Origin: Gillisia limnaea DSM 15749
GTDB lineage: Bacteria > Bacteroidota > Bacteroidia > Flavobacteriales > Flavobacteriaceae
Reading direction: 5' to 3'
NCBI RefSeq assembly: GCF_000243235.1
Contig: NZ_JH594606.1
Span: forward strand, 367,476-431,475
DNA: 64,000 nt
In this document: positions 1 through 64,000 of the stretch, in pieces
Numbering within the stretch: the first letter of the stretch is position 1
Layout: each line of letters opens with the position of its first letter
Notes under the pieces: model-generated
The model's database searches: none
Seen by the model: only the letters and a program-made list of their open reading frames with translations
Told to the model about the DNA's origin: nothing
Translations under genes and position numbers: made by a program

Positions 1-202
1 GGTAATACTTAACATTATAAAATAATCTTTTAAAAATTTTAAACACTTAATTTATTATACAAAATAAAAACAGAGTTGCTGAGTATATCTGACCATAAGG
101 AGTAATATATACTGCTAAAAAAAATAATTTTTCAATATTAGTTTACCTTGGTTATAGTAAAATAGAATTGGTTTAAAAAAACCTATAATATAGGGAATTA
201 AG

Positions 203-1144
203 TTAGCTCGAAATTTCTATATTTTTATAATTAGAATGCAGTTTTGTTCGTGCCTTAGGAGTAATGAAGGGGCAGGAATTTATTAATTTTGGAATGTCAA
301 GATTAATTGGTTTAAAGGTTGCCTTAGCAATAATTTGATCTAAATTGGTATTTATGTTAATATGCTGACAACTATAATCATCAACATTTATGGATTCATA
401 GTAATCTTCAAATTTAAATCCAGCTCCTAAAACTTTATTGGAAAAAGAAATCCATTGGGTAGGTATACCATAGGCGTCTGACACAATTAGGCCATGAAGA
501 GAACTAGATAATATAATATCACAGTCTAAAATTTCATCGATGAAATTTTTCCAATCCAAACCGCACATAATATCAATAACGGTTAAATCCTTATTTTGTT
601 TCTGAACCTTTTGAATCCAGTCATGGTTTTTATCAGCATAATGAGGAATAAGTCCAACTTTAAATTTTTTTGGTTTTTTATCAGGGAAATACATATAAGG
701 TAATAGTAGAGCCGGATCTCCCAATGCTATTCCCAAAGTGTCATAACCTTCCTTCTCAAGTATTTTAAGAGTCAATGGTCCTCTAACCGCTAAAATCTCC
801 AGTTTATCACTCTTTAAGGTAGAGTTTTCAGCTATAAATCCCGCACCCCAAATTACAGAGGGTTTCTTTACCCATTGCAAAATACTTCCGATAACAATGT
901 ATATTTTATCACCCTTTTTAACATTCAAAAAGTCAGCATGTATTATTTTCTTTTCAGATAAAAATTCAATTAAAATAGTATTCAATGCGTCTCCAAAATT
1001 TTTAGACCATCCACCTCCACCGGCCAATATATAGCCCCCATTTATTGAATTATACTTGTACTTTTCTAATACAGATACTGGAAAAGTTATTATTTTGTTT
1101 TTGATTTTTCTAAATCGAAACTTCAAACTTTTAGCTATATTCAT
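203..1144 (-). CDS. Polysaccharide pyruvyl transferase family protein
   Basis: Likely adds a ketal pyruvate to a sugar of the surface glycan, in the cytoplasm. The 313-residue protein has the family layout: a Gly-rich N-terminal segment GGGGWSKNFGDALN (around residue 42), a central VIWGAGF, the motif AVRGPLTLKIL near residue 118, GDPALLLPY, and a C-terminal SSSLHGLIVSDAYGIPTQWI that is typical of pyruvyl transferases. Its ATG overlaps the stop of the upstream glycosyltransferase gene (ATGA), so the two were translationally coupled. The acceptor sugar cannot be told. It is the last minus-strand gene before 200 bases of AT-rich DNA in which I see no gene. Confidence 0.85.
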   Translation of the reverse strand: MNIAKSLKFRFRKIKNKIITFPVSVLEKYKYNSINGGYILAGGGGWSKNFGDALNTILIEFLSEKKIIHADFLNVKKGDKIYIVIGSILQWVKKPSVIWGAGFIAENSTLKSDKLEILAVRGPLTLKILEKEGYDTLGIALGDPALLLPYMYFPDKKPKKFKVGLIPHYADKNHDWIQKVQKQNKDLTVIDIMCGLDWKNFIDEILDCDIILSSSLHGLIVSDAYGIPTQWISFSNKVLGAGFKFEDYYESINVDDYSCQHININTNLDQIIAKATFKPINLDIPKLINSCPFITPKARTKLHSNYKNIEISS

Positions 1145-2273
1145 AGAACCTTATTGTTAAACTCATTAATCAAATTATTTGCTCTTTGTTTCCAGGTATA
1201 ATTTTTTAAGAAATCATGGTATGCATTAGATGAAATCTTATCACTTAGTATTTCGTTATTCATTAAAACATTAATAGCATCCTCCCATTCAGAAATTTTA
1301 TCAGGATCACACAAAATAGCATTTTCACCATTTATTAATATTTCCTTCAAAATTGGAATGTCTGAAGTTATTAATGCTCTTTGTGAAGACATGTATTCGA
1401 AAATCTTTAGTGGTGACATCCAGAGTGCAATGTTATTAGATGATTTCTCATCCTTTACATGAACAGAAGATTGATAAGGAGCTATAAGAACGTCAAAGGA
1501 CTTAATATATTGTGGGGTTTTGGCGTGCGGAATAAAACCATGAAAATGAATATTTTTTTGTCCTTCATTTATTTCTCTCTTCCAATGTAAAATATCCTTT
1601 TCTTTTCCTCCTACTATATGGAAGTCAACATTTGGCATTCTGGAAGATAATGGAATGATAATTTCCATACCTTTTCCCTTATACAGACTGCCAACATATC
1701 CTACATTAAAATCTCCAATTAGGTTCGTTACTGGTTTAACCTCATGAGGAAATTCATCAGCTCCATCAGGTGCTACGATAATTTTTTCCTCACTAATATC
1801 ATGTGAATCAATCAAATACCTTTTTAGTGCATGGGAGATTACAACCCACTTTTGAACTTTATTTAATTTAAGTATTATTAGAAATATTTTCTTCAAAAAT
1901 TTACTTTTAGAATCAAATGGTTCGTGAATTTCAAAAAAAAATTTTTATTCAATAAAGATAACCAGAGAGCAGGATATATCGCTCTTGTATAATAAAAATC
2001 AAATTTATTTTTGATTAGAAATGGCAATAGAATATTATATACTCTCCCGGAACCTTTAAATTTATTTTTAGGAAAAATATTAATATTAAATTTATTTTTT
2101 ACATCATAAAACTCATTTAAGCTCTGCATATTACAAATAGAAGCATTTGTATTTTTAGCTAATAAAGTAACGTCATGATTGTAACTAGCAAAAGCATTGC
2201 ACATTTTCATTACATGTATGCTATTGGCAGATCTTGACGGTAGAGTAGAATCTGAAATATAAAGTATTTTCAT
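1141..2273 (-). pseudogene. GT4-family glycosyltransferase split by a one-base frameshift
   Basis: Two minus-strand reading frames, 1893-2273 (126 residues) and 1141-1896 (251 residues), together make one GT-B/GT4 glycosyltransferase of about 378 residues. The first part starts MKILYISDSTLPSRSANSIH, the usual N-terminal Rossmann strand and donor-side loop; the second has GYVGSLYKGKG, SSNNIALWMSPLKIFEYMSS and a C-terminal GT4 tail. The frames join if the T tract (A run 1933-1941 on the plus strand) has 10 instead of 9 bases: the protein then reads NFFFEIHEPFDSKSK across the break, a normal GT4 sequence. It is either a real slip mutation, a phase-variable tract, or a sequencing error. It couples to the pyruvyl transferase downstream. 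Confidence 0.8.
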
Positions 2274-2295
2274 AAAAAATATATACTATAAAACT

Positions 2296-3729
2296 TTAGT
2301 TCTTGATATTAAGAAACTTTAAAAGCTTATACTTAAATGTAAAATATAATGGTAATTTATTTAATAAAACATTTTTGAAATATGTCTTTTTATCTGGAGT
2401 GTTATAGTAATATTTAGTTTTAGTTCCACCCCTTAATATATAATAACCAAATTTACGGGAATTATCTTTTTCTAAGGGAGCTAAATTTGATTCAATAAGA
2501 TTCGGTATTTCATCTATTGAGTTAGGCACGTACGCAACATCACTGTAGTAATAAAAACATTTCCCTAATAAAATAACTGGTTTCCCCCAATATGAGGCTT
2601 CCAGTCCAGCTGTACTCCCAAAACTAATTACTGTATCAGCAACATTCATCAGTTCATAAGTATCAACATCGTCTTCTGGTTTGATTAGAATAATAGACTC
2701 ATATTTACCTTCTAGTTCGTATAACGGAATCAAAAAGTCTTTTATTAAACCTTTTAGATTTGGATGCATTCTAATAATTAACTGATAGTTATTTTTAGTT
2801 TCAAAATACTTCACTAGATATAAAATACCTTCCAATTGATCTCTAAAAAAGGGATTATCAAATTGTTTACCCACCGCAGCAAACTCATCATCAGAACTAT
2901 TATATAAAACAAAAGTCTTTTTATTAGGATCATATAATTTTGGCAATTTGCCTTGAGTTTGATCCAAAGTGTAAGCTTTATCTGATACAACAATTCCCTC
3001 TTTTCTTTTTATAAAGAATTCATCGGAAACCCTTCGCTTTTCTTTAATATCGTTATTATTATCCCACTCATTATCAATTAACTTTTTTTTATTTAAAATG
3101 TCATGAGGTAAGAAATTTCCAAATATTTCTGCATAACCTCCAGATCTAAAATTTTCGAATACTTCCACTTCAATATTTTCAGCTCTACCAGCTGCTAAAG
3201 CTGCACGATAATATTCCCACCTACCATTTAAAACAAATATTTTATCAATACTATTTGTATTAATAAATCTTCGAATAGAAAGATAATTTAATATTGAATT
3301 ATAAGCAAGTTCTTTTAATAATTTTTGATCCTCCTTTGATTTAAATTCCCTTTCTCTCGTCTTAGAAATATAAGAAGATGAAACCGCTTCACCTACACTA
3401 AAATTTTCAAATAAAATTTCTTTATCCAAATAACTTAAACTATCAATAAATTTCTGCGCCGTCACATGATCTTCTTCAGTAATTATTTGTGACAGGGATT
3501 TTCGATTATAATTACCATCAATCAAATTTAGACCCTTGTTTTCACGAAATTTACATATTTCACACATGTATTTCAACTTAAAAGGATTAAATCCACATGA
3601 ATCAAATGAACCGTAGCAGTCAATAAAAGATACTGAATTTCCAGCATCGATGTTTTTTTGTAAAACTTCCAGATTGAGACCCAAAAAGTGTGATGATTGA
3701 TGAAAACTTGAGAATATTAAAACATTCAT
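2296..3729 (-). CDS. Capsule/surface-carbohydrate biosynthesis protein, GT-B-like
   Basis: A 477-residue protein with the look of capsule biosynthesis glycosyltransferases of the GT-B fold (KpsC/KpsS- or CDP-glycerol-transferase-like). The N-terminal part has a CxxC-type cluster (MCEICKFR near residue 56). The C-terminal half has IIRMHPNLKG followed by VADTVISFGSTAGLEASYWGKPVILLG, the donor-binding segment shared by these families. No signal peptide is visible. It sits upstream of the broken GT4 gene with a 22-base gap. The substrate is unknown; since legionaminic acid genes lie upstream, transfer of a nonulosonic acid is possible but is only an inference. Confidence 0.6.
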   Translation of the reverse strand: MNVLIFSSFHQSSHFLGLNLEVLQKNIDAGNSVSFIDCYGSFDSCGFNPFKLKYMCEICKFRENKGLNLIDGNYNRKSLSQIITEEDHVTAQKFIDSLSYLDKEILFENFSVGEAVSSSYISKTREREFKSKEDQKLLKELAYNSILNYLSIRRFINTNSIDKIFVLNGRWEYYRAALAAGRAENIEVEVFENFRSGGYAEIFGNFLPHDILNKKKLIDNEWDNNNDIKEKRRVSDEFFIKRKEGIVVSDKAYTLDQTQGKLPKLYDPNKKTFVLYNSSDDEFAAVGKQFDNPFFRDQLEGILYLVKYFETKNNYQLIIRMHPNLKGLIKDFLIPLYELEGKYESIILIKPEDDVDTYELMNVADTVISFGSTAGLEASYWGKPVILLGKCFYYYSDVAYVPNSIDEIPNLIESNLAPLEKDNSRKFGYYILRGGTKTKYYYNTPDKKTYFKNVLLNKLPLYFTFKYKLLKFLNIKN

Positions 3730-3968
3730 AATAAAAAAATTTGAGCAGAAAATTGATTAATATTAAAATATTTTAATTTTAAAGAAAAATTTTGAGATAC
3801 TTATTTACAATTTATGTTATCCCAAAAACCCCTTTTAATGATTTTTAAATTATTGAGAGCAAAATCCCTGGAGTAAATTGAAGAAAATTGAATTCTAATA
3901 ATGTTCTTTACATTTAGAAATATTTAACCTCCATAATGTTTCCGCTTTTTTAATATTTAAAACATATA

Positions 3969-5759
3969 TTAAAACTCTTGCAATTTGATCATTCTGACGA
4001 AAGTTGGAGAGGTTTTTAAAAGTTCTTCAAAAGTTCCAAAAGCTTCAATTTTACCATTTTTGAGTAAAATAATTTTATCCGCATTTTTTATAGTTGATAA
4101 CCTATGGGCTATCATTAAAATGGTATATCTGCCTTTTAATAAATCAATATTAGATTGTATTGCTGCTTCTGTTTCACCGTCTAAAGCTGACGTGGCTTCA
4201 TCCATAAACAAAAAATCTACATCCTTATATAGTTCTCTGGCTATCGAAAGTCTTTGTTTTTGCCCTCCACTAATATTAATTCCATTATTTCCGAGATACT
4301 CATCTTCTTTATCATCAAGAGAATTAACAAATTCTGATAGAGATGCTTTTCTAATTGCTTCATGAAATTTTTGAAGGTTATCAGAGGACTTTTCAGACCA
4401 AAAAGTAACGTTATTGAAAATGGTATCATTAAAAATGGGTGCTTCCTGGGCTATATATCCAATTCTTTTACGATACGAATTAATATCCAATTCCGATATA
4501 TCAATGCCATCAATTAATAATTGACCATTTGATGGAATTAATAAACCAGAAAGTATATTCATCAAAGTAGATTTTCCCGATCCACTTTCTCCAATTATTG
4601 CAATTGTTTCATTTTTACTAATATTCAAATCTATACCATCAATTACGGTGGTGTTATTATATTTAAAATAAATATTTTCAAGGGAAATTTTATTTTCAAA
4701 AGTCTCGAATTTTACAATGCCATTTTTTTCTTTATTATTTCTTAACTCACTTGTGAATTCTGTCATATTTTCCATCGAACCAGAAACGCTTAAAAATTTA
4801 TTCCAATTTTCTTGCATGGCCATAAGAAAAGTTAGTGCACGATAAAGAAAGATCAAACTTAAAATTATCAAACCTATATCTGCATTATAATAGTTCACCT
4901 GAAATAATATAGCAATTACAACAACAAGTATTGTTAAAGGTTCTCTTAAAGCCATAAGTGTTGCATCAACTACACCTAAATTGCGTTGAATTTCTTCTAA
5001 CTGGTTGATATTATTTTTTAATTTATTACCATAAAAATAATTTAAACCTGAAGCTTTTAGATACTTAAAATTTGCTACATGTTGTATCAACAAACTTTGA
5101 AAATTATGAGCTCTATTTGTATATTTTCTAGAAAGCATTTTGGTTTTACGAAATAACCATTTAAAAATAAAATTGGTCAGGACGCCACCAACTGCAACGA
5201 TAAGTGCAAATTCAGTATTGGAAGCAAACGCAAAACTAACATAAACCAAAACTAATACCCCGTACTCAATAGATTTAAAATAACTTCCGTAGGCCATGGC
5301 AACCCTGTTAACCTCTGCACTAAAGGTGTTTTGAATTTTTCCGGCATCAGATTTAACAAACTCACTAAAACTATAAGAATTTAATAATTGAATATTAGTT
5401 AATCTAATTTCCCTAATAAAAAGTTGCTGGTACTTCACCCTCATGATTCCTTCTATAAAAGTTATTACACCTTTCAAACAAAAAAAAGATAAAATAATCA
5501 ACAAAGCAGTAGTAATAGTTAAAGAAATACCGATTTTTTCCAAAAATTCCGGAAGAAAACTGAGATTTCCCATCTCGCTACTTTCACTGACATTCTGCGA
5601 TGAGCTTGACAATTTTAACAATGGAATAAACATCGCAAGACCAAATCCATCCAGAACACCCTTTATAAAACTTAGAGAAAAGGATACAAATATTCTGTAA
5701 CGTAAATATCTATAGAAGTAAAGAAAATAATTAAAGTAATTTTTTAATATCTTTTTCAT
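3969..5759 (-). CDS. ABC exporter (MsbA/PglK-like), fused permease and ATPase
   Basis: A 596-residue half-transporter, probably moving a lipid-linked glycan across the inner membrane. Residues 1 to about 320 hold about six membrane segments; the ATPase domain follows. Walker A GESGSGKST lies near residue 390, the signature NISGGQKQR near 497, Walker B FLFMDEATSALD near 518 and the H-loop IAHRLSTIK near 548, so it should be active. Length and order match the MsbA/PglK family. A 240-base gap separates it from the downstream capsule gene. A second flippase (Wzx type) occurs at 33899-35335, so two lipid-linked glycans may be made here. Confidence 0.88.
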   Translation of the reverse strand: MKKILKNYFNYFLYFYRYLRYRIFVSFSLSFIKGVLDGFGLAMFIPLLKLSSSSQNVSESSEMGNLSFLPEFLEKIGISLTITTALLIILSFFCLKGVITFIEGIMRVKYQQLFIREIRLTNIQLLNSYSFSEFVKSDAGKIQNTFSAEVNRVAMAYGSYFKSIEYGVLVLVYVSFAFASNTEFALIVAVGGVLTNFIFKWLFRKTKMLSRKYTNRAHNFQSLLIQHVANFKYLKASGLNYFYGNKLKNNINQLEEIQRNLGVVDATLMALREPLTILVVVIAILFQVNYYNADIGLIILSLIFLYRALTFLMAMQENWNKFLSVSGSMENMTEFTSELRNNKEKNGIVKFETFENKISLENIYFKYNNTTVIDGIDLNISKNETIAIIGESGSGKSTLMNILSGLLIPSNGQLLIDGIDISELDINSYRKRIGYIAQEAPIFNDTIFNNVTFWSEKSSDNLQKFHEAIRKASLSEFVNSLDDKEDEYLGNNGINISGGQKQRLSIARELYKDVDFLFMDEATSALDGETEAAIQSNIDLLKGRYTILMIAHRLSTIKNADKIILLKNGKIEAFGTFEELLKTSPTFVRMIKLQEF

Positions 5760-5800
5760 TAATGAATTTGATGAATATACCGTAATAAAAATATGCGCGC

Positions 5801-5808
5801 CAAAGGTA
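5801..5808 (-). promoter_or_regulatory. Putative -7 promoter element of the ABC exporter gene
   Basis: On the minus strand this reads TACCTTTG, a full match to the Bacteroidota -7 consensus TAnnTTTG, 42 bases before the ATG at 5759. I do not see a good -33 TTTG at the right spacing. It would start a transcript separate from the legionaminic acid genes upstream. Confidence 0.5.
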
Positions 5809-5908
5809 GATTTACTAAAATAACCAGAAGCTTTTTTTCTTAGTTTAACAAAAAATTAATGGATTAGATAAACTAAATTATTTGCCATTTAGCAAATAGA
5901 ATTAAAAT

Positions 5909-6592
5909 TTAAGAGTTCATTGATTTCATTATGGACTCGGCTATAATCCAATCCAACTTAGAATCTATATCATGAGATGAATATTCATCCATTACATATT
6001 TCACTATTTTAGTAAATTGACTTATTGGTTTTGACTTTAAAGACTCAGTATTTAAAACATAGATAGCACCGTTTAATTCCCAAACTTTTGGACAATCTTG
6101 TCTTCTTTCAAAATTTGCTTTTTTCGAATTCTCTAAATACCCTTGTTCATTTTCTTCACGCAAAACGTAATAGGGATTGGCAGCGGTCTCTTTAACAGAT
6201 ACTACCATATCCATTGAATCGTTATACAGATTAAGTGCTTCGGTGATATTTTTAGCATTTCTAAATGGAGAGGTAGGCTGAAGTAAAACCATCGTCTTTG
6301 GTTTTTTGCCATAACTATCTTCAAAAAAATTTAATGCATGAAGAAGTACTTCATAGGATCCTGCTTCATCTGTAGCAAGCTCCGGAGGCCTTTTAAAAGG
6401 AACTCTTAATCCTAAATTTTCTACTGTATTTTTAATTTCAATACTATCTGTACTTACCAGGATTTGATCATCTTCAAAAATTTCCCTTGCCGCCTCTATA
6501 GTATATTGAATTAAAGGTTTTCCCCCAAGTTCTTTAATATTCTTTCCGGGAACACCTTTAGATCCTCCCCTTGCGGGTATTACAACTATCAT
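5909..6592 (-). CDS. legF: CMP-legionaminic acid synthetase (acylneuraminate cytidylyltransferase)
   Basis: Activates the finished nonulosonic acid with CTP. The 227-residue protein has the cytidylyltransferase signature IPARGGSKGVPGKN at residues 5-18, then KPLIQYTIEAA, VLLQPTSPFR and a C-terminal WELNGAIYV, all usual in NeuA/LegF. Length is normal for the single-domain enzymes. Its start overlaps the stop of the PtmE-like gene by one base (TAATG), which shows operon coupling. The enzyme alone could serve sialic, legionaminic or pseudaminic acid; the company of LegB, LegC, LegG and PtmE points to legionaminic acid. Confidence 0.85.
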   Translation of the reverse strand: MIVVIPARGGSKGVPGKNIKELGGKPLIQYTIEAAREIFEDDQILVSTDSIEIKNTVENLGLRVPFKRPPELATDEAGSYEVLLHALNFFEDSYGKKPKTMVLLQPTSPFRNAKNITEALNLYNDSMDMVVSVKETAANPYYVLREENEQGYLENSKKANFERRQDCPKVWELNGAIYVLNTESLKSKPISQFTKIVKYVMDEYSSHDIDSKLDWIIAESIMKSMNS

Positions 6593-7635
6593 TAATTTAA
6601 ATGTTTTACAAATTCCTGAGCCTGCTTATAATCAGTTGGACTGCCTATATCAATCCAAAAACCAACTATTGGATTATGAACCAATTTCCCCCCTTCCTTT
6701 ACAAGTTTATCCATTAAATCTGTTATGTCGTAAAATTTATTTTTTGGAATCATACCAATAAGAGGCTTTGAAAGAATATAAATTCCTGCATTCGAATGGT
6801 AAACGTAGGAAGGCTTTTCTTTGAAATTAACTACTTGATGATCGTTGGTCTCAAAGACTGCGAATGGCACATCCACTTTATACTCGGTAGAAGCAACTGT
6901 CATATCCGCCCCTGTTTTAATTAGTTCCAGATACATATCCTCAAAATCCACATTCGTAAATAGATCACTATTCATTAATAAAACATGTTCAGATTTAAAT
7001 TCTTTAACTAAAGCCAATGCTCCGGCAGTACCTAAAAATTCTTTTTCCCAGATATATTCAATACTAATACCTTTACTGCTACCATCTCCAAAATACTTCT
7101 CAATTTGCTCACCTAAATATTTTACTGATATATATATTTTTTTTATTCCAAAAGCTATTAGCCTATCTATATTATGCTCAATTATTGGCTTATCACCTAA
7201 TGGTAGCATTGGCTTAGGAACTGTATCAGTTAATGGACTCAAGCGTTTACCTCGCCCCCCTGCCATAATCATACATTCCATAGGTAATTGAGATTTGGTT
7301 TTCTCTAAATCTATTATCCTAATTAATGTATTTTTTGAATCTAGAATTGGTAAAATCTTAATATCCTTTTTTCTATATGATCTTAAATCCAGGAATTCTT
7401 TAATATCTCTTTCGTATACAAAATTTCTATAACAAACATCTCCAACCTGTTTGGTAACATCTGCATTCTGAGCTAATGATCTTCTTATATCACCATCCGT
7501 TAATGATCCCAAAACTGAACCATCGTTATTTGTTACAAATAATATAAGACGGCTAACATCACGAATTTCATTTAATTTGCGAAGGGCATCAAGGATGGTT
7601 TTGTCTTTATGGATTTGTATATCTTGAGTTTTCAT
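6592..7635 (-). CDS. ptmE: CBS-domain nucleotidyltransferase, PtmE-like (GlcN-1-P guanylyltransferase)
   Basis: Residues 1 to about 115 form a pair of CBS motifs (DGSVLGSLTDGDIRRSLA and a second at about 60-110); residues 120-347 form a sugar-phosphate nucleotidyltransferase with MAGGRGKRLSPLTDTVPKP, LLMNSD and GFWIDIG. This two-domain form is known in legionaminic acid clusters, where PtmE makes GDP-glucosamine so that the whole route runs on GDP-linked sugars. It lies between legG and legF with 3-base and 1-base junctions. The partners PtmF and PtmA of the Campylobacter pathway are not in the window. The nucleotide used cannot be read from sequence alone. Confidence 0.82.
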   Translation of the reverse strand: MKTQDIQIHKDKTILDALRKLNEIRDVSRLILFVTNNDGSVLGSLTDGDIRRSLAQNADVTKQVGDVCYRNFVYERDIKEFLDLRSYRKKDIKILPILDSKNTLIRIIDLEKTKSQLPMECMIMAGGRGKRLSPLTDTVPKPMLPLGDKPIIEHNIDRLIAFGIKKIYISVKYLGEQIEKYFGDGSSKGISIEYIWEKEFLGTAGALALVKEFKSEHVLLMNSDLFTNVDFEDMYLELIKTGADMTVASTEYKVDVPFAVFETNDHQVVNFKEKPSYVYHSNAGIYILSKPLIGMIPKNKFYDITDLMDKLVKEGGKLVHNPIVGFWIDIGSPTDYKQAQEFVKHLN

Positions 7636-7638
7636 AAT

Positions 7639-8796
7639 TTAAAATTGAATATCGTGAAAGGCTTTTTTCAAGTCATTATCCGTTTGAAGTCGGAGAACAC
7701 TCATGATTTTCTCTGCAGTATTTCCAGATCCATAAAGCTGTTTCTGATTCTTGATTTTTTCCAAATAGGATGGATCTGTTGCTTTAGCAAAAGCTTGGGA
7801 TAAATCACTACTATTTGGTTCCGTTTGAATAACACTCTCAGATAAAATCCTGCCTTTCTGTCTGTCACCAATATTGATTGTTGGTATATTAAAAGAGGGG
7901 ACTTCACATATACCGCTCGAGGAATTCCCTAAAATCAAATCCATATATTTTAAAGCAGATAGATAACGCAATTGGCCTAAAGATTTAAAAGCAATAGATC
8001 TTTTCTTATTTTTATTAACAAACTCTTCAATCATTTGGTTAATCACCCTTCCATTCTTATCTGAATTAGCATGAGTAAAAATAAAATGAGTATCATGCAA
8101 CGAATTTAAAAAATCGAGGATAGCTTGGAATTGTCCTCTTGCTGATTGATTTTCTAAAGTGACGGGATGGAAAGTAATAAGAATGTTATTCTTACCTAAC
8201 TGAAAATCTATAGATTTTTCAAACTCTTCTTTGTTAAGCAATTCTAAATTATTAATAGAATCAAGTCCAATTCCACCTACGTTAAATACCCTGTCTGGAT
8301 GCTCCCCTAACTGAATTATTCTCTTTTTATATACTTCTGTAGAAGCAAAATGAAGAAAGCTCATTTTTGTTATTGCATGTCTGATACTTTCATCATAAGC
8401 ACCTTCAGTAGTTTCACCTCCATGTATATGGGCGATTGGTATATTTGCTACCATAGCTGTTGTCGCAGCAGCCAACATTTCGGTACGATCTCCTAAAATG
8501 ATAACTAAATCCGGAGATAATTCATTTAAAGCATCCGCAAATCCAATCATTGCCAAACCAATAGATTTGGTTATTCCCACAGCTGAATCTGATGAAAGTA
8601 GGCATTCTACTTTTTTATCAATTTTATAACCCTTTTTTTCTATTTCATCCACGGTATATCCAAATTCAGGAGAAAGATGCATCGCCGTTACAATAAGTTG
8701 TAATTGCATTTCCTTATCACTCTGAATTTTATCAATTAATGGACTCAATAATCCAAATTCAGCCCTTGTACCAGTAATTATAGCTATTTTTCTCAA
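7639..8796 (-). CDS. legG: GDP/UDP-N,N'-diacetylbacillosamine 2-epimerase (hydrolysing), NeuC family
   Basis: Removes the nucleotide while inverting C2 to give 2,4-diacetamido-2,4,6-trideoxymannose, the substrate of LegI. The 385-residue protein starts KIAIITGTRAEFGLLSPLI, the NeuC/WecB opening, has PIAHIHGGETTEGAYDE with its conserved His/Glu set near residue 120, and LGNSSSGICEVPSF near residue 292. Length is normal. Its ATG overlaps the stop of legI (ATGA). Assignment to LegG rather than sialic NeuC rests on the neighbours. Confidence 0.85.
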   Translation of the reverse strand: MRKIAIITGTRAEFGLLSPLIDKIQSDKEMQLQLIVTAMHLSPEFGYTVDEIEKKGYKIDKKVECLLSSDSAVGITKSIGLAMIGFADALNELSPDLVIILGDRTEMLAAATTAMVANIPIAHIHGGETTEGAYDESIRHAITKMSFLHFASTEVYKKRIIQLGEHPDRVFNVGGIGLDSINNLELLNKEEFEKSIDFQLGKNNILITFHPVTLENQSARGQFQAILDFLNSLHDTHFIFTHANSDKNGRVINQMIEEFVNKNKKRSIAFKSLGQLRYLSALKYMDLILGNSSSGICEVPSFNIPTINIGDRQKGRILSESVIQTEPNSSDLSQAFAKATDPSYLEKIKNQKQLYGSGNTAEKIMSVLRLQTDNDLKKAFHDIQF

Positions 8797-9809
8797 ATTT
8801 CCTCTATTATATCCTCTTCCATATATTCCTTATCCGCTACTTTCCCAATAACTTCATCCCATTTCATTGGGCTTATACCAATTCCCGGGCGTTTAATAGT
8901 TAGGTTTTCTTCTGAAAACACTTCACCTTTCTTAATGTTTTGAGAAGCAATAATACTTTTACGGGCAATAGATTTGTTTTTTGCTTCTGATGGAGAAGGC
9001 TCTTTTATTCCGGAACCTGAAATCGCCATTTCTATATTCCTAATAGAAGTTACCATTGCCTTTAATTCTTCCGGCTCTAAAGAAGCTTTGTGATCCGGTC
9101 CGGGCAAATTCCTGTCTAAAGTAAAATGTTTTTCAATCACTTTCGCTCCCAAAGCCACCGCGGCAATTGGAACTTCAATCCCCAAAGTATGGTCTGAATA
9201 ACCAATTTTTGTATTTAGCTGTTTTTGAATGTCGAACATCGCTTTTAAATTGACATCTTCCATTGGGGTAGGATACTCCGTATTGCAGTGCAAAATTGTA
9301 ATGTTTTCTTGTTTTGTGCCATTTTCTAATAACACCTTAAAAGCGGCTTTTATTTCATCCATATTGGCCATTCCTGTAGAGAGAATTATTTCAGGAAAAA
9401 GTTTCGAAATAGTACGCAAGTAAGGCAAATTAGTAATTTCTCCAGAAGGAATTTTAGCTAATTTTAGTCCTAAGGATTTTAAAAAAGCAAGACTTTCCAA
9501 ATCAAAACCGGTAGAAAGGAAGTTAATGTTTTTCGTTTTACAATAATTCATAAGATCTATATGATTATCTTCAGAAAGCTCTAACTTCTGAATCATTTCA
9601 TACTGAGAATCTTCATTTCCCGTATTAATATTTTGATATTGCGCTTTTTGAGCGGACTTAGTAACAATTTTATTAGTTTTAAATGTCTGAAATTTTACGT
9701 AATCTGCTCCAGACTCAGCAGCGGCGTCAATAAGCAATTTAGCCTTATTAATATCTCCATTATGATTTACGCCTGCTTCAGCAATTATCAATACTCTATC
9801 ACTTTTCAT
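8793..9809 (-). CDS. legI: N,N'-diacetyllegionaminate synthase (NeuB family)
   Basis: Condenses the 6-deoxy-diacetamido-mannose with phosphoenolpyruvate to form legionaminic acid. The 338-residue protein has the NeuB TIM barrel (EAGVNHNGDINKAK at 11-24, KFQTFKT, KIPSGEITNLPYL, LHCNTEYPTP, IGYSDHT, EKHFTLDR) and a C-terminal SAF/antifreeze-like domain from about residue 280 (ARKSIIASQNIKKGEVFSEE). All metal and substrate motifs are present. It lies 10 bases after legH and overlaps legG by four bases. Confidence 0.88.
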   Translation of the reverse strand: MKSDRVLIIAEAGVNHNGDINKAKLLIDAAAESGADYVKFQTFKTNKIVTKSAQKAQYQNINTGNEDSQYEMIQKLELSEDNHIDLMNYCKTKNINFLSTGFDLESLAFLKSLGLKLAKIPSGEITNLPYLRTISKLFPEIILSTGMANMDEIKAAFKVLLENGTKQENITILHCNTEYPTPMEDVNLKAMFDIQKQLNTKIGYSDHTLGIEVPIAAVALGAKVIEKHFTLDRNLPGPDHKASLEPEELKAMVTSIRNIEMAISGSGIKEPSPSEAKNKSIARKSIIASQNIKKGEVFSEENLTIKRPGIGISPMKWDEVIGKVADKEYMEEDIIEEI

Positions 9810-9819
9810 TCAGCTAAAT

Positions 9820-10470
9820 TTAAATTAATTTCATTTCACGTGCTGGTGTTCCAATATAGGTTCCTTTTTTAACCAAATCCTTGACCACAACAGCACCAGC
9901 ACCGACAACAATTTTTCGTTTTATGCTCACACCTGAGATAATATTTGATCCCAATGCACAAAGTACCTCATCCTCTATAATTACATTACCTCCAATAGTC
10001 ACTCCAGCGGAAATTAAAACGTGATCGCCTATTAAAGTTTCATGATCAATAATTGCCCCAGTAGCTATAATATTATTAACGCCAATTTTAACATCTGTAT
10101 TAATATTGACGCCAGAAAAAATCACACAACCTTCTCCCAAAGTTGCAGATTTTGATATTATAGAGTTTGGATGAATTAATATGGGCACTTGAAAACCCAA
10201 TTTCTTTGCTTTATCAAAAAATTTTTTTCTGTTATTATTATTTTTGAAGCCTCCTATCCCAATACCGACATTTTTAACACCCTTCTTAATGTAATCTCTA
10301 AGTACGGAATCATCGCCCAATACGGGATATCCACGATAAGTCTGATCTTTGAATAAAGATATGTCAGTAATACCGATTATGTTGTATTTACCAAAAGCCT
10401 CTATAATTTCAATAATTACTTTAGCATGACCGCCACTACCTAAAATTATTATATCCTCTTTTATTTTCAT
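9820..10470 (-). CDS. legH: NeuD/LegH-type sugar O/N-acetyltransferase
   Basis: A 216-residue NeuD-family protein: an N-terminal Rossmann-like part (IIILGSGGHAKVIIEII, residues 8-24) and a C-terminal left-handed beta helix built of hexapeptide repeats ending in the usual VVKDLVKKGTYIGTPAREM. In the legionaminic acid route this enzyme acetylates the 4-amino group made by LegC, using acetyl-CoA. It is two bases downstream of legC and 10 bases upstream of legI, as expected for the pathway order. A related NeuD role in O-acetylation is possible. Confidence 0.82.
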   Translation of the reverse strand: MKIKEDIIILGSGGHAKVIIEIIEAFGKYNIIGITDISLFKDQTYRGYPVLGDDSVLRDYIKKGVKNVGIGIGGFKNNNNRKKFFDKAKKLGFQVPILIHPNSIISKSATLGEGCVIFSGVNINTDVKIGVNNIIATGAIIDHETLIGDHVLISAGVTIGGNVIIEDEVLCALGSNIISGVSIKRKIVVGAGAVVVKDLVKKGTYIGTPAREMKLI

Positions 10471-10472
10471 TT

Positions 10473-11651
10473 TTAATTTAAAATATTAGTATTAAGGACA
10501 CTACTTGGAATATTTACTATTCTATCCACCAAAAATCTGGCATTTACCTGTTCATCTTTGAAACAATCCTGATACATTGGCAATTTATACATCAATTCCC
10601 AGATAGGACGAGTCATCACCTTTGCCTCATTGGTTTCTTTTAAAAAAAGATCTCTGGCATTCCTGCTTTCAAGCTCAACACACATCAACCAGTAATTAGC
10701 ATTTGTTTGCGGCAATTCTGTCCTGAATTTAGCATCTGCTCCTTTGAAAAATTCTTCATATTTTTTTGCCAACTCCCTCTTTTTTTCAAGAAACCAGTTA
10801 AGTTTTTCAAGCTGTGCACAAGCCAGGGCTGCGTTAAGATTTGGCATTCTATAATTATATCCCAACTCATCGTGAACATACTCATATGCATGAGGTTGTT
10901 TAGCCGTTGTAGTCAAATATTTTGCCTTAATACCTAAAGCAGGATTGTTTGTAACAATTGCTCCTCCTCCTCCACTGGTTACAATTTTATTTCCGTTAAA
11001 AGAAAAAACACCTACTTCTCCAAAACTTCCAGTAGGTTGTCCTTTATATTCACTTCCTAAAGATTCCGCAGCATCTTCCACCACCGGAATTTCCCAATTA
11101 TTGCAAATTTTGACCAATTCATCAATATTTACAGGAAAACCAAAGGTATGCATAGGCAAACAAGCCGCTATTTTATTACCGGTTTTTTTATTATAACATC
11201 CGTCTTCCCGACGTTCTCCATATTCTTCCAGAAAATTTTGAACAGCATTGGGAGATAGTCCCATTGTATCTAAATCAACATCCAGAAAAACCGGTTTGCC
11301 TCCATTATAAGCAATTGCATTGGCTGTAGCCACAAAAGTAAGCGCCTGGGTTAAAACTTCATCTCCAATGTTAACTCCAACCAAACGCAATGCAACCTGA
11401 ATTCCGGAAGTTCCGTTAACAACCGCTATCGCTTTTTTGGTCTGGCTAATCTCCTGCATCATCTCTTCAAACTTATCCACATAAGCGCCTACTGAAGAAA
11501 CAAAGGTAGAATCTATGGTATCCAGAAGATATTTTTTTTCATTCCCCACAAAACGCGGTTCGTGAAGTGGAATAAAATCATCCATTGAAGAATAGATGTC
11601 TCGAATGAATTTGATAGTATTTGAGTTCTTCTTGTTATCCAAGCTATTCAA
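10473..11651 (-). CDS. legC: LegC-type aminotransferase (UDP/GDP-4-keto sugar, PLP)
   Basis: A DegT/DnrJ/EryC1 family aminotransferase that puts an amino group on C4 of the keto sugar made by LegB. The N-terminal segment IKFIRDIYSS...FIPLHEPRFVGNEKKY is characteristic of LegC; the PLP lysine sits in VFSFNGNKIVTSGGGG near residue 212. Length 392 fits. There is no ATG ahead of the conserved N-terminus: the only usable start is TTG at 11649-11651, because an in-frame stop lies 9 bases further up inside an octamer array. The array directly touches the start codon, so the original start region may have been replaced. The first ATG (11585) would lose the conserved IKFIRDIY segment. Confidence 0.85.
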   Translation of the reverse strand: MNSLDNKKNSNTIKFIRDIYSSMDDFIPLHEPRFVGNEKKYLLDTIDSTFVSSVGAYVDKFEEMMQEISQTKKAIAVVNGTSGIQVALRLVGVNIGDEVLTQALTFVATANAIAYNGGKPVFLDVDLDTMGLSPNAVQNFLEEYGERREDGCYNKKTGNKIAACLPMHTFGFPVNIDELVKICNNWEIPVVEDAAESLGSEYKGQPTGSFGEVGVFSFNGNKIVTSGGGGAIVTNNPALGIKAKYLTTTAKQPHAYEYVHDELGYNYRMPNLNAALACAQLEKLNWFLEKKRELAKKYEEFFKGADAKFRTELPQTNANYWLMCVELESRNARDLFLKETNEAKVMTRPIWELMYKLPMYQDCFKDEQVNARFLVDRIVNIPSSVLNTNILN

Positions 11652-11699
11652 TTTATTTGTTTATTTGTTTATTTGTTTATTTGTTTATTTGTTTAATTG
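11652..11699. repeat. Octamer tandem array (TTATTTGT)n, left side of a four-helix-bundle gene
   Basis: About six tandem copies of TTATTTGT, nearly perfect, run from the start of legC to the stop of the four-helix-bundle gene. On the other side of that gene (12068-12109) there is a degenerate array with ACATAAAC-like units, which is roughly the reverse complement, so a transcript could fold back around the gene. Confidence 0.85.
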
Positions 11700-12065
11700 T
11701 TATTTGGTGACGGGATTGAGACTACTTTTTCTAAGTGAATTTAATTTATTCGCGATTTTAGATATCTCTATTCTAAATGATTCTTCTTCAGTAATATATC
11801 CTAATTCAAAACTTATAATAATTTGACTTAATACTTCCATCAAACTACTAAATGCCAAATGGTAAAAATGAGCCTGATCTTTTGGTGACATTCTCGAAGA
11901 ACCTTCAGCTATATTTGAAGTTACAGATATGATTGCCCTTCTCAACTGACTAACTAGACCATACTTTTCTTCATTAGGAAAATCCTTTGTTACTTTATAT
12001 ATCTGATGCGTTAAACCCTTCGCATCCTGCCACACTTCTAATTTTTCGAAACTAAATTTTTTCAT
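11700..12065 (-). CDS. Four-helix bundle protein (23S rRNA-IVS / S23 family)
   Basis: A 121-residue protein of the TIGR02436-type four-helix bundle family (relatives are encoded in 23S rRNA intervening sequences; Avd of diversity-generating retroelements shares the fold). Marks are FEKLEVWQDAKGL near the N-terminus, LVSQLRRAIISVTSNIAEGSSR around residues 38-58 and HLAFSSLMEVLSQI. No function is established for free-standing members. It interrupts the legionaminic acid cluster between legC and legB, and is enclosed by two octamer arrays. Three other members occur in this window. Confidence 0.85.
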   Translation of the reverse strand: MKKFSFEKLEVWQDAKGLTHQIYKVTKDFPNEEKYGLVSQLRRAIISVTSNIAEGSSRMSPKDQAHFYHLAFSSLMEVLSQIIISFELGYITEEESFRIEISKIANKLNSLRKSSLNPVTK

Positions 12066-12067
12066 AT

Positions 12068-12109
12068 TAATCAGTTAAACAATTCATCACATAAACACAT
12101 AAACATAAA
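12068..12109. repeat. Degenerate octamer array, right side of the four-helix-bundle gene
   Basis: Short AT-rich units such as CACATAAA and CATAAACA. Read on the minus strand they give TTTATGTG and TTTATGTT, close to the TTATTTGT units of the array at 11652-11699, so the two arrays are imperfect inverted repeats. Confidence 0.55.
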
Positions 12110-12111
12110 TC

Positions 12112-13299
12112 TTACATCTTAGCATCTAAGTATTTCCCAGTCTCTTTATGACCGAAATCAGGGATCATTTTATGAAATAAATCTACAATTTCGTCTTTGG
12201 TCCAACTTTTGGAATTTCTGAATCCGGTAATTGTCTCTTCAAATAATTGAAGCTTTTCGTTTTCAAATTTCAATTCATTTTTAATAATCCCTAAATTTTG
12301 AAACCTGTCCAAATCCAAAATTTCCTTATCTGTAAAGAACTCTTCAAAATCTTTTTCTCCGGTGGTATCACTTCCGGTAAATAAACAAGGCCACTTTTTT
12401 TGATCTGGCAATGTTTTTACAAGTTCACGTGCTTCCTCCTCATTTTCGCAAAGATAAGGTTCATATCCCAACTGCTCCAGATATTTAACAGCAATATCCG
12501 CAAATGAGATAAGATGTAATTTTTCGCTTAGTTTTGGGAAAAACACATCCCTGTTCTCTCCAAAAATACAAGACATTAGGCATAACTCACCCGATTCCTG
12601 AGGCGTGACAAAATAACGCTTCACATCATTTGGTGCGACAATAGGTTGTTTTTTCTGAATTCGTTGGTTAAACCCATGCAATAGTGAACCATCTGAAAAG
12701 GCAACGTTGGCAAAACGGGCAGTAGATATTTTGATATCCTTACTTCTGCGCATTAAAAACATCTCCATAATACGCTTGGAAGCTCCCATCATATTAACCG
12801 GGTTCGCAGCCTTATCTGTAGAAACGCAAAAATATTTTTTGGTGCCATTTTCGATAGATTGAAGCAAGGTTTTATCGGTATTGAAAACATTGACATCGAT
12901 CATACGCATTAATGTAAAAGGATCTTTTTCACTACGCACGTGTTTTAAAGCGGAAAGATTTAGAACATAATCATATTTTCCATCAGCTTTTATAAAAGCT
13001 TCATATTCAAGGGAACCAATATCAAGAGCGAAAGTTCTAAAATCTCCGTCAATATATCCATAAGAACTGCGTACATCCCTCACCAACTCGACCATATTGT
13101 TTTCACTAATATCTACGACATGAAGTTTCTGTGGATTTCTTTTAAAAATTTCTTTTGTTACTGCCTGCCCTATTGAGCCGGCACCTCCTAGAACTAAAAA
13201 TGAAGAAGTTGAAATAATTTTTGATAATTCATCTTGATTTGAATCGATATCAGTTTTAAATAATTGATTATCTCTACCGATTAGTTTCAATATATTCAT
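12112..13299 (-). CDS. legB: Sugar-nucleotide 4,6-dehydratase, LegB/PtmB type
   Basis: Opens the legionaminic acid route by converting the nucleotide-linked GlcNAc to the 4-keto-6-deoxy sugar. The 395-residue SDR protein has the nucleotide-binding FLVLGGAGSIGQA near residue 34-46, NLSALKHVRSEKDP and the STDKAANPVNMMGASKRIME segment in which M replaces Y of the usual YxxxK (as in the extended FlaA1/PglF-like enzymes), plus a C-terminal extension of about 90 residues seen in LegB. It starts directly after the stop-side base of the GlcA epimerase (no gap). A short relic with the same N-terminal motif occurs at 14657-14815. Confidence 0.85.
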   Translation of the reverse strand: MNILKLIGRDNQLFKTDIDSNQDELSKIISTSSFLVLGGAGSIGQAVTKEIFKRNPQKLHVVDISENNMVELVRDVRSSYGYIDGDFRTFALDIGSLEYEAFIKADGKYDYVLNLSALKHVRSEKDPFTLMRMIDVNVFNTDKTLLQSIENGTKKYFCVSTDKAANPVNMMGASKRIMEMFLMRRSKDIKISTARFANVAFSDGSLLHGFNQRIQKKQPIVAPNDVKRYFVTPQESGELCLMSCIFGENRDVFFPKLSEKLHLISFADIAVKYLEQLGYEPYLCENEEEARELVKTLPDQKKWPCLFTGSDTTGEKDFEEFFTDKEILDLDRFQNLGIIKNELKFENEKLQLFEETITGFRNSKSWTKDEIVDLFHKMIPDFGHKETGKYLDAKM

Positions 13300-14331
13300 T
13301 TATATATTTTTATTTTTGCGATAATATTGCTTATACCAGTCTATGAATTCACCCACTCCTTTAGTAACCGAGGTATTTGGACTATAATTATAATCTTTCT
13401 TTAGAGATTCTACATCTGCCCAGGTCCTTGTAACATCTCCGGGTTGCATTGGTAGCATTTCCTTTTTAGTAGTTACTCCAATTTTCCTTTCTATCTCTGT
13501 AATAAAATCCATTAATTTTACCGGATTACTATTTCCTATATTATAAAGTGCATATTTATCATCTGTACTTAGAGTTCCCTTATCTATAATCTTAAAAACT
13601 CCCTCTATAATGTCATCTATATAGGTGAAATCTCTTTCTAAATTCCCATTATTAAAAACCTTTATAGGCCTTTCGTTCATAATTGCATCTGTAAACAAAA
13701 ACATCGCCATATCCGGACGTCCCCAAGGTCCATATACTGTGAAGAATCTTAAACCTGTAGTCTTAAATCCATAGAGATGACTATAGGTGTAGGCCATTAA
13801 TTCATTGCTTTTTTTAGTGGCAGCATATAAACTAATTGGTTGGTCTACATTATCCTCTACAGAAAAAGGAATCTTATCATTTTGACCATAGACACTTGAG
13901 CTACTTGCAAATATTAGGTGGTTTATATTATTATGTCTGCAACATTCTAATAAATTTAAAAAGCCAACAATATTACTATCAATGTATGATTCCGGATTAT
14001 CAATACTATATCTTACACCTGCCTGTGCGGCCAAATTACACACTTTACTAAAATTATAATCTTTAAACAGGTTTGGAAGTTGTTCCCTATCTTGTAAGTT
14101 TAATCTAATAAATTTAAAATTATCAAATTTAGTGCTGGATGAAAGATTATTGTATTCCTCCGCATCCGTTCTTTTAACACCTAACTCTTTTAATCTATCA
14201 TATTTTAGATTTATATCGTAATAATCATTTATGTTATCCAACCCAATTACCGAATAACCTTGATCCAATAGGCATTTTGATAGATGAAAACCTATAAAAC
14301 CAGCTGCTCCCGTTACTAAAATATAATCCAT
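13300..14331 (-). CDS. UDP-glucuronate 4-epimerase-like SDR protein
   Basis: A 343-residue extended SDR: LVTGAAGFIGFHLSKCLLDQG (NAD binding) at the start, NDYYDINLKYDRL (typical of UDP-glucuronate epimerases), SSSSVYGQNDKIPF, catalytic YAATKKS near residue 168 and LRFFTVYGPWGRPDMA. The family interconverts UDP-glucuronate and UDP-galacturonate. Ugd at 21338-22732 could supply UDP-glucuronate. It lies next to legB with zero spacing and downstream of relic DNA (14344-14815). Confidence 0.82.
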   Translation of the reverse strand: MDYILVTGAAGFIGFHLSKCLLDQGYSVIGLDNINDYYDINLKYDRLKELGVKRTDAEEYNNLSSSTKFDNFKFIRLNLQDREQLPNLFKDYNFSKVCNLAAQAGVRYSIDNPESYIDSNIVGFLNLLECCRHNNINHLIFASSSSVYGQNDKIPFSVEDNVDQPISLYAATKKSNELMAYTYSHLYGFKTTGLRFFTVYGPWGRPDMAMFLFTDAIMNERPIKVFNNGNLERDFTYIDDIIEGVFKIIDKGTLSTDDKYALYNIGNSNPVKLMDFITEIERKIGVTTKKEMLPMQPGDVTRTWADVESLKKDYNYSPNTSVTKGVGEFIDWYKQYYRKNKNI

Positions 14332-14343
14332 ATAGTTTTTTCT

Positions 14344-14656
14344 TTAACTCCCTATAACAAATACTACAAAACCGATTTCTTTTAGTTCTGCTTTGTTTAA
14401 TAATCTTCTGCCATTAAATAAAAATAAAGATTTAAAAATATTTTGATAATTTGCTTGCCAATCAATGTTTACAAATTCATCCCATCCAGTTATAATTCCA
14501 ATCGCGTGAGAATCATTACAGGTAACTTGTGCTGTATTTACCACCATTAACCCATTCACGAATTTCCTCGCTACTATGAGTTCCCAAAAATTAAAGATCT
14601 GCATATAACTTTTCATTTATCACCTTAGGATCATACACCCCTATTTCCGCTTGCAA
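14344..14656 (-). pseudogene. Relic of a UDP-glucose 6-dehydrogenase 3' end
   Basis: The frame at 14344-14616 and the shifted DNA just before it match the last ~90 residues of the intact Ugd at 21338-22732: QAEIGVYDPKV against [29 protein letters not shown].., WDEF.NIDWQANY and LFLFNGRRLLNK then the same IGF..F.IGS ending. There are an in-frame stop and at least two frameshifts, so it is not a gene. It joins directly to a legB-like relic at about 14657. Confidence 0.8.
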
Positions 14657-14815
14657 AATTATAATCTAAATAGCCAAAAGAGCTGGGAATGTCCCTAACC
14701 AGCTCTGCCATATTGTTTTCAGCCATATCTCCTATTTTAGTTTCCTGGAATTTCTTTATAAAAATTTCCTTGGTTATAGCTTGACCTATCTAGCCTGCGC
14801 AGTCCTTGCCATATT
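14657..14815 (-). pseudogene. Relic of a LegB-like dehydratase 5' part
   Basis: Minus-strand translation gives an internal stop followed by IGQAITKEIFIKKFQ and AENNMAELVRDIPSSFGYLD, which lines up with IGQAVTKEIFKRNPQ and SENNMVELVRDVRSSYGYID of the intact legB at 12112-13299. It covers about residues 35-75 of that protein and then runs without a gap into the ugd relic. Confidence 0.75.
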
Positions 14816-14865
14816 TTATTATTATAATGTTATTATAAAAAGCTAAACTAAATTTAAGACGGATT

Positions 14866-15711
14866 CTATAAATTTAATTTTTTCCTTAGCAGTACATTCT
14901 TTCTTACTCTTTTATAGTAGAGACGCGAAAGCTTATAAAATAATTTAAACATTTGATTAAAAGAAATAAATCCCATACTTTTTGCTCTATATATATCATT
15001 AATATATTGCTTAAATATTAGATTTAAATTAAGTTTTAAAATATTATTAGGAGCAGATATACTGGATTCATGAATGCGATATTGTATAACCTTTGTGCTG
15101 CTAAACCAGAGCTTTCCAATTAGAAGAGCTCTTAGAACACTGGTAGAATCTTCTGTTGGACAATTATTATTTAAAGGCCTGAAAATCTCAAACAATTCTC
15201 GTCTATATATACGAGAACAACCGCTACTTTTAATCTTTTTACCCCTTATGAAATCCTCAAGATTTCCATAGGATGTTTTTCGCTCAGAAGATGATCTTTT
15301 AATTTCTACTCCCGCATTATCTATTTGTTGAACCTCAAAATCAGCAATGAAAGTATCCTTCTTATCTTTTATAAAATTATATGACACCTCTGTGCGATTT
15401 GAAAATGATATATCATCACCAGCTGCTATCACAATAAAATCACCTTTTGCTTTATTAAATATGACATTATTAAAATGCGTAACTAATCCCTGATTATGTT
15501 GATTGAAGTTAACTTTCACTAAATGTTCTCCTTTGTAATTGCGAACAACTTTTGTAATAATTTCAACAGTTCTATCTGTAGAACAATCATCTGAAATTAT
15601 TATTTCAAGAGGGGAATAGGTCTGCAAAAAAGCCCCCATGATGGCCTCTTCAATGTATTCCTCTTGATTATATGATAATAAACAAAAAGAGATTAATGGA
15701 TTACTGCTCAT
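14866..15711 (-). CDS. Family 2 glycosyltransferase
   Basis: A 281-residue GT-A enzyme: ISFCLLSYNQEEYIEEAI at the start, IIISDDCSTDRT near residue 37 and AAGDDISF near 96 (the acidic metal/nucleotide-binding motif), followed by a short C-terminal part. No membrane segments. Sugar and acceptor are unknown. It is the last gene of the group that makes the dTDP-3-acetamido sugar, so it may transfer that residue; this is inference. Confidence 0.8.
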   Translation of the reverse strand: MSSNPLISFCLLSYNQEEYIEEAIMGAFLQTYSPLEIIISDDCSTDRTVEIITKVVRNYKGEHLVKVNFNQHNQGLVTHFNNVIFNKAKGDFIVIAAGDDISFSNRTEVSYNFIKDKKDTFIADFEVQQIDNAGVEIKRSSSERKTSYGNLEDFIRGKKIKSSGCSRIYRRELFEIFRPLNNNCPTEDSTSVLRALLIGKLWFSSTKVIQYRIHESSISAPNNILKLNLNLIFKQYINDIYRAKSMGFISFNQMFKLFYKLSRLYYKRVRKNVLLRKKLNL

Positions 15712-15770
15712 GTTTTATATTTAAATCAGTCAAAACATTAAAATTCTCAATATAGTATATCTTAAGATTT

Positions 15771-16386
15771 TTATTGACCAAAATTTAATTTCTTAATAAT
15801 TTTTGCCGGAACACCTCCGATAATCACATTCGAAGGAAATACCCCTGCAACTACTGCACCAGTTGCAACAATGCTATTCTCTCCAATATTTGAATTCTTT
15901 AAAATAGTCACATTATTTCCAATCCAAACATTTTTACCGACTATTACACTCCCTATTTCCCCAACCTTGTTCCTTCTACAAGGGTCGATTCCGTGTGCTT
16001 CAAAATCCATAATTACAACGTTCTGACCAATCCGGGTTTGATCACCAATTTCAATATAATTCGCAGCGCATAAAAAAATATTATTATTAGTAGCTATCTT
16101 ATTTCCAATTTTAATTTTAGACTTGCGATAACGTGCTTGTAATTCAATACTGCCCCCCTATTAAATCCACCAATTTTATATCCAAAAGAACAATTATTTC
16201 CAATTTCTACTATTCCCTTTCCTTGGCATAATGTGATTTGTTCAAACTTGGGAAGAGATCTGTAAATAATACGATGTCGTAAAAGATTAAGTTTATTAGG
16301 AAATTAAAAAAATTTCTCAAATAAAAAATAAACCAATTTTTAACCTTTGTCAATAAACGATATATATATTTTAATAATCTAATCAT
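15771..16386 (-). pseudogene. Hexapeptide acetyltransferase broken by two frameshifts
   Basis: The frame 15771-16010 (79 residues) is only the C-terminal end of an acetyltransferase of the WcaF/maltose-acetyltransferase type (GKNVWIGNNVTILKNSNIGE, then GVFPSNVIIGGVPAKII). Upstream DNA continues it in two other frames: IGNKIATNNNIFLCAANYIE joins if the C run 16153-16158 has seven bases, and the N-terminus [16 protein letters not shown] joins near an A run at 16306-16312. The ATG at 16384-16386 overlaps the fdtB stop (ATGATTAG), which fits an original coupled gene of about 205 codons. It is either a young pseudogene or the result of homopolymer sequencing errors. Confidence 0.75.
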
Positions 16387-17482
16387 TAAACTGATTTATT
16401 ATTTTCACAACTAATTGCATTTCCTCATTAGTTAACATAGGGCTTAAAGGTAAACTCAATACCTCATCATGAATTTGCTCGGTAATTCGAAAAGATAAAT
16501 TATTAAGTTCCTTGTATGCTTTTTGTTTATGTGGTGGAATTGGATAATGAATTAGAGACTGGATCTTATTATTTATAAGGTATTCTTGCAGTTCAGCTCG
16601 CTTTCTAGTTCTAATAACGAATAAATGCCATACATGTCCTTCTTCATTCAACACTTCAGGCAATATGATTGATGAATTTTTAATGTTTTCTAAATAATAA
16701 TTAGCAACTTTTCTTCTAGCTTCTATGTCATTTTGAATGTATTTTAATTTTACATTTAAAAATGCTGCCTGTATTTCATCTAATCGGGAATTTAAGCCCT
16801 GATAAATATTCTCATACTTTTTATGAGAACCATAGTTACGCAATGCCTCAATGGTTTTTGCTAATTCCTTATCATTTGTGGTTACCGCGCCGGCATCACC
16901 CAAAGCACCTAAATTTTTACCTGGATAAAAACTATGACCGGCAGCATCTCCTATACTTCCTGAAACTTTCCCATTCCATAAAGCTCCATGGGATTGAGCA
17001 GCATCTTCAATTAATTTTAAGTTGTGCTTTTTGCAAATATCCAACATTTCCTGATCTAGTGAAATTTGACCATATAAATGGACCGTTAGTATTGCTTTTG
17101 TTTTTGAAGTAATTGCTTCCTCAATTTTTGTAGAATCTAAATTATAGGCATGAATATTTGGCTCAACAAAAACCGGAATTAAACCATTGTCAGAAATTGC
17201 TAATACTGATGCTATATAGGTATTTGCAGGAACGATTACCTCATCCCCTTTTTGCATAATACCCATTTCTATATATGCTTTAAAAATTAGGCGCAAGGCA
17301 TCCAATCCATTAGCCACTCCCAAGCAATGCTCTACTTTGCAAAAAGCAGCATAGTTTTGTTCAAAACTTTCTAACTCCTTACCCATTAAATACCAACCTG
17401 AATCAATAACCCTGTTTGCGGCTTCTTTTAACTCCTGCTCATACTGAGCGTTAATTTTTTGTAGGTCTAAAAATTTAATCAT
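16379..17482 (-). CDS. fdtB: dTDP-3-keto-sugar 3-aminotransferase (FdtB/QdtB type)
   Basis: A 367-residue DegT-family PLP enzyme. It starts [20 protein letters not shown], which is usual in FdtB/WecE-like enzymes; [31 protein letters not shown] and the PLP lysine in [17 protein letters not shown] (near residue 183) are present. It would aminate C3 of the dTDP-3-keto-6-deoxyhexose made by the FdtA-like isomerase. It overlaps the fdtC-like gene by eight bases. Whether the product is the gluco (Qui3N) or galacto (Fuc3N) form is not visible. Confidence 0.83.
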
Positions 17483-18032
17483 TTGATTCCACCAATTCGT
17501 TATTATTCCATCTATACCTTTTATTAGATCTCTTATGAATTAAATCTAAATCTAAAATTTCTCCTTCCCTTGTAACAAAGCCTATGATTTTCGCCGGATT
17601 ACCAACCCATAATTCATTTTTACCAACAGGTTTAGTTATAACTGCACCTGCACCAACCAGAGCAAATTCACCTATTTGATTCCCGGCAATGATGGTAGCA
17701 TTTGCACCAATAGATGCGCCTTTTTGAATTATTGTTTTTTCAAATGCTTTAGGATATTGCTTAGATCTTGGCACAATATCATTTGTAAAAGTAACATTTG
17801 GCCCAATAAAAACATTATCCTGCAGTCTTAATCCATCCCAAATTTGGACACCGCTTTTTACCGTTACATTATTACCAATCTCCACATCATTTTCAATAAA
17901 AACATGGGAATTTATATTGCAATTATTCCCAATTTCCGCATCAGGCAAAACAACTACAAATTGCCAAATTGTCGTTCCATGCCCAATTTTTTCTGATTGT
18001 ACATCTGATGATTTATGACAAAAGTATTTCAT
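17475..18032 (-). CDS. fdtC: dTDP-3-amino-3,6-dideoxyhexose N-acetyltransferase (FdtC/QdtC-like)
   Basis: A 185-residue left-handed beta-helix acetyltransferase with hexapeptide repeats from about residue 15 to 150 ([46 protein letters not shown]). The IWQF and FTND/PRSKQ segments are common to FdtC/WbpD-type enzymes that acetylate 3-amino nucleotide sugars. It overlaps both neighbours (fdtB and an FdtA-like gene) by a few bases, so the whole set is one operon. Confidence 0.8.
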
Positions 18033-18448
18033 TTTTTAAATTTTAGAAATTGCTCATATTCTCTTATATAATCTTTTTCATCATATAAATGTGATGCTAA
18101 AACCAAACTTATAGAGCCAGAAGAAAAATTATCCAGTTCACGCCACAATCCCGGAACAATATGGAGTGCAAGATTAGGACTGTTTAAAGTAACTATTTTT
18201 CTGTTTTCACCATCATCTAGCATTATATTAAAACTACCACTGGCTGCAATTACATATTGTTCCAATTCATAATGTGCATGCCCTCCCCTTGCTTCCCCTC
18301 CTGGTATATCGTATAAATAATATATTCTTTTAACATCAAATGGAATGTTTTTTCCATTTTCAACCACTGTAATATTCCCTGCTTTATTATGAACTTTAGA
18401 AACATCAATTATAGAACAATCAAAAACTGTATTATTTTTTAGCTTCAT
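18029..18448 (-). CDS. fdtA: FdtA-like dTDP-4-keto-6-deoxyglucose 3,4-ketoisomerase, copy with HAH
   Basis: A 139-residue single-domain cupin of the FdtA/QdtA/WxcM family. It moves the keto group from C4 to C3 of the dTDP sugar made by RmlA and RmlB. The family mark [18 protein letters not shown] (about residues 46-63) is intact, with the two histidines of HAH that are thought to act in the isomerisation. It overlaps the second FdtA-like gene upstream by 17 bases and fdtC downstream by 4 bases. Confidence 0.85.
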
Positions 18449-18842
18449 TTCTAATTATTTTGAATTCATCAAAATCTCTAATATAATCGTTGGCCTCGTA
18501 TGGTATTGATGACACAATTAGAGCTAAAGAATTTGTAGAAAAATTTTCTATACTTCTCCAAAGTAAATTAGGAACGTAAAGTCCATAATATGATCTATTC
18601 AAACTGAATTTCATTTCATTTTCACCATCATTTAAAACAACATCAAAACTGCCTGAGAGGGCTATAATGAATTCATTCGACTTTTTAAAAGCATGGCTTC
18701 CTCTCATTTCACCTCCTGGCACATCGTAAATCCAATAGGTTCTTTTTATATCAAAAGGAATTTGATTGCTGTTTTCAAAAAAGCTTAAATTACCACGAGG
18801 ATCCAAAATTTTTGGAAGTTGAATAATTTTTACCCTTTCCAT
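18432..18842 (-). CDS. FdtA-like cupin, copy with HAF
   Basis: A 136-residue paralogue of the next gene, in the same cupin family: YWIYDVPGGEMRGSHAFKKS lines up with [20 protein letters not shown]. The second histidine of the HAH pair is replaced by Phe, so it may not isomerise in the same way, may make the other epimer, or may form a mixed dimer with its neighbour. It starts one base before the stop-side neighbour rmlA ends, so it is cotranscribed with rmlA. Confidence 0.8.
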   Translation of the reverse strand: MERVKIIQLPKILDPRGNLSFFENSNQIPFDIKRTYWIYDVPGGEMRGSHAFKKSNEFIIALSGSFDVVLNDGENEMKFSLNRSYYGLYVPNLLWRSIENFSTNSLALIVSSIPYEANDYIRDFDEFKIIRNEAKK

Positions 18843-19706
18843 TTATTGTGTTATTACTTTTTTAATATAGGCTCCGTAACCACTTTTTCCGTACCTAACT
18901 GAGGCTTTTGTAGCTTGTTCTTTGCTAATAAACCCATGGAGGTATGCTATTTCTTCTATACACGCAATTTTTTTATCTGTTCGCTTTTCAATGACACGCA
19001 CAAATTCTGAAGCATCATCCATAGAATCTACTGTTCCTGTATCTAACCAAGCCATTCCACGAGTCATAATGCCAACTTCCAGCTCTTCCAAATCAAGGTA
19101 CATTTGATTCAATGTGGTAATTTCTTTTTCTCCTCTTTCAGATGGTTTTACTTCTTTTGCAAATTCCACAACCCTGTTGTCATAAAAATACAAACCTGGA
19201 ACCGCGAAGGATGATTTTGGCTTTTTGGGTTTTTCTTCAACACTAATGGCTTTATTATTTATATCAAATTCCACAACTCCATAACGTTCCGGATCGCTCA
19301 CCGGATAAGCAAAAATAGAAGCTCCTTTAATATCTGTTTTACTCCTCAATAAAGTTCCAAAACCACTACCATAAAATATATTATCGCCTAATACAAGAGC
19401 CACTTTATCATTTCCAATAAAATCCTCTCCAATTATAAAAGCTTCCGCCAATCCATTTGGTTCTGGTTGAACTGCATACTCAAATTTACAACCCACTTGA
19501 GAGCCATCGCCCAATAATTTCATAAAAGCTTCCTGATCATGTGGTGTGGTAATAATTAATATTTCACGAATACCCGCCAACATTAAAACCGATAAAGGGT
19601 AATATATCATCGGTTTGTCATAAACAGGTAATAATTGCTTACTTACTGCAATAGTTAATGGATATAATCTAGTTCCTGATCCTCCTGCTAAAATAATTCC
19701 TTTCAT
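18843..19706 (-). CDS. rmlA: Glucose-1-phosphate thymidylyltransferase
   Basis: Makes dTDP-glucose from glucose-1-phosphate and dTTP. The 287-residue protein has [16 protein letters not shown] at residues 3-18, [25 protein letters not shown] near 110, [21 protein letters not shown] and [12 protein letters not shown], all of the RmlA family, at normal length. It sits at the head of the FdtA-FdtA-FdtC-FdtB set. A second, broken copy lies at 29604-30488. Confidence 0.92.
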
Positions 19707-19712
19707 AAAATA

Positions 19713-19776
19713 TTGTTAAGTTGTCAAATTGTAAAGTTGTAATGTTGCAAAGTTGTCGGTTTGTTAAATTGTGAAG
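19713..19776. repeat. Octamer array (AAGTTGTn-like), left of a broken four-helix-bundle gene
   Basis: Degenerate units such as AAGTTGTC, AAATTGTA, AAGTTGTA and AAGTTGTC. Their reverse complement resembles the ACAACTTC/ACAGTTTT units at 20175-20236 on the other side of the gene, giving an imperfect inverted pair around it. Confidence 0.7.
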
Positions 19777-19780
19777 GGGT

Positions 19781-20135
19781 TTAATCCGCCTTTAAAGTTT
19801 TATATAACGCATTCAACTGATTTGTAATATGTTCTGCTTTTTTTCTTGAATCAAGATATTTATCTTCTTTAATAAATTCTAAATCTGAACTTAGAATAAG
19901 AAGATTTATTACTTCCCATGCCGAACTATAGGCAATATTTATAAACCTTGCTTTTTCAGTTCGATAATTTCTTAAAAAGCCTTCTGCAATATTTGCTCTA
20001 ATACTTACTTCTTATTTGACTTATTAATCCGAATTTTTCTGCATTTGGAAATGACTCTGTTTTTAAATAAATATCTTTTACAAAAATACGAGCATTCTTC
20101 CAGACCTCTAACTTTTCAAAATAAAATTCATACAT
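19781..20135 (-). pseudogene. Four-helix bundle protein gene, disrupted by an 8-base deletion
   Basis: This DNA is almost the same as the intact four-helix-bundle gene at 36782-37144, from the start (MYEFYFEKLEVWKNAR) to the stop. The intact copy has CTTACAGTTGCCCTTC where this one has CTTACTTC: eight bases (AGTTGCCC) are lost and the frame breaks in the middle. Other differences are single bases. Both copies lie immediately downstream of an rmlB gene, so the pair was duplicated together. Confidence 0.85.
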
Positions 20136-20174
20136 GATTCTACTTCATTAAATCTTTAAACAAGTTCACTGCAT

Positions 20175-20236
20175 CCTCTTTTTACAACTTCAAAGTTTTA
20201 CATCTTCACAGTTTTACAATTTCACAGCTTTGCTTT
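20175..20236. repeat. Octamer array (ACAGTTTT-like), right of the broken four-helix-bundle gene
   Basis: Units ACAACTTC, AAAGTTTT, ACATCTTC, ACAGTTTT, ACAATTTC and ACAGCTTT in a row with 8-base spacing. The counterpart at 37191-37277 beside the intact copy has the same unit type but is longer. Confidence 0.75.
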
Positions 20237-20270
20237 TAATAATGATTTTTATAATTAGTATAAATTCGGA

Positions 20271-21320
20271 TTAATTCGCTGCATATTGTTTTGTATAATA
20301 TTCCTGATACTTTCCACTAGTCACACTTTTCAACCAAACCTCATTCTCCAAATACCAATCTATTGTCTTTGCTAATCCTTCTTCAAAAGTAACAGATGGT
20401 TTCCATCCTAATTCTTTATTTATTTTGGATGCATCTATTGCATACCTTTTATCGTGACCTGGTCTGTCCTTAATGTATGTAATCAATTTTTCAGACGTAC
20501 CTTTATCCCGATCTAATTTCTCATCCATTATTTTACATAGCAATTTCACTAAGTCTATATTCTGCCATTCATTAAAACCGCCAATATTATAGGTGCTTTT
20601 TGTTTTTCCTTGATGAAATGCCAAGTCTATTGCAACAGCGTGATCGACGACATATAACCAGTCTCTCGTGTACTTTCCATCTCCGTAGACCGGTAAATTT
20701 TTATTCTCGATTATATTGTTAATAAAGAGCGGAATTAATTTTTCAGGAAATTGATTCGGACCATAATTATTAGAACAATTAGTAATAATATATGGCAAAT
20801 TATAAGTTTCTCCATAGGCTCTCACAAAGTGATCGGAACTGGCTTTTGAAGCGGAATAAGGAGAATTTGGATCATAAGCCGTATTTTCGGTAAAAAGCCC
20901 GGTATCCCCCAGAGTTCCGTAAACTTCATCGGTACTGATATGATAAAACAGTTTGTCATCAAAATTATCTTTCCATGACTCCTTTGCTGCATTAAGCAAA
21001 TTCATAGTTCCTATTACATTGGTTTTTACAAATGCCAAAGGATCTGTAATTGAACGGTCCACGTGAGATTCTGCAGCTAAATGAATGACTTTATCAAACT
21101 TATATTTTTCAAACAAATTATTAATTTCGAATGCATCATTAATATCAACCTTAAGAAAAGTATAATTTGGTTTTTCTTCTATATCTAAAAGGTTTTCCAT
21201 GTTACCGGCATATGTCAATGCATCTAAATTGTATAACTCATATTCAGGATATTTGTTGACAAATAACCGTACAACATGAGACCCAATAAATCCTGCTCCT
21301 CCGGTGATTAAAATTCTCAT
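20271..21320 (-). CDS. rmlB: dTDP-glucose 4,6-dehydratase (copy 1)
   Basis: Forms dTDP-4-keto-6-deoxyglucose, the common substrate of the FdtA-like enzymes. The 349-residue extended SDR has ILITGGAGFIGSHVVRLF, HLAAESHVDRSI, FYHISTDEVYGTLG, catalytic YSASKASSD near residue 157 and NCSNNYGPNQFPEKLIPL. Length is normal. Copy 2 at 37278-38342 is very similar over the full length. It follows ugd by 17 bases. Confidence 0.93.
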   Translation of the reverse strand: MRILITGGAGFIGSHVVRLFVNKYPEYELYNLDALTYAGNMENLLDIEEKPNYTFLKVDINDAFEINNLFEKYKFDKVIHLAAESHVDRSITDPLAFVKTNVIGTMNLLNAAKESWKDNFDDKLFYHISTDEVYGTLGDTGLFTENTAYDPNSPYSASKASSDHFVRAYGETYNLPYIITNCSNNYGPNQFPEKLIPLFINNIIENKNLPVYGDGKYTRDWLYVVDHAVAIDLAFHQGKTKSTYNIGGFNEWQNIDLVKLLCKIMDEKLDRDKGTSEKLITYIKDRPGHDKRYAIDASKINKELGWKPSVTFEEGLAKTIDWYLENEVWLKSVTSGKYQEYYTKQYAAN

Positions 21321-21337
21321 AATTAATTATATATTAT

Positions 21338-22732
21338 CTAATTACCTATAGCATAAAATTCGAAACCAATTTTTTCCTTTGTACTTCTATCCAATAATCT
21401 TCTACCATCAAACAAAAATGCCGGCTTTAACATATCATCGTAAACTGCTTGCCAGTCAAGGTCTTTAAATTCATCCCATTCGGTTAAAATTGTAACCGCG
21501 TGAGCATCTTTACAGGCATCATGTGCTGTATTTACCACCTTTACCCTTTCACGAATTTCCTCACTGCTATGAGTTCCTAAATATTCTAGATCTGAAAATA
21601 TTTGCTCAGAGGTTACCTTAGGATCGTAAATTACGATCTCTGCCTGCTCATTCAGTAAATAATCTGAAACATATATTGCAGCAGATTCTCTTGTATCGTT
21701 AGTATCCTTTTTAAAAGCCCAACCTAAAATGGCTATTTTCTTGCCTGAAACTGTATTATACAAGGTTTTCACCATATTTGATGCAAACCTTCTTTTTTGA
21801 TGATCATTCATGATTATTACCTGTTCCCAATAGTCGGCAACCTCATTTAATCCAAATGATTTGGAGATATAAACAAGGTTCAAAATATCCTTTTGAAAAC
21901 AAGAACCTCCAAAACCTACTGAAGATTGAAGAAATTTGGGTCCAATTCTGGAATCCATTCCCACAGCCTTGGCAACTTCATTAACATCGGCTCCTGTTTT
22001 TTCACAAAGCTCACTCATAGCATTAATGCTTGAAATACGCTGGGCTAAAAATGCATTGGCAGTAAGCTTTGATAATTCTGAAGACCAGACATTGGTGGTT
22101 AAGATATTTTCGTTAGGAACCCAATGAGCATACACATCTACCAAAGCCTGCATAGCATCCAGGCCTTCTTCTGTGTCAATATCGCCTCCAATCAAAATCC
22201 TGTCGGGATTTTGGAGATCCTGAACCGCTGTTCCTTCTGCTAAAAATTCCGGATTTGACAAAATTTGGTAATTCACACCATTACCGGTATTGTCTAATAT
22301 ATTTTTCAAAGCCTCGGCGGTACGCACCGGCAATGTAGATTTTTCAACTACTATTTTGTCATTTTTCGAGACCCTGGCTATTTGCCTTGCACAAAGTTCG
22401 ATAAATTTCAAGTCGGCAGCCATCCCTTTTCCAATTCCGTAGGTTTTGGTGGGGGTATTTACCGAGATAAAGATCATTTCAGCTTTATCAATAGCCCCGT
22501 CAACATCGGTTGAAAAGAATAAATTCCTTCCGCGGGCTTCTTTAACTATGTCAGATAATCCCGGTTCGTAAATAGGAATATTCTCTACATCCTCATCATT
22601 CCAGGCAGCAATGCGTTCTGCATTTATATCAACTACCGTTACATTAATTTCAGGACACTTTTGTGCTATTACAGCCATTGTTGGACCACCAACATATCCA
22701 GCACCAATACAACATATGTTTTTTATTTTCAT
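21338..22732 (-). CDS. ugd: UDP-glucose 6-dehydrogenase
   Basis: Oxidises UDP-glucose to UDP-glucuronate with NAD. The 464-residue protein has [19 protein letters not shown] at the start, ISVNTPTK near 93, [21 protein letters not shown] and the catalytic cysteine in [14 protein letters not shown] near residue 275, and the C-terminal [11 protein letters not shown]. The length and VGGP form match the eukaryote-like/Bacteroidota Ugd. It should feed the UDP-glucuronate epimerase at 13300-14331. A relic of a second copy remains at 14344-14656. Confidence 0.92.
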
Positions 22733-22737
22733 CTAAT

Positions 22738-22868
22738 CGTTAGTTCGTGAATTCGTGAGTTCGTGAGTTCGTTAGTTTGTGAATTCGTTAATTCGCGGTT
22801 TCGTTAATTCGCAGTTTCGTTAGTTCGTGAATTCGTTAGTTCGTTCGTTAGTTCGTTAGTTCGTAAAT
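22738..22868. repeat. Octamer array (TTAGTTCG/TGAATTCG units)
   Basis: About sixteen units of 8 bases (GTTAGTTC, GTGAATTC, GTGAGTTC, GTTAATTC and variants) between the ugd start and the four-helix-bundle gene stop. Units vary at two or three positions only. On the far side of the gene (23376-23470) units such as CGAATTAA and CGATTCCC read roughly as the reverse complement. Confidence 0.85.
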
Positions 22869-22887
22869 GAATTATACTTTTGCAAAT

Positions 22888-23256
22888 TTACTCATTTGAC
22901 TTTCTTAAATACCTTATATAGCCATTAATTACCTGCATACATCGGGTCGTTTGATTTCTTATTTCCTTCAAAGTTTCATCTGAAATATACTCCCAGGATT
23001 TTGCTTCAATCCCATGATCCAGAATTTCAGCTACTGAACCACGTGCATTTACCAAAAATTTTATATTATCCTTATAATGATATCTTCCCCACCCCTCAGC
23101 TATATTAGCTGTCGCCGACCTTGATGCTCTTAATATTTGACTGTATAATTCGAACCGCTCTGATTTAGGAAGTTTCATAAGAACATTCTCTTTCAGGAAA
23201 ATCTTTAATTCATTGCATCTTTGCCAACACTCCAAGCTCTCAAAACTATGAGCCAT
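22888..23256 (-). CDS. Four-helix bundle protein (23S rRNA-IVS / S23 family)
   Basis: A 122-residue member of the same family as the genes at 11700 and 36782 but of a different subgroup: SFESLECWQRCNELKIFLKE, LYSQILRASRSATANIAEGWGRYHYKDN around residues 40-67 and a C-terminal INGYIRYLR. The ANIAEG core is the family mark. It is bordered by TTCGTTAG-type arrays on both sides. Function unknown. Confidence 0.85.
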   Translation of the reverse strand: MAHSFESLECWQRCNELKIFLKENVLMKLPKSERFELYSQILRASRSATANIAEGWGRYHYKDNIKFLVNARGSVAEILDHGIEAKSWEYISDETLKEIRNQTTRCMQVINGYIRYLRKSNE

Positions 23257-23260
23257 AATT

Positions 23261-23565
23261 TATTCGTTAGTTCGGTAAACCGTTAGTTCGTTAGTTCGTT
23301 CACTCGTTAGTCCGAATCATTATTTTACGACCAAATTATGAATCCCTTTTCTAATTAAAAATTTTACGAATCTCGGATTAACCAATCCGCAATTAATAAA
23401 TCCCGACTCACAAATCCCGCATCTCGAATTAACGGATCACGATTCCCGAATAACGATTCTACTTCACAACATCACTTCGTCACAACATTACTATATCACA
23501 GCGTTACTTCGTAATTTCATCACAACGTCACAGCGTCACTTCGTTACTTCTTCACAGTCATAGTG
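23261..23565. repeat. Mixed octamer arrays between the four-helix-bundle gene and the 50-residue ORF
   Basis: Three blocks in a row: TTAGTTCG units (23265-23310), then units like ACGAATCT, CGGATTAA, CAATCCGC, CGATTCCC (23360-23460), then CATCACTT, CGTCACAA, CAGCGTCA, CTTCGTTA units up to 23560. It contains the first 72-base direct repeat (23304-23375). I see no gene in it. Confidence 0.8.
23304..23375. repeat. 72-base direct repeat, copy 1
   Basis: Begins TCGTTAGTCCGAATC and ends TTTTACGAATCTCG. It matches 23788-23859 with only a handful of differences. The two copies are in the same direction and enclose the 50-residue ORF at 23566-23718. Confidence 0.85.
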
Positions 23566-23718
23566 CTACTCCGGCTTAATTTTCACTATTTTATCACCTC
23601 TTATAATGACAAGTTTACTATTTTTCGCTTTTTTGAATTCTATAAGTCTTTCATAAACTTTTTCAAGTCCGATTAAAATCTTATCCTTTAATTCGATTTG
23701 TTTATCCTTGGTTGTCAT
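23566..23718 (-). CDS. Hypothetical 50-residue protein in a repeat-enclosed cassette
   Basis: Minus-strand ORF from ATG (23716-23718) to TAG: MTTKDKQIELKDKILIGLEK, then VYERLIEFKKAKNSKL and VIIRGDKIVKIKPE. The first half is a likely amphipathic helix and the second a short beta strand pair ending in IKPE. It looks like a real coding sequence because its base make-up differs sharply from the octamer arrays on both sides. I do not recognise a family with certainty. It lies between 72-base direct repeats and arrays, like the other small genes of this region. Confidence 0.6.
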   Translation of the reverse strand: MTTKDKQIELKDKILIGLEKVYERLIEFKKAKNSKLVIIRGDKIVKIKPE

Positions 23719-24008
23719 AATTATTTTTTAATTCAGTAAATGGTTAATCGTTGATTCGTTAGTTCGTTAACTCATTAATTGGTTCATTCGTTAGTCCGAA
23801 TCCTTATTTTACGACAAAATTATGAATCCCTTTCCTAAATATAAATTTTACGAATCTCGAATTAACGAATCTCGAATTAACTATTCCCGGTGTAACGATT
23901 CCCGAATCACGATTTCCGAATTAACTATTCCCCAATCACTATTTACCAATCCCTAATTAACCAATCCCCAATCACGAACTCACCAATCCCGAATTAACGA
24001 ATCCCGGA
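23719..24008. repeat. Octamer arrays upstream of the 50-residue ORF
   Basis: Starts with CGTTAGTT/CATTAATT units, contains the second 72-base direct repeat, and continues as CGAATTAA, CTATTCCC, CGATTCCC, CCAATCCC units up to the stop codon of the UDP-HexNAc dehydrogenase gene. No gene seen. Confidence 0.8.
23788..23859. repeat. 72-base direct repeat, copy 2
   Basis: Same sequence as 23304-23375 apart from a few single-base changes, 484 bases further on in the same direction. Confidence 0.85.
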
Positions 24009-25289
24009 TTAAAGTTTTTTATCGCATTTATCACCAAGCACTCCCTTAACATCATACACAACTGTACTTCCGTTTTTGAATTTATCTAAATCCAGTTGTA
24101 AAAATTCTTTATGCGAAACCGCAAGGACCACTGCATCAAAGGTTTCGGTTGGTAATGTCTTCGTTGTAGTCAATCCATATTCGTGTTTTACTTCATTTGG
24201 ATTAGCTAAAGGATCATAAATTGTCACATTGGTTCCATACTCTTTAAGATTCTTGATCACATCAACAACCTTCGTATTTCTGACATCGGGACAGTTTTCC
24301 TTAAAAGTAATTCCAAGAACCAGAATATTTGCTCCTTTAACTTTAATGTCATTTTGCAACATTAGCTTCACAACCTCGCTGGAAACATATTGTCCCATAG
24401 AGTCATTCATTCTTCTTCCGGCAAGGATAATTTCAGGATGATATCCCAATTCCTGTGCTTTTTGGGCAAGGTAATAAGGATCTACTCCGATACAATGTCC
24501 GCCAACAAGACCCGGCTTGAAAGGTAAAAAGTTCCATTTTGTACCCGCTGCTTCCAAAACATCCTGAGTGTCGATATCCATCATATTGAAGATCTTGGCC
24601 AGTTCATTTACGAAGGCGATATTGATATCCCGCTGGGAATTTTCAATAACCTTGGCAGCTTCTGCTACTTTTATAGTTGGTGCCAAATGGGTGCCGGCAG
24701 TAATCACCTGGGCATATAATTCGTCGACCTTCTTTCCAATCTCCGGAGTTGAGCCGGCAGTTACTTTAAGTATTTTTTCAACAGTATGCTCCTTATCACC
24801 CGGATTAATCCTCTCAGGTGAATAACCGGCGAAGAAATCTACATTGAATTTGAGTCCGCTAACTTTTTCAAGCACAGGAACACACTCATCCTCAGTTACA
24901 CCCGGATATACGGTAGATTCATAGATCACTATATCCCCTTTCTTAAGAACTTTCCCTACCGTTTCACTACTCTTATATAATGGAGTAAGATCTGGTCGAT
25001 TATTTTTATCTACCGGTGTTGGAACAGTTATAATGTAATAATTACAATCTTTTATATCATCCAGATTAGTAGTGCAGTAGAGTCCGTTTTCATTAGAAGG
25101 ATTTTGGACTAATGAAGCTTTTAAAAGATCATCTTCCACCTCAAGAGTACTGTCATGACCCTTCTTTAGTTCATCGACTCTACCCTGATTAATGTCAAAT
25201 CCTATTACGGGGTATTTGGTTGCAAAAAGTCTTGCCAGCGGAAGACCAACGTAGCCTAATCCTATTACGGCGATTTTAATATTGTTCAT
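24009..25289 (-). CDS. tviB: UDP-N-acetyl-hexosamine 6-dehydrogenase (WbpA/TviB/VipA type)
   Basis: Oxidises UDP-GlcNAc (or GalNAc) to the uronic acid. The 426-residue protein has IAVIGLGYVGLPLARLFATK at 5-24, TVPTPVDKNNRPDLTPL near 88, ESTVYPGVTE, SPERINPGDKEH (a WbpA/TviB mark) and catalytic Cys in PGLVGGHCIGVDPYYLA near residue 266. This differs from the VGGP-type Ugd at 21338. The TviC/WbpP-type epimerase is the next gene upstream, as in Vi antigen and Pseudomonas O-antigen clusters, so the pair should make UDP-GalNAc uronic acid. Confidence 0.87.
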   Translation of the reverse strand: MNNIKIAVIGLGYVGLPLARLFATKYPVIGFDINQGRVDELKKGHDSTLEVEDDLLKASLVQNPSNENGLYCTTNLDDIKDCNYYIITVPTPVDKNNRPDLTPLYKSSETVGKVLKKGDIVIYESTVYPGVTEDECVPVLEKVSGLKFNVDFFAGYSPERINPGDKEHTVEKILKVTAGSTPEIGKKVDELYAQVITAGTHLAPTIKVAEAAKVIENSQRDINIAFVNELAKIFNMMDIDTQDVLEAAGTKWNFLPFKPGLVGGHCIGVDPYYLAQKAQELGYHPEIILAGRRMNDSMGQYVSSEVVKLMLQNDIKVKGANILVLGITFKENCPDVRNTKVVDVIKNLKEYGTNVTIYDPLANPNEVKHEYGLTTTKTLPTETFDAVVLAVSHKEFLQLDLDKFKNGSTVVYDVKGVLGDKCDKKL

Positions 25290-25614
25290 TTCTTAATTGG
25301 TTTATTTTTTTAGTACCGAGTGACCATGTGATGGTGTAACGTAGTCTCTTTTCAGCTTTTTTTTTCATCACTTCGGCACTGTATTACATTTTTACTTCGT
25401 TTTTTATCACAGCGCCACTTCTTCACAGCGTCACTTCATCACAACATCACTTCTTCACTTCTTCACCGCGTTACTTCACCACAACATCACAGCGTCACTT
25501 CGTTACTTCACCACAACATCACTTCTTCACCGCGTCACTTCTTTACTTCTTTACAACTTCACTTCTTCACTTCTTCACTGCTCTACTTCATAACAACGTC
25601 ACAGCGTCACTGCT
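25290..25614. repeat. Array of CACTTC/CATCACAG-type units between tviB and tviC
   Basis: The 325 bases between the two genes are filled from about 25370 on with short units such as CACTTCTT, CACAGCGT, CACAACAT and TTACTTCG, mostly spaced 7-9 bases. It runs up to the stop of the epimerase gene. No ORF, no hairpin terminator; the two genes of one pathway are thus split by an array. Confidence 0.85.
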
Positions 25615-26613
25615 TCACTTCAAATTTTTCCAATACCAATTGACAGCCTCTTTTAATCCGGCTCTAATATCAAATTGAGGATTGTAGCCTAATTTTTCTT
25701 TCGCTTTTTCTACCGAAGCCAAGGAATGCGGAATATCACCAGCCCTATTTGGTCCGTGTTTGATTTCAATTTTCGCTATTTCAGGATCGTATTTGGATAA
25801 ATATTCTTTCAGCAAAGTAGTAAGTTCCAATAAATTTGTTCGGTCACCCACTGCGGTATTGTACACCTCATTTACAGCTTCTTCATTTTCAGAAGTAAGC
25901 GCCAGAAGATTCATTTGAATTACGTTGTCTATATACGTGAAATCGCGGGAATAGGTGCCGTCTCCGTTGATCAAAGGAGATTCGTGGTTCATCAACTGTA
26001 TAACAAATTTTGGAATTACGGCTGCATAAGCTCCGTCCGGATCTTGTTTTCTGCCAAAAACATTGAAATATCTAAGTCCGATAGTGTCCAGATCGTAGGC
26101 AGATTTGAAAATATCGGCGTATAGTTCGTTTACATATTTTGTTATTGCATAAGGAGAAAGTGGTTTTCCTATCACATCTTCCACCTTTGGCAGATTTTCT
26201 GAATCTCCGTAGGTAGATGAACTGGCTGCATATACGAAGCGTTTTACTTTAGCATCCCGTGCTGCAACCAACATATTTAAAAACCCTGAAACATTCACCT
26301 CATTGGTGGTAATTGGATCCTTTAACGAACGCGGAACCGAACCTAATGCGGCTTCATGAAAAATATAATCAACTCCTTTAGCTGCTCTATGGCAGGTTTC
26401 AAGATTTCGGATATCTCCTTCTATTAAGGTGAAATTGGAATGTTCAATAATTGCGGAAAGATTTTCTCTTTTTCCGGTGGCGAAGTTATCCAGGCAAACC
26501 ACACTTGCATCGAGTTCTATAAGCTTTTCACAAAGATTAGAACCTATAAAGCCGGCGCCACCTGTAACCAATATTTTTTTAGAACTTAATTTTGAAAATT
26601 GTTCCTTTTGCAT
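25615..26613 (-). CDS. tviC: UDP-N-acetylglucosamine(uronate) C4-epimerase (WbpP/TviC/VipB type)
   Basis: A 332-residue extended SDR. KKILVTGGAGFIGSNLCEKL at the start, DNFATGKRENL (usual in WbpP/TviC), FHEAALGSVPRSLKDP, AASSSTYGDSENLPK, catalytic YAITKYVNE near residue 152 and LRYFNVFGRKQDPDGAYAAVI. These are the marks of epimerases acting on N-acetylated UDP sugars. It precedes the WbpA/TviB-type dehydrogenase. A clear -7 element lies 24 bases before the ATG, so this gene heads a transcription unit. Confidence 0.87.
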   Translation of the reverse strand: MQKEQFSKLSSKKILVTGGAGFIGSNLCEKLIELDASVVCLDNFATGKRENLSAIIEHSNFTLIEGDIRNLETCHRAAKGVDYIFHEAALGSVPRSLKDPITTNEVNVSGFLNMLVAARDAKVKRFVYAASSSTYGDSENLPKVEDVIGKPLSPYAITKYVNELYADIFKSAYDLDTIGLRYFNVFGRKQDPDGAYAAVIPKFVIQLMNHESPLINGDGTYSRDFTYIDNVIQMNLLALTSENEEAVNEVYNTAVGDRTNLLELTTLLKEYLSKYDPEIAKIEIKHGPNRAGDIPHSLASVEKAKEKLGYNPQFDIRAGLKEAVNWYWKNLK

Positions 26614-26636
26614 AAATCATTTTTAGAATCAGTCGG

Positions 26637-26644
26637 CAAAGATA
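26637..26644 (-). promoter_or_regulatory. Putative -7 promoter element of the tviC-tviB unit
   Basis: Minus-strand TATCTTTG matches TAnnTTTG, 24 bases before the ATG at 26613. No convincing -33 TTG at the right distance. Confidence 0.55.
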
Positions 26645-26861
26645 AGATTTCTATTTTAAGCTTGAAGTTTGATCATCTTAAAGAAATGTGAAAAAGTTGA
26701 GAGTATTTGAAAAGTATGAAATTGGCTGGGAACTAATGGGTTAATTAAATATGATAAAACACAATTAGAATTCTTTAACATATCAGTTCTTTATCTCTTA
26801 AGCTGTTAACTTGGAAATATGAACATTATTTTTTTTAACAATTTCATCAAAATTTAAAGTG

Positions 26862-27026
26862 TTAACTATTGCTCAATAGTGTTGCCAGTTTTACTGTTTT
26901 TACTGTAGAATAAATATTTTTTATCGAACGCATTTTTCCCATAAAAGCAATTTTCAGACCCTTACGCATAATAATATTTTTAACAAAAAAGGAAGACATT
27001 CCTAAGAGATACAAATTAAAATTCAT
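26862..27026 (-). pseudogene. Possible relic of a GT2 glycosyltransferase C-terminus
   Basis: A 54-codon minus-strand frame from ATG 27026 with the pattern MSSFFVKNIIMRKGLKIAFM and then a basic helix ending KTVKLATL. GT2 enzymes of polysaccharide loci often end in a similar way (xFFxKNxxxRKGxxxGFxG then a helix rich in Tyr/Lys). It lies just downstream of the SGNH-like gene. The match is by eye and weak; it could be a chance ORF. The rest of 26645-27047 is AT-rich and shows nothing else. Confidence 0.3.
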
Positions 27027-27047
27027 GAAATTCTATTCGACATTTTC

Positions 27048-28010
27048 CTAATATAAATTATTAATAGAATCATTTAACATCTTTCCAAATTTAAAAGCGC
27101 CTTTCTTATTAAGATGATCTTCATCATAGAAATCCTCTGCTTTAATTAAGTCAGAATTCATAAAATTCCAATATTGTATATTTTGTTTTCCTGAAATCCT
27201 ATCAAAATCTGATTTGTTCAAATTCACAAAATTGGCATTTAAATATTTATTATACTCTACAAATGTTGGCGTAGTAAATAAAATAGGAACAATATCCCTA
27301 TTGATCAATATTTGGATTAAACCATTTAAATCTTCCTCAATCTCAAGTTTTTCTTTTGATGTCTCAACTACCCGATTAAATTTTTTAGCACTCCTTTGAA
27401 ATTTGTTTTCATTGAACGCATCAACATCTTTACCCTCAAAGCCAATAAAACCGTTTTTAATTGTGTCTTTTAGATTTACCCCTTTTTGTACAGGAAAATC
27501 AACGACTATGTTTGATGTGCTTAGTTGGTAGATTATTTCCGTTTTGAATAAGGAAAGTATTATTTTAGGAGTATAACCAAATAGTGTGTGGGAAAAATCT
27601 TCAAATAAATAATTTTTATTTTTATAATTGACTCCTGTATCATAATATGCCCAAACATCCCGAATACCCTGACTTGAAAAATACAGGGAATGAAAATCAG
27701 CACTAATTAATACGTATTTTAAATTTTTGTATTCATCCAAATGAGAGAGTAAAATTCTTTTATCAAAATAAATGCTTTGGTTTACATTTGCGAGATTATA
27801 TGCGTATTTATCAAATGCATTGGGATCAACCCCAAAATTCGCGTGGGAATTGCCTAAAATTATTATTTCAATTTTTTCCTTATCCTGTATTGCTCCTTGA
27901 ATTTTTTCTTTATACAAGGAATTTTTATTCCTTAAAAACCCATCCGTCATTATAACCATTATGATTGGTAGAACCATAAAAACAAAGAGTCGTTTTATAA
28001 ATAACACCAT
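27048..28010 (-). CDS. SGNH-hydrolase-like protein, partner of the MBOAT acyltransferase
   Basis: A 320-residue protein with one N-terminal membrane anchor (about residues 5-24) followed by a periplasmic domain. IIILGNSHANFGVDP near residue 50 supplies the serine block and YDEDHLNKKGAFKFG near residue 297 the Asp-His block of SGNH/AlgX-like enzymes. Such proteins finish the transfer of acyl groups that an MBOAT protein moves across the membrane. It starts four bases after the MBOAT stop codon, so both form one unit. The acceptor, presumably a sugar of the glycan made here, is inferred. Confidence 0.7.
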   Translation of the reverse strand: MVLFIKRLFVFMVLPIIMVIMTDGFLRNKNSLYKEKIQGAIQDKEKIEIIILGNSHANFGVDPNAFDKYAYNLANVNQSIYFDKRILLSHLDEYKNLKYVLISADFHSLYFSSQGIRDVWAYYDTGVNYKNKNYLFEDFSHTLFGYTPKIILSLFKTEIIYQLSTSNIVVDFPVQKGVNLKDTIKNGFIGFEGKDVDAFNENKFQRSAKKFNRVVETSKEKLEIEEDLNGLIQILINRDIVPILFTTPTFVEYNKYLNANFVNLNKSDFDRISGKQNIQYWNFMNSDLIKAEDFYDEDHLNKKGAFKFGKMLNDSINNLY

Positions 28011-28013
28011 ATT

Positions 28014-29465
28014 TTAAAATTGAAAATAAATAAATTGTTGATCCACATTTTCACTCGCAAACCAATAAATTAATATAAGTAAAGAATAATAAAATAAATA
28101 TCTAAATGGCCTAAATTTAATCTTTACTTTTTCAATTGCAAATTCTCTTTTCCTTCCCAACCACTCTATAGTTATAAAAATCAATAATAATGGAAATAAA
28201 ACTTTTAAAAAATTAACGCCTTGATATAAGGGAATACTAAATAAAGAACTCGAAAATATTTCTCTAAGATAATTCAAAGCATGCTCAATATTATCTGCTC
28301 TAAAAAAAATCCAGGCAATCACTGTCAAACTAAAGGTTAAAGACATCTGGCCAATTTCTTTTTTACTTGGAAAATACGAATCACCAGCAACAACTTCCAT
28401 GTTCTGCCTATTTCTTTTTGTGAGCAGTAATGGCAAAAAGTAGATGGCATTCAAAGCTCCCCAAATGACAAATGTCCAGTTGGCACCATGCCAAAACCCG
28501 CTTACTATAAATATAATAAATGTGTTCCTTACTTTCATCCAGGTTCCTCCCCGGCTTCCTCCTAAAGGAATATAAAGATAATCCCTAAACCAAGTAGAAA
28601 GTGAAATATGCCAGCGCCTCCAAAATTCTGCAATATCCCTGGAGAAATATGGAAACGCGAAATTTTGCATTAATTTAAAACCGAAAAGGCGTGAGGTACC
28701 TATCGCAATGTCAGAATATCCGGAGAAATCCCCATAAATTTGGAAAGTAAAAAACACGGCTCCTAAAACTAAGGTGCTACCGGAATAGTCTGCGGAATTA
28801 TTGAAAATAAGATTGGCATAAGTAGCACAATTATCTGCAATAACAATTTTTTTAAATAAACCCCAAAGGATTTGCCTCAGGCCATCTACCGCATCATTAT
28901 ATTCAAATTGTCTTTTGGATAACATTTGTGGTAAAAGGTTAGTTGCCCTTTCAATAGGTCCTGCAACCAATTGTGGAAAGAAACTTACAAATGCTGCAAA
29001 GGATATAAAATCTTTGGTTGGTTCCAGTCGCTTTTTATATACATCTATCGTATAACTTAGGGTTTGAAAAGTATAAAAACTGATCCCGACCGGAAGAATA
29101 ATATTTAACGAATTTGCATTAATTGCAGACCCGAAAAATGTAAACGCCGATTTGAAATTATCTATGAAAAAATTATAATATTTAAAGAAGCCTAAAAATC
29201 CCAGGTTTACCAGTATGCTTATCCAAAGCAGTATTTTTCGCCTGTTTAAATTATGTTCCTTACCCAAACTTACCCCAATCCCATAATCAACCAGAGTACT
29301 AAAAAGTATCAACGCCAAAAACCGCCAATCCCACCAGCCGTAAAAAACATAGCTTGCTAGCGCGATAAGAATATTCTGATGCTTGAGGTTTTTGTTGACA
29401 ACAAACCAATAGAGCACAAATACTATCGGTAAAAAGATTGCGAAATCTATGGAGTTAAAAAGCAT
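28014..29465 (-). CDS. MBOAT family O-acyltransferase (AlgI/DltB type)
   Basis: A 483-residue membrane protein with about ten hydrophobic segments. The AlgI-family marks are present: LIALASYVFYGWWDWRF near residue 35-50, LPVGISFYTFQTLSYTIDVY near 125, FPQLVAGPIERATNLLPQ, the FWRRWHISLSTWFRDYLYIPLGGS block near 285 and the invariant histidine in IFIVSGFWHGANWTFVIWG near 325. It probably moves acetyl groups to the periplasmic side for O-acetylation of the polysaccharide. It has its own promoter-like element upstream. Confidence 0.88.
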   Translation of the reverse strand: MLFNSIDFAIFLPIVFVLYWFVVNKNLKHQNILIALASYVFYGWWDWRFLALILFSTLVDYGIGVSLGKEHNLNRRKILLWISILVNLGFLGFFKYYNFFIDNFKSAFTFFGSAINANSLNIILPVGISFYTFQTLSYTIDVYKKRLEPTKDFISFAAFVSFFPQLVAGPIERATNLLPQMLSKRQFEYNDAVDGLRQILWGLFKKIVIADNCATYANLIFNNSADYSGSTLVLGAVFFTFQIYGDFSGYSDIAIGTSRLFGFKLMQNFAFPYFSRDIAEFWRRWHISLSTWFRDYLYIPLGGSRGGTWMKVRNTFIIFIVSGFWHGANWTFVIWGALNAIYFLPLLLTKRNRQNMEVVAGDSYFPSKKEIGQMSLTFSLTVIAWIFFRADNIEHALNYLREIFSSSLFSIPLYQGVNFLKVLFPLLLIFITIEWLGRKREFAIEKVKIKFRPFRYLFYYSLLILIYWFASENVDQQFIYFQF

Positions 29466-29522
29466 GGAACTTCAAATTGGGGTTAGAAAATTTTATTTTA
29501 AAATTTTCTAATTAAAAATGGG

Positions 29523-29530
29523 CAAATATA
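29523..29530 (-). promoter_or_regulatory. Putative -7 promoter element of the MBOAT-SGNH unit
   Basis: Minus-strand TATATTTG, a full match to TAnnTTTG, 58 bases before the MBOAT ATG. A TTTG lies about 16 bases further up, slightly short of the usual spacing. Confidence 0.5.
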
Positions 29531-29603
29531 TAACAAATGGAAAGGCCAAATTAAAATTAGATTAAAAAATTAAAAGTATGTATTTATGAATAAAACCAAA
29601 GGC

Positions 29604-30488
29604 CTATCCAATTCCTTTCTCCACAGTATTTAATAAATAGTCGCCATACTCATTATTCTTAAATTGTTTGGCTATTGCACCAAGTTGTCCTTTTGAAATA
29701 TAGCCTTTTCTCCAGGCTATCTCCTCTAAACAAGCAATTTTCAGCCCTTGCCTTTTTTCTATAGTTTGTATGAAGTTTGAAGCTTCCAACCTAGAATCAT
29801 GGGTTCCGGTATCCAGCCAGGCATAACCACGCCCTAATTACTCCACGTTTAATAGGCTTTCCTGTAAATAGTATTGATTTACAGCGGTAATTTCCAGTTC
29901 TCCCCTTTCACTCGGGGTGATTTGTTTAGCAACTTCAATAACTGAATTCGGATAAAAATAAAGCCCCGTGACCGCGAAATTGCTCATTGGCTTTTTCGGT
30001 TTTTCCTCAATACTAAGAACTTTCCCTTCTTCATCAAAATCCACCACTCCATACCTTCCGGGATCCTGCACATAATATCCAAAAACGGTTGCCAGTTTTT
30101 CCTTTTCGGTTTTTTCTACGGCTCGATTTAGCAAATTACCAAAACCCTGTCCGTAAAATATATTGTCTCCCAAAATGAGGCAAACATCCTCTTCTCCAAT
30201 AAAATCTTCGCCCAAAATAAAAGCCTGTGCCAATCCATCGGGTGAAGGTTGGGCTTTATAGGAAAACTTCATTCCTAATCTTTTTCCATCTCCCAGCAAC
30301 TTTTTAAAATTCGGTAAATCTTCAGGCGTCGAGATTATCAAAATTTCCCTAATCCCCGCAAGCATCAAAACCGATAAAGGATAGTAGATCATCGGCTTGT
30401 CGTAAATTGCCAGGAGTTGCTTGGAGACTCCTTTAGTTATTGGATAAAGTCTGGTGCCGGAGCCTCCGGCGAGTATCATTCCTTTCAT
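29604..30488 (-). pseudogene. rmlA: Second glucose-1-phosphate thymidylyltransferase, broken by an in-frame stop
   Basis: The two frames 29838-30488 and 29604-29789 are in the same reading frame and together form a 294-codon RmlA. The N-terminal part has [22 protein letters not shown] and [12 protein letters not shown]; the C-terminal part has [14 protein letters not shown] and [15 protein letters not shown]. The break is one TAA at 29838-29840 in LLNVE-stop-LGRG, where homologues have an ordinary residue (AAA to TAA would do). The lost tail carries part of the catalytic domain, so it is likely inactive; rmlA at 18843 is intact and could replace it. Confidence 0.85.
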
Positions 30489-30491
30489 AAA

Positions 30492-30530
30492 ACACAGATT
30501 TCACGGATTAAAAATTGATTACACGGATTG
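30492..30530. repeat. GATTACACGG-type array, left of the GxxExxY gene
   Basis: Units CACAGATT, TCACGGATT, GATTACACGGATT. The right side of the gene (30921-30950) carries the reverse complement type (TGTGTAATCC, TTGTAATCCGTGCAATC), giving an inverted pair around the gene. Confidence 0.8.
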
Positions 30531-30538
30531 TTGGGTCA

Positions 30539-30919
30539 TTATTTAGTATTTATAAAGCGTTTCCAGGTTAAACTAGATTGACCAAAATTAATTAATAAAC
30601 CTAATTGGTAATTTGTGGATTTTAGATAATTTATGGTTTGAGCTTCGGTATCCTTATGTAAAAATGAAGCTGCTTTAATTTCAATCACTATTTTATCAAA
30701 ACAGATAAAGTCAGCAATAAAATATTTTTTCAAAGGTGCATCTTTATAATAGACCTGCAATTTCTTCTTGCTCTCAAAAATAACCTTCTGCATTTCAAAT
30801 TCATTTTCTAATGCTTCATGATAAACAGATTCCAAAAACCCGGCACCTAAATTCTTGTGCACTGTCATACAAGCACCAATAACTTTATATGTCTCATCCC
30901 CGAATAATAGTTTGTCCAT
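30539..30919 (-). CDS. GxxExxY protein
   Basis: A 126-residue protein of the GxxExxY family (TIGR04256-like, related to PD-(D/E)XK-like small proteins): YKVIGACMTVHKNLGAGFLESVYHEAL carries the naming motif GFLESVY, followed by KKYFIADFICFDKIVIEIKAA and a conserved C-terminal LGLLINFG. The D...EIKAA pattern resembles a nuclease core, but function is not established. It lies between inverted ACGGATT-type arrays, and a truncated second copy follows at once. Confidence 0.85.
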   Translation of the reverse strand: MDKLLFGDETYKVIGACMTVHKNLGAGFLESVYHEALENEFEMQKVIFESKKKLQVYYKDAPLKKYFIADFICFDKIVIEIKAASFLHKDTEAQTINYLKSTNYQLGLLINFGQSSLTWKRFINTK

Positions 30920-30920
30920 T

Positions 30921-30950
30921 TCTGTGTAATCCTTTGTAATCCGTGCAATC
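30921..30950. repeat. GTAATCC-type array, right of the GxxExxY gene
   Basis: Reads TGTGTAATCC, TTTGTAATCC, GTGCAATC; reverse complement of the array at 30492-30530 with a few differences. Confidence 0.8.
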
Positions 30951-30962
30951 TTTTAATTATTA

Positions 30963-31074
30963 TTACCAAAGCTTCTTCATAAACAGCCTCCAAGAATCCT
31001 GGACCCAAGGTTCTATGCACTTTCATGCAAGCTCCTATTATTTTATAACTTTCTTTTTTAAATACTATTACCAC
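30963..31074 (-). pseudogene. Truncated GxxExxY gene (5' part only)
   Basis: From ATG 31074 the frame gives ESYKIIGACMKVHRTLGPG and FLEAVYEEALVI, the first third of a GxxExxY protein distinct in sequence from the intact copy. After that it runs into the array at 30921-30950 and the reading frame loses all similarity. An ATTCG-type array (31084-31118) lies upstream. Confidence 0.8.
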
Positions 31075-31083
31075 CCAGAATCC

Positions 31084-31118
31084 ATTCGTTCAATTCGTTT
31101 TAATTCGTGTTAATTCGA
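31084..31118. repeat. AATTCGTT octamer array
   Basis: ATTCGTTC, AATTCGTT, TTAATTCG, TGTTAATTCG in a row upstream of the truncated GxxExxY gene. Confidence 0.65.
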
Positions 31119-31150
31119 TTTCCTCCTAAGCAATTCCCATTTCAGAAAAC

Positions 31151-32758
31151 TCACTCTTTAATTCTCAAATAGTATATTATAGGTTCCATTTTGACCCTTT
31201 TAAATCCATCCCTTATAAGCGAAAACTCCACAGATAACAAATCTTTGGATCTATCGCCAGGATAAGAATCTACTATAAAAATAGCAGTTCGCTGTTTTCC
31301 GTTTATCACTTTTACTATTTTTGGGTAATAAACCAATTCATCAACGGGCTGAAAAAAGGAATTTATATTCATGTTGGTTGCAGGGTACAAGTAATGGAAA
31401 ATATGACTTTTATCTCCATAGAAATAAACCTGAACATTATTTTTTTTCAGCTCATTTACCTCCATATCAATTTTTTCCAGGTAAGCAGCTCTGGTCTTTG
31501 TGGTACTTATAGGGGTGAGCAAACTAATATTAACCGGAGTATTTAATGCAGGAATGCTTTTATCCTCATATGTACCAGATAATTTTTCAATTAGGGCAAA
31601 TGGCAACAAAATAACCAAAATCACCACCCAATATGGCTGCGGTTTAAAATTATGAAAACTCAAAATAAATGGAAGCAGCAAAAATAAAGATGCAGCTTTC
31701 AGCAGACCTGTATTGGAACCAAAAGGGTTTATAAAAAGAAATAATATATAAAGATATAGCGCCAGATTTGGAAAGTTTAACCAATCTTTTCTGTTTTCAA
31801 TCATAGAAACTATTACCATTGATAAAGCAAGGGAAGTGAGAAACAAGGAATAATTTTGGGAATATTTAGTACGAATCACAAAAAGTCCAATCAGGATTAT
31901 AAATATCAAACCGGCCCCAGCATACAGCATATATTTTGGCATCTTATCTTCTGCTTTTTTAAATATAAAATGGCCTGCTAATATTAAGGATACGATTAGC
32001 AACATTTTTAAACCATGCAGGAAATAATTATAAAATAGCATTTTCAAGTCGTGCGAAGAAGAATTTGCCGAGGCTGCAAAAAACTCTTCCAAATTCGCAT
32101 AATAGATTGAAAAGCCGAATAAAATAAAAAATATGGTAAGAAGCATAAACATTACCGGAAGGTTCACCGAGTAATTTCCCTTTTGCAACTTGCCACTAAA
32201 TACCATGACTAAAAACACAATTGGAACAACAAGGATATTTGGAAGTCGAATTAAAACTGCTAAAGAACATATAAATGATAGAAGCAGCAATAAATAAAGA
32301 TTTGCTTTTTGAAGGTACAATACTGAAAGAGAAAATATCAATGATAATATAAAAATACTAATACTGTCATATCCCAAAATATTTACATTGAAAGGAGTAA
32401 ATAAAAATAAACCACAAGCTATGTAAAATAGAACTTCAACCCTTGGCTTGTGTAATTTAATTAATAAAAAAGGCATTAATAATGAGAAGAATAACATCAA
32501 AGAATTAAAGAATCTCAGATAAATAACTTCCGGTCCCACAAGACTTATTACGCCTTTTATTATTATTGAGCTAAGGAAAAAAGGATACAGATAAATTCCA
32601 TCTGCAGGATTAAGAGCCTGATTAAGATGATAAAAACTGTCAGTAAAATCCAGACCAAAAAAAATAGAGGAAAAAAAATAAAATACCGAAACCGTCAGAA
32701 AAACATTGACAATTATAACAATATGTTTTCTTTCAGGGTTGAAAAGGAATGTATTCAA
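31151..32758 (-). CDS. Polytopic membrane protein, GT-C-like (ArnT/PMT superfamily layout)
   Basis: A 535-residue protein with about eleven hydrophobic segments and a soluble C-terminal part (residues about 420-535). The first loop carries GLDFTDSFYHLNQAL (near residue 35), where an acidic DxxD-like pair is expected in GT-C glycosyltransferases that use lipid-linked sugars. It could also be a polymerase-like protein; no known family signature is certain. The start is TTG (32756-32758): there is an in-frame stop just before it and no suitable ATG. It follows the DegT aminotransferase gene on the same strand. Confidence 0.5.
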   Translation of the reverse strand: MNTFLFNPERKHIVIIVNVFLTVSVFYFFSSIFFGLDFTDSFYHLNQALNPADGIYLYPFFLSSIIIKGVISLVGPEVIYLRFFNSLMLFFSLLMPFLLIKLHKPRVEVLFYIACGLFLFTPFNVNILGYDSISIFILSLIFSLSVLYLQKANLYLLLLLSFICSLAVLIRLPNILVVPIVFLVMVFSGKLQKGNYSVNLPVMFMLLTIFFILFGFSIYYANLEEFFAASANSSSHDLKMLFYNYFLHGLKMLLIVSLILAGHFIFKKAEDKMPKYMLYAGAGLIFIILIGLFVIRTKYSQNYSLFLTSLALSMVIVSMIENRKDWLNFPNLALYLYILFLFINPFGSNTGLLKAASLFLLLPFILSFHNFKPQPYWVVILVILLPFALIEKLSGTYEDKSIPALNTPVNISLLTPISTTKTRAAYLEKIDMEVNELKKNNVQVYFYGDKSHIFHYLYPATNMNINSFFQPVDELVYYPKIVKVINGKQRTAIFIVDSYPGDRSKDLLSVEFSLIRDGFKRVKMEPIIYYLRIKE

Positions 32759-32790
32759 ATTTAAATTTTATATTGATGCTACTTAATATT

Positions 32791-32824
32791 TAGATTACGC
32801 GGATTTAGACGAATTACGCGGATT
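32791..32824. repeat. GATTACGCGGATT array without a gene
   Basis: TAGATTACGCGGATTTAGAC then GAATTACGCGGATT: the same unit type that borders the GxxExxY gene, here left over at the 3' end of the DegT aminotransferase gene (whose last codons are built from it). Confidence 0.7.
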
Positions 32825-33902
32825 TACTTGATATCACAGCGTTGATAATTTTTGAAATAAGATTAATATGTTTTAACTCTAAGCCCTTATATAGAGGTAA
32901 GCATAGAATTCTTCCGGATATCTCTTCTGAAATTTTCATTTTAGTATAACTCACATATTCGAGGGTATTTAGCGATGGATAAAAATATCTTCTTGGGAAG
33001 ATCTGCTCCTTATTTAAAGCTTTCTCAACCTTTAATAGTTGCTTTTCATCTTCAAAGATAATTGGATAATAGCTATAATTCCATGCGGTGTCTTCCCGGA
33101 TTACGATCTTCCTTAACTTTTCAAAATTCAAAAGTTGATCATATATTTCAACAATTTCTTTTCGGCATTGTATTAAGCTTTCAACATAAGGCAAAACTGC
33201 CAAGCCCATTGCAGCCTGTAATTCGCTCATTTTAGCATTGATCCCCAGACCGTGAAAATTTAATGGCCCATCATGCCCAAAATTATGACTGTAAAATAAT
33301 GTTTTATATAGATCCTCATCTTTACAAAACATCGCGCCACCTTCCCCGGTGTGAAAAAGTTTTGTCGCGTGAAAACTACAGGTGCTTATATCTCCAAAGC
33401 CGAACAACGTTTTTCCTTTATAGTTCACACCAAATGAATGGGCAGCATCATAGATCACCTTTAAACTGTGCTTCCTGGCGATCCTTTCAATTTCTTCTAC
33501 ATTACAGGGGTTTCCGAATACATGGGTAGCCAGGATTGTAGTTGTTTTATCAGTGATGGCAGCTTCAATTTTAGTTTCATCAATGGTTAGAAATTCGGGG
33601 TGTATGTCAACAAATACGGGAGTGCAATTTTCCCAAACTATAGTTGAAGTTGTTGCTACATAACTAAAAGGCGTGGTTATAACTTCCCCCTTCCCAGCTA
33701 AAACCTTCAAAGCTATTTGCAATGGCAGGGTCCCATTGGCAGTGAGAATCACATTTGGAACATTGAGGGTTTCTTTTATGCCCGCCTGTAATTCAAATAG
33801 GAGTTTCCCACCATTGGTTAACTGGTTACTATCCCAAATTTGCTGAATTAGCTGATAATATTCTTCTATTGGAGGTAAAAATGTTTTGGTAACTGGGATC
33901 AT
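32814..33902 (-). CDS. DegT/DnrJ/EryC1 family aminotransferase
   Basis: A 362-residue PLP enzyme acting on a nucleotide keto sugar. It starts MIPVTKTFLPPIEEY, has SNQLTNGGKLLFELQ, ILTANGTLPLQIALK, YDAAHSFGVNYKG and the PLP lysine in STCSFHATKLFHTGEGGAM near residue 181. The N-terminal form resembles VioA-type enzymes that aminate C4 of dTDP-4-keto-6-deoxyglucose, the product of the rmlB genes here, but the substrate is inferred only. Its start overlaps the Wzx stop by four bases. Confidence 0.75.
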   Translation of the reverse strand: MIPVTKTFLPPIEEYYQLIQQIWDSNQLTNGGKLLFELQAGIKETLNVPNVILTANGTLPLQIALKVLAGKGEVITTPFSYVATTSTIVWENCTPVFVDIHPEFLTIDETKIEAAITDKTTTILATHVFGNPCNVEEIERIARKHSLKVIYDAAHSFGVNYKGKTLFGFGDISTCSFHATKLFHTGEGGAMFCKDEDLYKTLFYSHNFGHDGPLNFHGLGINAKMSELQAAMGLAVLPYVESLIQCRKEIVEIYDQLLNFEKLRKIVIREDTAWNYSYYPIIFEDEKQLLKVEKALNKEQIFPRRYFYPSLNTLEYVSYTKMKISEEISGRILCLPLYKGLELKHINLISKIINAVISSKSA

Positions 33903-35335
33903 TTTTTAAAAATAAGTTTAGAAAGTTCAAAAAAGCTTCCGAATTTAAACAAAAAAGCCGTGAACAGATAAACGGAAGTGCCTACTACTCCACCTATAAG
34001 AATTCTTATTATATCCATATTTAATTTCAAACCAAAGTAGTCTAATAAAAAAACAATTCCTCCTGCAAAAACGGCCAACAAAATTATTGGAAAAACATCT
34101 TTTAGCTGTTGCAAAGCGCTATAGTTAATAAATTTCCCGGTATAATGAGCGTTGATAAAAAAGGCAAAGATGGAAATAAATACCTGACCATATAATAAGG
34201 CTATAATACCAAACGGGATCGTAATGAGAAGGGTAATAACTATGATTATTTTCTTAATTACCTCCAATTTCAAAAACAGGTCACTTCTCCCTTTTACATT
34301 CAGGATACTTAAATTATAAGAGTGAATAGGAAACAGGATCCCTGTAATACAAAGTATTTGAAAGTAGGGAACCGCCGGCAACCACTTTTCTGTAAATAAA
34401 AATCGAAAGCTAGGCTCGGCAAGCACTGCCATAAAGATTAAAATTGGAGTAATTACAAAAACGACCATTTGCATAAGTTGCTTATATACTCTTCTTAAAC
34501 GCACATCATCATTTTGAATTGAAACAAACAAGGGGAAAGTCACCTTATTTAAGGCATTGGAAATATTAGTTACGGGGAGTTGATTCATAGTTTGGGCACG
34601 GGTATAAAATCCAACCTGGGCTGCGGAAAAATATCTACCGATAACTATTAAAAAAATATTGTTAAAGATCCTGTCCAATAACTCGGATAGGGTTAATTTA
34701 TAACCATAATTAAAATGAGCTTTAAATTTTTGAAAATTAAAATTTAAACCGGGTGTCCAGCCGGAATATATCCAAAGCTGCACTGTACTAATGATTGATG
34801 TAACAATGCTGCTCCACACAAGACTCCATACTCCATAACCGGTCATAGCCATCACCACTCCAACGATTCCACCAATAATGGCGGCGGGAATTGCAATTAT
34901 TGTCTGGGTTTTAAAATCCATGATTTTTGTCAGTCTCGCCAATTGAACAGCGGCAAATGCCGAAATTATGAAAGTAACACAGTAAACTCTCAAAATCCCT
35001 GTAAGTATAGGCTGGGAATAAAAATCGGCAACGAGAGGAGCTAAAAGAAATACACCCAAATACACTATAATACCAGCTGCCAAATTAAAATAAAAAACGG
35101 TGGAATAATCCTGGGCATCAAGATCTTCGCCCCTTATAAGGGATTTGGTTAGCCCTCCGTGCAGCAAGGTGTTCCCTACTGCAACAAACACAGCAATCAT
35201 TCCAATTAACCCAAATTCCTCCGGCATTAAAATCCTTGCCAGGATCAGGGAAACAAGAAACCCGATAAGCTGGTTTCCAAACTGCTGGGTATAGGTCCAT
35301 ACCAAACTTATTGCAGTTTGTTTTTTTAAAGACAT
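33899..35335 (-). CDS. Wzx-type lipopolysaccharide/polysaccharide flippase
   Basis: A 478-residue member of the PST/MOP exporter superfamily with about twelve to fourteen membrane segments. It opens MSLKKQTAISLVWTYTQQFGNQLIGFLVSLILARIL split over the first 40 residues, the WzxC-like pattern, followed by MPEEFGLIGMIAVF and VGFYTRAQTMNQLPV. It would flip the undecaprenyl-linked repeat unit across the inner membrane. A -7 element lies upstream, and it couples by a 4-base overlap to the aminotransferase. No Wzy or chain-length regulator is recognisable nearby. Confidence 0.85.
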   Translation of the reverse strand: MSLKKQTAISLVWTYTQQFGNQLIGFLVSLILARILMPEEFGLIGMIAVFVAVGNTLLHGGLTKSLIRGEDLDAQDYSTVFYFNLAAGIIVYLGVFLLAPLVADFYSQPILTGILRVYCVTFIISAFAAVQLARLTKIMDFKTQTIIAIPAAIIGGIVGVVMAMTGYGVWSLVWSSIVTSIISTVQLWIYSGWTPGLNFNFQKFKAHFNYGYKLTLSELLDRIFNNIFLIVIGRYFSAAQVGFYTRAQTMNQLPVTNISNALNKVTFPLFVSIQNDDVRLRRVYKQLMQMVVFVITPILIFMAVLAEPSFRFLFTEKWLPAVPYFQILCITGILFPIHSYNLSILNVKGRSDLFLKLEVIKKIIIVITLLITIPFGIIALLYGQVFISIFAFFINAHYTGKFINYSALQQLKDVFPIILLAVFAGGIVFLLDYFGLKLNMDIIRILIGGVVGTSVYLFTAFLFKFGSFFELSKLIFKK

Positions 35336-35403
35336 TTATAAAATTGTTCCATAATTGTTGAGTTAAACTGCATTTCCGGTAAGATCATCGGTTAATCCAT
35401 TAA

Positions 35404-35411
35404 CAAAAGTA
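35404..35411 (-). promoter_or_regulatory. Putative -7 promoter element of the wzx unit
   Basis: Minus-strand TACTTTTG matches TAnnTTTG, about 70 bases before the Wzx ATG. It lies back to back with the promoter of the plus-strand GT10 gene. Confidence 0.45.
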
Positions 35412-35496
35412 TCAATTTCAAATTAGCCTGTCTACTTTAAGATATAATTTATGGTTTCTTAATATTGAAAAAGGCCTATTTACGTAAAATGCTTTT

Positions 35497-35530
35497 TTTG
35501 AATTTTTTTGAATCGCTATAAGTATATTTG
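35497..35530 (+). promoter_or_regulatory. Putative promoter of the GT10 gene
   Basis: TTTG at 35497-35500, 22 bases, then TATATTTG at 35523-35530: both Bacteroidota elements at accepted spacing. The transcript would start near 35537 and reach the ATG at 35614. Confidence 0.6.
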
Positions 35531-35613
35531 TTTTTACAACCCAAAAACACTTTCAAGCGATTGCGAAGTTATCGTTGAAAAATAAAATTCACAGAAAGTT
35601 TAAATGCTCTAAA

Positions 35614-36630
35614 ATGAAAACTTTGAAAATATGGTTTACTGATTTTTATCCTGGATTTGAACCTAAAGATAATTTGATTACCCAACTTTTATTTAAATCA
35701 TATAATATTGAATTCGATAAAAACAAGCCCGATTATCTAATTTACTCTTGCCATGGACACGAATTTTTGAATTATAATTGTGTGCGAATATTTTATACCG
35801 GTGAGAATTTAAAACCGGATTTTAACCTATGTGATTATGCCATTGGCTTTGATTACATCCATTTTAATAACAGATATCTGAGATTTCCGAATTTCGCGTT
35901 TTATGAAAGCCAATTTCAGCAATTAATAATTTCGAAAAACCCTGGTTCATTAGATCTTTCAGCCAAAAAACATTTCTGTAATTTTATTTATGCAAATTCA
36001 AACGCTGACCCAACAAGGGACAATTTTTTTTATCTTTTAAATAAATATAAAAAGGTTGCATCTCCAGGCAAGCATTTAAATAATATTTCAATGGATGTAG
36101 GAGAAAGATATGCGAAAGATTGGATGTTTACTAAAATAGAATTTCAATCCAGTTGTAAATTCTCCATTGCTTTTGAAAATACCTCATCGCCGGGATACAC
36201 TACCGAAAAACTACTGCACGCTTTTATTACAGGGACTATTCCCATTTACTGGGGTAATCCTGAAGTAATGAAAGACTTTAATCCAAAGGCATTTATTAAT
36301 TGCCATGATTTTGAAAGCTTTGAAGATGTTGTTAGCAAGGTAAAAGAAATTGATAATGACGATGAAATGTTCTTGTCGATGTTAAATGAACCGCCTTTTC
36401 GAAATAATATTATTCCTGAAAATTTAAAAAAAGAGCCATTATTAGTATTTTTAAAAAATATTTTTGATCAAAAAAGAGAAGATGCTTTCCAAAGATCTTT
36501 CTATGGAACTTCTGCTAAATATGAAAATGATATGAAAGAAATGATATTATTTAGGAAGAAGTATAGAAGTATGATCCAATTTCTAGGTTTGCTAAAAAAA
36601 ACCTTAAAAATTATGAAAAGAAATAGATAA
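35614..36630 (+). CDS. GT10 family alpha-1,3/4-fucosyltransferase-like protein
   Basis: A 338-residue protein of the GT10 family (Helicobacter pylori FucT relatives). KIWFTDFYPGFEP opens the fold; FCNFIYANSNADPTRDNFF and the donor site SIAFENTSSPGYTTEKLLHAF followed by GTIPIYWGNPEV are the diagnostic block (around residues 200-235). I chose the ATG at 35614 over a TTG at 35575 since similarity starts there. It is the only plus-strand gene in the polysaccharide region, with its own promoter, and GDP-fucose genes (gmd, fcl) are not in the window. It might use another GDP-6-deoxysugar. Confidence 0.85.
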   Translation: MKTLKIWFTDFYPGFEPKDNLITQLLFKSYNIEFDKNKPDYLIYSCHGHEFLNYNCVRIFYTGENLKPDFNLCDYAIGFDYIHFNNRYLRFPNFAFYESQFQQLIISKNPGSLDLSAKKHFCNFIYANSNADPTRDNFFYLLNKYKKVASPGKHLNNISMDVGERYAKDWMFTKIEFQSSCKFSIAFENTSSPGYTTEKLLHAFITGTIPIYWGNPEVMKDFNPKAFINCHDFESFEDVVSKVKEIDNDDEMFLSMLNEPPFRNNIIPENLKKEPLLVFLKNIFDQKREDAFQRSFYGTSAKYENDMKEMILFRKKYRSMIQFLGLLKKTLKIMKRNR

Positions 36631-36640
36631 TGAGGGAATA

Positions 36641-36675
36641 CTGATTACGCCGATTAAATCGGATTGCACAGATTC
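36641..36675. repeat. GATTACGCCGATT array without a gene
   Basis: CTGATTACGCCGATTAAATC then GGATTGCACAGATT, the GxxExxY-border unit type. It includes the palindrome CCGATTAAATCGG. Confidence 0.7.
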
Positions 36676-36689
36676 ATTCTGTCCATTTA

Positions 36690-36777
36690 TTGTTAAGTTG
36701 TAAAATTGTTAAGGTGTTAATTTGGCAAATTGTTAAGTTGTTAAGTTGTTAAGTTGTTAAGTTGTAAAAGTGTAAAA
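36690..36777. repeat. Octamer array (TTGTTAAG units), left of a four-helix-bundle gene
   Basis: About eleven 8-base units, four of them a perfect TTGTTAAG run near 36730-36760. Read against the array at 37191-37277 (ACAACTTC, ACAGCTTT units) it is its approximate reverse complement. Confidence 0.85.
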
Positions 36778-36781
36778 ATGT

Positions 36782-37144
36782 TTAGTGTGACTTTAAAGTT
36801 TTATATAATGCATTCAACTGATTTGTAATATGTTCTGCTTTTTTTCTTAAATCAAGATATTTATCTTCTTTCATGAATTCTAAATCTAAACTTAGAATAA
36901 GAAGATTTATTACTTCCCATGCCGAACTATAGGCAATATTTATAAACCTTGCTTTTTCAGTAATTGTTTTTCTTGAGAAACCTTCTGCAATATTTGCTGT
37001 AATACTTACAGTTGCCCTTCTTATTTGACTTGTTAATCCGAATTTCTCTGAATTTGGAAATGACTCTGTTGTTAAATAAATATCTTTTACAAAATGACGA
37101 GCATTCTTCCAGACCTCTAACTTTTCAAAATAAAATTCATACAT
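36782..37144 (-). CDS. Four-helix bundle protein (23S rRNA-IVS / S23 family)
   Basis: A 120-residue family member: YFEKLEVWKNARHFVKDIYL, LTSQIRRATVSITANIAEGFSR near residues 38-59 and SSAWEVINLLILSL. It is the intact twin of the broken gene at 19781-20135; the two differ by an 8-base deletion and a few substitutions. It lies just downstream of rmlB copy 2 and within inverted octamer arrays. Function unknown. Confidence 0.87.
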   Translation of the reverse strand: MYEFYFEKLEVWKNARHFVKDIYLTTESFPNSEKFGLTSQIRRATVSITANIAEGFSRKTITEKARFINIAYSSAWEVINLLILSLDLEFMKEDKYLDLRKKAEHITNQLNALYKTLKSH

Positions 37145-37190
37145 GATTCGACTTTATTAAATCTTTAAACAAGTTCACTCCATTCTCTTT

Positions 37191-37277
37191 TTACAACTTC
37201 ACAGCTTTACAGCTTTACAGCTTCACAGCCTACAACTTCACAGTTTTACATCTTCACAGCTTCACAATTTTACAGCT
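37191..37277. repeat. Octamer array (ACAGCTTT units), right of the four-helix-bundle gene
   Basis: Ten or so units (ACAACTTC, ACAGCTTT, ACAGCTTC, ACAATTTT) with 8-base spacing, ending at the rmlB stop codon, which the array partly supplies. Confidence 0.85.
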
Positions 37278-38342
37278 TTACTTTTTATATTGATCATCAT
37301 AATACTCCTGATATTTCCCGGAAGTAACACTTTTCAACCAAAGCTCATTCTCTAAATACCAGTCGATCGTTTTTTCAAGTCCTTCTTCAAAAGTTACCGA
37401 GGGTTTCCAGCCGAGTTCTTTGTGAATTTTTGTGGCATCTATGGCGTAACGCTTATCATGGCCGGGACGGTCTTTGATATAAGTGATCAATTTTGTGGAA
37501 CTGCTTTTTTCCCTGCCGAGTTTTTTATCCATGAGTTCACAGAGAAGTTTTATGAGATCTAAATTTTGCCACTCATTAAAACCGCCAATATTATAAGTCT
37601 GCTTATTTTTTCCTTTGTGAAAAGCCAAATCGATAGCGGTTGCATGATCTATTACATATAACCAATCCCTGGTGTATTTTCCGTCTCCATAAACCGGTAA
37701 AGGCTTATTTTGAATTATATTATGAATAAAAAGAGGGATCAGTTTTTCCGGGAATTGATTTGGACCGTAATTATTTGAACAATTTGAAATAAAATAAGGC
37801 AAGTCGTAGGTTTCTCCGTAAGCCCTCACAAAATGATCGGAACTGGCTTTTGAAGCGGAATAAGGTGAGTTGGGCGCATACGCGGTGGTTTCGGTGAAAA
37901 GACCGGTTTCACCAAGTGTACCATATACTTCATCTGTGCTGATATGATAGAAAAGCTTATCCTCCAAATTGTCCCTCCATAACTCCTTTGCTGCATTTAG
38001 CAAATTCACTGTCCCTATTAAATTTGTTTTTACAAATGCCAAAGGATCTGTAATGGAACGATCTACGTGAGATTCCGCGGCTAAATGAATGACATTATCG
38101 AAATTATATTTTTCAAACAAATTATTAATTTCGGATGCATTATTAATATCAGCCTTTATAAAATGATAGTTTGGTTTTTCTTCAATGTCAGTCAGATTTT
38201 CCAAATTTCCGGCATAGGTTAATGCATCGAGATTGAAAATCTGATAATTTGGATATTTGTTCACAAATAACCGAACCACGTGAGAGCCTATAAAACCTGC
38301 TCCTCCGGTGATTAAAATATTTTTAGTTGTCTTTTCTTTCAT
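37278..38342 (-). CDS. rmlB: dTDP-glucose 4,6-dehydratase (copy 2)
   Basis: A 354-residue extended SDR with ILITGGAGFIGSHVVRLF, AAESHVDRSITDPLAFVKTN, YHISTDEVYGTLGETG, YSASKASSDH and SNCSNNYGPNQFPEKL. It is very close to copy 1 at 20271-21320 in nearly every block, including the tail VTSGKYQEYY. It supplies dTDP-4-keto-6-deoxyglucose. It is the most upstream minus-strand gene of the polysaccharide region, followed by a four-helix-bundle gene as in copy 1. Confidence 0.92.
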   Translation of the reverse strand: MKEKTTKNILITGGAGFIGSHVVRLFVNKYPNYQIFNLDALTYAGNLENLTDIEEKPNYHFIKADINNASEINNLFEKYNFDNVIHLAAESHVDRSITDPLAFVKTNLIGTVNLLNAAKELWRDNLEDKLFYHISTDEVYGTLGETGLFTETTAYAPNSPYSASKASSDHFVRAYGETYDLPYFISNCSNNYGPNQFPEKLIPLFIHNIIQNKPLPVYGDGKYTRDWLYVIDHATAIDLAFHKGKNKQTYNIGGFNEWQNLDLIKLLCELMDKKLGREKSSSTKLITYIKDRPGHDKRYAIDATKIHKELGWKPSVTFEEGLEKTIDWYLENELWLKSVTSGKYQEYYDDQYKK

Positions 38343-38370
38343 TATTATTTTGTTGTTTTTTTAGCATTTC

Positions 38371-38670
38371 TTCTTCCAAAAAATCAATTTCCACCCTTTA
38401 GGGAGGGGAAAAGGAATTGACTTTTTTCTCAAAACTCCCTTCTTGGCGTACGCTCAGAGTGACAGGGTGTCGAAAAAAATTCTAAGTTTGATCCTTCTAA
38501 ATTCCCACCCTTTAGGGAGGGGAAAAGGAATTGATTTTTTCTTCAAAACTTCCTTCCTTCGCGTACGCCAGGGATGACAGGGTATCGAAAAAAAAATCTA
38601 AGCTCCATTCTTCCAAAAAAATCAATTTCCACCCTTTAGAGAGGGGAAAGAAATTGATTTTTCTTCAAAA
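38371..38670. repeat. Three tandem copies of a ~114-124-base repeat
   Basis: Each unit holds CCACCCTTTAGGGAGGGG, then AAGGAATTGA, CTTC..AAAACTCC, GCGTACGC, TGACAGGGT and TCGAAAAAAA. The CCACCC blocks lie at 38391, 38505 and 38629. The third copy stops after TTCAAAACTC. The core CCCTTTAGGGAGGG can form a small hairpin. The rest of 38343-38753 holds no gene. Confidence 0.85.
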
Positions 38671-38753
38671 CTCTCCGTTAAAAATTAATCTGCTTCCGCA
38701 AAAATACCAATTTCAAATTTCTTAAATTTATCTTTCTTAAACTAGTCCCGGTT

Positions 38754-39218
38754 ATGTTCGAAAAGATCACATCTACAAAATACCCTCCTGCAAAGCCCAC
38801 TTTAATTTGGGATGGCACCTGCGGGTTTTGTAAATGGTGGAAAATTCGATGGGAAACCAAAACCAAGGACAGGATACATTTTGTTCCCTATCAGGATGTG
38901 GCTAAGGATTTTCCGGATATTCCTATAAAGGAATTCAAAAAAGCCAGCCGCCTCATTGAACCCGACGGGAAAATATATACAGGACCAGATTCGGCATATA
39001 GGAGCCTTTATTATGCGGGTACTAAAAAGTGGCATCTTTGGTATGAAAAATACCCTTGGTTTGAATCGCTCTCCAATCTGGCTTACAATCATGTCGCTAA
39101 AAACAGGAGTGTCTATTTTAAATTGACAAAATTGCTTTTCGGAAAAGATCCGCATCAACCCAAATTATATTGGTTTTATTACATTTTAATACTTTTAACC
39201 ATCATCCTATTGGTATGA
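38754..39218 (+). CDS. DUF393 (DCC family) thiol-disulfide oxidoreductase-like protein
   Basis: A 154-residue DCC1-like protein: LIWDGTCGFCKWWKIRWE at residues 18-35 carries the DGxCxxC motif, RIHFVPYQD follows at about 45, and a hydrophobic C-terminal helix (YYILILLTIILLV) ends the chain. The family has a thioredoxin-like fold; its partners are unknown. It overlaps the next small ORF by four bases (ATGA), so the two are coupled. Confidence 0.8.
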   Translation: MFEKITSTKYPPAKPTLIWDGTCGFCKWWKIRWETKTKDRIHFVPYQDVAKDFPDIPIKEFKKASRLIEPDGKIYTGPDSAYRSLYYAGTKKWHLWYEKYPWFESLSNLAYNHVAKNRSVYFKLTKLLFGKDPHQPKLYWFYYILILLTIILLV

Positions 39219-39334
39219 ATTTCCTGAGATCAAACTGGTTTTATATAATTGCCGCGGCGATCACCATTTTAGGCCTAATCACCGGTTGGTATTTAATAAA
39301 AAAAGTTCAAAGTTCGAAAAGTTCAAAGTTGTGA
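39215..39334 (+). CDS. Hypothetical 39-residue membrane peptide coupled to the DUF393 gene
   Basis: ATG overlaps the DUF393 stop (ATGA). The product starts MNFLRSNWFYIIAAAITILG, has a single membrane helix up to about residue 27, then KKVQSSKSSKL. The last ten codons are made of an octamer array (GTTCAAAGTTC..), so its 3' end seems to have been overwritten by a repeat. No family recognised. Confidence 0.55.
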   Translation: MNFLRSNWFYIIAAAITILGLITGWYLIKKVQSSKSSKL

Positions 39335-39365
39335 AGTTGTGAAGTTGTGAAGTTGTTAAGCTGTA
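39302..39365. repeat. Octamer array (GTTGTGAA units)
   Basis: AGTTCAAA, GTTCGAAA, GTTCAAAG, then three GTTGTGAA units and GTTGTTAA. Same type as the arrays beside the four-helix-bundle genes, but no such gene is here. The remaining DNA to 39796 has scattered traces (CACTTCATCACTTCAT near 39440) and no ORF I can support. Confidence 0.75.
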
Positions 39366-39796
39366 AAAATAAAAATAATTCACAAGGAGTATAAAAGCAG
39401 AAATCACAGATGGGAAATTTCTGGTATAAATTGCGTTAATTCATCACTTCATCACTTCATAATTTAGAAGTTAGTTTAAAGTTCAATCTCACAAGGAGTA
39501 CAGAAATAAGAGTATGGAGTAAAAAAGGACATTCGTGCATTGGTGGCTGGAAAAAAAAGATTCAAAATTCAAGGTTTAAGATTTAAGAAAAACAGGGAAT
39601 AAAGAATAGACAAGAGAGAATAGGGAATATTCGTGAATTCGTGGCTTAAAGTTAGTGAAGTGGAAAAAATACTAATTCAATAAGTTCAATTCAAGAATCT
39701 GGAATATCCCGCGTTAAACTTATACTAAACCGATAATTTATCTTGCTCATCAAGGGCAATGAATGTAAATTGTTAGGAAATAAAATTCAACATAAA

Positions 39797-40120
39797 ATGA
39801 AAGACTACGGAACGCTTTCACAAGCGATAAATAAACTTAAATTAGAGGAAGGTTATGAACACGATTTTAACCTCCTGGATGAAAAAATTGAACTCAAATC
39901 TCAAAAGGAACATTATAACACCGAGGAGTTTGATGTTGATAAAGTCCTGAGATTTGAAGGAATGAGCAATCCGGATGATAATGCAATTTTATACGCAATT
40001 ACCACACATAATGGAAAAAAAGGCGTTTTGGTAGATGGTTACGGAATCTCTGGTGGGCAGGTTTCTAAGGCTATGCTTAACAAACTAGACCTTACAGCAA
40101 AACGTCCTCTGGATAATTAG
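39797..40120 (+). CDS. Uncharacterised ~107-residue protein, conserved in Bacteroidota
   Basis: From ATG 39797 it starts MKDYGTLSQAINKLKLEEGY, continues EHDFNLLDEKIEL, then FDVDKVLRFEGMSNPDDNAI, LYAITTHNGKKGVLVDGYG. The FEGMSNPDD block is a strong mark of a small Bacteroidota family sometimes labelled phosphoribosylpyrophosphate synthetase-like, a name for which I see no support. A TTG start at 39743 is possible but would add 18 unrelated residues. It lies just upstream of dps, on the same strand. Confidence 0.75.
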   Translation: MKDYGTLSQAINKLKLEEGYEHDFNLLDEKIELKSQKEHYNTEEFDVDKVLRFEGMSNPDDNAILYAITTHNGKKGVLVDGYGISGGQVSKAMLNKLDLTAKRPLDN

Positions 40121-40152
40121 GAGTTAAACTTGTATTAAAACCATTGAAAACA

Positions 40153-40183
40153 TTGGTTTAACCAATGAACTATATTAATTTTG
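40153..40183 (+). promoter_or_regulatory. Putative dps promoter overlapping an inverted repeat
   Basis: TTG at 40153-40155, 20 bases, TAATTTTG at 40176-40183, then ATG at 40216. The -33 end is part of the inverted repeat CATTGGTTTAACCAATG (40151-40167), a possible operator. Confidence 0.5.
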
Positions 40184-40215
40184 AGTAGAAAATTAAAAAT
40201 CAATAAATAAAAACT

Positions 40216-40707
40216 ATGAGTTATCTAGGCTTAGACGAAAAAAAGACCAGCAAAACTGTAAAAGAATTGAATACCCTGTTGGCAGATTATCATTTATACT
40301 ATCAAAAACTAAGAAATTTTCATTGGAATGTAATCGGTAAGAACTTTTTCGATCTTCATGAGAAATTTGAAGAATTATATGATGATGCAAAATTAAAAGT
40401 TGATGATATCGCTGAACGTATTCTAACCTTACGTTTTCAGCCTACCAGCAACTTAAGCGATTATTTGAAAGCTTCTAATATAAAAGAATCAAAATCGGAT
40501 ATTTCCGATTCTAAAATGATCGAGATCTTATTAGATGATCATGGAACCCTTCTTAAACAAATGCGTAAAGTGACTGAGGTTGCGGAGAAAGGCGGAGATG
40601 AAGGTACTATAGACCTTATTGGGGCTTATATAAGAGAACTGGAAAAAACCAGCTGGATGTTGGATGCATGGAAAATGAAAACAAGTGAAAGTCTTAAACC
40701 CGTTTAG
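40216..40707 (+). CDS. dps: Dps family DNA-protection / ferritin-like protein
   Basis: A 163-residue four-helix ferritin-like protein that stores iron with peroxide and protects DNA in stress. ADYHLYYQKLRNFHWNVIG (residues 28-46) and DLHEKFEELYDDAKLKVDDIAERI carry the His, Asp and Glu of the ferroxidase site between subunits. Length and order are normal. It is followed after 13 bases by an MscS gene, probably in one unit. Confidence 0.9.
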   Translation: MSYLGLDEKKTSKTVKELNTLLADYHLYYQKLRNFHWNVIGKNFFDLHEKFEELYDDAKLKVDDIAERILTLRFQPTSNLSDYLKASNIKESKSDISDSKMIEILLDDHGTLLKQMRKVTEVAEKGGDEGTIDLIGAYIRELEKTSWMLDAWKMKTSESLKPV

Positions 40708-40720
40708 GACACCGTTGTAA

Positions 40721-41611
40721 ATGGACGAAAAATTTAATATTCAAAAATCTATTGGGGGAATTTGGGATAAAATGGACGGCTGGCTCGATTCCATCATTCT
40801 GAATCTCCCCAATTTTGTTTTAGCAATTGTTGTATTTATCATTTTTTTGATAATTGCTAAATATGTTTCCAGATTGATCAATCGGCTTTTGCTGAGAAAA
40901 GGCTCTCAGGATTCTATCCGGCAAATCACTACTAAGGTGGCAAGAATCGTGGTAATAGCCATTGGTTTTTTTGTTGCTTTAGGCCTTCTTAATTTAGATA
41001 AAGTACTAACTTCTGTTCTGGCGGGTGCCGGAGTACTAGGTCTGGCTATTGGTCTTGCCCTCCAGGGGACGCTTACCAATACCTTTTCCGGAGTGATCCT
41101 TAGTTTTATAGATGAACTGCAAATTGGAGATTGGGTAGAAACCAATGGCTTTGCAGGAGAAGTCATGACCATAAGTCTAAGGAATATCATGATTAAGGAA
41201 TCAGACAATAACTACGTCATAATCCCGAACTCTAAAATAATAGATTCCCCTTTTAAAAATTTTACCAGAACCCCACGGTCCAGGGTTATGTTGAATTGTG
41301 GAGTGGCCTATAGCAGCGACCTTGAAATGGTTCAAAATTTGACAAAAGAAACCATCGACGGGATTTTCCAACAACGTGGGAATGAAGAAGTCGAATTCAT
41401 GTATACCGGCTTTGGAGATAGCTCTATTGATTTTGTGGTTAGATTTTGGACAGATGTAACAAAAAACAAGGACATCCTTGTCGCTAAGAATACCGCTATA
41501 ATAGCTATTAAAAAAGCATTCGATCAAAACAATATTACTATCCCATTCCCTATAAGAACTATCGATTTCACAAATAAGCTATCCATCAATAAGCCGAAAG
41601 GAGATTTGTAA
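40721..41611 (+). CDS. mscS: MscS family mechanosensitive ion channel
   Basis: A 296-residue small-conductance channel. Three membrane segments lie at about 25-50, 65-90 and 95-125; the pore helix shows the MscS pattern VLAGAGVLGLAIGLALQGTL followed by NTFSGVILSFIDELQIGDWVE. The beta and C-terminal domains follow (NYVIIPNSKIIDSPFKNFTR). Length matches the MscS form with one conserved core. It protects cells against osmotic downshock. Confidence 0.9.
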   Translation: MDEKFNIQKSIGGIWDKMDGWLDSIILNLPNFVLAIVVFIIFLIIAKYVSRLINRLLLRKGSQDSIRQITTKVARIVVIAIGFFVALGLLNLDKVLTSVLAGAGVLGLAIGLALQGTLTNTFSGVILSFIDELQIGDWVETNGFAGEVMTISLRNIMIKESDNNYVIIPNSKIIDSPFKNFTRTPRSRVMLNCGVAYSSDLEMVQNLTKETIDGIFQQRGNEEVEFMYTGFGDSSIDFVVRFWTDVTKNKDILVAKNTAIIAIKKAFDQNNITIPFPIRTIDFTNKLSINKPKGDL

Positions 41612-41640
41612 CTATTTATGCAAATGTACCCGGAAAATTC

Positions 41641-41753
41641 AGGATGACGTTTCAGGGAAATGTGAGAACCACGAATGCGCTCTCACCAAGTCATGCTGAA
41701 CTAGGTTCAGCATCGAACATGATTAGAAAACAACAACATGATAGATCCTGAAA
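41641..41753. repeat. 113-base direct repeat, copy 1
   Basis: Contains AAATGTGAGAACCACGAATG, CGCTCTCA, GTCATGCTGAAC-TAG-GTTCAGCATC (a hairpin) and GAACATGATTAGAA. Copy 2 is at 42293-42405, same strand, about 85-90% alike by eye. Confidence 0.85.
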
Positions 41754-41893
41754 AAAACTACCATTGACGTGTTTTGCAACAAGCTGTTATTTAGAAAATT
41801 AAGATGAATTAAAATTTAATTTATCAGCCTTAAACCGTCGTTTTCCTTCGTTAGGTAATTTTTATTATCTCTGGTCTCGGGATGAAAACGCAT

Positions 41894-41914
41894 GTCAGTC
41901 TGAGCCTGTCGAAG
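41894..41914. repeat. Inverted intergenic repeat, left arm
   Basis: GTCAGTCTGAGCCTGTCGAA, paired with CTTCGACAGGCTCAGTGTGA at 42069. This element type is common between genes of Flavobacteriia. Confidence 0.8.
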
Positions 41915-42068
41915 ACTTTTGAGTACTCTAAATTTTCTTCAATTAAAAGGCTACTTTTTTTCTTCTGTTCCATCCTTTCAATTTTTTTCAAACTTGATTG
42001 CCTGAGAAGCATCTATGAAATGTTCAAACAATTTTATAACAACTGGTCCCCTTTTATAGGCATAAGCA

Positions 42069-42089
42069 CTTCGACAGGCTCAGTGTGAC
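42069..42089. repeat. Inverted intergenic repeat, right arm
   Basis: Reverse complement of 41894-41914 with two mismatches, leaving about 154 bases between the arms. Confidence 0.8.
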
Positions 42090-42292
42090 AGGCGTAAATC
42101 GATAAATGCACTTCAACAGACTACCATTCGGCATCAATTAAATTGAGCACTAATATCGCTTACAATATTTTCCAAAACCATACTCAGGCACAGCTATGAG
42201 AACACTATACTTATATAGGTTAACTCGTGTTTCTTTACATTTACCATTAAATTCTAAATCCTACGCTAGGTAACTTTTTTATCACGGGTCTC

Positions 42293-42405
42293 AGGGTGAC
42301 GATCCAGCGAAATGTGAGAACCAGGAATGCGCTCTCAACATGTCATGCTGAACTTGGTTCAGCATCGAACATGATTAGAACACAACACCATGATAGACCC
42401 TGAAA
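42293..42405. repeat. 113-base direct repeat, copy 2
   Basis: Same order of blocks as copy 1: AAATGTGAGAACC, GCGCTCTCA, TCATGCTGAAC-TTG-GTTCAGCATCG, ATGATAGACCCTGAAA. The inner inverted repeat TGCTGAAC/GTTCAGCA is perfect in both copies. Confidence 0.85.
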
Positions 42406-42415
42406 CCCGACCGGT

Positions 42416-42443
42416 ACGGGCAGGCATCGGGTAACCTGCCCGT
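42416..42443. terminator. GC-rich hairpin downstream of the phosphoesterase-barrel gene
   Basis: ACGGGCAGG, a 10-base loop, CCTGCCCGT: a perfect 9-bp stem 18 bases beyond the stop codon at 42462. There is no T run, so it may be a repeat-type hairpin that stabilises the mRNA end rather than a classic terminator. Confidence 0.5.
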
Positions 42444-42461
42444 TAATCCCTCAATCAGAAT

Positions 42462-45400
42462 CTAGAAACTAAATCCAAACCCAAAGGAGAACCGAAGTCC
42501 TTCTTCACTTCCAAACAGACTAAATTTGCCGGTAATAGCCTCTGCACTATTTACCCAGATCCCTCCACCATAACTATCATGCCATACGCTGCTATCTTCT
42601 CCCTGAGCCCAAACCCTTCCTATATCATATCCTCCAAATACACCAATTTGGAATGGAAGAAATGAGGTTTTAAATTGATCGAAACTATATCTAAGATCTC
42701 CTCCTGCAGCAAATGCACTTTTCCCCGAAAATCTTTGTAACCTGTATCCTCTTAAACCCGTATTCCCACCCAAAATTGCAGCCTGATAAAACTCATAATC
42801 ATCTCCTGCATTGAGCTGAGCCTGGACTCTTGAATTTAAAACCAGCTTTCTGTTTTGACTTAACGCATTATAAAATTCGAGATAAGGTTTAAAGTAACCG
42901 TATTTGCGGGAAGTTTCTTCCGCATTCATTTTTCCACCCAGGATCATTTCAAACTTCATCCCCCGGCTGGGATTAAGGTTATTGTCATAACTCTCATAAC
43001 GATAGGTACCTTCCAATCCTGCAAAATATTTTCGTTCGAAAAAATCAGGATCTTCAGGGTCGAATTCCTCTGTAATGAACCGGTCTTCGGTCCTGTCAAC
43101 CTCAACCGCTTCAAAGGAAGCCATATATCCAAAATAACTTCCGAAAGGTGATTTTCTTACAAACCCAATTTCCCCGCCTATTTTGCTTATTCTCGTCCTG
43201 TTGTAGTCAAAATCGAGTACATCATCAAAATTCTGACTTTCATTTCCAAATCCAAAGAAGTTATTGGCGAAATTTGGACTGGTGAAATGCGCTCCAACAG
43301 CCAGGTTGAAATTACCAAGAATAAGTGCGAATTCCCCATTGTAGTTTAAATCAAATCCTTGGGTGGCGAAGTAATATCCTGCAGCAAATGAATGTTTAGA
43401 TGTAAACGGATTCCGCTTAAACCCATTTGTAATAAACGAACTTTGAATCCCCAATTTAAATCCGTCATCGGGATTATATCCAAATCCGGGAGTAAGCGAT
43501 CCCGAATTAAAAGTCTTTTTATCCTTATCGAAAGTGTTTTGCTCATAATTATCTCTAAATCTTAACCTGGCATTCCCTTTTGATTCTACTGTATTGGGTC
43601 TTGTTTCATGATCATATAGTTTAACTTTTCGGCCGCTATTATCGGCTACCCTGAAAATATCATTATTATGACCACCTATTACTCTCAAAAAGATTAGTTC
43701 TCCGGAAGGATTTCCCGTTATCTCAAATTCGTCATCATCATCCAGACCGTATACCCAAATCTCTTTGGTTTCCTCTCTTTTATACGTTTTATCACTTACC
43801 ACATCTGCCTTTTCACCATCTTTTATCCTGGAAACCACAATTCTTGTTTCTCCATTCTCCAGGCGCTCTATTTCAATAAGGTCATCTTTATCTGTTCCGG
43901 TTACAATCGCCAGAGTGGCCATATGATCGTAATAGCGCTTTGTGATGTCCAATAGGTTTTCTCTTCTAGCCTTCAAATTTTTAATAATCGAGGTAGTCGT
44001 TTCCCCTTGTGTCTCTTTTGGCAACTTTGAAAAAGCCTCCTCAATAATTTCATCTGTAATATTCTTCTGAATAAACGTTGCCTGCTCCATCCAGGTTTCT
44101 TTCCCTACATTTTGTGTCAATTCTCTATCCAGACCTATTGCCGCAATGTTAAACCATTTTACATCCTTGATGTCCTCGCCATAGACCCCGAATTGTTTTG
44201 AAAATCCTGCCAGTGCTCTAAGCGTTCCAAAAAAAGCTCCATCATAATTTGAAAAAACCTGATCCCTATCCCTGGGGATTGGCTCAAAGGTCCTGTTTCC
44301 TTCCTCATCTTCAATTTCTGCCCATCTCCACTGGTCCTGGTGCCGGTCCCAGTCTCCAATAAGCATATCAAAGATCCGTGCCCTAACATAGGCCGGTTCA
44401 TTAAGACTGTATTTTTCATCGCGCCGCAAGCGCTCAAACATTCCCGAAGTACTCACAATATCGTGATTTGGTTTCCCAAAGCTTTCATTGCCCTTCCAGT
44501 TTTCTTCCGGCCGCTCCTCAATCATGTACACATCTCCGCCATGGGCAACATTATATTTCCCCAGTCCCTTTTGCTTTGGCAAATAATAAACTTCGGGATT
44601 GGTATGATAAACATCTATTGCAGAGGCCAGTGTTGGAATTGCCAGGAAGGCATAGGGATGGGAAGCTGTGTAAAGATCCTTCAAAAAATCCTCTGCTATG
44701 GTATTTTCAAATTGTTCCTCTACTGCCTTATCCTTAAAGGCGACCGCCTGAATATACTGCAGCGCGCTCTTTTTTATCCTTCGAAAGTTATATTCCCGGT
44801 CCAGACTATCCTTCACCCTTAAGGAAATTGTTTGATGACCACCGCCCATTCTCATTGGTTCTAAACCTCCATACAACGTGTTTAGATCTGCAACCTTAAA
44901 TTCTACCGGAGTACCATAAAGTTCCCTATACCGCTCTCCCCATAAGGTTTTGAATACTTCATTCTTGTCGGTTTCATCTTCAGCATAAATCGAGGAGGTT
45001 ATTGTTTCAGAAAAACTATCAGGCAAATTTGAAACATCAAATTCTTCTGGTGTCGGATGAACTTCCTTTTGATATAAAAGCTTAGCCCGGTTACTTTCAT
45101 TTCCGTAGAAACTCACCCAGGACGAACCGTCTTTAAAAACATCATAAACCGCAAATCCCTGCCCGGGATGTGCAAAAAGACCATCATCGCTTAAACTCAC
45201 ATACGTAGCTTTTGAACCCGATCCGGAAACAATCTGTTTGATATTATCATTGGTTATATACTGTAAGGCATGTTCATGACCGGAAATAAAGAGGAGCCTA
45301 TCAGAATCTTTTCCAAGGGTTTCCAGTCGTTTCACCAATGATTTATAGCGTTCATTTTGTGCATCCTGAATGGAAACTCCACCTGAAGTTCTAATTAAAG

Positions 45401-46190
45401 AGACTAAAGACCCCAATATTGGCACCGGAATCTTTTTTTGCGAAGGATATAGATGCTGATTGAAATTATATTGTCCACCATGAACTCCATTGGTGTACAA
45501 GGGGTGATGCAAGGCGATGATAATTGTTTTATCCTGACTCTTTTTTAATTCCGATTCCACTTCAAGAAGCATCGCTTCCCTGGTTTTAATCTCGGAACAC
45601 CCTTTATTTACCAGCGGATGATTATCCCAATTTGTTAAATACCATTGAGAATCGATCACAATGAGTTGAATATCTTCACTAATTTCTATGATCTCAAGAC
45701 CACAACCAGTTTTTGGAGACCATATCAATTGATCGCCCAATTTTTCCTCCAGGTAATCTTCCTGTCTTTCCAAACCAGGAATTCCCTTATTATACCAATC
45801 GTGATTTCCGGGAATAACGATTACATTTCCATCATATTTTTCGATGGCGTCCAGCTGTGCATCCAAGCGGTACTCTGCATCTTCCCTATCTTTGGTGCCT
45901 TTTTCAGGCATTCCGTCGGGATAGATATTATCACCAAGAAAAATGGTATAATTTTCTTTTACCTGTACGGAATCCATATAATCTTTTAAGGCCAAAAGAC
46001 CTTCAGAAGTACCTCCCGGAAGAGAATACCCCCCGTCACCAATGAGATAGAATGATTTTTCAATTTTTTTGTCTTTAGGATAACCGAAGTTTTTTTTTGG
46101 TTCCCCATCCCGATATAGAGTTTGGGAGGTGGAACAACCGGCAAGAATGATTATGGCAAAAATGGTTAAAAAAATGTTGTATTTTCTCAT
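42462..46190 (-). CDS. Giant lipoprotein: metallophosphoesterase + kinase-like domain + outer-membrane barrel
   Basis: 1242 residues. A SPII signal ends in IILAGCSTS (Cys near 19). Residues about 45-340 are a calcineurin-like phosphoesterase: IGDGGY, FLGDNIYPDG, IPGNHDWYN, LHHPLYTNGVHG and SGHEHALQY supply the metal ligands. Residues about 430-780 hold a second domain with ARIFDMLIGDWDRHQDQWRW near 605-617 and PIPRDRDQVFSNYDG near 635, a pattern like the catalytic DRH loop of HipA/FAM20-type kinases. The last ~360 residues look like a BamA/Omp85-type 16-strand barrel with terminal Phe (FGFSF). It should sit in the outer membrane. The substrate is unknown; the kinase-like reading is my inference. 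Confidence 0.8.
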   Translation of the reverse strand: MRKYNIFLTIFAIIILAGCSTSQTLYRDGEPKKNFGYPKDKKIEKSFYLIGDGGYSLPGGTSEGLLALKDYMDSVQVKENYTIFLGDNIYPDGMPEKGTKDREDAEYRLDAQLDAIEKYDGNVIVIPGNHDWYNKGIPGLERQEDYLEEKLGDQLIWSPKTGCGLEIIEISEDIQLIVIDSQWYLTNWDNHPLVNKGCSEIKTREAMLLEVESELKKSQDKTIIIALHHPLYTNGVHGGQYNFNQHLYPSQKKIPVPILGSLVSLIRTSGGVSIQDAQNERYKSLVKRLETLGKDSDRLLFISGHEHALQYITNDNIKQIVSGSGSKATYVSLSDDGLFAHPGQGFAVYDVFKDGSSWVSFYGNESNRAKLLYQKEVHPTPEEFDVSNLPDSFSETITSSIYAEDETDKNEVFKTLWGERYRELYGTPVEFKVADLNTLYGGLEPMRMGGGHQTISLRVKDSLDREYNFRRIKKSALQYIQAVAFKDKAVEEQFENTIAEDFLKDLYTASHPYAFLAIPTLASAIDVYHTNPEVYYLPKQKGLGKYNVAHGGDVYMIEERPEENWKGNESFGKPNHDIVSTSGMFERLRRDEKYSLNEPAYVRARIFDMLIGDWDRHQDQWRWAEIEDEEGNRTFEPIPRDRDQVFSNYDGAFFGTLRALAGFSKQFGVYGEDIKDVKWFNIAAIGLDRELTQNVGKETWMEQATFIQKNITDEIIEEAFSKLPKETQGETTTSIIKNLKARRENLLDITKRYYDHMATLAIVTGTDKDDLIEIERLENGETRIVVSRIKDGEKADVVSDKTYKREETKEIWVYGLDDDDEFEITGNPSGELIFLRVIGGHNNDIFRVADNSGRKVKLYDHETRPNTVESKGNARLRFRDNYEQNTFDKDKKTFNSGSLTPGFGYNPDDGFKLGIQSSFITNGFKRNPFTSKHSFAAGYYFATQGFDLNYNGEFALILGNFNLAVGAHFTSPNFANNFFGFGNESQNFDDVLDFDYNRTRISKIGGEIGFVRKSPFGSYFGYMASFEAVEVDRTEDRFITEEFDPEDPDFFERKYFAGLEGTYRYESYDNNLNPSRGMKFEMILGGKMNAEETSRKYGYFKPYLEFYNALSQNRKLVLNSRVQAQLNAGDDYEFYQAAILGGNTGLRGYRLQRFSGKSAFAAGGDLRYSFDQFKTSFLPFQIGVFGGYDIGRVWAQGEDSSVWHDSYGGGIWVNSAEAITGKFSLFGSEEGLRFSFGFGFSF

Positions 46191-46247
46191 AGGATACTGA
46201 AAGCTGTTTTTTTTTGTAATTTGGCCGGATCAAAATTCCGATATTAT

Positions 46248-47435
46248 ATGACTGATTTAATAGACAAAGTAGATAGTTTCGTTTTGGAATTATTTAAAGC
46301 AAAATTACCTAATACCTATATCTTTCATAACTACAATCACACTCAAAGAGTGGTCAAAAGTAGTAAAGAATTAATCGAGAATTCTCAATTAAATGTTAAA
46401 GAAGAACAGGTTGTATTGCTTGCTGCGTGGCTTCATGACACCGGATATACTGTGAAATTTGAAGGTCATGAAGAGGAGAGCGAAAAAATTGCAAGGCAAT
46501 TTCTAAAGGAAAACAATGTAGATCCGGAAACCATTGAAGCGGTTTCCCAATGCATTTTAGCAACTAAATTTGATAGAACACCAACAACAGCATTAGAAAA
46601 AATAATAAAAGATGCAGATTGTTCGCATCTGGCTAAAGAGTATTTCCAGGAAACAAGCGAATTTTTAAGGCAGGAACTTCAATTGCTTAATATTCACAAT
46701 TTTTCTGCTGAAGAATGGTTGAATGAAAACATTAATTTATTTACTGAAAAACATCGGTATTATACAGATTATGCCTCGAAAACCTGGAAACCATTAAAAG
46801 ACACTAATCTTTCCGATCTTTTGGAAAAGAAAAATAAGACAGTTCAAAAATTAAAAAAAGAAGAAACTAAAGCAAAATTAAAAGCCGAATATAAAAATAA
46901 TAACCCGGAGCGAAGTCTGCAGAGTTTATACAGGATTACGCTTCGAAACCATATGAAATTAAGCGATATTGCAGATACCAAAGCAAACATTCTCCTGTCT
47001 GTAAATGCGATTATAATATCGTTGGCCCTGGCCAATATGATCCCTAAGTTGAATGCAACAACGAATGAGCATTTATTGTATCCAACGCTTATATTAATAC
47101 TATTTAGCGTGGCTTCTATCATCCTATCCATAATGTCTACCAGGCCAAATGTTACCAGTGGGGAGTTTACAAAAGAACAGGTGGAAAACAGGGAAATAAA
47201 TTTACTCTTTTTCGGAAATTTCCATAAAATGCCTTTTGAGCAGTTTAAATGGGGAATAAAGGAAATTAGCCAAGATAAAGATTATGTGTATGAATCCTTA
47301 ATGCTGGATCTTCATTCCCTGGGGAAAGTTTTACATCGTAAATACTTACTGCTTAGACTTACCTATACTGTTTTTATGATAGGCATTATAGTATCTGTAT
47401 TGGCATTTGTGGTTGCTTTTTATTACCTCAAATAA
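46248..47435 (+). CDS. HD-domain phosphohydrolase fused to a Pycsar effector-type (PycTM) membrane domain
   Basis: 395 residues from ATG 46248. Residues about 15-190 are an HD domain: NYNHTQRVV, LAAWLHDTGY and IIKDADCSHL give the H...HD...D set. A basic coiled linker (about 200-240) follows, then the PycTM/DUF5706-type part: HMKLSDIADTKANILLSVNA near 250, a hydrophobic pair of helices, and a last helix at about 370-390. This fold is known as the membrane effector of Pycsar anti-phage systems. No pyrimidine cyclase gene is adjacent. I preferred ATG 46248 to a TTG at 46221. The 3' end overlaps the convergent GAF-protein gene by 13 bases. Confidence 0.82.
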   Translation: MTDLIDKVDSFVLELFKAKLPNTYIFHNYNHTQRVVKSSKELIENSQLNVKEEQVVLLAAWLHDTGYTVKFEGHEEESEKIARQFLKENNVDPETIEAVSQCILATKFDRTPTTALEKIIKDADCSHLAKEYFQETSEFLRQELQLLNIHNFSAEEWLNENINLFTEKHRYYTDYASKTWKPLKDTNLSDLLEKKNKTVQKLKKEETKAKLKAEYKNNNPERSLQSLYRITLRNHMKLSDIADTKANILLSVNAIIISLALANMIPKLNATTNEHLLYPTLILILFSVASIILSIMSTRPNVTSGEFTKEQVENREINLLFFGNFHKMPFEQFKWGIKEISQDKDYVYESLMLDLHSLGKVLHRKYLLLRLTYTVFMIGIIVSVLAFVVAFYYLK

Positions 47436-49792
47436 TCCACAAGACCATCATAACTAATAGCTTCCTGGGCGTCATCTGCTTCGGGGCGGTATAAAATATT
47501 GGCTCGTATGGCACGAAGACCAATTACCCCCTGAACATCTTCAAGCTCCAGGATCTCCACCTCCTGCCCAAGGTATTTCCTTGTTTGAAGGTATTTTATG
47601 TATCTCAAATATTCTTTTTGATCACTGCTTTGAGAGTATACTATGGAAATTTTTCCTTTTTGGGTTATCCGTTCTTCTGTGTCTTTAATAAAGGCTTTAT
47701 CGATTCTTTTCTTGATGATTTCGTACCGGGCATTATAGGTTCCGTCTACATCAAATTTTTTCTCATCCATGCGGTATCTAATTGATAAAGTGCTGTTAAA
47801 CACAAGTATCAAAGAAGCTGCATCCATTTTTATTGGGGTGTTTTTTTGTAACTGGTAAAACCTGTTTTCCATTTCACACATAGTGGCAAGTTGCCATAAC
47901 CTTAAATTATACAAATACACCTTATTAAAGGGCTTTTTAAAAGTTAAGGAGTCGCCAATATAGATGTTATGATCTACTCCATCGGTTTTATAGCGTTCAA
48001 AATAATGGGGGTAAATCTTTTGGGCATCTATTTGCTTTTTATCTATATAACGAGCCATAGTCCTGTTAATACGTTGCACGGTTTCATCGTAATGCTTCCT
48101 ATGCTCGTAAACCAGGCCGGTTTCGGGATTCAGTTTAGCCTGATATTGCATCACCAGGTCTTCCAAACCTTTAGACTGTAAAACCAAATGATCCATAATA
48201 GGATTTACCTCCCGCTGTAAAAGATCAAAAACCTTCTGTTCACTTGAAGCATTCAAACCTTCTGCCAATTCCGCCCTAAATTCAGCAATTCTGAATCTAA
48301 CCTGGTCATAAATTGGCAATTTTTCAATTTTGTATGCTTCATTTATAATATTTTCCAATAATTCCAACTGGCACTGAAGGTCTTTTTCAATCGAAGAATT
48401 TCGGGCATCTGAAGAAGCAATAATATCGATTTGTCCATATAAGGGATAGACATTTTTAAACGTTATATCCTTAAAAGAAGCCAACCCGTCCTGGTCCTGA
48501 TCCTTGATAAACTGTTTGGCCTCATTTTCAAAAATCCATAGAACACTGGGATGAATTGAAGTACATTCACTTTGAATTACAGCTTTTACCCGGTTTTCAA
48601 ATTCGGTTCGGTTTCGTTTTACCGCTGTTACTATATAAGGAAGTATGTCTTCCAGCTTGATTGCATTTATGCTGTTTAATTCATTTTTCCTGGGAGATAC
48701 CAGCTCCAAAACCCCTAACAATTCCTGCCCTTCTGCAATTGGTGCCAGGATACAACTTTTAATATCGTTTTCTTTTAAGTTTTGAGCCAGCAAATTGTTA
48801 TTCGACTTTTTAGCATATTCCTCAGCATTGGCGATGGTGAAATATCCTTGTTCTTTAACCAGCTGATTATAGGATTTTTTACAAATAAGCTTTTCACAAT
48901 CGGCTGAAGCTTCTTTATAAAGCATAAAACTTTGGGCATCCTGATTATTCATTCTCTCAAAGGTCCTCTCCAGTTTATTAAAAACTGTAAAACCTACCCT
49001 AAGATCGGGGATTTTAAAAATAGACTGAAAGATTTCCTGAAATCTAAAAAGTTCAGCCCGACTGGAAGTCTCTTGATGCAGGAGGGTAGTTTTTAGATCG
49101 GAAATAGCGTCGTCCACAGTTACATCGGTAAGATTGATGATGGTAAACCCTTTAAATATCCAGCTTTTTGGTGGGAATTTTTCTTTCCATAAACTCACGT
49201 CTTCTATATTCTGAATGAGAACATCTACATCTTTTTCAGAGATCTCCTTTGCTCCTTCCCCAGGATCGATGTCTATAAAATCGGCATTTAGAGCTACTCT
49301 ATAGTGCTTTAAAATCCCGTTTTCGTCCGGGATATCGTAATAAAGCGGTCTGGAAAAATCAATATTATAGCCATAATGGTGATTAAGAACAAGAATGCAT
49401 CCATAGATATAATACATATCCTCATTGAGGTTGCGCATTTCAAACTGATAATTATCACCCGCATTGTCAAGGATATTTCTAAAGCGCTTAGAGGAATTAA
49501 AAATCACATTTTGAAACGGCAGGGAGGCGGCTTTAATTTCGTTGTTGCTTAAAATATTAGGAAACAAATCATCAAGCAAAATGCGAATTGCATCTTTATT
49601 CTTACTTAAATCCTCAGGATTATCGATACCCTCCACCAGCTTTGGAAATGAGGAGATATAATCCAACACATTTTCGATATAATTCTTTGCTATACTGCTC
49701 TGTTCACTTTTCAGCTGAAGTTGATATTGCTCAACAACTTTATGGAAACTTATTTTAATATCTAATGGGAAATCCTCTAATTGATTCTTCAT
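47423..49792 (-). CDS. GAF domain-containing protein, uncharacterised
   Basis: A 789-residue soluble protein with no signal peptide or membrane segment. A GAF-like domain lies at about 245-400 (ending ILAPIAEGQELLGVLELVSP), preceded by a conserved N-terminal region and followed by a long helical region (about 405-620) and a C-terminal part (GDSLTFKKPFNKVYLYNLRL). No kinase, cyclase or DNA-binding domain is visible. Similar long GAF proteins are widespread in Flavobacteriia, with no known role. It converges on the HD-PycTM gene, which may be chance. Confidence 0.65.
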   Translation of the reverse strand: MKNQLEDFPLDIKISFHKVVEQYQLQLKSEQSSIAKNYIENVLDYISSFPKLVEGIDNPEDLSKNKDAIRILLDDLFPNILSNNEIKAASLPFQNVIFNSSKRFRNILDNAGDNYQFEMRNLNEDMYYIYGCILVLNHHYGYNIDFSRPLYYDIPDENGILKHYRVALNADFIDIDPGEGAKEISEKDVDVLIQNIEDVSLWKEKFPPKSWIFKGFTIINLTDVTVDDAISDLKTTLLHQETSSRAELFRFQEIFQSIFKIPDLRVGFTVFNKLERTFERMNNQDAQSFMLYKEASADCEKLICKKSYNQLVKEQGYFTIANAEEYAKKSNNNLLAQNLKENDIKSCILAPIAEGQELLGVLELVSPRKNELNSINAIKLEDILPYIVTAVKRNRTEFENRVKAVIQSECTSIHPSVLWIFENEAKQFIKDQDQDGLASFKDITFKNVYPLYGQIDIIASSDARNSSIEKDLQCQLELLENIINEAYKIEKLPIYDQVRFRIAEFRAELAEGLNASSEQKVFDLLQREVNPIMDHLVLQSKGLEDLVMQYQAKLNPETGLVYEHRKHYDETVQRINRTMARYIDKKQIDAQKIYPHYFERYKTDGVDHNIYIGDSLTFKKPFNKVYLYNLRLWQLATMCEMENRFYQLQKNTPIKMDAASLILVFNSTLSIRYRMDEKKFDVDGTYNARYEIIKKRIDKAFIKDTEERITQKGKISIVYSQSSDQKEYLRYIKYLQTRKYLGQEVEILELEDVQGVIGLRAIRANILYRPEADDAQEAISYDGLVDYLR

Positions 49793-49901
49793 AAACTTTT
49801 AATATGAGATAAAATTACTCTTTCTTCCAGAGCCTTATTTCCTTTCACTTGAAATTAACATTTTTTTATATACTTCCTATAGCTATCTATATGGAGTTGT
49901 G

Positions 49902-49909
49902 TATTTTTG
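49902..49909 (+). promoter_or_regulatory. Putative -7 promoter element of the TlpA-like lipoprotein gene
   Basis: TATTTTTG matches TAnnTTTG 43 bases before the ATG at 49952. This supports that ATG over the upstream TTG at 49907. Confidence 0.5.
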
Positions 49910-49951
49910 CTGAATAAATTAAAAACAACAACTAAATATAAATTTCACCAA

Positions 49952-51067
49952 ATGAAACAGTTCTTAACAGCAATTATTATCCTTAGCATTTTGGGATGTC
50001 AGGAAGATCAAAAGGGATACTCCGTTTCCGGGGAACTAAAAAATGTTGAAGATGGCAAAATGGTTTATGTTTCAGAATTAGATCAAAATATGCAACCTTC
50101 AAAAATTGATTCGGTTCAAATTAAAAATGGGGCATTCACATTGGATATGGCAGAAGTTGAACATCCAAATCTTAGTTTTCTTTCTGTTGAAGGATATAAT
50201 GGAAATGTGATCTTTATTTCTGAAAATGAACCTATAAATTTTGAAATTTACAAAGACAGCCTTCCTACTTCGAAAGTAGATGGAGGAAAGGAAAATGAAG
50301 TTTTTTACACGTATCTGGATCATTTAAAAGACCTGAATAAAAGGGTTATGGAAATCCGGACCGGAATGCGTGAGGTGATGACCACTACAAGAGATTCTGC
50401 CGCAATGGCTGGATTTCAGCAACAAGAGGAAGAATTGCGTACCACCGATATGAATTTCAAGAAAAATTTTGTTGAAGAACACCCGGATAGATTTGCATCT
50501 GTTCTTGTGCTTACGGATATGATGAATATGGGAGCTTCTGCAAATGAGGTAAAAGAACTCTATGGAACCTTATCTGAAAATGCAACTAAGAGCTCATTAG
50601 CGAAATCTTTGGAAGATAACCTTAGCAAACGGAGTGCAACAGATATAGGAAGTAAAGCACCGGAATTTTCTGCGCCAAATCCGGAGGGAGAACAAATTTC
50701 TTTAAAGGATTCAATGGGAAAAGTTACACTTATAGATTTTTGGGCTGCCTGGTGTAAGCCTTGTAGGGTGGAAAACCCGAATATTGTTAAGGTCTATAAC
50801 AAATACCACGATATGGGCTTTAATATTATTGGAGTTTCTTTGGACCGCGAAGGTCAAAAAGACAAATGGATACAGGCAATAAAAGATGACAATTTAACCT
50901 GGGCGCAGGTTTCAAACTTAAAATTCTGGCAGGAACCTGTTGCACAACTTTATGGAGTACAGGCGATTCCCGCTCAATTCATTATTGACGAAAACGGAAT
51001 TATTGTAGCCAAAAACCTTAGAGGGGATGCTCTGGATGCAAAAGTGAAAGAATTGCTGGAGAAATAA
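49952..51067 (+). CDS. TlpA-like thioredoxin-fold lipoprotein with DUF4369-type N-terminus
   Basis: 371 residues from ATG 49952. The SPII signal is MKQFLTAIIILSILGCQED (Cys 16 or so). Residues about 20-120 form the beta-rich DUF4369-like part (GELKNVEDGKMVYVSEL..), a helical linker follows, and about 240-371 is the TlpA/ResA-like thioredoxin domain with active site WAAWCKPCRVENPN and the cis-Pro region IPAQFIIDENG. Such proteins work as periplasmic or surface disulfide reductases. A strong bidirectional hairpin follows the stop. Confidence 0.87.
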   Translation: MKQFLTAIIILSILGCQEDQKGYSVSGELKNVEDGKMVYVSELDQNMQPSKIDSVQIKNGAFTLDMAEVEHPNLSFLSVEGYNGNVIFISENEPINFEIYKDSLPTSKVDGGKENEVFYTYLDHLKDLNKRVMEIRTGMREVMTTTRDSAAMAGFQQQEEELRTTDMNFKKNFVEEHPDRFASVLVLTDMMNMGASANEVKELYGTLSENATKSSLAKSLEDNLSKRSATDIGSKAPEFSAPNPEGEQISLKDSMGKVTLIDFWAAWCKPCRVENPNIVKVYNKYHDMGFNIIGVSLDREGQKDKWIQAIKDDNLTWAQVSNLKFWQEPVAQLYGVQAIPAQFIIDENGIIVAKNLRGDALDAKVKELLEK

Positions 51068-51087
51068 CCTATAAAACAAATCCAAAA

Positions 51088-51135
51088 AAAAAGACCCAAA
51101 TCGTTTCTAAATCTAGAAGCGATTTGGGTCTTTTT
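51088..51135. terminator. Strong bidirectional hairpin terminator
   Basis: A 22-bp stem (one G-U pair) with a 4-base loop: left arm begins AAAAAGACCCAAATCG at 51088, right arm ends CGATTTGGGTCTTTTT at 51135. A-rich left and T-rich right edges allow termination for both the TlpA-like gene and the convergent SIMPL gene. Confidence 0.9.
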
Positions 51136-51193
51136 CATTTAATGATCAGTAAAATAATGATCCCTAGTATACCAAAGAAGTTTTTTTAGATTA

Positions 51194-51883
51194 CTATTTC
51201 AGTTCAAACCCAATAGTAACTTTAGCGCTAACTTCCATTTCTCCGGGAGCAAGTGTTTGCTGATCTCCGCCATCTGAACTGGCTTTCATCATCTCCACTC
51301 CCCTGTACATTGGCGGAAAATAATTAACCTCATTCTCATTGATGGAAATCGCTTTTCCAATGCTTTGATTTAATGGAGCGGTATATTCCACAGCCTTTCT
51401 TTGAGCATCCAGTACTGCTTTTTTCCTGGCTTCGCTCTTATGCTTTTCAATTTCCGAAGATTTGAACTGTATGCCATCGATCCTGTTAAGACCTGCATTT
51501 AGTAAACCACTCATTATTTTCTCATACTTTTTAAGATCTTCCAATTCTATTGAAATAGACTGATTGGCTGCATAACTATATGTTTTCTCGTTATAATTAT
51601 AGTTTTTGTTCAGATTAACGTAATCTGTCTGAATATTTTTCGCAGGAATTCCCTCCGATTTTAAATATTTTATAACCTTATCTACCACCACATCATTCTT
51701 CCTTTTCACTTCCACAGCATCATCTCCTTCATGCTCTATTCTGGATTTTATGGTAACCTGGTCCGGTACCACTTTAACTATTCCCTCTCCGGTTACCATC
51801 ACCATAGGAACCTGATTCACCTGCTGCGCCTGTAATCCCAAAGAGCTAATAACGGCCACGAATAAAATAAGTACTGTTTTCAT
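51194..51883 (-). CDS. SIMPL domain-containing protein (DUF541)
   Basis: A 229-residue exported protein: signal peptide about 1-19 (VLILFVAVISSLGLQAQ), then the SIMPL/DUF541 fold with VMVTGEGIVKVVPDQVTI, YVNLNKNYNY, ISIELEDLKKYEKIMSGLL, KSEARKKAVLDAQRKAVEY and a final VSAKVTIGFELK. The family is periplasmic or surface, with roles proposed in stress but no clear biochemistry. Function here is unknown. Confidence 0.85.
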   Translation of the reverse strand: MKTVLILFVAVISSLGLQAQQVNQVPMVMVTGEGIVKVVPDQVTIKSRIEHEGDDAVEVKRKNDVVVDKVIKYLKSEGIPAKNIQTDYVNLNKNYNYNEKTYSYAANQSISIELEDLKKYEKIMSGLLNAGLNRIDGIQFKSSEIEKHKSEARKKAVLDAQRKAVEYTAPLNQSIGKAISINENEVNYFPPMYRGVEMMKASSDGGDQQTLAPGEMEVSAKVTIGFELK

Positions 51884-51978
51884 ATTTGTTGTTTTTGTTT
51901 GTATATTTCAAGGGTACTCAAGTTTTGATTGCCCAATTTTAGGGTATTAATCAAAGCTTGAACCAAAGTGTTAACAAA

Positions 51979-52626
51979 TTAAATTTTTCCGGCCTTTTGA
52001 AGTATAAAAAGGATTAAAATAGGGACTGCCAGTAGGATTACCATTAATAAATGTTGCTGAAAAACCCAGGGAGCTAATAGTATTGTTATAACGTAACCAC
52101 CTACAGCTCCTCCAAAATGAGCATCGTGGCCTATATTATCCTGCCTTCGTTTCATTCCGTAAATAGTATATAAAAGATATCCAATTCCAAATACATAGGC
52201 GGGAATAGGAATAATGAAAAATAAGCCAAGCATCATATCCGGTCTTAGCAGTATTGCAGAATACAAAACCCCCATTACTGCACCGCTGGCGCCTACCGCA
52301 TTGTAATTCTCCTCATCCTTATGGAAGAAATAACTCAGCAAATTACCCAGAATCAAACTCGCGAGATATACCAATAAAAATCCAAGGGAACCCATATCAT
52401 TTAAAACAACATTTGCAAAGAAATACAGGGTAAGCATATTTACAAAAAGATGGGAAGAATCAACGTGCAAAAATCCGGATGTTAAAATTTGATATTTAGC
52501 TCCTCTTTTTATTTCTCCCGAGTTGAATTTATATTTTTCAAAGAAAAGTGTATCCTTAAAACCCTTAAATGAAATCAACACATTTAATCCGATAATAATT
52601 ATAGTAATCAAACCCAAATCCCCCAT
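51979..52626 (-). CDS. Rhomboid family intramembrane serine protease
   Basis: A 215-residue protein with six membrane segments. Catalytic Ser is in NAVGASGAVMGVLYS and the His in IGHDAHFGGAVGGYV; HLFVNMLTLYFFANV carries the HxxxN motif. The start at ATG 52626 (MGDLGLIT) is favoured over ATG 52659, since the minus-strand -7 element TATATTTG lies at 52648-52655, inside the longer version. It is divergent from the acyltransferase gene. Confidence 0.87.
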   Translation of the reverse strand: MGDLGLITIIIIGLNVLISFKGFKDTLFFEKYKFNSGEIKRGAKYQILTSGFLHVDSSHLFVNMLTLYFFANVVLNDMGSLGFLLVYLASLILGNLLSYFFHKDEENYNAVGASGAVMGVLYSAILLRPDMMLGLFFIIPIPAYVFGIGYLLYTIYGMKRRQDNIGHDAHFGGAVGGYVITILLAPWVFQQHLLMVILLAVPILILFILQKAGKI

Positions 52627-52647
52627 AGATAGCTTTCTGTTTAGTGC

Positions 52648-52666
52648 CAAATATACCATATATTTG
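52648..52666. promoter_or_regulatory. Divergent palindromic promoter pair (rhomboid and acyltransferase)
   Basis: CAAATATACCATATATTTG: two perfect TAnnTTTG -7 elements, minus strand at 52648-52655 and plus strand at 52659-52666, as an 8-bp inverted repeat with a 3-base centre. Transcripts would start about 15 bases before each ATG (52626 and 52683). No clear -33 element on either side. Confidence 0.6.
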
Positions 52667-52682
52667 CTGAAATGTTTTGTGG

Positions 52683-53594
52683 ATGCAAGGATTAGTTTTT
52701 TGGTTGGTTTACCCTTTTTTATGGCTTATTTCACGTTTGCCATTCCCCCTTTTCTACATGGTTTCCGACCTTGTTTTTTTCCTGGTTTATCACATTCTTG
52801 GGTATCGAAAAAAAATTGTAATCGAAAACCTGGAACTTGTTTTTCCCGAAAAGTCTTCAGAAGAAATAAAAATAATTACGCGAAAATTTTACATACATAT
52901 GTGTGATATGTTTTTGGAAATGGTAAAAAGCATCTCCATTTCCAATAACCAGCTTAAACAACGTTTTACATTTACCAACCTGGAAGAAATTGAACGCATT
53001 CGCAAAATGAATAAAAGCATAATTGTAATGTGCGGGCATTATGCAAGTTATGAATGGGCTAACTCCATACAATTATACGGTATTGATTATAAAGCATTTG
53101 GAATATACAAGAAAATTAAAAACAAGCACTTTGATAAATTAGCAAAAGATATTCGCGCGAGGTTTAGTGCTGAACTTATTTCCAGCAGTGAGACTATTGG
53201 CAAAATTATACGCAATCAAAGGGAACGAATACCCGGAATATATTTTATGGTATCAGATCAATCCCCAAAACTGAGCCATTCTAAATTCTGGACAGAATTT
53301 ATGGGCAGTACTGTTCCTGTTTTTATGGGGGCAGAAAAGCTGGCCACTAAACTGGATATAGCGGTGGTTTATATACAGGTAGAGAAGCTAAAACGAGGAT
53401 ATTATCAGGCTACTTTTATCAGGCTTTCCGATCATCCAAAGGAGGAACCTGCTTTTAAAATTACCGGAGACTATTTGACCGAATTGGAAAAACAAATAAG
53501 AAAAGCCCCTGAATATTACCTTTGGACACATAAAAGATGGAAACACCGAAATGCTTCCATCCCAAAAGATGCCGTGATATTTAAACGGGATTAA
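52683..53594 (+). CDS. LpxL/HtrB-type lysophospholipid / lipid A acyltransferase
   Basis: 303 residues from ATG 52683 (a TTG at 52677 is less likely). One N-terminal membrane helix (about 2-40), then KKIVIENLELVFPEKSSEEI and the catalytic HX4E-type motif in VMCGHYASYEWANSIQ near residue 115; FMVSDQSPK, FWTEFMGSTVPVFMGAEKLA and YLWTHKRWKHR follow, all of the LpxL family. It would add a secondary acyl chain to lipid A at the inner membrane. The 3' end overlaps glmM by four bases (convergent). Confidence 0.88.
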   Translation: MQGLVFWLVYPFLWLISRLPFPLFYMVSDLVFFLVYHILGYRKKIVIENLELVFPEKSSEEIKIITRKFYIHMCDMFLEMVKSISISNNQLKQRFTFTNLEEIERIRKMNKSIIVMCGHYASYEWANSIQLYGIDYKAFGIYKKIKNKHFDKLAKDIRARFSAELISSSETIGKIIRNQRERIPGIYFMVSDQSPKLSHSKFWTEFMGSTVPVFMGAEKLATKLDIAVVYIQVEKLKRGYYQATFIRLSDHPKEEPAFKITGDYLTELEKQIRKAPEYYLWTHKRWKHRNASIPKDAVIFKRD

Positions 53595-54976
53595 GCAACA
53601 ATTTCTTCAATCTCACGTATCATTTTTTGAGCGAGCTTATCTGCTTCCTCCTGGCTTTTTGCCTCGGTATAAATTCTTATTATAGGTTCTGTATTGGATT
53701 TTCTAAGGTGCACCCAGTTTTCAGAAAAATCTATTTTCACTCCGTCAATTGTGGTGATCTCTTCTGAATTATGATTTTCCTGAACCTTTCTTAAAATCTC
53801 ATCTACGTCCAGATCTGGAGTTAATTCTATCTTGTTTTTGCTCATAAAATATTGTGGATACGATTCCTTTATTTCGGAAACCAACATTTTCTTTTCTGCC
53901 AGGTATGTCAAAAATAAAGCTACTCCTACCAAACTGTCACGACCGTAATGAGATTCTGGATAAATAATCCCTCCGTTTCCTTCTCCCCCAATAATTGCAT
54001 TGGTATCCTTCATTAACTGAACAACATTCACTTCCCCCACAGCACTGGCCTGATATTTCTGACCATGGCTTAAGCTAAGGTCCCTTAAAGCACGTGAGGA
54101 GGACAAATTGCTAACCGTTGATCCCGGTGTTTTAGAAAGCACATAATCTGCGCAGGCAACCAAGGTATATTCTTCGCCAAACATCTGGCCTTTTTCATCT
54201 ATAAGAGCGAGGCGATCCACATCTGGGTCTACCACGATCCCCAGGTCTGCATTTTCCTTAACAACTAGTTTTGAGATCTCTCCCAAATGCTCTTTTAGAG
54301 GTTCGGGATTATGGGGGAAATGACCGTTTGGCTCACAATATAATTCCACAACCTCAACCCCCATTTTCTTCAGCAATGCAGGGATGGCAATCCCTCCGGT
54401 AGAATTTACGGCATCCACTACAACTTTAAACCCGGCTTTGGATACAGCTTCGGCATCAACAAGCTTTAGGTTTAAAACTTCTTCAATGTGCCTGTCTATA
54501 TAATCTTCAATTACGCCAATTTTCCCAAGATCATCAACTTCAGCAAATAAAAATTCTTCATTTTCAGCATTTATAAGGATCTTTTCACCTTCGGCTCCAT
54601 TTAAAAACTCTCCTTTATGATTCAGCAATTTCAATGCATTCCATTGTTTGGGATTATGGCTGGCGGTAAGTATGATCCCTCCATTGGCCTTTTCCATAGA
54701 GACTGCGATCTCAACAGTTGGGGTAGTTGAAAGTCCAACATCAACAATATCAATTCCCATCCCTACAAGGGTATTCATTACCAGATTTTGAACCATTGCT
54801 CCGCTTATTCTTGCATCTCTACCAAGAACCACTTTAAGTTTTTTACCCGGGTTTTCATTTTTTAACCAGGTTCCGTACGCTGCTGCAAATTTTACGGTAT
54901 CCAAGGGTGTTAAATTATCTCCCGGTTTGCCTCCTATGGTTCCTCTTATTCCTGAAATTGATTTTATTAAACTCAT
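53591..54976 (-). CDS. glmM: Phosphoglucosamine mutase
   Basis: Interconverts GlcN-6-P and GlcN-1-P for UDP-GlcNAc synthesis, thus also a source for the glycan genes in this window. The 461-residue protein opens with SISGIRGTIGGKPGDNLTP, has the phosphoserine loop GIILTASHNPKQWNALKL near residue 102, metal loop DPDVDRLALID near 245, GEGNGGIIYP and RKSNTEPIIRIYTEA. Length is normal. The VDRLALID form is seen in GlmM and related phosphomannomutases. Confidence 0.87.
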   Translation of the reverse strand: MSLIKSISGIRGTIGGKPGDNLTPLDTVKFAAAYGTWLKNENPGKKLKVVLGRDARISGAMVQNLVMNTLVGMGIDIVDVGLSTTPTVEIAVSMEKANGGIILTASHNPKQWNALKLLNHKGEFLNGAEGEKILINAENEEFLFAEVDDLGKIGVIEDYIDRHIEEVLNLKLVDAEAVSKAGFKVVVDAVNSTGGIAIPALLKKMGVEVVELYCEPNGHFPHNPEPLKEHLGEISKLVVKENADLGIVVDPDVDRLALIDEKGQMFGEEYTLVACADYVLSKTPGSTVSNLSSSRALRDLSLSHGQKYQASAVGEVNVVQLMKDTNAIIGGEGNGGIIYPESHYGRDSLVGVALFLTYLAEKKMLVSEIKESYPQYFMSKNKIELTPDLDVDEILRKVQENHNSEEITTIDGVKIDFSENWVHLRKSNTEPIIRIYTEAKSQEEADKLAQKMIREIEEIVA

Positions 54977-55323
54977 CCTTTAAAAATTTGTTGATTGGTT
55001 GATTTGTTAATTTAATAATTTGTAAAATCGTAAAATCGTTAATTGGTTAATTTGAAAGATCGAAACATTGGAATTTGGGATTTGGGATTTTCGGCCCAGG
55101 GAATCATGTTCCTATCCATTTCCCCTAGTCTCTTCTTCATTCTTTCATATGAATTTTAACCCTAAACGTTAAACGTTAAAGCCTAAACGTTAAACTGAAC
55201 TTTGGATGTTGAACTTTAAATTTTCCTCGCCTCCAAAAAGACAAATATACAAGCCTCTACCACCTATGCCCAAAACTTAACAGAAATTAAACAGGAAAAC
55301 ACATAAATTAGTATCTTGTCCAA
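54977..55323. repeat. Intergenic region with degenerate octamers and TAAACGTT repeats
   Basis: TTGATTGG/TTGATTTG/TTAATTTG units and TCGTAAAA, TCGTTAAT follow the glmM start side (54985-55055); CCTAAACGTTAAACGTTAAA and TAAACGTTAAACT repeats lie at 55160-55195. No ORF. It also holds a minus-strand promoter at 55242-55274. Confidence 0.7.
55242..55274 (-). promoter_or_regulatory. Putative promoter for the glmM unit
   Basis: Minus-strand TTTG (55271-55274), 21 bases, TATATTTG (55242-55249): full match to the Bacteroidota promoter with accepted spacing, about 265 bases before the glmM ATG. The long leader would contain the octamer and TAAACGTT repeats. Confidence 0.55.
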
Positions 55324-55914
55324 ATGAATTACCTGGCACATATTTATCTTTCCGGAGAGGACGAGCATTTGAAGATTGGGAATTTTATTGCAGACTCTGT
55401 AAAGGGCAGGAAGTTTATTGGCTTCCCGGAAAAAGTTAAAAATGGAATTATTCTGCACCGGGCAATGGATACTTTTACAGATTCTCATCCGGTAGTAAAA
55501 AAAAGTGTACACAGGTTATTTCCTGTTTACAGTCATTATAGTGCAGTAATTGTGGATATTTTATATGATCATTTCCTGGCCGCCAACTGGAGTAAATACT
55601 CAAAAGTACCCCTGGAAAAATATGTTGCTGAATTTTATGAACTATTAAATGATAATTTTGAAATTCTACCAAAGAAAGTAAAGGATTTCCTTCCTTATAT
55701 GATCCGTGATAACTGGCTACTTAATTATGCTACTATTGAAGGGATTGGGATAATTCTTTTTCAAATGGATCAACGCACAAAAAACAGATCTAAGATGCAG
55801 CTTGCCACCACCGAATTAAAACTATATTATTCCGAATTTGAAGAAGAATTCAGGTCTTTTTTTACTGATTTGGAAAATTTTTGTAACGAACAAATCACTA
55901 AACTTGAATCCTAA
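55324..55914 (+). CDS. acpH: Acyl carrier protein phosphodiesterase (DUF479)
   Basis: A 196-residue all-helical HD-like protein: MNYLAHIYLSGEDEHLKIGN at the start, IADSVKGRKF, GIILHRAMDTFTDSHPVVKK (the HRxxDxFTDxHP motif, near residues 43-60) and DILYDHFLAANW. This is AcpH, which takes the phosphopantetheine off acyl carrier protein in Escherichia coli. Length is normal. Role in Bacteroidota not shown. Confidence 0.88.
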   Translation: MNYLAHIYLSGEDEHLKIGNFIADSVKGRKFIGFPEKVKNGIILHRAMDTFTDSHPVVKKSVHRLFPVYSHYSAVIVDILYDHFLAANWSKYSKVPLEKYVAEFYELLNDNFEILPKKVKDFLPYMIRDNWLLNYATIEGIGIILFQMDQRTKNRSKMQLATTELKLYYSEFEEEFRSFFTDLENFCNEQITKLES

Positions 55915-55929
55915 CAGAGTACAATTCAC

Positions 55930-56031
55930 TACGAAATGAGCATAACGGGAATACGATATTAACACCGATAAAGCTATGCGAATTAATCCCGAGCTATCGG
56001 GAGACCATTAAAAAACAATAAACAGCTACCT
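55930..56031. repeat. Leader element upstream of ggt, shared with the next gene pair
   Basis: Runs AAATGAGCATAACGGG .. CTATGCGAATT .. CCCGAGCTATCGGG .. ATTAAAAAACAATAAAC up to the ggt ATG. A similar element in the opposite direction lies before the lipoprotein gene at 58376 (58377-58485). The CCCGA/TCGGG pair is a 5-bp hairpin close to the start codon. Confidence 0.7.
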
Positions 56032-57732
56032 ATGAAAAAAATTATTTTATTCCTTGCTATCAGTCTGCTTTATTCCTGTAAAACTCCCCCACCAACGGTT
56101 GTAGCAAAAGCTCCTGAGGTTGGACTTATTACAGATAAGGCCATGGTTGTTTCTGCACGTGCAGAAGCTTCAAAAATTGCAGCCGACATTATGAAACAAG
56201 GCGGAAATGCGTTTGATGCGATGGTTGCTACAGAAATGGCACTCGCCGTAAGCTATCCATTTGCCGGCAGCCTTGGCGGTGGTGGTTTTATGGTTTTTAG
56301 AAAAGCTAATGGAGAAATAGGAAGCCTTGATTTCAGGGAAAAAGCCCCACTTGCATCTTCTAAAAATATGTATCTGGATGAAAATGGAGATCCGGTACCT
56401 GAAAAAAGTCAGTTAGGTTCGCTTGCTATAGGAGTACCTGGTACTGTAGCCGGAATATTTTCGGTTCATGAAAAACTGGGTTCTTTACCTATTTCTAAAA
56501 TCCTTACTCCGGTAATTGAACTGGCAAAAAGAGGATATGTAGTTACCGAAGGTCAGGCCGAAGGTTTAAATAATTACAAGTCAGAATTTAAGAAGGTTAA
56601 CCACGAAGAGATCCTTTATACTAGAAGTTATTCCGCAGGAGATACCATAAAAAATCCAGCTCTGGCAAGAACTTTAGAAAAATTAATGATCAATGGAAGA
56701 GATGAATATTACGGCGGTAGCACTGGTGAAACCCTTGTTAAATTCATTCAGGAAAATGGCGGGATCGTCACCCTGGAAGACCTTCTAAACTATGAAACGG
56801 TTTGGAGAGAACCTGTAACTTTTAATTATAAAGACTTAAGAATAATTTCTATGGCACCTCCTTCCAGTGGTGGAATTGCATTAGCGCAAATTATGAAAAT
56901 GATCAATCCATATCCTATTGATGAATATGGTCATAATAACTTAAAATACATTCAAATACTCACAGAGGCTGAACGACGCGCTTATGCCGATAGGAGTTTT
57001 TATTTAGGCGACCCAGATTTTTATGAAGTACCTGTAGAAACGCTAACCAGTGAAGCCTATTTAAAAGACCGGATGAGCAGTTTTAGTTTTCAGGAAGCCA
57101 CCGCCTCCTCCAGCTTAAAGCATGGTCAAATTCCAGGGTATGAAAGTGAGGAAACCACCCACTACTCTATCGTAGACCAATTTGGAAATGCCATCGCTGT
57201 TACTTCAACTTTAAATGGCGCTTATGGCTCTAAGCTTTATGTTGAGGAATTAGGTTTCTTTCTGAATAATGAAATGGATGACTTCAGCGCAAAACCGGGA
57301 GTTCCAAATATGTTCGGGTTGATAGGAGCGGAAGCTAATTCTATTGAACCAGGAAAAAGAATGTTGAGTTCTATGACGCCAACAATTGTTGAAAAAAACG
57401 GCGAATTTTGGATGACAGTAGGAACACCAGGAGGTTCCACAATTATAACCTCCGTACTACAAACCATTCTTAATGTGGCAGAATTTGATATGGGGATGCA
57501 GGAGGCTGTAAATGCTCCCCGCTTTCATCATCAATGGTTACCGGATGAGATTTGGTTTGAGCCAAATGCCTTTGATAAAACATTGCTGGAAAAACTAAAA
57601 ATGAAAGGCTATAATGTTCAGGAAGGTAATTCCAGAATCATTGGAAAAGTAGATGCTATTCTTAGACTACCTAACGGCAAACTCGAAGGTGGAGCCGATA
57701 AACGCGGGGATGATACGGCCATTGGATTTTAG
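56032..57732 (+). CDS. ggt: Gamma-glutamyltransferase, lipoprotein form
   Basis: 566 residues. SPII-type signal ending in LLYSCKTPP (Cys near 17). Splits glutathione and other gamma-glutamyl compounds outside the cytoplasm after cutting itself. The fold shows GGNAFDAMVATEMALAV, GGGGFMVFR (after SLGGGGFM), FREKAPL, the nucleophile threonine in SEETTHYSIVDQFGNAIAVT (near 380), STLNGAYGSK and a C-terminal GTPGGSTIITSVLQ with PNGKLEGGADKRGDDTA. It overlaps the convergent lipoprotein gene by four bases. Confidence 0.92.
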   Translation: MKKIILFLAISLLYSCKTPPPTVVAKAPEVGLITDKAMVVSARAEASKIAADIMKQGGNAFDAMVATEMALAVSYPFAGSLGGGGFMVFRKANGEIGSLDFREKAPLASSKNMYLDENGDPVPEKSQLGSLAIGVPGTVAGIFSVHEKLGSLPISKILTPVIELAKRGYVVTEGQAEGLNNYKSEFKKVNHEEILYTRSYSAGDTIKNPALARTLEKLMINGRDEYYGGSTGETLVKFIQENGGIVTLEDLLNYETVWREPVTFNYKDLRIISMAPPSSGGIALAQIMKMINPYPIDEYGHNNLKYIQILTEAERRAYADRSFYLGDPDFYEVPVETLTSEAYLKDRMSSFSFQEATASSSLKHGQIPGYESEETTHYSIVDQFGNAIAVTSTLNGAYGSKLYVEELGFFLNNEMDDFSAKPGVPNMFGLIGAEANSIEPGKRMLSSMTPTIVEKNGEFWMTVGTPGGSTIITSVLQTILNVAEFDMGMQEAVNAPRFHHQWLPDEIWFEPNAFDKTLLEKLKMKGYNVQEGNSRIIGKVDAILRLPNGKLEGGADKRGDDTAIGF

Positions 57733-58376
57733 ATTGAACATAAATAAAATGGATCTGGATCGTCATATTCAATAAAATAAAATCCAAAAACATTGGCCTG
57801 ATCCCTTGTAAAACATAAAACTTCTATTGGTAAATAATGTTCTAAACCTTCTCTAATGTTTATTTCTAACGGTAAGGAATTAGATACAAGGGTATTTAAT
57901 TGTATGGGATTATCTTCATTCCCTTTTCTTGGTGCCATCATTATAATTTGTGAATCTTTTCCACTATTATTTAACACTGCAAAATATTCCAGGGTATAAG
58001 TACCTACTGGTAACATTAACTTTTTATCTTCAACTGTATTCCAGGTATCCAAAATAGCGTCATTGTTTGTATCATAACCATTTGGGCTCATTTCAAATTC
58101 ATGAAATCCAGATTTACTATTACCATAAAAACAATTTCCTTGACTATCCTTTAATGCAATTCTCACCATTTTTAAAGATTTAGAGCAATCCATTTGTTTA
58201 TAAGCGATTACTGTCCCCACACTTCGGGAATTTACTACAGGAACAGTTCCAAACGAAAGCATTCCAACACCATTTGGATTTTCTGAAATAATAGTTGAAT
58301 CATCATTTTTACTGCAGCTTGAAATTAAGAACAGAACTGCAAGAACAAACGAGTGTGAAATTTTAAGAGTTTTCAT
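57729..58376 (-). CDS. Lipoprotein, member of a three-gene family (see 61721 and 63355)
   Basis: 215 residues with an SPII signal (VLFLISSCSKND, Cys near 21). The body has LPVGTYTLEYFAVLNNSG, IIMMAPRKGNEDN and LPLEINIREGLEHYLPIEV then LCF, which lines up with YVLDYFAVYDESGTLIWLAP and LPLAIDLRAGVKKYVEVDVL of the protein at 61721. So the domain is shared. I do not recognise a named family. It faces ggt and has an inverted copy of the ggt leader. Confidence 0.75.
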   Translation of the reverse strand: MKTLKISHSFVLAVLFLISSCSKNDDSTIISENPNGVGMLSFGTVPVVNSRSVGTVIAYKQMDCSKSLKMVRIALKDSQGNCFYGNSKSGFHEFEMSPNGYDTNNDAILDTWNTVEDKKLMLPVGTYTLEYFAVLNNSGKDSQIIMMAPRKGNEDNPIQLNTLVSNSLPLEINIREGLEHYLPIEVLCFTRDQANVFGFYFIEYDDPDPFYLCSI

Positions 58377-58485
58377 AGGTGTTTTTTATGGTTTTTTAAT
58401 TCTCTCCCGAAGCTAACGGGAGCAATTCGCATAAATTAATCGTTAATTGTTACATATTCGCGTTATGCTCATTTCATACTATTTT
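58377..58485. repeat. Leader element upstream of the lipoprotein gene, inverted copy of the ggt leader
   Basis: On the minus strand: AAATGAGCATAACGCG .. TTATGCGAATT .. CTCCCGTTAGCTTCGGGAG .. AATTAAAAAACCATAAAA to the ATG at 58376. Order and spacing of blocks match 55930-56031. Confidence 0.7.
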
Positions 58486-58692
58486 GATTTAAATAATTTG
58501 AAAAAATCCGAAAATGAATCAATCTCACTTCTGAAATTTCACAAATAGAATTAAGTAATTATAAAGGGGCCTTAAGGGGATATTTTTTTACAGATTGAGG
58601 GAGATGGAAATTATCTGTAAGAGAAACTAAAATTAATGAAAAAGGATTGGTTTAAATAGGGGAAAAAACCCCTATTTTTTTTACTATAAATT

Positions 58693-59000
58693 TCAATTTT
58701 GGACGGCAGTGAGAATTCCCGGAGGTTCAACTACTAGCACATCCTTTATGCAAACAATTTTAAATGCGGAAGAATTTAAGATGAGGATGCCGGAAGCGGT
58801 AAATGCTCCACGATTACATCATTAATGGTTACCGGATGAAATTTGGTTTGAACCAAATGCGTTTGATTAAGGATTGCTTTAAAACCTACAGGAAAAAGGC
58901 TAATAATGTTCAGTAAGGAACTCAAAGATAATTGGAAAGGTGGAAGCAATTTTAAAATTACCGAATTGCAAACTGGAAGGCGGAGTAGATAAACGCGTTG
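58693..59000 (+). pseudogene. Decayed 3' end of a second ggt gene
   Basis: The plus strand follows the last ~310 bases of ggt: GTTCAACTACTAGCACATC for the GGSTIITS region, GCGGTAAATGCTCCACGATT, TGGTTACCGGATGAAATTTG, GAACCAAATGCGTTTGAT and a final AACTGGAAGGCGGAGTAGAT AAACGCG (split here). Stops and frameshifts occur throughout. No 5' part is seen, so only the tail was kept. The rest of 58486-59256 shows no gene. Confidence 0.85.
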
Positions 59001-59256
59001 TTGCGTCTTAGTTCATTTTTTATATTTCTGTAAGTCAAAATAATAGCATGAATTAAAACATAATTATGTTAAAGTTTTGTACCGGGATTTAGTTAAAAAT
59101 CTCCTAAAGAAAAGTGGGGAAATATTCCACACATAAATGGGCATTCTACAAAAAATCACACGTATAGCCATGTGTCGCTTAGAATCAGTTTAATACCTTT
59201 TGAACACAAAGTTAATAATTAAGGCTTCTATATATTTTTTCAATTAGATGCTAAAA

Positions 59257-59285
59257 AAAAAGGTCTGGTAAAACCAGACCTTTTT
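59257..59285 (-). terminator. Hairpin terminator of the astacin-like gene
   Basis: AAAAAGGTCTGGT, a 3-base loop, ACCAGACCTTTTT: a perfect 13-bp stem with A/T edges, 20 bases beyond the stop at 59305. It can act in both directions. Confidence 0.88.
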
Positions 59286-59304
59286 ATAAAAATTACGTTA
59301 AAAA

Positions 59305-60351
59305 CTATCTATAGTACCAAATACCATTCACAAGTTTTACAGCCCGCATACCGTATGGGCCGTTGTAATACCAGTTATCGTAATAACGAAGAACGGTCAA
59401 ACCGGCAATGGTATAATATTCCCCATTTATATAGGTAGGTTCTGTAGGAGACGTTGTAGATGGATACATTGATTTTATACCCTGCAAATCACCATTTGAA
59501 AGGGAAGTTCTCTGAACTGAATAACTACTACCATTCGCTCTGGTGATAGTTGGTTGCCCATTATTCGAAAATGAATAAGGACCGTACATCATGATAGAAC
59601 CAAAATCCAAAGAGGAGGTATACTCTTTCCCATCAAATCCGCTTTGTGCATAGGTTTTAAAGTTATGCTCAGTTCCACTTTGAATGTTATCCCATTGGAT
59701 CGCTATATGACTGTCTCTGTCAATTCTGCTCTGTTCATGCCATAAACCAACAGCATGACCTATCTCGTGAATTGTACTTCCTGTGGTACATCCGGAGGCC
59801 AGGCTAATGTTTTGCCTTCCTCCTACCATTCCTATATAGGAAGAACAACCAGAACCAGTAGTGAAATGAATGTAGTTGGATTGACTGGTCCTTTTTACAA
59901 ATTTAAGGGAAGTATTTGATTCCCAATGACTTATGGCGTCGGAAACTCTTTTTTGATCGGGAAGATTTGAGTCAATCGCATAATAAACGGTATTATCAGG
60001 CCATCTGGCAGATGTTCTTCCAACACTCTTTTGCTGTGAAGGGGTTTCACCTTCTTCATAAACCAGTTTGACCTCACTTGAGGTTACCATATCTTCAGAG
60101 AAAATAATGTCTCCCTCGTAGATCAAATCTCCATCTATTTGTTCGACAGTGATTTTTTGACCTGCAAAATATACATCTTTAAGTTTTCCTGATTCTGTGG
60201 GGTAAGCCACTTCAACATTGGCTAATAGGGAAGTTGTTTCTGAAATTTGAGTAGTCTGCTCTTCTGTAAACTCCTGGTCGGTAATTTCGTCTTTTGTACA
60301 GGACAGAATAGCTAGGGCCGGTAATAAATACAATAAATGAGTCTTTCTCAT
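59305..60351 (-). CDS. Astacin-type (M12A) zinc metallopeptidase lipoprotein
   Basis: 348 residues; SPII signal ending ALAILSCTKDE (Cys near 18). A propeptide-like part (about 20-115) precedes the catalytic domain: RWPDNTVYYAIDSNLPDQ near 115, the zinc motif TIHEIGHAVGLWHEQSR (HExxHxxGxxHE) near 193-209 and the Met-turn SIMMYGPYSFS near 250. The last ~40 residues are a C-terminal extension ending GMRAVKLVNGIWYYR. It is a secreted or surface protease; related flavobacterial enzymes are called flavastacins. Substrate unknown. Confidence 0.9.
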   Translation of the reverse strand: MRKTHLLYLLPALAILSCTKDEITDQEFTEEQTTQISETTSLLANVEVAYPTESGKLKDVYFAGQKITVEQIDGDLIYEGDIIFSEDMVTSSEVKLVYEEGETPSQQKSVGRTSARWPDNTVYYAIDSNLPDQKRVSDAISHWESNTSLKFVKRTSQSNYIHFTTGSGCSSYIGMVGGRQNISLASGCTTGSTIHEIGHAVGLWHEQSRIDRDSHIAIQWDNIQSGTEHNFKTYAQSGFDGKEYTSSLDFGSIMMYGPYSFSNNGQPTITRANGSSYSVQRTSLSNGDLQGIKSMYPSTTSPTEPTYINGEYYTIAGLTVLRYYDNWYYNGPYGMRAVKLVNGIWYYR

Positions 60352-61050
60352 AACTTGGGGTAAAGTTTTTAATGAACAAATTTTATTTAGTGTCCATAGG
60401 TTAATAATTTCTTAATGATCAGGGTTGTTTCAAACTTCATTCCATTATAATCATGCAAAGCGCTTTACAATTTCAATTATCCCTCTTCCAATAAATTTTT
60501 GTAGGAAAAACTTATTAGAAACTGAATAACTGGAAAAAAATCCAAACATTTTATACAAATTCGGGGGGAGAAATCTGTACAGAACTTTAACTTAAGTTTA
60601 GCTAAACTACATAAAAAATGTTAACGTCCAATTTTTTTTGTAAGAAATTTATTTCAGGTTATGGCAAATTATCCATTTTGGATCGCTTAAAGGTAAAATT
60701 AGACGATAAAAAACACTGCTCACTTTCTAATTTCCTCTACCAAAAAATGAATGAAAATTCATTTTATTACTGCTAAAAATTTTTAATTGTAACAGTATAT
60801 AATTTTATTATGAAACTTTTTATTTAAAAATTATCTGAATCTGTTTTGGCGAATACGGTTGAAAATTTCCATAAAATTTCCAAGTGGAGGATATGTTAAA
60901 TTTATCCCTGTAGAATGATTTTTTTGGAAACAAATGTGTTATTTTTTTGGGTCAATTCAAATTAAGATGTAATTCTCCTTTATGACAAAGGAAAATCTAC
61001 TACATCCTTTCATCCGGCTTTTTGGGTCAAGCCACTGAAGTAATTAATTA
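60352..61050. other. AT-rich stretch without a supported gene
   Basis: About 700 bases between the astacin-like gene and the IS3 relic. I see no ORF with convincing coding features, no hairpin with a T run and no array. It must hold the promoter of the astacin-like gene; a TAAAATTTG near 60383 on the minus strand is one base longer than the -7 consensus. Confidence 0.5.
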
Positions 61051-61560
61051 ACAGCAAACAATAGCAGAACCGACTCAGGAATTCAAGCTATATACTCACC
61101 AATTAACGAAATGGAAGAATGATTTTCAGACAATGCAGGTAAGATATTTCGTATCGGTCAATCAATCGACAGCTTCAGAAGTATGAAAAATAGCAGTATA
61201 ACCTACCACTAAATAGGCGAACTCAAGGTAGAGGAGGATTGGTTAAAACAAAGGCGCTATTATTTCCAATGTATTACGTGGAGCATTTCGAAAGGGATAG
61301 GTACACGATAAACATATGCAGACAATGCGAGCTGCTGAAAAATCACGCAGCACTTATTGATTATACCCACTTCAAACCTACAGAGAAGAGGCTTTAATTT
61401 GATGCAAATCTTAGACGAGATTTACTTGTAAGATCCTATTCTTGACAGGCGCATGATCAAAGAATAATGCAATGGAATAAAATTAGAGTTACGAAATTTC
61501 CTTCCAAAGTTTAAGAAACCTCTGCATTAATACCTTTACAAAACCTTCATTCTACACCTA
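61051..61560 (+). mobile_element. Decayed IS3-family transposase (orfA and orfB remains)
   Basis: Plus-strand pieces in shifting frames match IS3-type proteins: QQTIAEPTQEFKLYTHQLTK then WKNDF (middle of OrfA), IGELKVEEDWLKQR at 61213-61255 (the OrfA leucine-zipper end), ICRQCELLK then PTEKRL (OrfB start) and LDRRMI near 61450. Many stops and frameshifts are present. No terminal inverted repeats or target duplication could be seen. It is an old, dead insertion. Confidence 0.75.
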
Positions 61561-61596
61561 ACCATTTTGTCCATTACATCAAATCTATAAAAATAA

Positions 61597-61627
61597 AAAA
61601 GCTGCCCAAATTAATTGGACAGCCTTG
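61597..61627 (-). terminator. Hairpin terminator of the 518-residue lipoprotein gene
   Basis: On the minus strand AAGGCTGTCCAA, TTAA loop, TTTGGGCAGCTTTTTT: an 11-bp stem with two G-U pairs and a T run, about 95 bases beyond the stop at 61721. Confidence 0.8.
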
Positions 61628-61720
61628 TCTATTAACACCGGGTTTAACCGGTTGTCAATGAGACTAACTTCGCGATTTGGTCATCCCCCCGGTTGACCAA
61701 CCGCTCGGTTATTCTTATTA

Positions 61721-63277
61721 CTATTGGCAAATATTTGCTGAAAATTCTACAGATAGAGGATAATCTAATCCATCTGGAAAGGTATTCAGGTCAATTTCAT
61801 ACGTGATACTAAAATCATTTTCGCCTATATTTTCTACACAAATTTGAGTATTTACAAAAGCTGGCAAAGAAATTTCAGCATCTGTCGCAACCCATCCTTC
61901 GAATAAATCTACGGAAATCAAGATATTATTAACACCTGAAGCTTCGAGGTCAAAAGTGATTGTACCTACTTCATTTCCATCATCCAGCAATGGATAAAAA
62001 GGATCTTGTCCCACAGGTAAATTTGGATCTAAATCAACCGATTGTGTAAAGGTTAATGTATCACATCCTTCCCCTGGCGCAGGGATACAGCCATTATCTA
62101 CAGGACACCCATTTTCTCCTGCCGGCCCTGAAACTCCTGCTTCGGTTGGACAATCATCTTCAGAGTTAATTATGTTGTCGCCATCACAATCAAAAGATCC
62201 CCAATTTGGATTATCTTCATCACACTTGTTTAAGGTCCCATCATTATCACAATCTGCAGAAGGATTTGTAGGGTCACATTCATTACCATTACCCGGGTCA
62301 TCCTCCAATAGATCGGGAACATCACCCATGTTACAATTTCCCTCCCTGAAGTGGAAGTACTCTGTGGTACCATCGTCTACATTCAATGCTCTAACATCGG
62401 CATCAGTGATAACACCGGCGCGAATCACCTCTTCGGTCACATCCCCATAAGCATCAGAATTAAGCAATGTAATTTCAAAATAATACTCATCTTCACCCTC
62501 AGTATCTGGCAAAGCAAAACATACAGGTTCCGCGTAGGCATCCCCATTATCATAAGTACCCGTTACATTTGGTATATCAGTATAAAGGATCGTTCCGGAA
62601 GAACTGTTTCCAGACCATACACTTACACTATAAGAAGCAGGGTAATGTCTTCCATCATCATCACAGTAGTTACCAAAAATACAGAATTTGATAGCCTCAT
62701 TTTGATCAATTTCGAAGAATAAATATCCATATTCATTTACAAAACGATCATCATAACACAGCACGTCTACTTCAACGTATTTTTTCACACCTGCACGAAG
62801 GTCAATAGCGAGTGGCAGTGCATTATCTACAAAGGCTGAAAGATCATCCTCGTCCCCACCCATAGGGGCCAGCCATATTAAAGTTCCACTTTCATCGTAA
62901 ACGGCAAAATAATCCAAAACATACTCATCGGGATTCAACTCCAGTTCGGAATCTTCCTTAGTGAACATTTGACCATTTGCAAGGTCTACACGAAGTCTTT
63001 CCTCCCCGTTTGCCCATTCAATACTTTCCCCATCCAGGGAAAGACCAATCACAACATAATCTGCTGTTCCTTCTGTACATTCAGGCACGCCATCTAAAAA
63101 GCCAAGATGAGCTTTATTAGCTGCACGGTTTGTTGTGAGGTCATTTAAAAGTGCCCCAAAAGACAAAGTCGCTTTTTCCGGGTCAAGGTTCTGGACTCCG
63201 GCCTCCTCTTTGCTACAAGAGGAAAATATCATTACAAATATTGCCAAAAAGGCAATATTGAGTTTGAAATTTTTCAT
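61721..63277 (-). CDS. Multi-domain lipoprotein with thrombospondin type 3-like repeats
   Basis: 518 residues; SPII signal ending MIFSSCSKEEA (Cys near 21). Domain A (about 30-185) is shared with the lipoprotein at 57729 (YVLDYFAVYDESGTLIWLAP). Domain B (about 205-310) is shared with the gene at 63355 (FEITLLNSDAYGDV, EYFHFREG). Residues about 330-395 hold Asp-rich calcium-binding repeats of TSP type 3 (CDNDGTLNKCDED, CDGDNIINSEDDCP). A beta-rich end domain follows (about 410-518, LTFTQSVDLDPN..FSANICQ). It is probably a surface protein; no enzyme motif is seen. Confidence 0.75.
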   Translation of the reverse strand: MKNFKLNIAFLAIFVMIFSSCSKEEAGVQNLDPEKATLSFGALLNDLTTNRAANKAHLGFLDGVPECTEGTADYVVIGLSLDGESIEWANGEERLRVDLANGQMFTKEDSELELNPDEYVLDYFAVYDESGTLIWLAPMGGDEDDLSAFVDNALPLAIDLRAGVKKYVEVDVLCYDDRFVNEYGYLFFEIDQNEAIKFCIFGNYCDDDGRHYPASYSVSVWSGNSSSGTILYTDIPNVTGTYDNGDAYAEPVCFALPDTEGEDEYYFEITLLNSDAYGDVTEEVIRAGVITDADVRALNVDDGTTEYFHFREGNCNMGDVPDLLEDDPGNGNECDPTNPSADCDNDGTLNKCDEDNPNWGSFDCDGDNIINSEDDCPTEAGVSGPAGENGCPVDNGCIPAPGEGCDTLTFTQSVDLDPNLPVGQDPFYPLLDDGNEVGTITFDLEASGVNNILISVDLFEGWVATDAEISLPAFVNTQICVENIGENDFSITYEIDLNTFPDGLDYPLSVEFSANICQ

Positions 63278-63308
63278 AATTATTAAAATTTTAGTTAGTA
63301 GTAAAATA

Positions 63309-63346
63309 ATAATTAACTGGTCAGGAAATTCCTGGCCAGTTAATTA
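63309..63346 (-). terminator. Hairpin between the two lipoprotein genes
   Basis: TAATTAACTGGTCAGGAA and TTCCTGGCCAGTTAATTA form an 18-bp stem with one G-U pair. It lies just downstream of the stop at 63355 and upstream of the lipoprotein at 63277; the T-rich stretch that follows on the minus strand makes it a likely terminator or a pause between the genes. Confidence 0.75.
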
Positions 63347-63354
63347 TTCCACAA

Positions 63355-64000
63355 TTAGTTAGTACAGTTTGACACCTCTCCACAAGCTACAGGAAGTGTT
63401 GCCTGATAACTACCATCTACCATTCTTCCATGAGCAACTACAACTAAATTCTCCCAATTTGATATTGAAAGGCCACTTATATTGAAAGTTCTTTGATAAA
63501 TGTATGAACCATCGGAACTTGCCATAGGGAAATCTCCATTTTCAAAATCAAGTGGAAGCAGAACTGGACCATAGAATGGCAATCCCTCAGCGATGCTTAT
63601 AAGTCCATTACCATCAGTATCTGCAGAAGCAGGAGGACAGGTAGCATTAGCCCCGCTATCTAATCCATGGATATGCTGTGGATGCATCTGGTTAGGAGTT
63701 ACACCGGCAGCAAGAACTGTTGCCTTTAATACATTACCCTTAACCTGGAAATAAGCAAAAACTGATGAATTAGACCCATTAAGTGAATTAGCACAAGTTT
63801 TGTAATACATCTCTTCATCTAAAGGATTTTCAAAAATCGGTACGTTATCTTCTCCATCACATCCTTCACGGAAATGGAAGTATTCAAGATTGTTCTCACC
63901 GTCAAAGAAAGTTCTAACAACATCATCGGTAATCGAACCTCTTCTGATTACTCTTTCTACTACATCACCGTACTCATCAGAATTTAGCAAAGTAATTTCA
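63355..64000 (-). CDS. Lipoprotein-family gene, 5' end beyond the window
   Basis: Partial: the frame stays open past 64000 (reading FEITLLNSDEYGDV-like residues upstream of the first possible TTG at 63990). At least 215 codons are inside. EITLLNSDEYGDVVERVIRR and EYFHFREGCDG match domain B of the protein at 61721. A second domain (about the last 150 residues) has MHPQHIHGLDSG, ADTDGNGLISIAEG, YGPVLLPLDF and NLVVVAHGRM, reminiscent of CHRD-type domains with conserved His, though I am not sure. It is probably secreted or surface-bound like its relatives. Confidence 0.65.
   Translation of the reverse strand, partial: EITLLNSDEYGDVVERVIRRGSITDDVVRTFFDGENNLEYFHFREGCDGEDNVPIFENPLDEEMYYKTCANSLNGSNSSVFAYFQVKGNVLKATVLAAGVTPNQMHPQHIHGLDSGANATCPPASADTDGNGLISIAEGLPFYGPVLLPLDFENGDFPMASSDGSYIYQRTFNISGLSISNWENLVVVAHGRMVDGSYQATLPVACGEVSNCTN

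What the first reader, a model, noticed from the sequence alone, without database searches (positions are those of the whole stretch)
11652..37277. Small genes enclosed by inverted arrays of degenerate 8-base repeats: a possible undescribed cassette type
Four four-helix-bundle genes (11700, 19781 broken, 22888, 36782) and a GxxExxY gene (30539) are each enclosed by arrays of ~8-base units. The unit differs from site to site (TTATTTGT, AAGTTGTA, TTAGTTCG, TTGTTAAG, GATTACAC), but wherever both sides can be read the right array is roughly the reverse complement of the left, so the gene could sit in the loop of a long RNA or DNA hairpin. Two unrelated protein families with the same architecture suggest a shared mechanism. 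The four-helix-bundle family is known from 23S rRNA intervening sequences, also hairpin-bounded, and from Avd, which binds RNA. A stand-alone IVS-like or mobile element is my inference.
Basis: partly seen in the sequence, partly recalled or inferred. Interest (0 to 1): 0.78.

Follow-up and report, generated by a model that had tools for sequence, protein, structure and literature searches.

The report
Small genes inside inverted repeat arrays
Two unrelated families of small bacterial genes are repeatedly found wedged between neighbouring operon genes, many copies bracketed by their own mirror-image arrays of short repeats, which looks like a widespread and so far unnamed kind of mobile element.

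Summary
In the window four four-helix-bundle genes (PF05635/TIGR02436; one broken) and one GxxExxY gene (PF13366, PD-(D/E)XK family) lie between short-unit arrays, complementary at every site (z 4.5-14.8), although at 22888 the direct match is stronger. Of 80 four-helix loci from many phyla 55 have complementary arms (score >=16), against 13 of 515 control genes and 3.7% of cross-locus pairings; 23 of 50 further copies do; GxxExxY 29 of 49. The four-helix period is mostly 7, then 8. GxxExxY arms have another vocabulary and no single period. Copies sit in sense between operon genes: the arm starts a median 2 nt after the upstream stop and ends 14 nt before the next ATG. Three congeners show the empty site as overlapping stop and start codons. 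Similar genes at different junctions carry similar arms, so gene and arms seem to move together; hairpin-like spacers without gene also occur. Not shown: an RNA hairpin, RNase III processing, any transposition enzyme. Tests for RNA-strand selection were negative. My reading: a new class of intercistronic foldback element, kin to rRNA intervening sequences through one of its two proteins.

The parts
11651..11697 (.). 3' arm (downstream of the gene): TTATTTGT array, period 8, copy at 11700
   Evidence: TRF 11652-11706 period 8; arm limits
11700..12065 (-). four-helix-bundle gene, PF05635 / TIGR02436
12066..12110 (.). 5' arm, complementary to 11651-11697 (score 25)
   Evidence: three congeners have stop/start overlap here instead of the element
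19714..19756 (.). 3' arm, period 8 (AAGTTGTA type)
19781..20140 (-). broken four-helix-bundle gene (two PF05635 pieces)
   Evidence: (pieces at window 19808-20011 and 20010-20117)
20184..20226 (.). 5' arm (TTTTACAACTTCACAG type), score 19
22737..22864 (.). 3' array, TTAGTTCG type, period 8/16
22888..23256 (-). four-helix-bundle gene, PF05635
23263..23311 (.). 5' array next to the gene, in the SAME orientation as the 3' array
23353..23401 (.). stretch further out that is inverted to 22783-22833 (score 19)
30487..30527 (.). 3' arm of the GxxExxY element (CACGGATTACACGG type)
30539..30919 (-). GxxExxY gene, TIGR04256 / PF13366 PD-(D/E)XK superfamily
30921..30960 (.). 5' arm, complementary to 30487-30527 (score 21)
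36692..36781 (.). 3' arm, TTGTTAAG array
36782..37144 (-). four-helix-bundle gene, PF05635; sister copy of 19781
37193..37281 (.). 5' arm, TTTACAGC array, complementary to 36692-36781 (score 42)
39302..39475 (.). pair of inverted arrays with no gene between them (score 17)

Best explanation
Each site is a copy of a small mobile or selfish 'intercistronic foldback element': one gene of about 120 codons (a four-helix-bundle IVP protein, or a GxxExxY PD-(D/E)XK protein) between two inverted arms built from short repeated units, lying in sense between the stop codon of one operon gene and the start codon of the next. SHOWN by comparison: the layout and its spread over phyla; arms complementary within a locus and not across loci; a different arm vocabulary for each family; the position at stop/start junctions; empty sites; similar genes with similar arms at different junctions; hairpin-like spacers without gene at one junction. 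INFERRED: insertion at a junction harms neither neighbour and the gene is read from the operon's transcript, so mainly sense copies at junctions persist; arms grow and shrink by slippage; their shared unit is kept alike by copying between arms when DNA folds back; the encoded protein acts on its own arms (nuclease by cutting the fold-back, four-helix ring by binding it), which would explain why each family keeps its own kind of arm. How a copy reaches a new junction is unknown.
For: Complementary arms in 55 of 80 loci against 13 of 515 control genes and 3.7% of 1579 cross pairings; 107 of 172 loci in four sets inverted, 17 direct, 21 of 3440 shuffles; 23 of 50 further copies, cross pairings 4.5% within and 0.9% between genomes. 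Same direction as both neighbours in 68 of 80 against 180 of 334 control ORFs. Arm start a median 2 nt after the upstream stop (n 67), arm end a median 14 nt before the next ATG (n 65). Empty site in three congeners; fadB-fadA spacers occupied, hairpin-like or short. 24 protein pairs >=70% identical at different junctions share arm units: 18.2 against 9.6 random upstream, 15.5 against 9.6 downstream. CRCRRR twice or more in 80% of 49 GxxExxY upstream flanks, 5% of 145 four-helix, 6% of 515 control flanks (motif chosen after looking).
Against: No transposase and no target-site duplication was identified, and no movement within one species was seen. 86 of 110 protein pairs >=70% identical sit at the same junction, so movement is slow. 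About a third of the best 80 loci and half of the 50 further copies fall short of the threshold; in one MAG (G241) 1 of 7 copies passes. GxxExxY on plasmids: 1 of 5 inspected passes. Two own-genome GxxExxY copies have far larger direct than inverted flank repeats (L009, L012). Most of the complementarity comes from a shared unit, not a mirrored order of units. The 24 moved pairs are not independent.
Confidence: 0.58

Rival explanations
1. RNA element: an mRNA version of the rRNA intervening sequence. The arms form an RNA stem with the gene in the loop; RNase III cuts the stem, releasing the gene's message and leaving the operon message in usable pieces.
For: Same protein family as the rRNA IVS protein; IVS stems are cut by RNase III (PMC4990558, passages). 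Sense orientation and strand asymmetry (upstream arm C 10%, G 29%; downstream reversed). Predicted arm duplexes are stronger within loci (-46 kcal/mol mean) than across (-30).
Against: Mismatches tolerated as sense-strand G.U pairs are not in excess (119 against 140, p 0.21). Whole-element folding of the five window copies is unremarkable (z -1.8, -1.3, +0.9, -2.2, -1.3). GxxExxY has no known link to rRNA intervening sequences.
Confidence: 0.24
2. Host regulatory module: the four-helix ring (or GxxExxY protein) binds the repeated units in the leader of its own message and tunes expression of the operon.
For: Fixed sites in many genera (fadB-fadA); conserved TGAG core in units that otherwise drift, in five congeners; a regulatory role was proposed for TAACTGA heptamers (PMC4679880, abstract).
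Against: Copy number 0-16 per genome and broken copies; unrelated operons; short empty spacers at the same junction in 13 of 30 genera (my reading); a nuclease-family protein in the same layout.
Confidence: 0.13
3. Slippage noise: arrays arise in any intergenic spacer and mean nothing.
For: Heptamer repeats are said to be over-represented in many bacteria (PMC4692102, passage); unit order is at most weakly mirrored.
Against: Tied to two gene families, inverted rather than direct (107 against 17 of 172), complementary only within a locus.
Confidence: 0.03

Closest known systems
rRNA intervening sequences with an IVP gene (e.g. Coxiella, CPR bacteria)
   Same: PF05635 protein; one small gene bounded by complementary ends that form a stem (28 bp in Coxiella; PMC4990558, passages)
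   Different: Ours lie between protein genes, not in rRNA; arms are short-unit arrays that differ per locus; the GxxExxY copies have no IVP gene
Heptamer arrays: TAACTGA (Beggiatoaceae, cyanobacteria, Bacteroidetes) and GGGAATC (Xanthomonas, Nostoc)
   Same: Short direct repeats in spacers between aligned ORFs; GGGAATC has 70 and 75 inverted pairs in two genomes (PMC4692102 section; PMC4679880 abstract and one section)
   Different: Neither text mentions S23 or four-helix genes in the term searches made; there the unit is one family per genome, here it differs per locus
RAYT/REP elements
   Same: A single gene with palindromes in intergenic space; one RAYT-like gene occupies the same fadB-fadA junction in L183 (name from its motif, recalled)
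   Different: No tyrosine transposase here; arms are not a fixed palindrome
Eukaryotic Foldback elements (FB, Galileo, Tetris)
   Same: Long inverted ends built from short tandem repeats (recalled; PMC4079207 and PMC3688188 seen only as search listings)
   Different: Different proteins and hosts; Foldback ends are shared between copies, ours are not
Avd of diversity-generating retroelements
   Same: Distant relative of the four-helix protein (bAvd and Avd hits below cut-off; PMC10053308 passages)
   Different: No reverse transcriptase or template repeat was noted beside these genes; no dedicated search was made

Membership tests
rRNA intervening sequence (IVS) | encodes a PF05635 protein | tested here: met
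   four-helix copies only; GxxExxY copies not
rRNA intervening sequence (IVS) | lies inside a 16S or 23S rRNA gene | tested here: not met
   window copies lie between protein genes; other loci have protein-coding neighbours by ORF call; no rRNA search was run
rRNA intervening sequence (IVS) | stem cut by RNase III | not testable with these tools
   needs RNA
rRNA intervening sequence (IVS) | complementary ends | tested here: met
Insertion sequence / MITE | transposase gene or a terminal inverted repeat shared between copies | tested here: not met
   proteins are PF05635 or PF13366; arms differ per locus, cross pairings of different loci in one genome >=16 in 4.5% of 200
Insertion sequence / MITE | target-site duplication | not tested
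   element ends cannot be fixed to the base
RAYT/REP | Y1 tyrosine transposase | tested here: not met
Foldback-type element | inverted ends made of short tandem repeats | tested here: met
   (four-helix copies; GxxExxY arms are less regular)
Cyanobacterial/Xanthomonas heptamer arrays | tandem heptamers between aligned ORFs | tested here: met
   period 7 in 95 of 172 upstream arms; 4 of 5 cyanobacterial plasmid copies inspected have complementary arms
Cyanobacterial/Xanthomonas heptamer arrays | same unit as the published arrays of the same genome | not tested
   those genomes could not be reached with the remaining collections

The most novel reading that the evidence does not exclude
The heptamer arrays long known from cyanobacteria, Xanthomonas, Beggiatoa and Bacteroidetes are arms and gene-less remains of one very widespread class of operon-junction element, of which the rRNA intervening sequence is a special case; each cargo protein reads or shapes its own kind of arm (four-helix ring: units of 7-8; GxxExxY nuclease: looser CRCRRR units).
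Probability: 0.4. Interest if true: 0.92.

Novelty: categorically new. Interest (0 to 1): 0.82.

Why it matters
It would give a home to two common families of unknown small bacterial proteins, explain why heptamer arrays exist and where they sit, and recast the rRNA intervening sequence as one outpost of an element that lives wherever a transcript can be interrupted harmlessly. It is directly testable by strain comparison, RNA-end mapping and gene deletion in laboratory strains.

Tried and rejected
One repeat spread through the genome by recombination: rejected, units differ between loci of a genome. The 50-codon ORF at 23569-23718 as a third cargo: its six relatives in other genomes have no complementary arms (L385-L390, scores 7-10). 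RNA-strand selection: wobble test neutral, folding unremarkable. Mirrored order of units: observed 26.9 matches of 33 against 23.8 after shuffling units, p<=0.05 in 15 of 101 loci, and biased by choosing the best register. Gene-less hairpins in the own genome: 10 of 221 spacers have a hairpin >=17; by eye only window 39302-39475 is array-like. GxxExxY in viral contigs: one locus, arms not tested. Defence libraries: no hit for the four proteins given. A literature link between these genes and arrays: none found in ten searches; only open-access PMC is held, so this is weak evidence of absence. Whether Xcc0516 of Xanthomonas lies between GGGAATC arrays could not be tested.

Choices that affect counts: the score threshold 16 was set. 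For GxxExxY, 8 fragment or broken loci (L013, L075-L077, L084-L087) and 2 loci of odd length (L284, L296) were left out of the 49. For viral contigs, 3 fragments were not given to and 1 was too short; 12 more loci, which I judged near-duplicates or too short, were dropped. For one search, I picked 40 places from the table, skipping truncated ones and most of those with stops; 2 of 70 lacked full flanks and 18 were already in the first set. I sorted the fadB-fadA spacers by eye: of 30, 7 four-helix, 1 RAYT-like, 5 hairpin-like without gene (fold z -4.9, -2.9, -2.1, -1.6, -1.3), 13 short, 3 other (L180, L194, L197), 1 not parsed (L190).
Full report
WHAT IS THERE. The window is G000:C2:367476-431475 of a 3.97 Mb genome of unnamed species; I take its family to be Flavobacteriaceae. 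Four PF05635 genes (one broken) and one TIGR04256/PF13366 gene lie in what looks by eye like a polysaccharide cluster. At all five the flanks are complementary well above shuffled sequence (z 4.5 to 14.8); at 22888 the direct match is stronger than the inverted one. The period is 8 beside the four-helix genes; the GxxExxY arms are less regular. The own genome has 11 PF05635 hits and 5 GxxExxY hits. Of ten loci printed outside the two window sites tested only, units differ from site to site and inverted z ranges from -0.4 to 10.4; at L009 and L012 the flanks share far larger direct repeats, as if the element had been duplicated in tandem.

IS IT GENERAL. With 150 nt each side, 55 of 80 reach an inverted score of 16, against 13 of 515 ORFs of the same loci and 3.7% of 1579 pairings between loci (p 2e-35 and 9e-41, loci not independent). 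In a stricter control 12 of 470 ORFs reach 16 and three of those are further four-helix genes. Over 172 loci in four sets, 107 reach 16 inverted, 17 direct, and 21 of 3440 shuffles: 55 of 80, 19 of 37 in the family, 14 of 28 in the genus, 19 of 27 viral. With 200-nt flanks the family set averaged 17.2 against 10.3 across loci, and 9 of 37 exceeded the 99th percentile. In 50 further copies from 16 genomes of other groups, 23 reach 16; one MAG (G241) had 1 of 7. Cyanobacterial plasmids: 4 of 5 inspected. Viral contigs: 26 of 38 before near-duplicates were dropped. In the window's family 45 of 60 genera have the gene family, 0 to 16 copies each; in the genus 15 of 16 genomes, own included.

TWO FAMILIES, TWO KINDS OF ARM. 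Four-helix upstream arms peak at period 7 (95) or 8 (27) of 172; where both arms are periodic they share the period in 82 of 90. Upstream arms are C-poor (10%) and G-rich (29%), downstream arms the reverse; G exceeds C in 51 of 55 upstream arms. GxxExxY flanks reach 16 in 29 of 49: 14 of 22 in the family and 15 of 27 across the phylum, cross pairings 5.3% of 702. They show no single period: of 22 upstream arms 8 passed the test, at 7, 7, 8, 9, 10, 10, 10 and 11. Two or more CRCRRR motifs occur in 80% of the 49 upstream flanks, against 5% of 145 four-helix and 6% of 515 control flanks (motif chosen after looking). On plasmids only 1 of 5 GxxExxY copies passes. GxxExxY matches PF13366, PD-(D/E)XK superfamily; catalytic activity was not tested.

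WHERE IT SITS. 68 of 80 four-helix copies point the same way as both neighbours, 35 of 37 in the family, GxxExxY 19 of 22, control ORFs 180 of 334. Among 74 loci with arms, the arm begins a median 2 nt after the upstream stop (n 67, quartiles -4 and 10.5) and ends a median 14 nt before the next ATG (n 65, quartiles 4 and 23). Named examples: cas6-[four-helix]-cas4 in Anabaena sp. 90 (arm score 27), in line with 18 IVP genes reported in cas loci (PMC3936711, passage); fabD-[GxxExxY]-fabG in Sphingomonas, where the arm score is only 9.

IT COMES AND GOES. For the window copy at 11700, three congeners have the same two genes with overlapping stop and start and no element. The downstream gene was found in 6 of 40 relatives: own genome, these three, and two outside the genus that I did not inspect. 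At fadB-fadA in 30 genera, by eye: 7 four-helix elements, 1 RAYT-like gene, 5 hairpin-like spacers without gene, 13 short spacers, 3 others, 1 unparsed. Among 149 loci, 110 protein pairs are >=70% identical: 86 at the same junction, 24 at different ones. The 24 have similar arms, 18.2 against 9.6 for random pairs upstream and 15.5 against 9.6 downstream (p 3e-15 and 9e-11, but several pairs share a locus). In five congeners with nearly the same protein at fadB-fadA, the upstream arm changes in number of units and in part of each unit while TGAG mostly stays; their inverted scores are 16, 11, 16, 17 and 10. The window copies at 19781 and 36782 are sister copies whose arms differ by indels near multiples of the unit; both follow an rmlB-like gene, so segmental duplication is possible.

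HOW IT MAY WORK. The data fit a foldback element that survives where it does least harm: between a stop and a start, in sense, read by the operon's transcription. No excess of sense-strand wobble pairs (119 against 140) and no unusual folding of the whole element speak against selection on an RNA stem and leave DNA-level homogenisation of the arms as the simpler reading. The register test shows that the arms share a unit rather than being mirrored copies. Strand asymmetry, sense orientation, and duplex energies within loci of -46 against -30 kcal/mol across loci keep an RNA role open. That each family keeps its own kind of arm suggests that each protein acts on its arms; this is inference.

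KNOWN OR NEW. The four-helix protein is kin to rRNA IVS proteins (PDB 2GSC and 2RLD). rRNA IVS are bounded by a stem and cut by RNase III (PMC4990558, passages) and occur in 16S and 23S genes of CPR (PMC11270868, passages). These copies are not in rRNA, and the GxxExxY half has no such link. Heptamer arrays were described without the gene: TAACTGA (PMC4679880, passages, abstract and one section) and GGGAATC with 70 and 75 inverted pairs in two Xanthomonas genomes (PMC4692102, passages, abstract and one section). Eukaryotic Foldback elements are alike in build (recalled). No known class considered met all its tests, hence 'categorically new', with the caution that only open-access papers were searched.

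Noticed in passing
window 25406-25621: Long period-8 array (TCACAGCGTCACTTCT type, 38% C, 7% G) between two genes with no complementary partner found among the nearby arrays.
   Followed up: partly
window 23258-24012: Arrays of both orientations with a repeated spacer of about 70 bp; 23728-23793 and 23850-24012 are inverted to each other (score 18).
   Followed up: partly
window 23569-23718: A 50-codon ORF with relatives in 5 of the other 99 genomes searched (44-82% identity); the relatives have no arrays.
   Followed up: yes
window 30922-31053: A partial second GxxExxY copy (model positions 2-44) beside the full gene, as if duplicated in tandem.
   Followed up: no
window 36642-36680: GATTACGCCGATT...GGATTGCACAG stretch that looks like a GxxExxY-type arm abutting the four-helix arm at 36692.
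   Followed up: no
window 54979-55075: Period-8 array (AATTTGTT) with no partner found.
   Followed up: no
window 38386-38602: 114-bp unit in about two copies, unrelated to the arrays.
   Followed up: no
L183, fadB-fadA spacer: A RAYT-like gene with GGCGCAATATTTTGCGCC-type palindromes at the junction that holds four-helix elements in other genera.
   Followed up: no
L298 (Anabaena sp. 90 plasmid) 1995-2363: Four-helix element between cas6 and cas4, a likely reason for IVP genes reported in cas loci.
   Followed up: partly
L023 3282-5153: An ORF that looks like mnmG is flanked on both sides by GTTCCACGTGGAAC-type palindromes.
   Followed up: no
L303 (Gemmatirosa plasmid) just upstream of position 2000: CCGCAGAGGACGCAGAGG hairpin beside a GxxExxY match with one stop in its frame: the same vocabulary in another phylum.
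   Followed up: no
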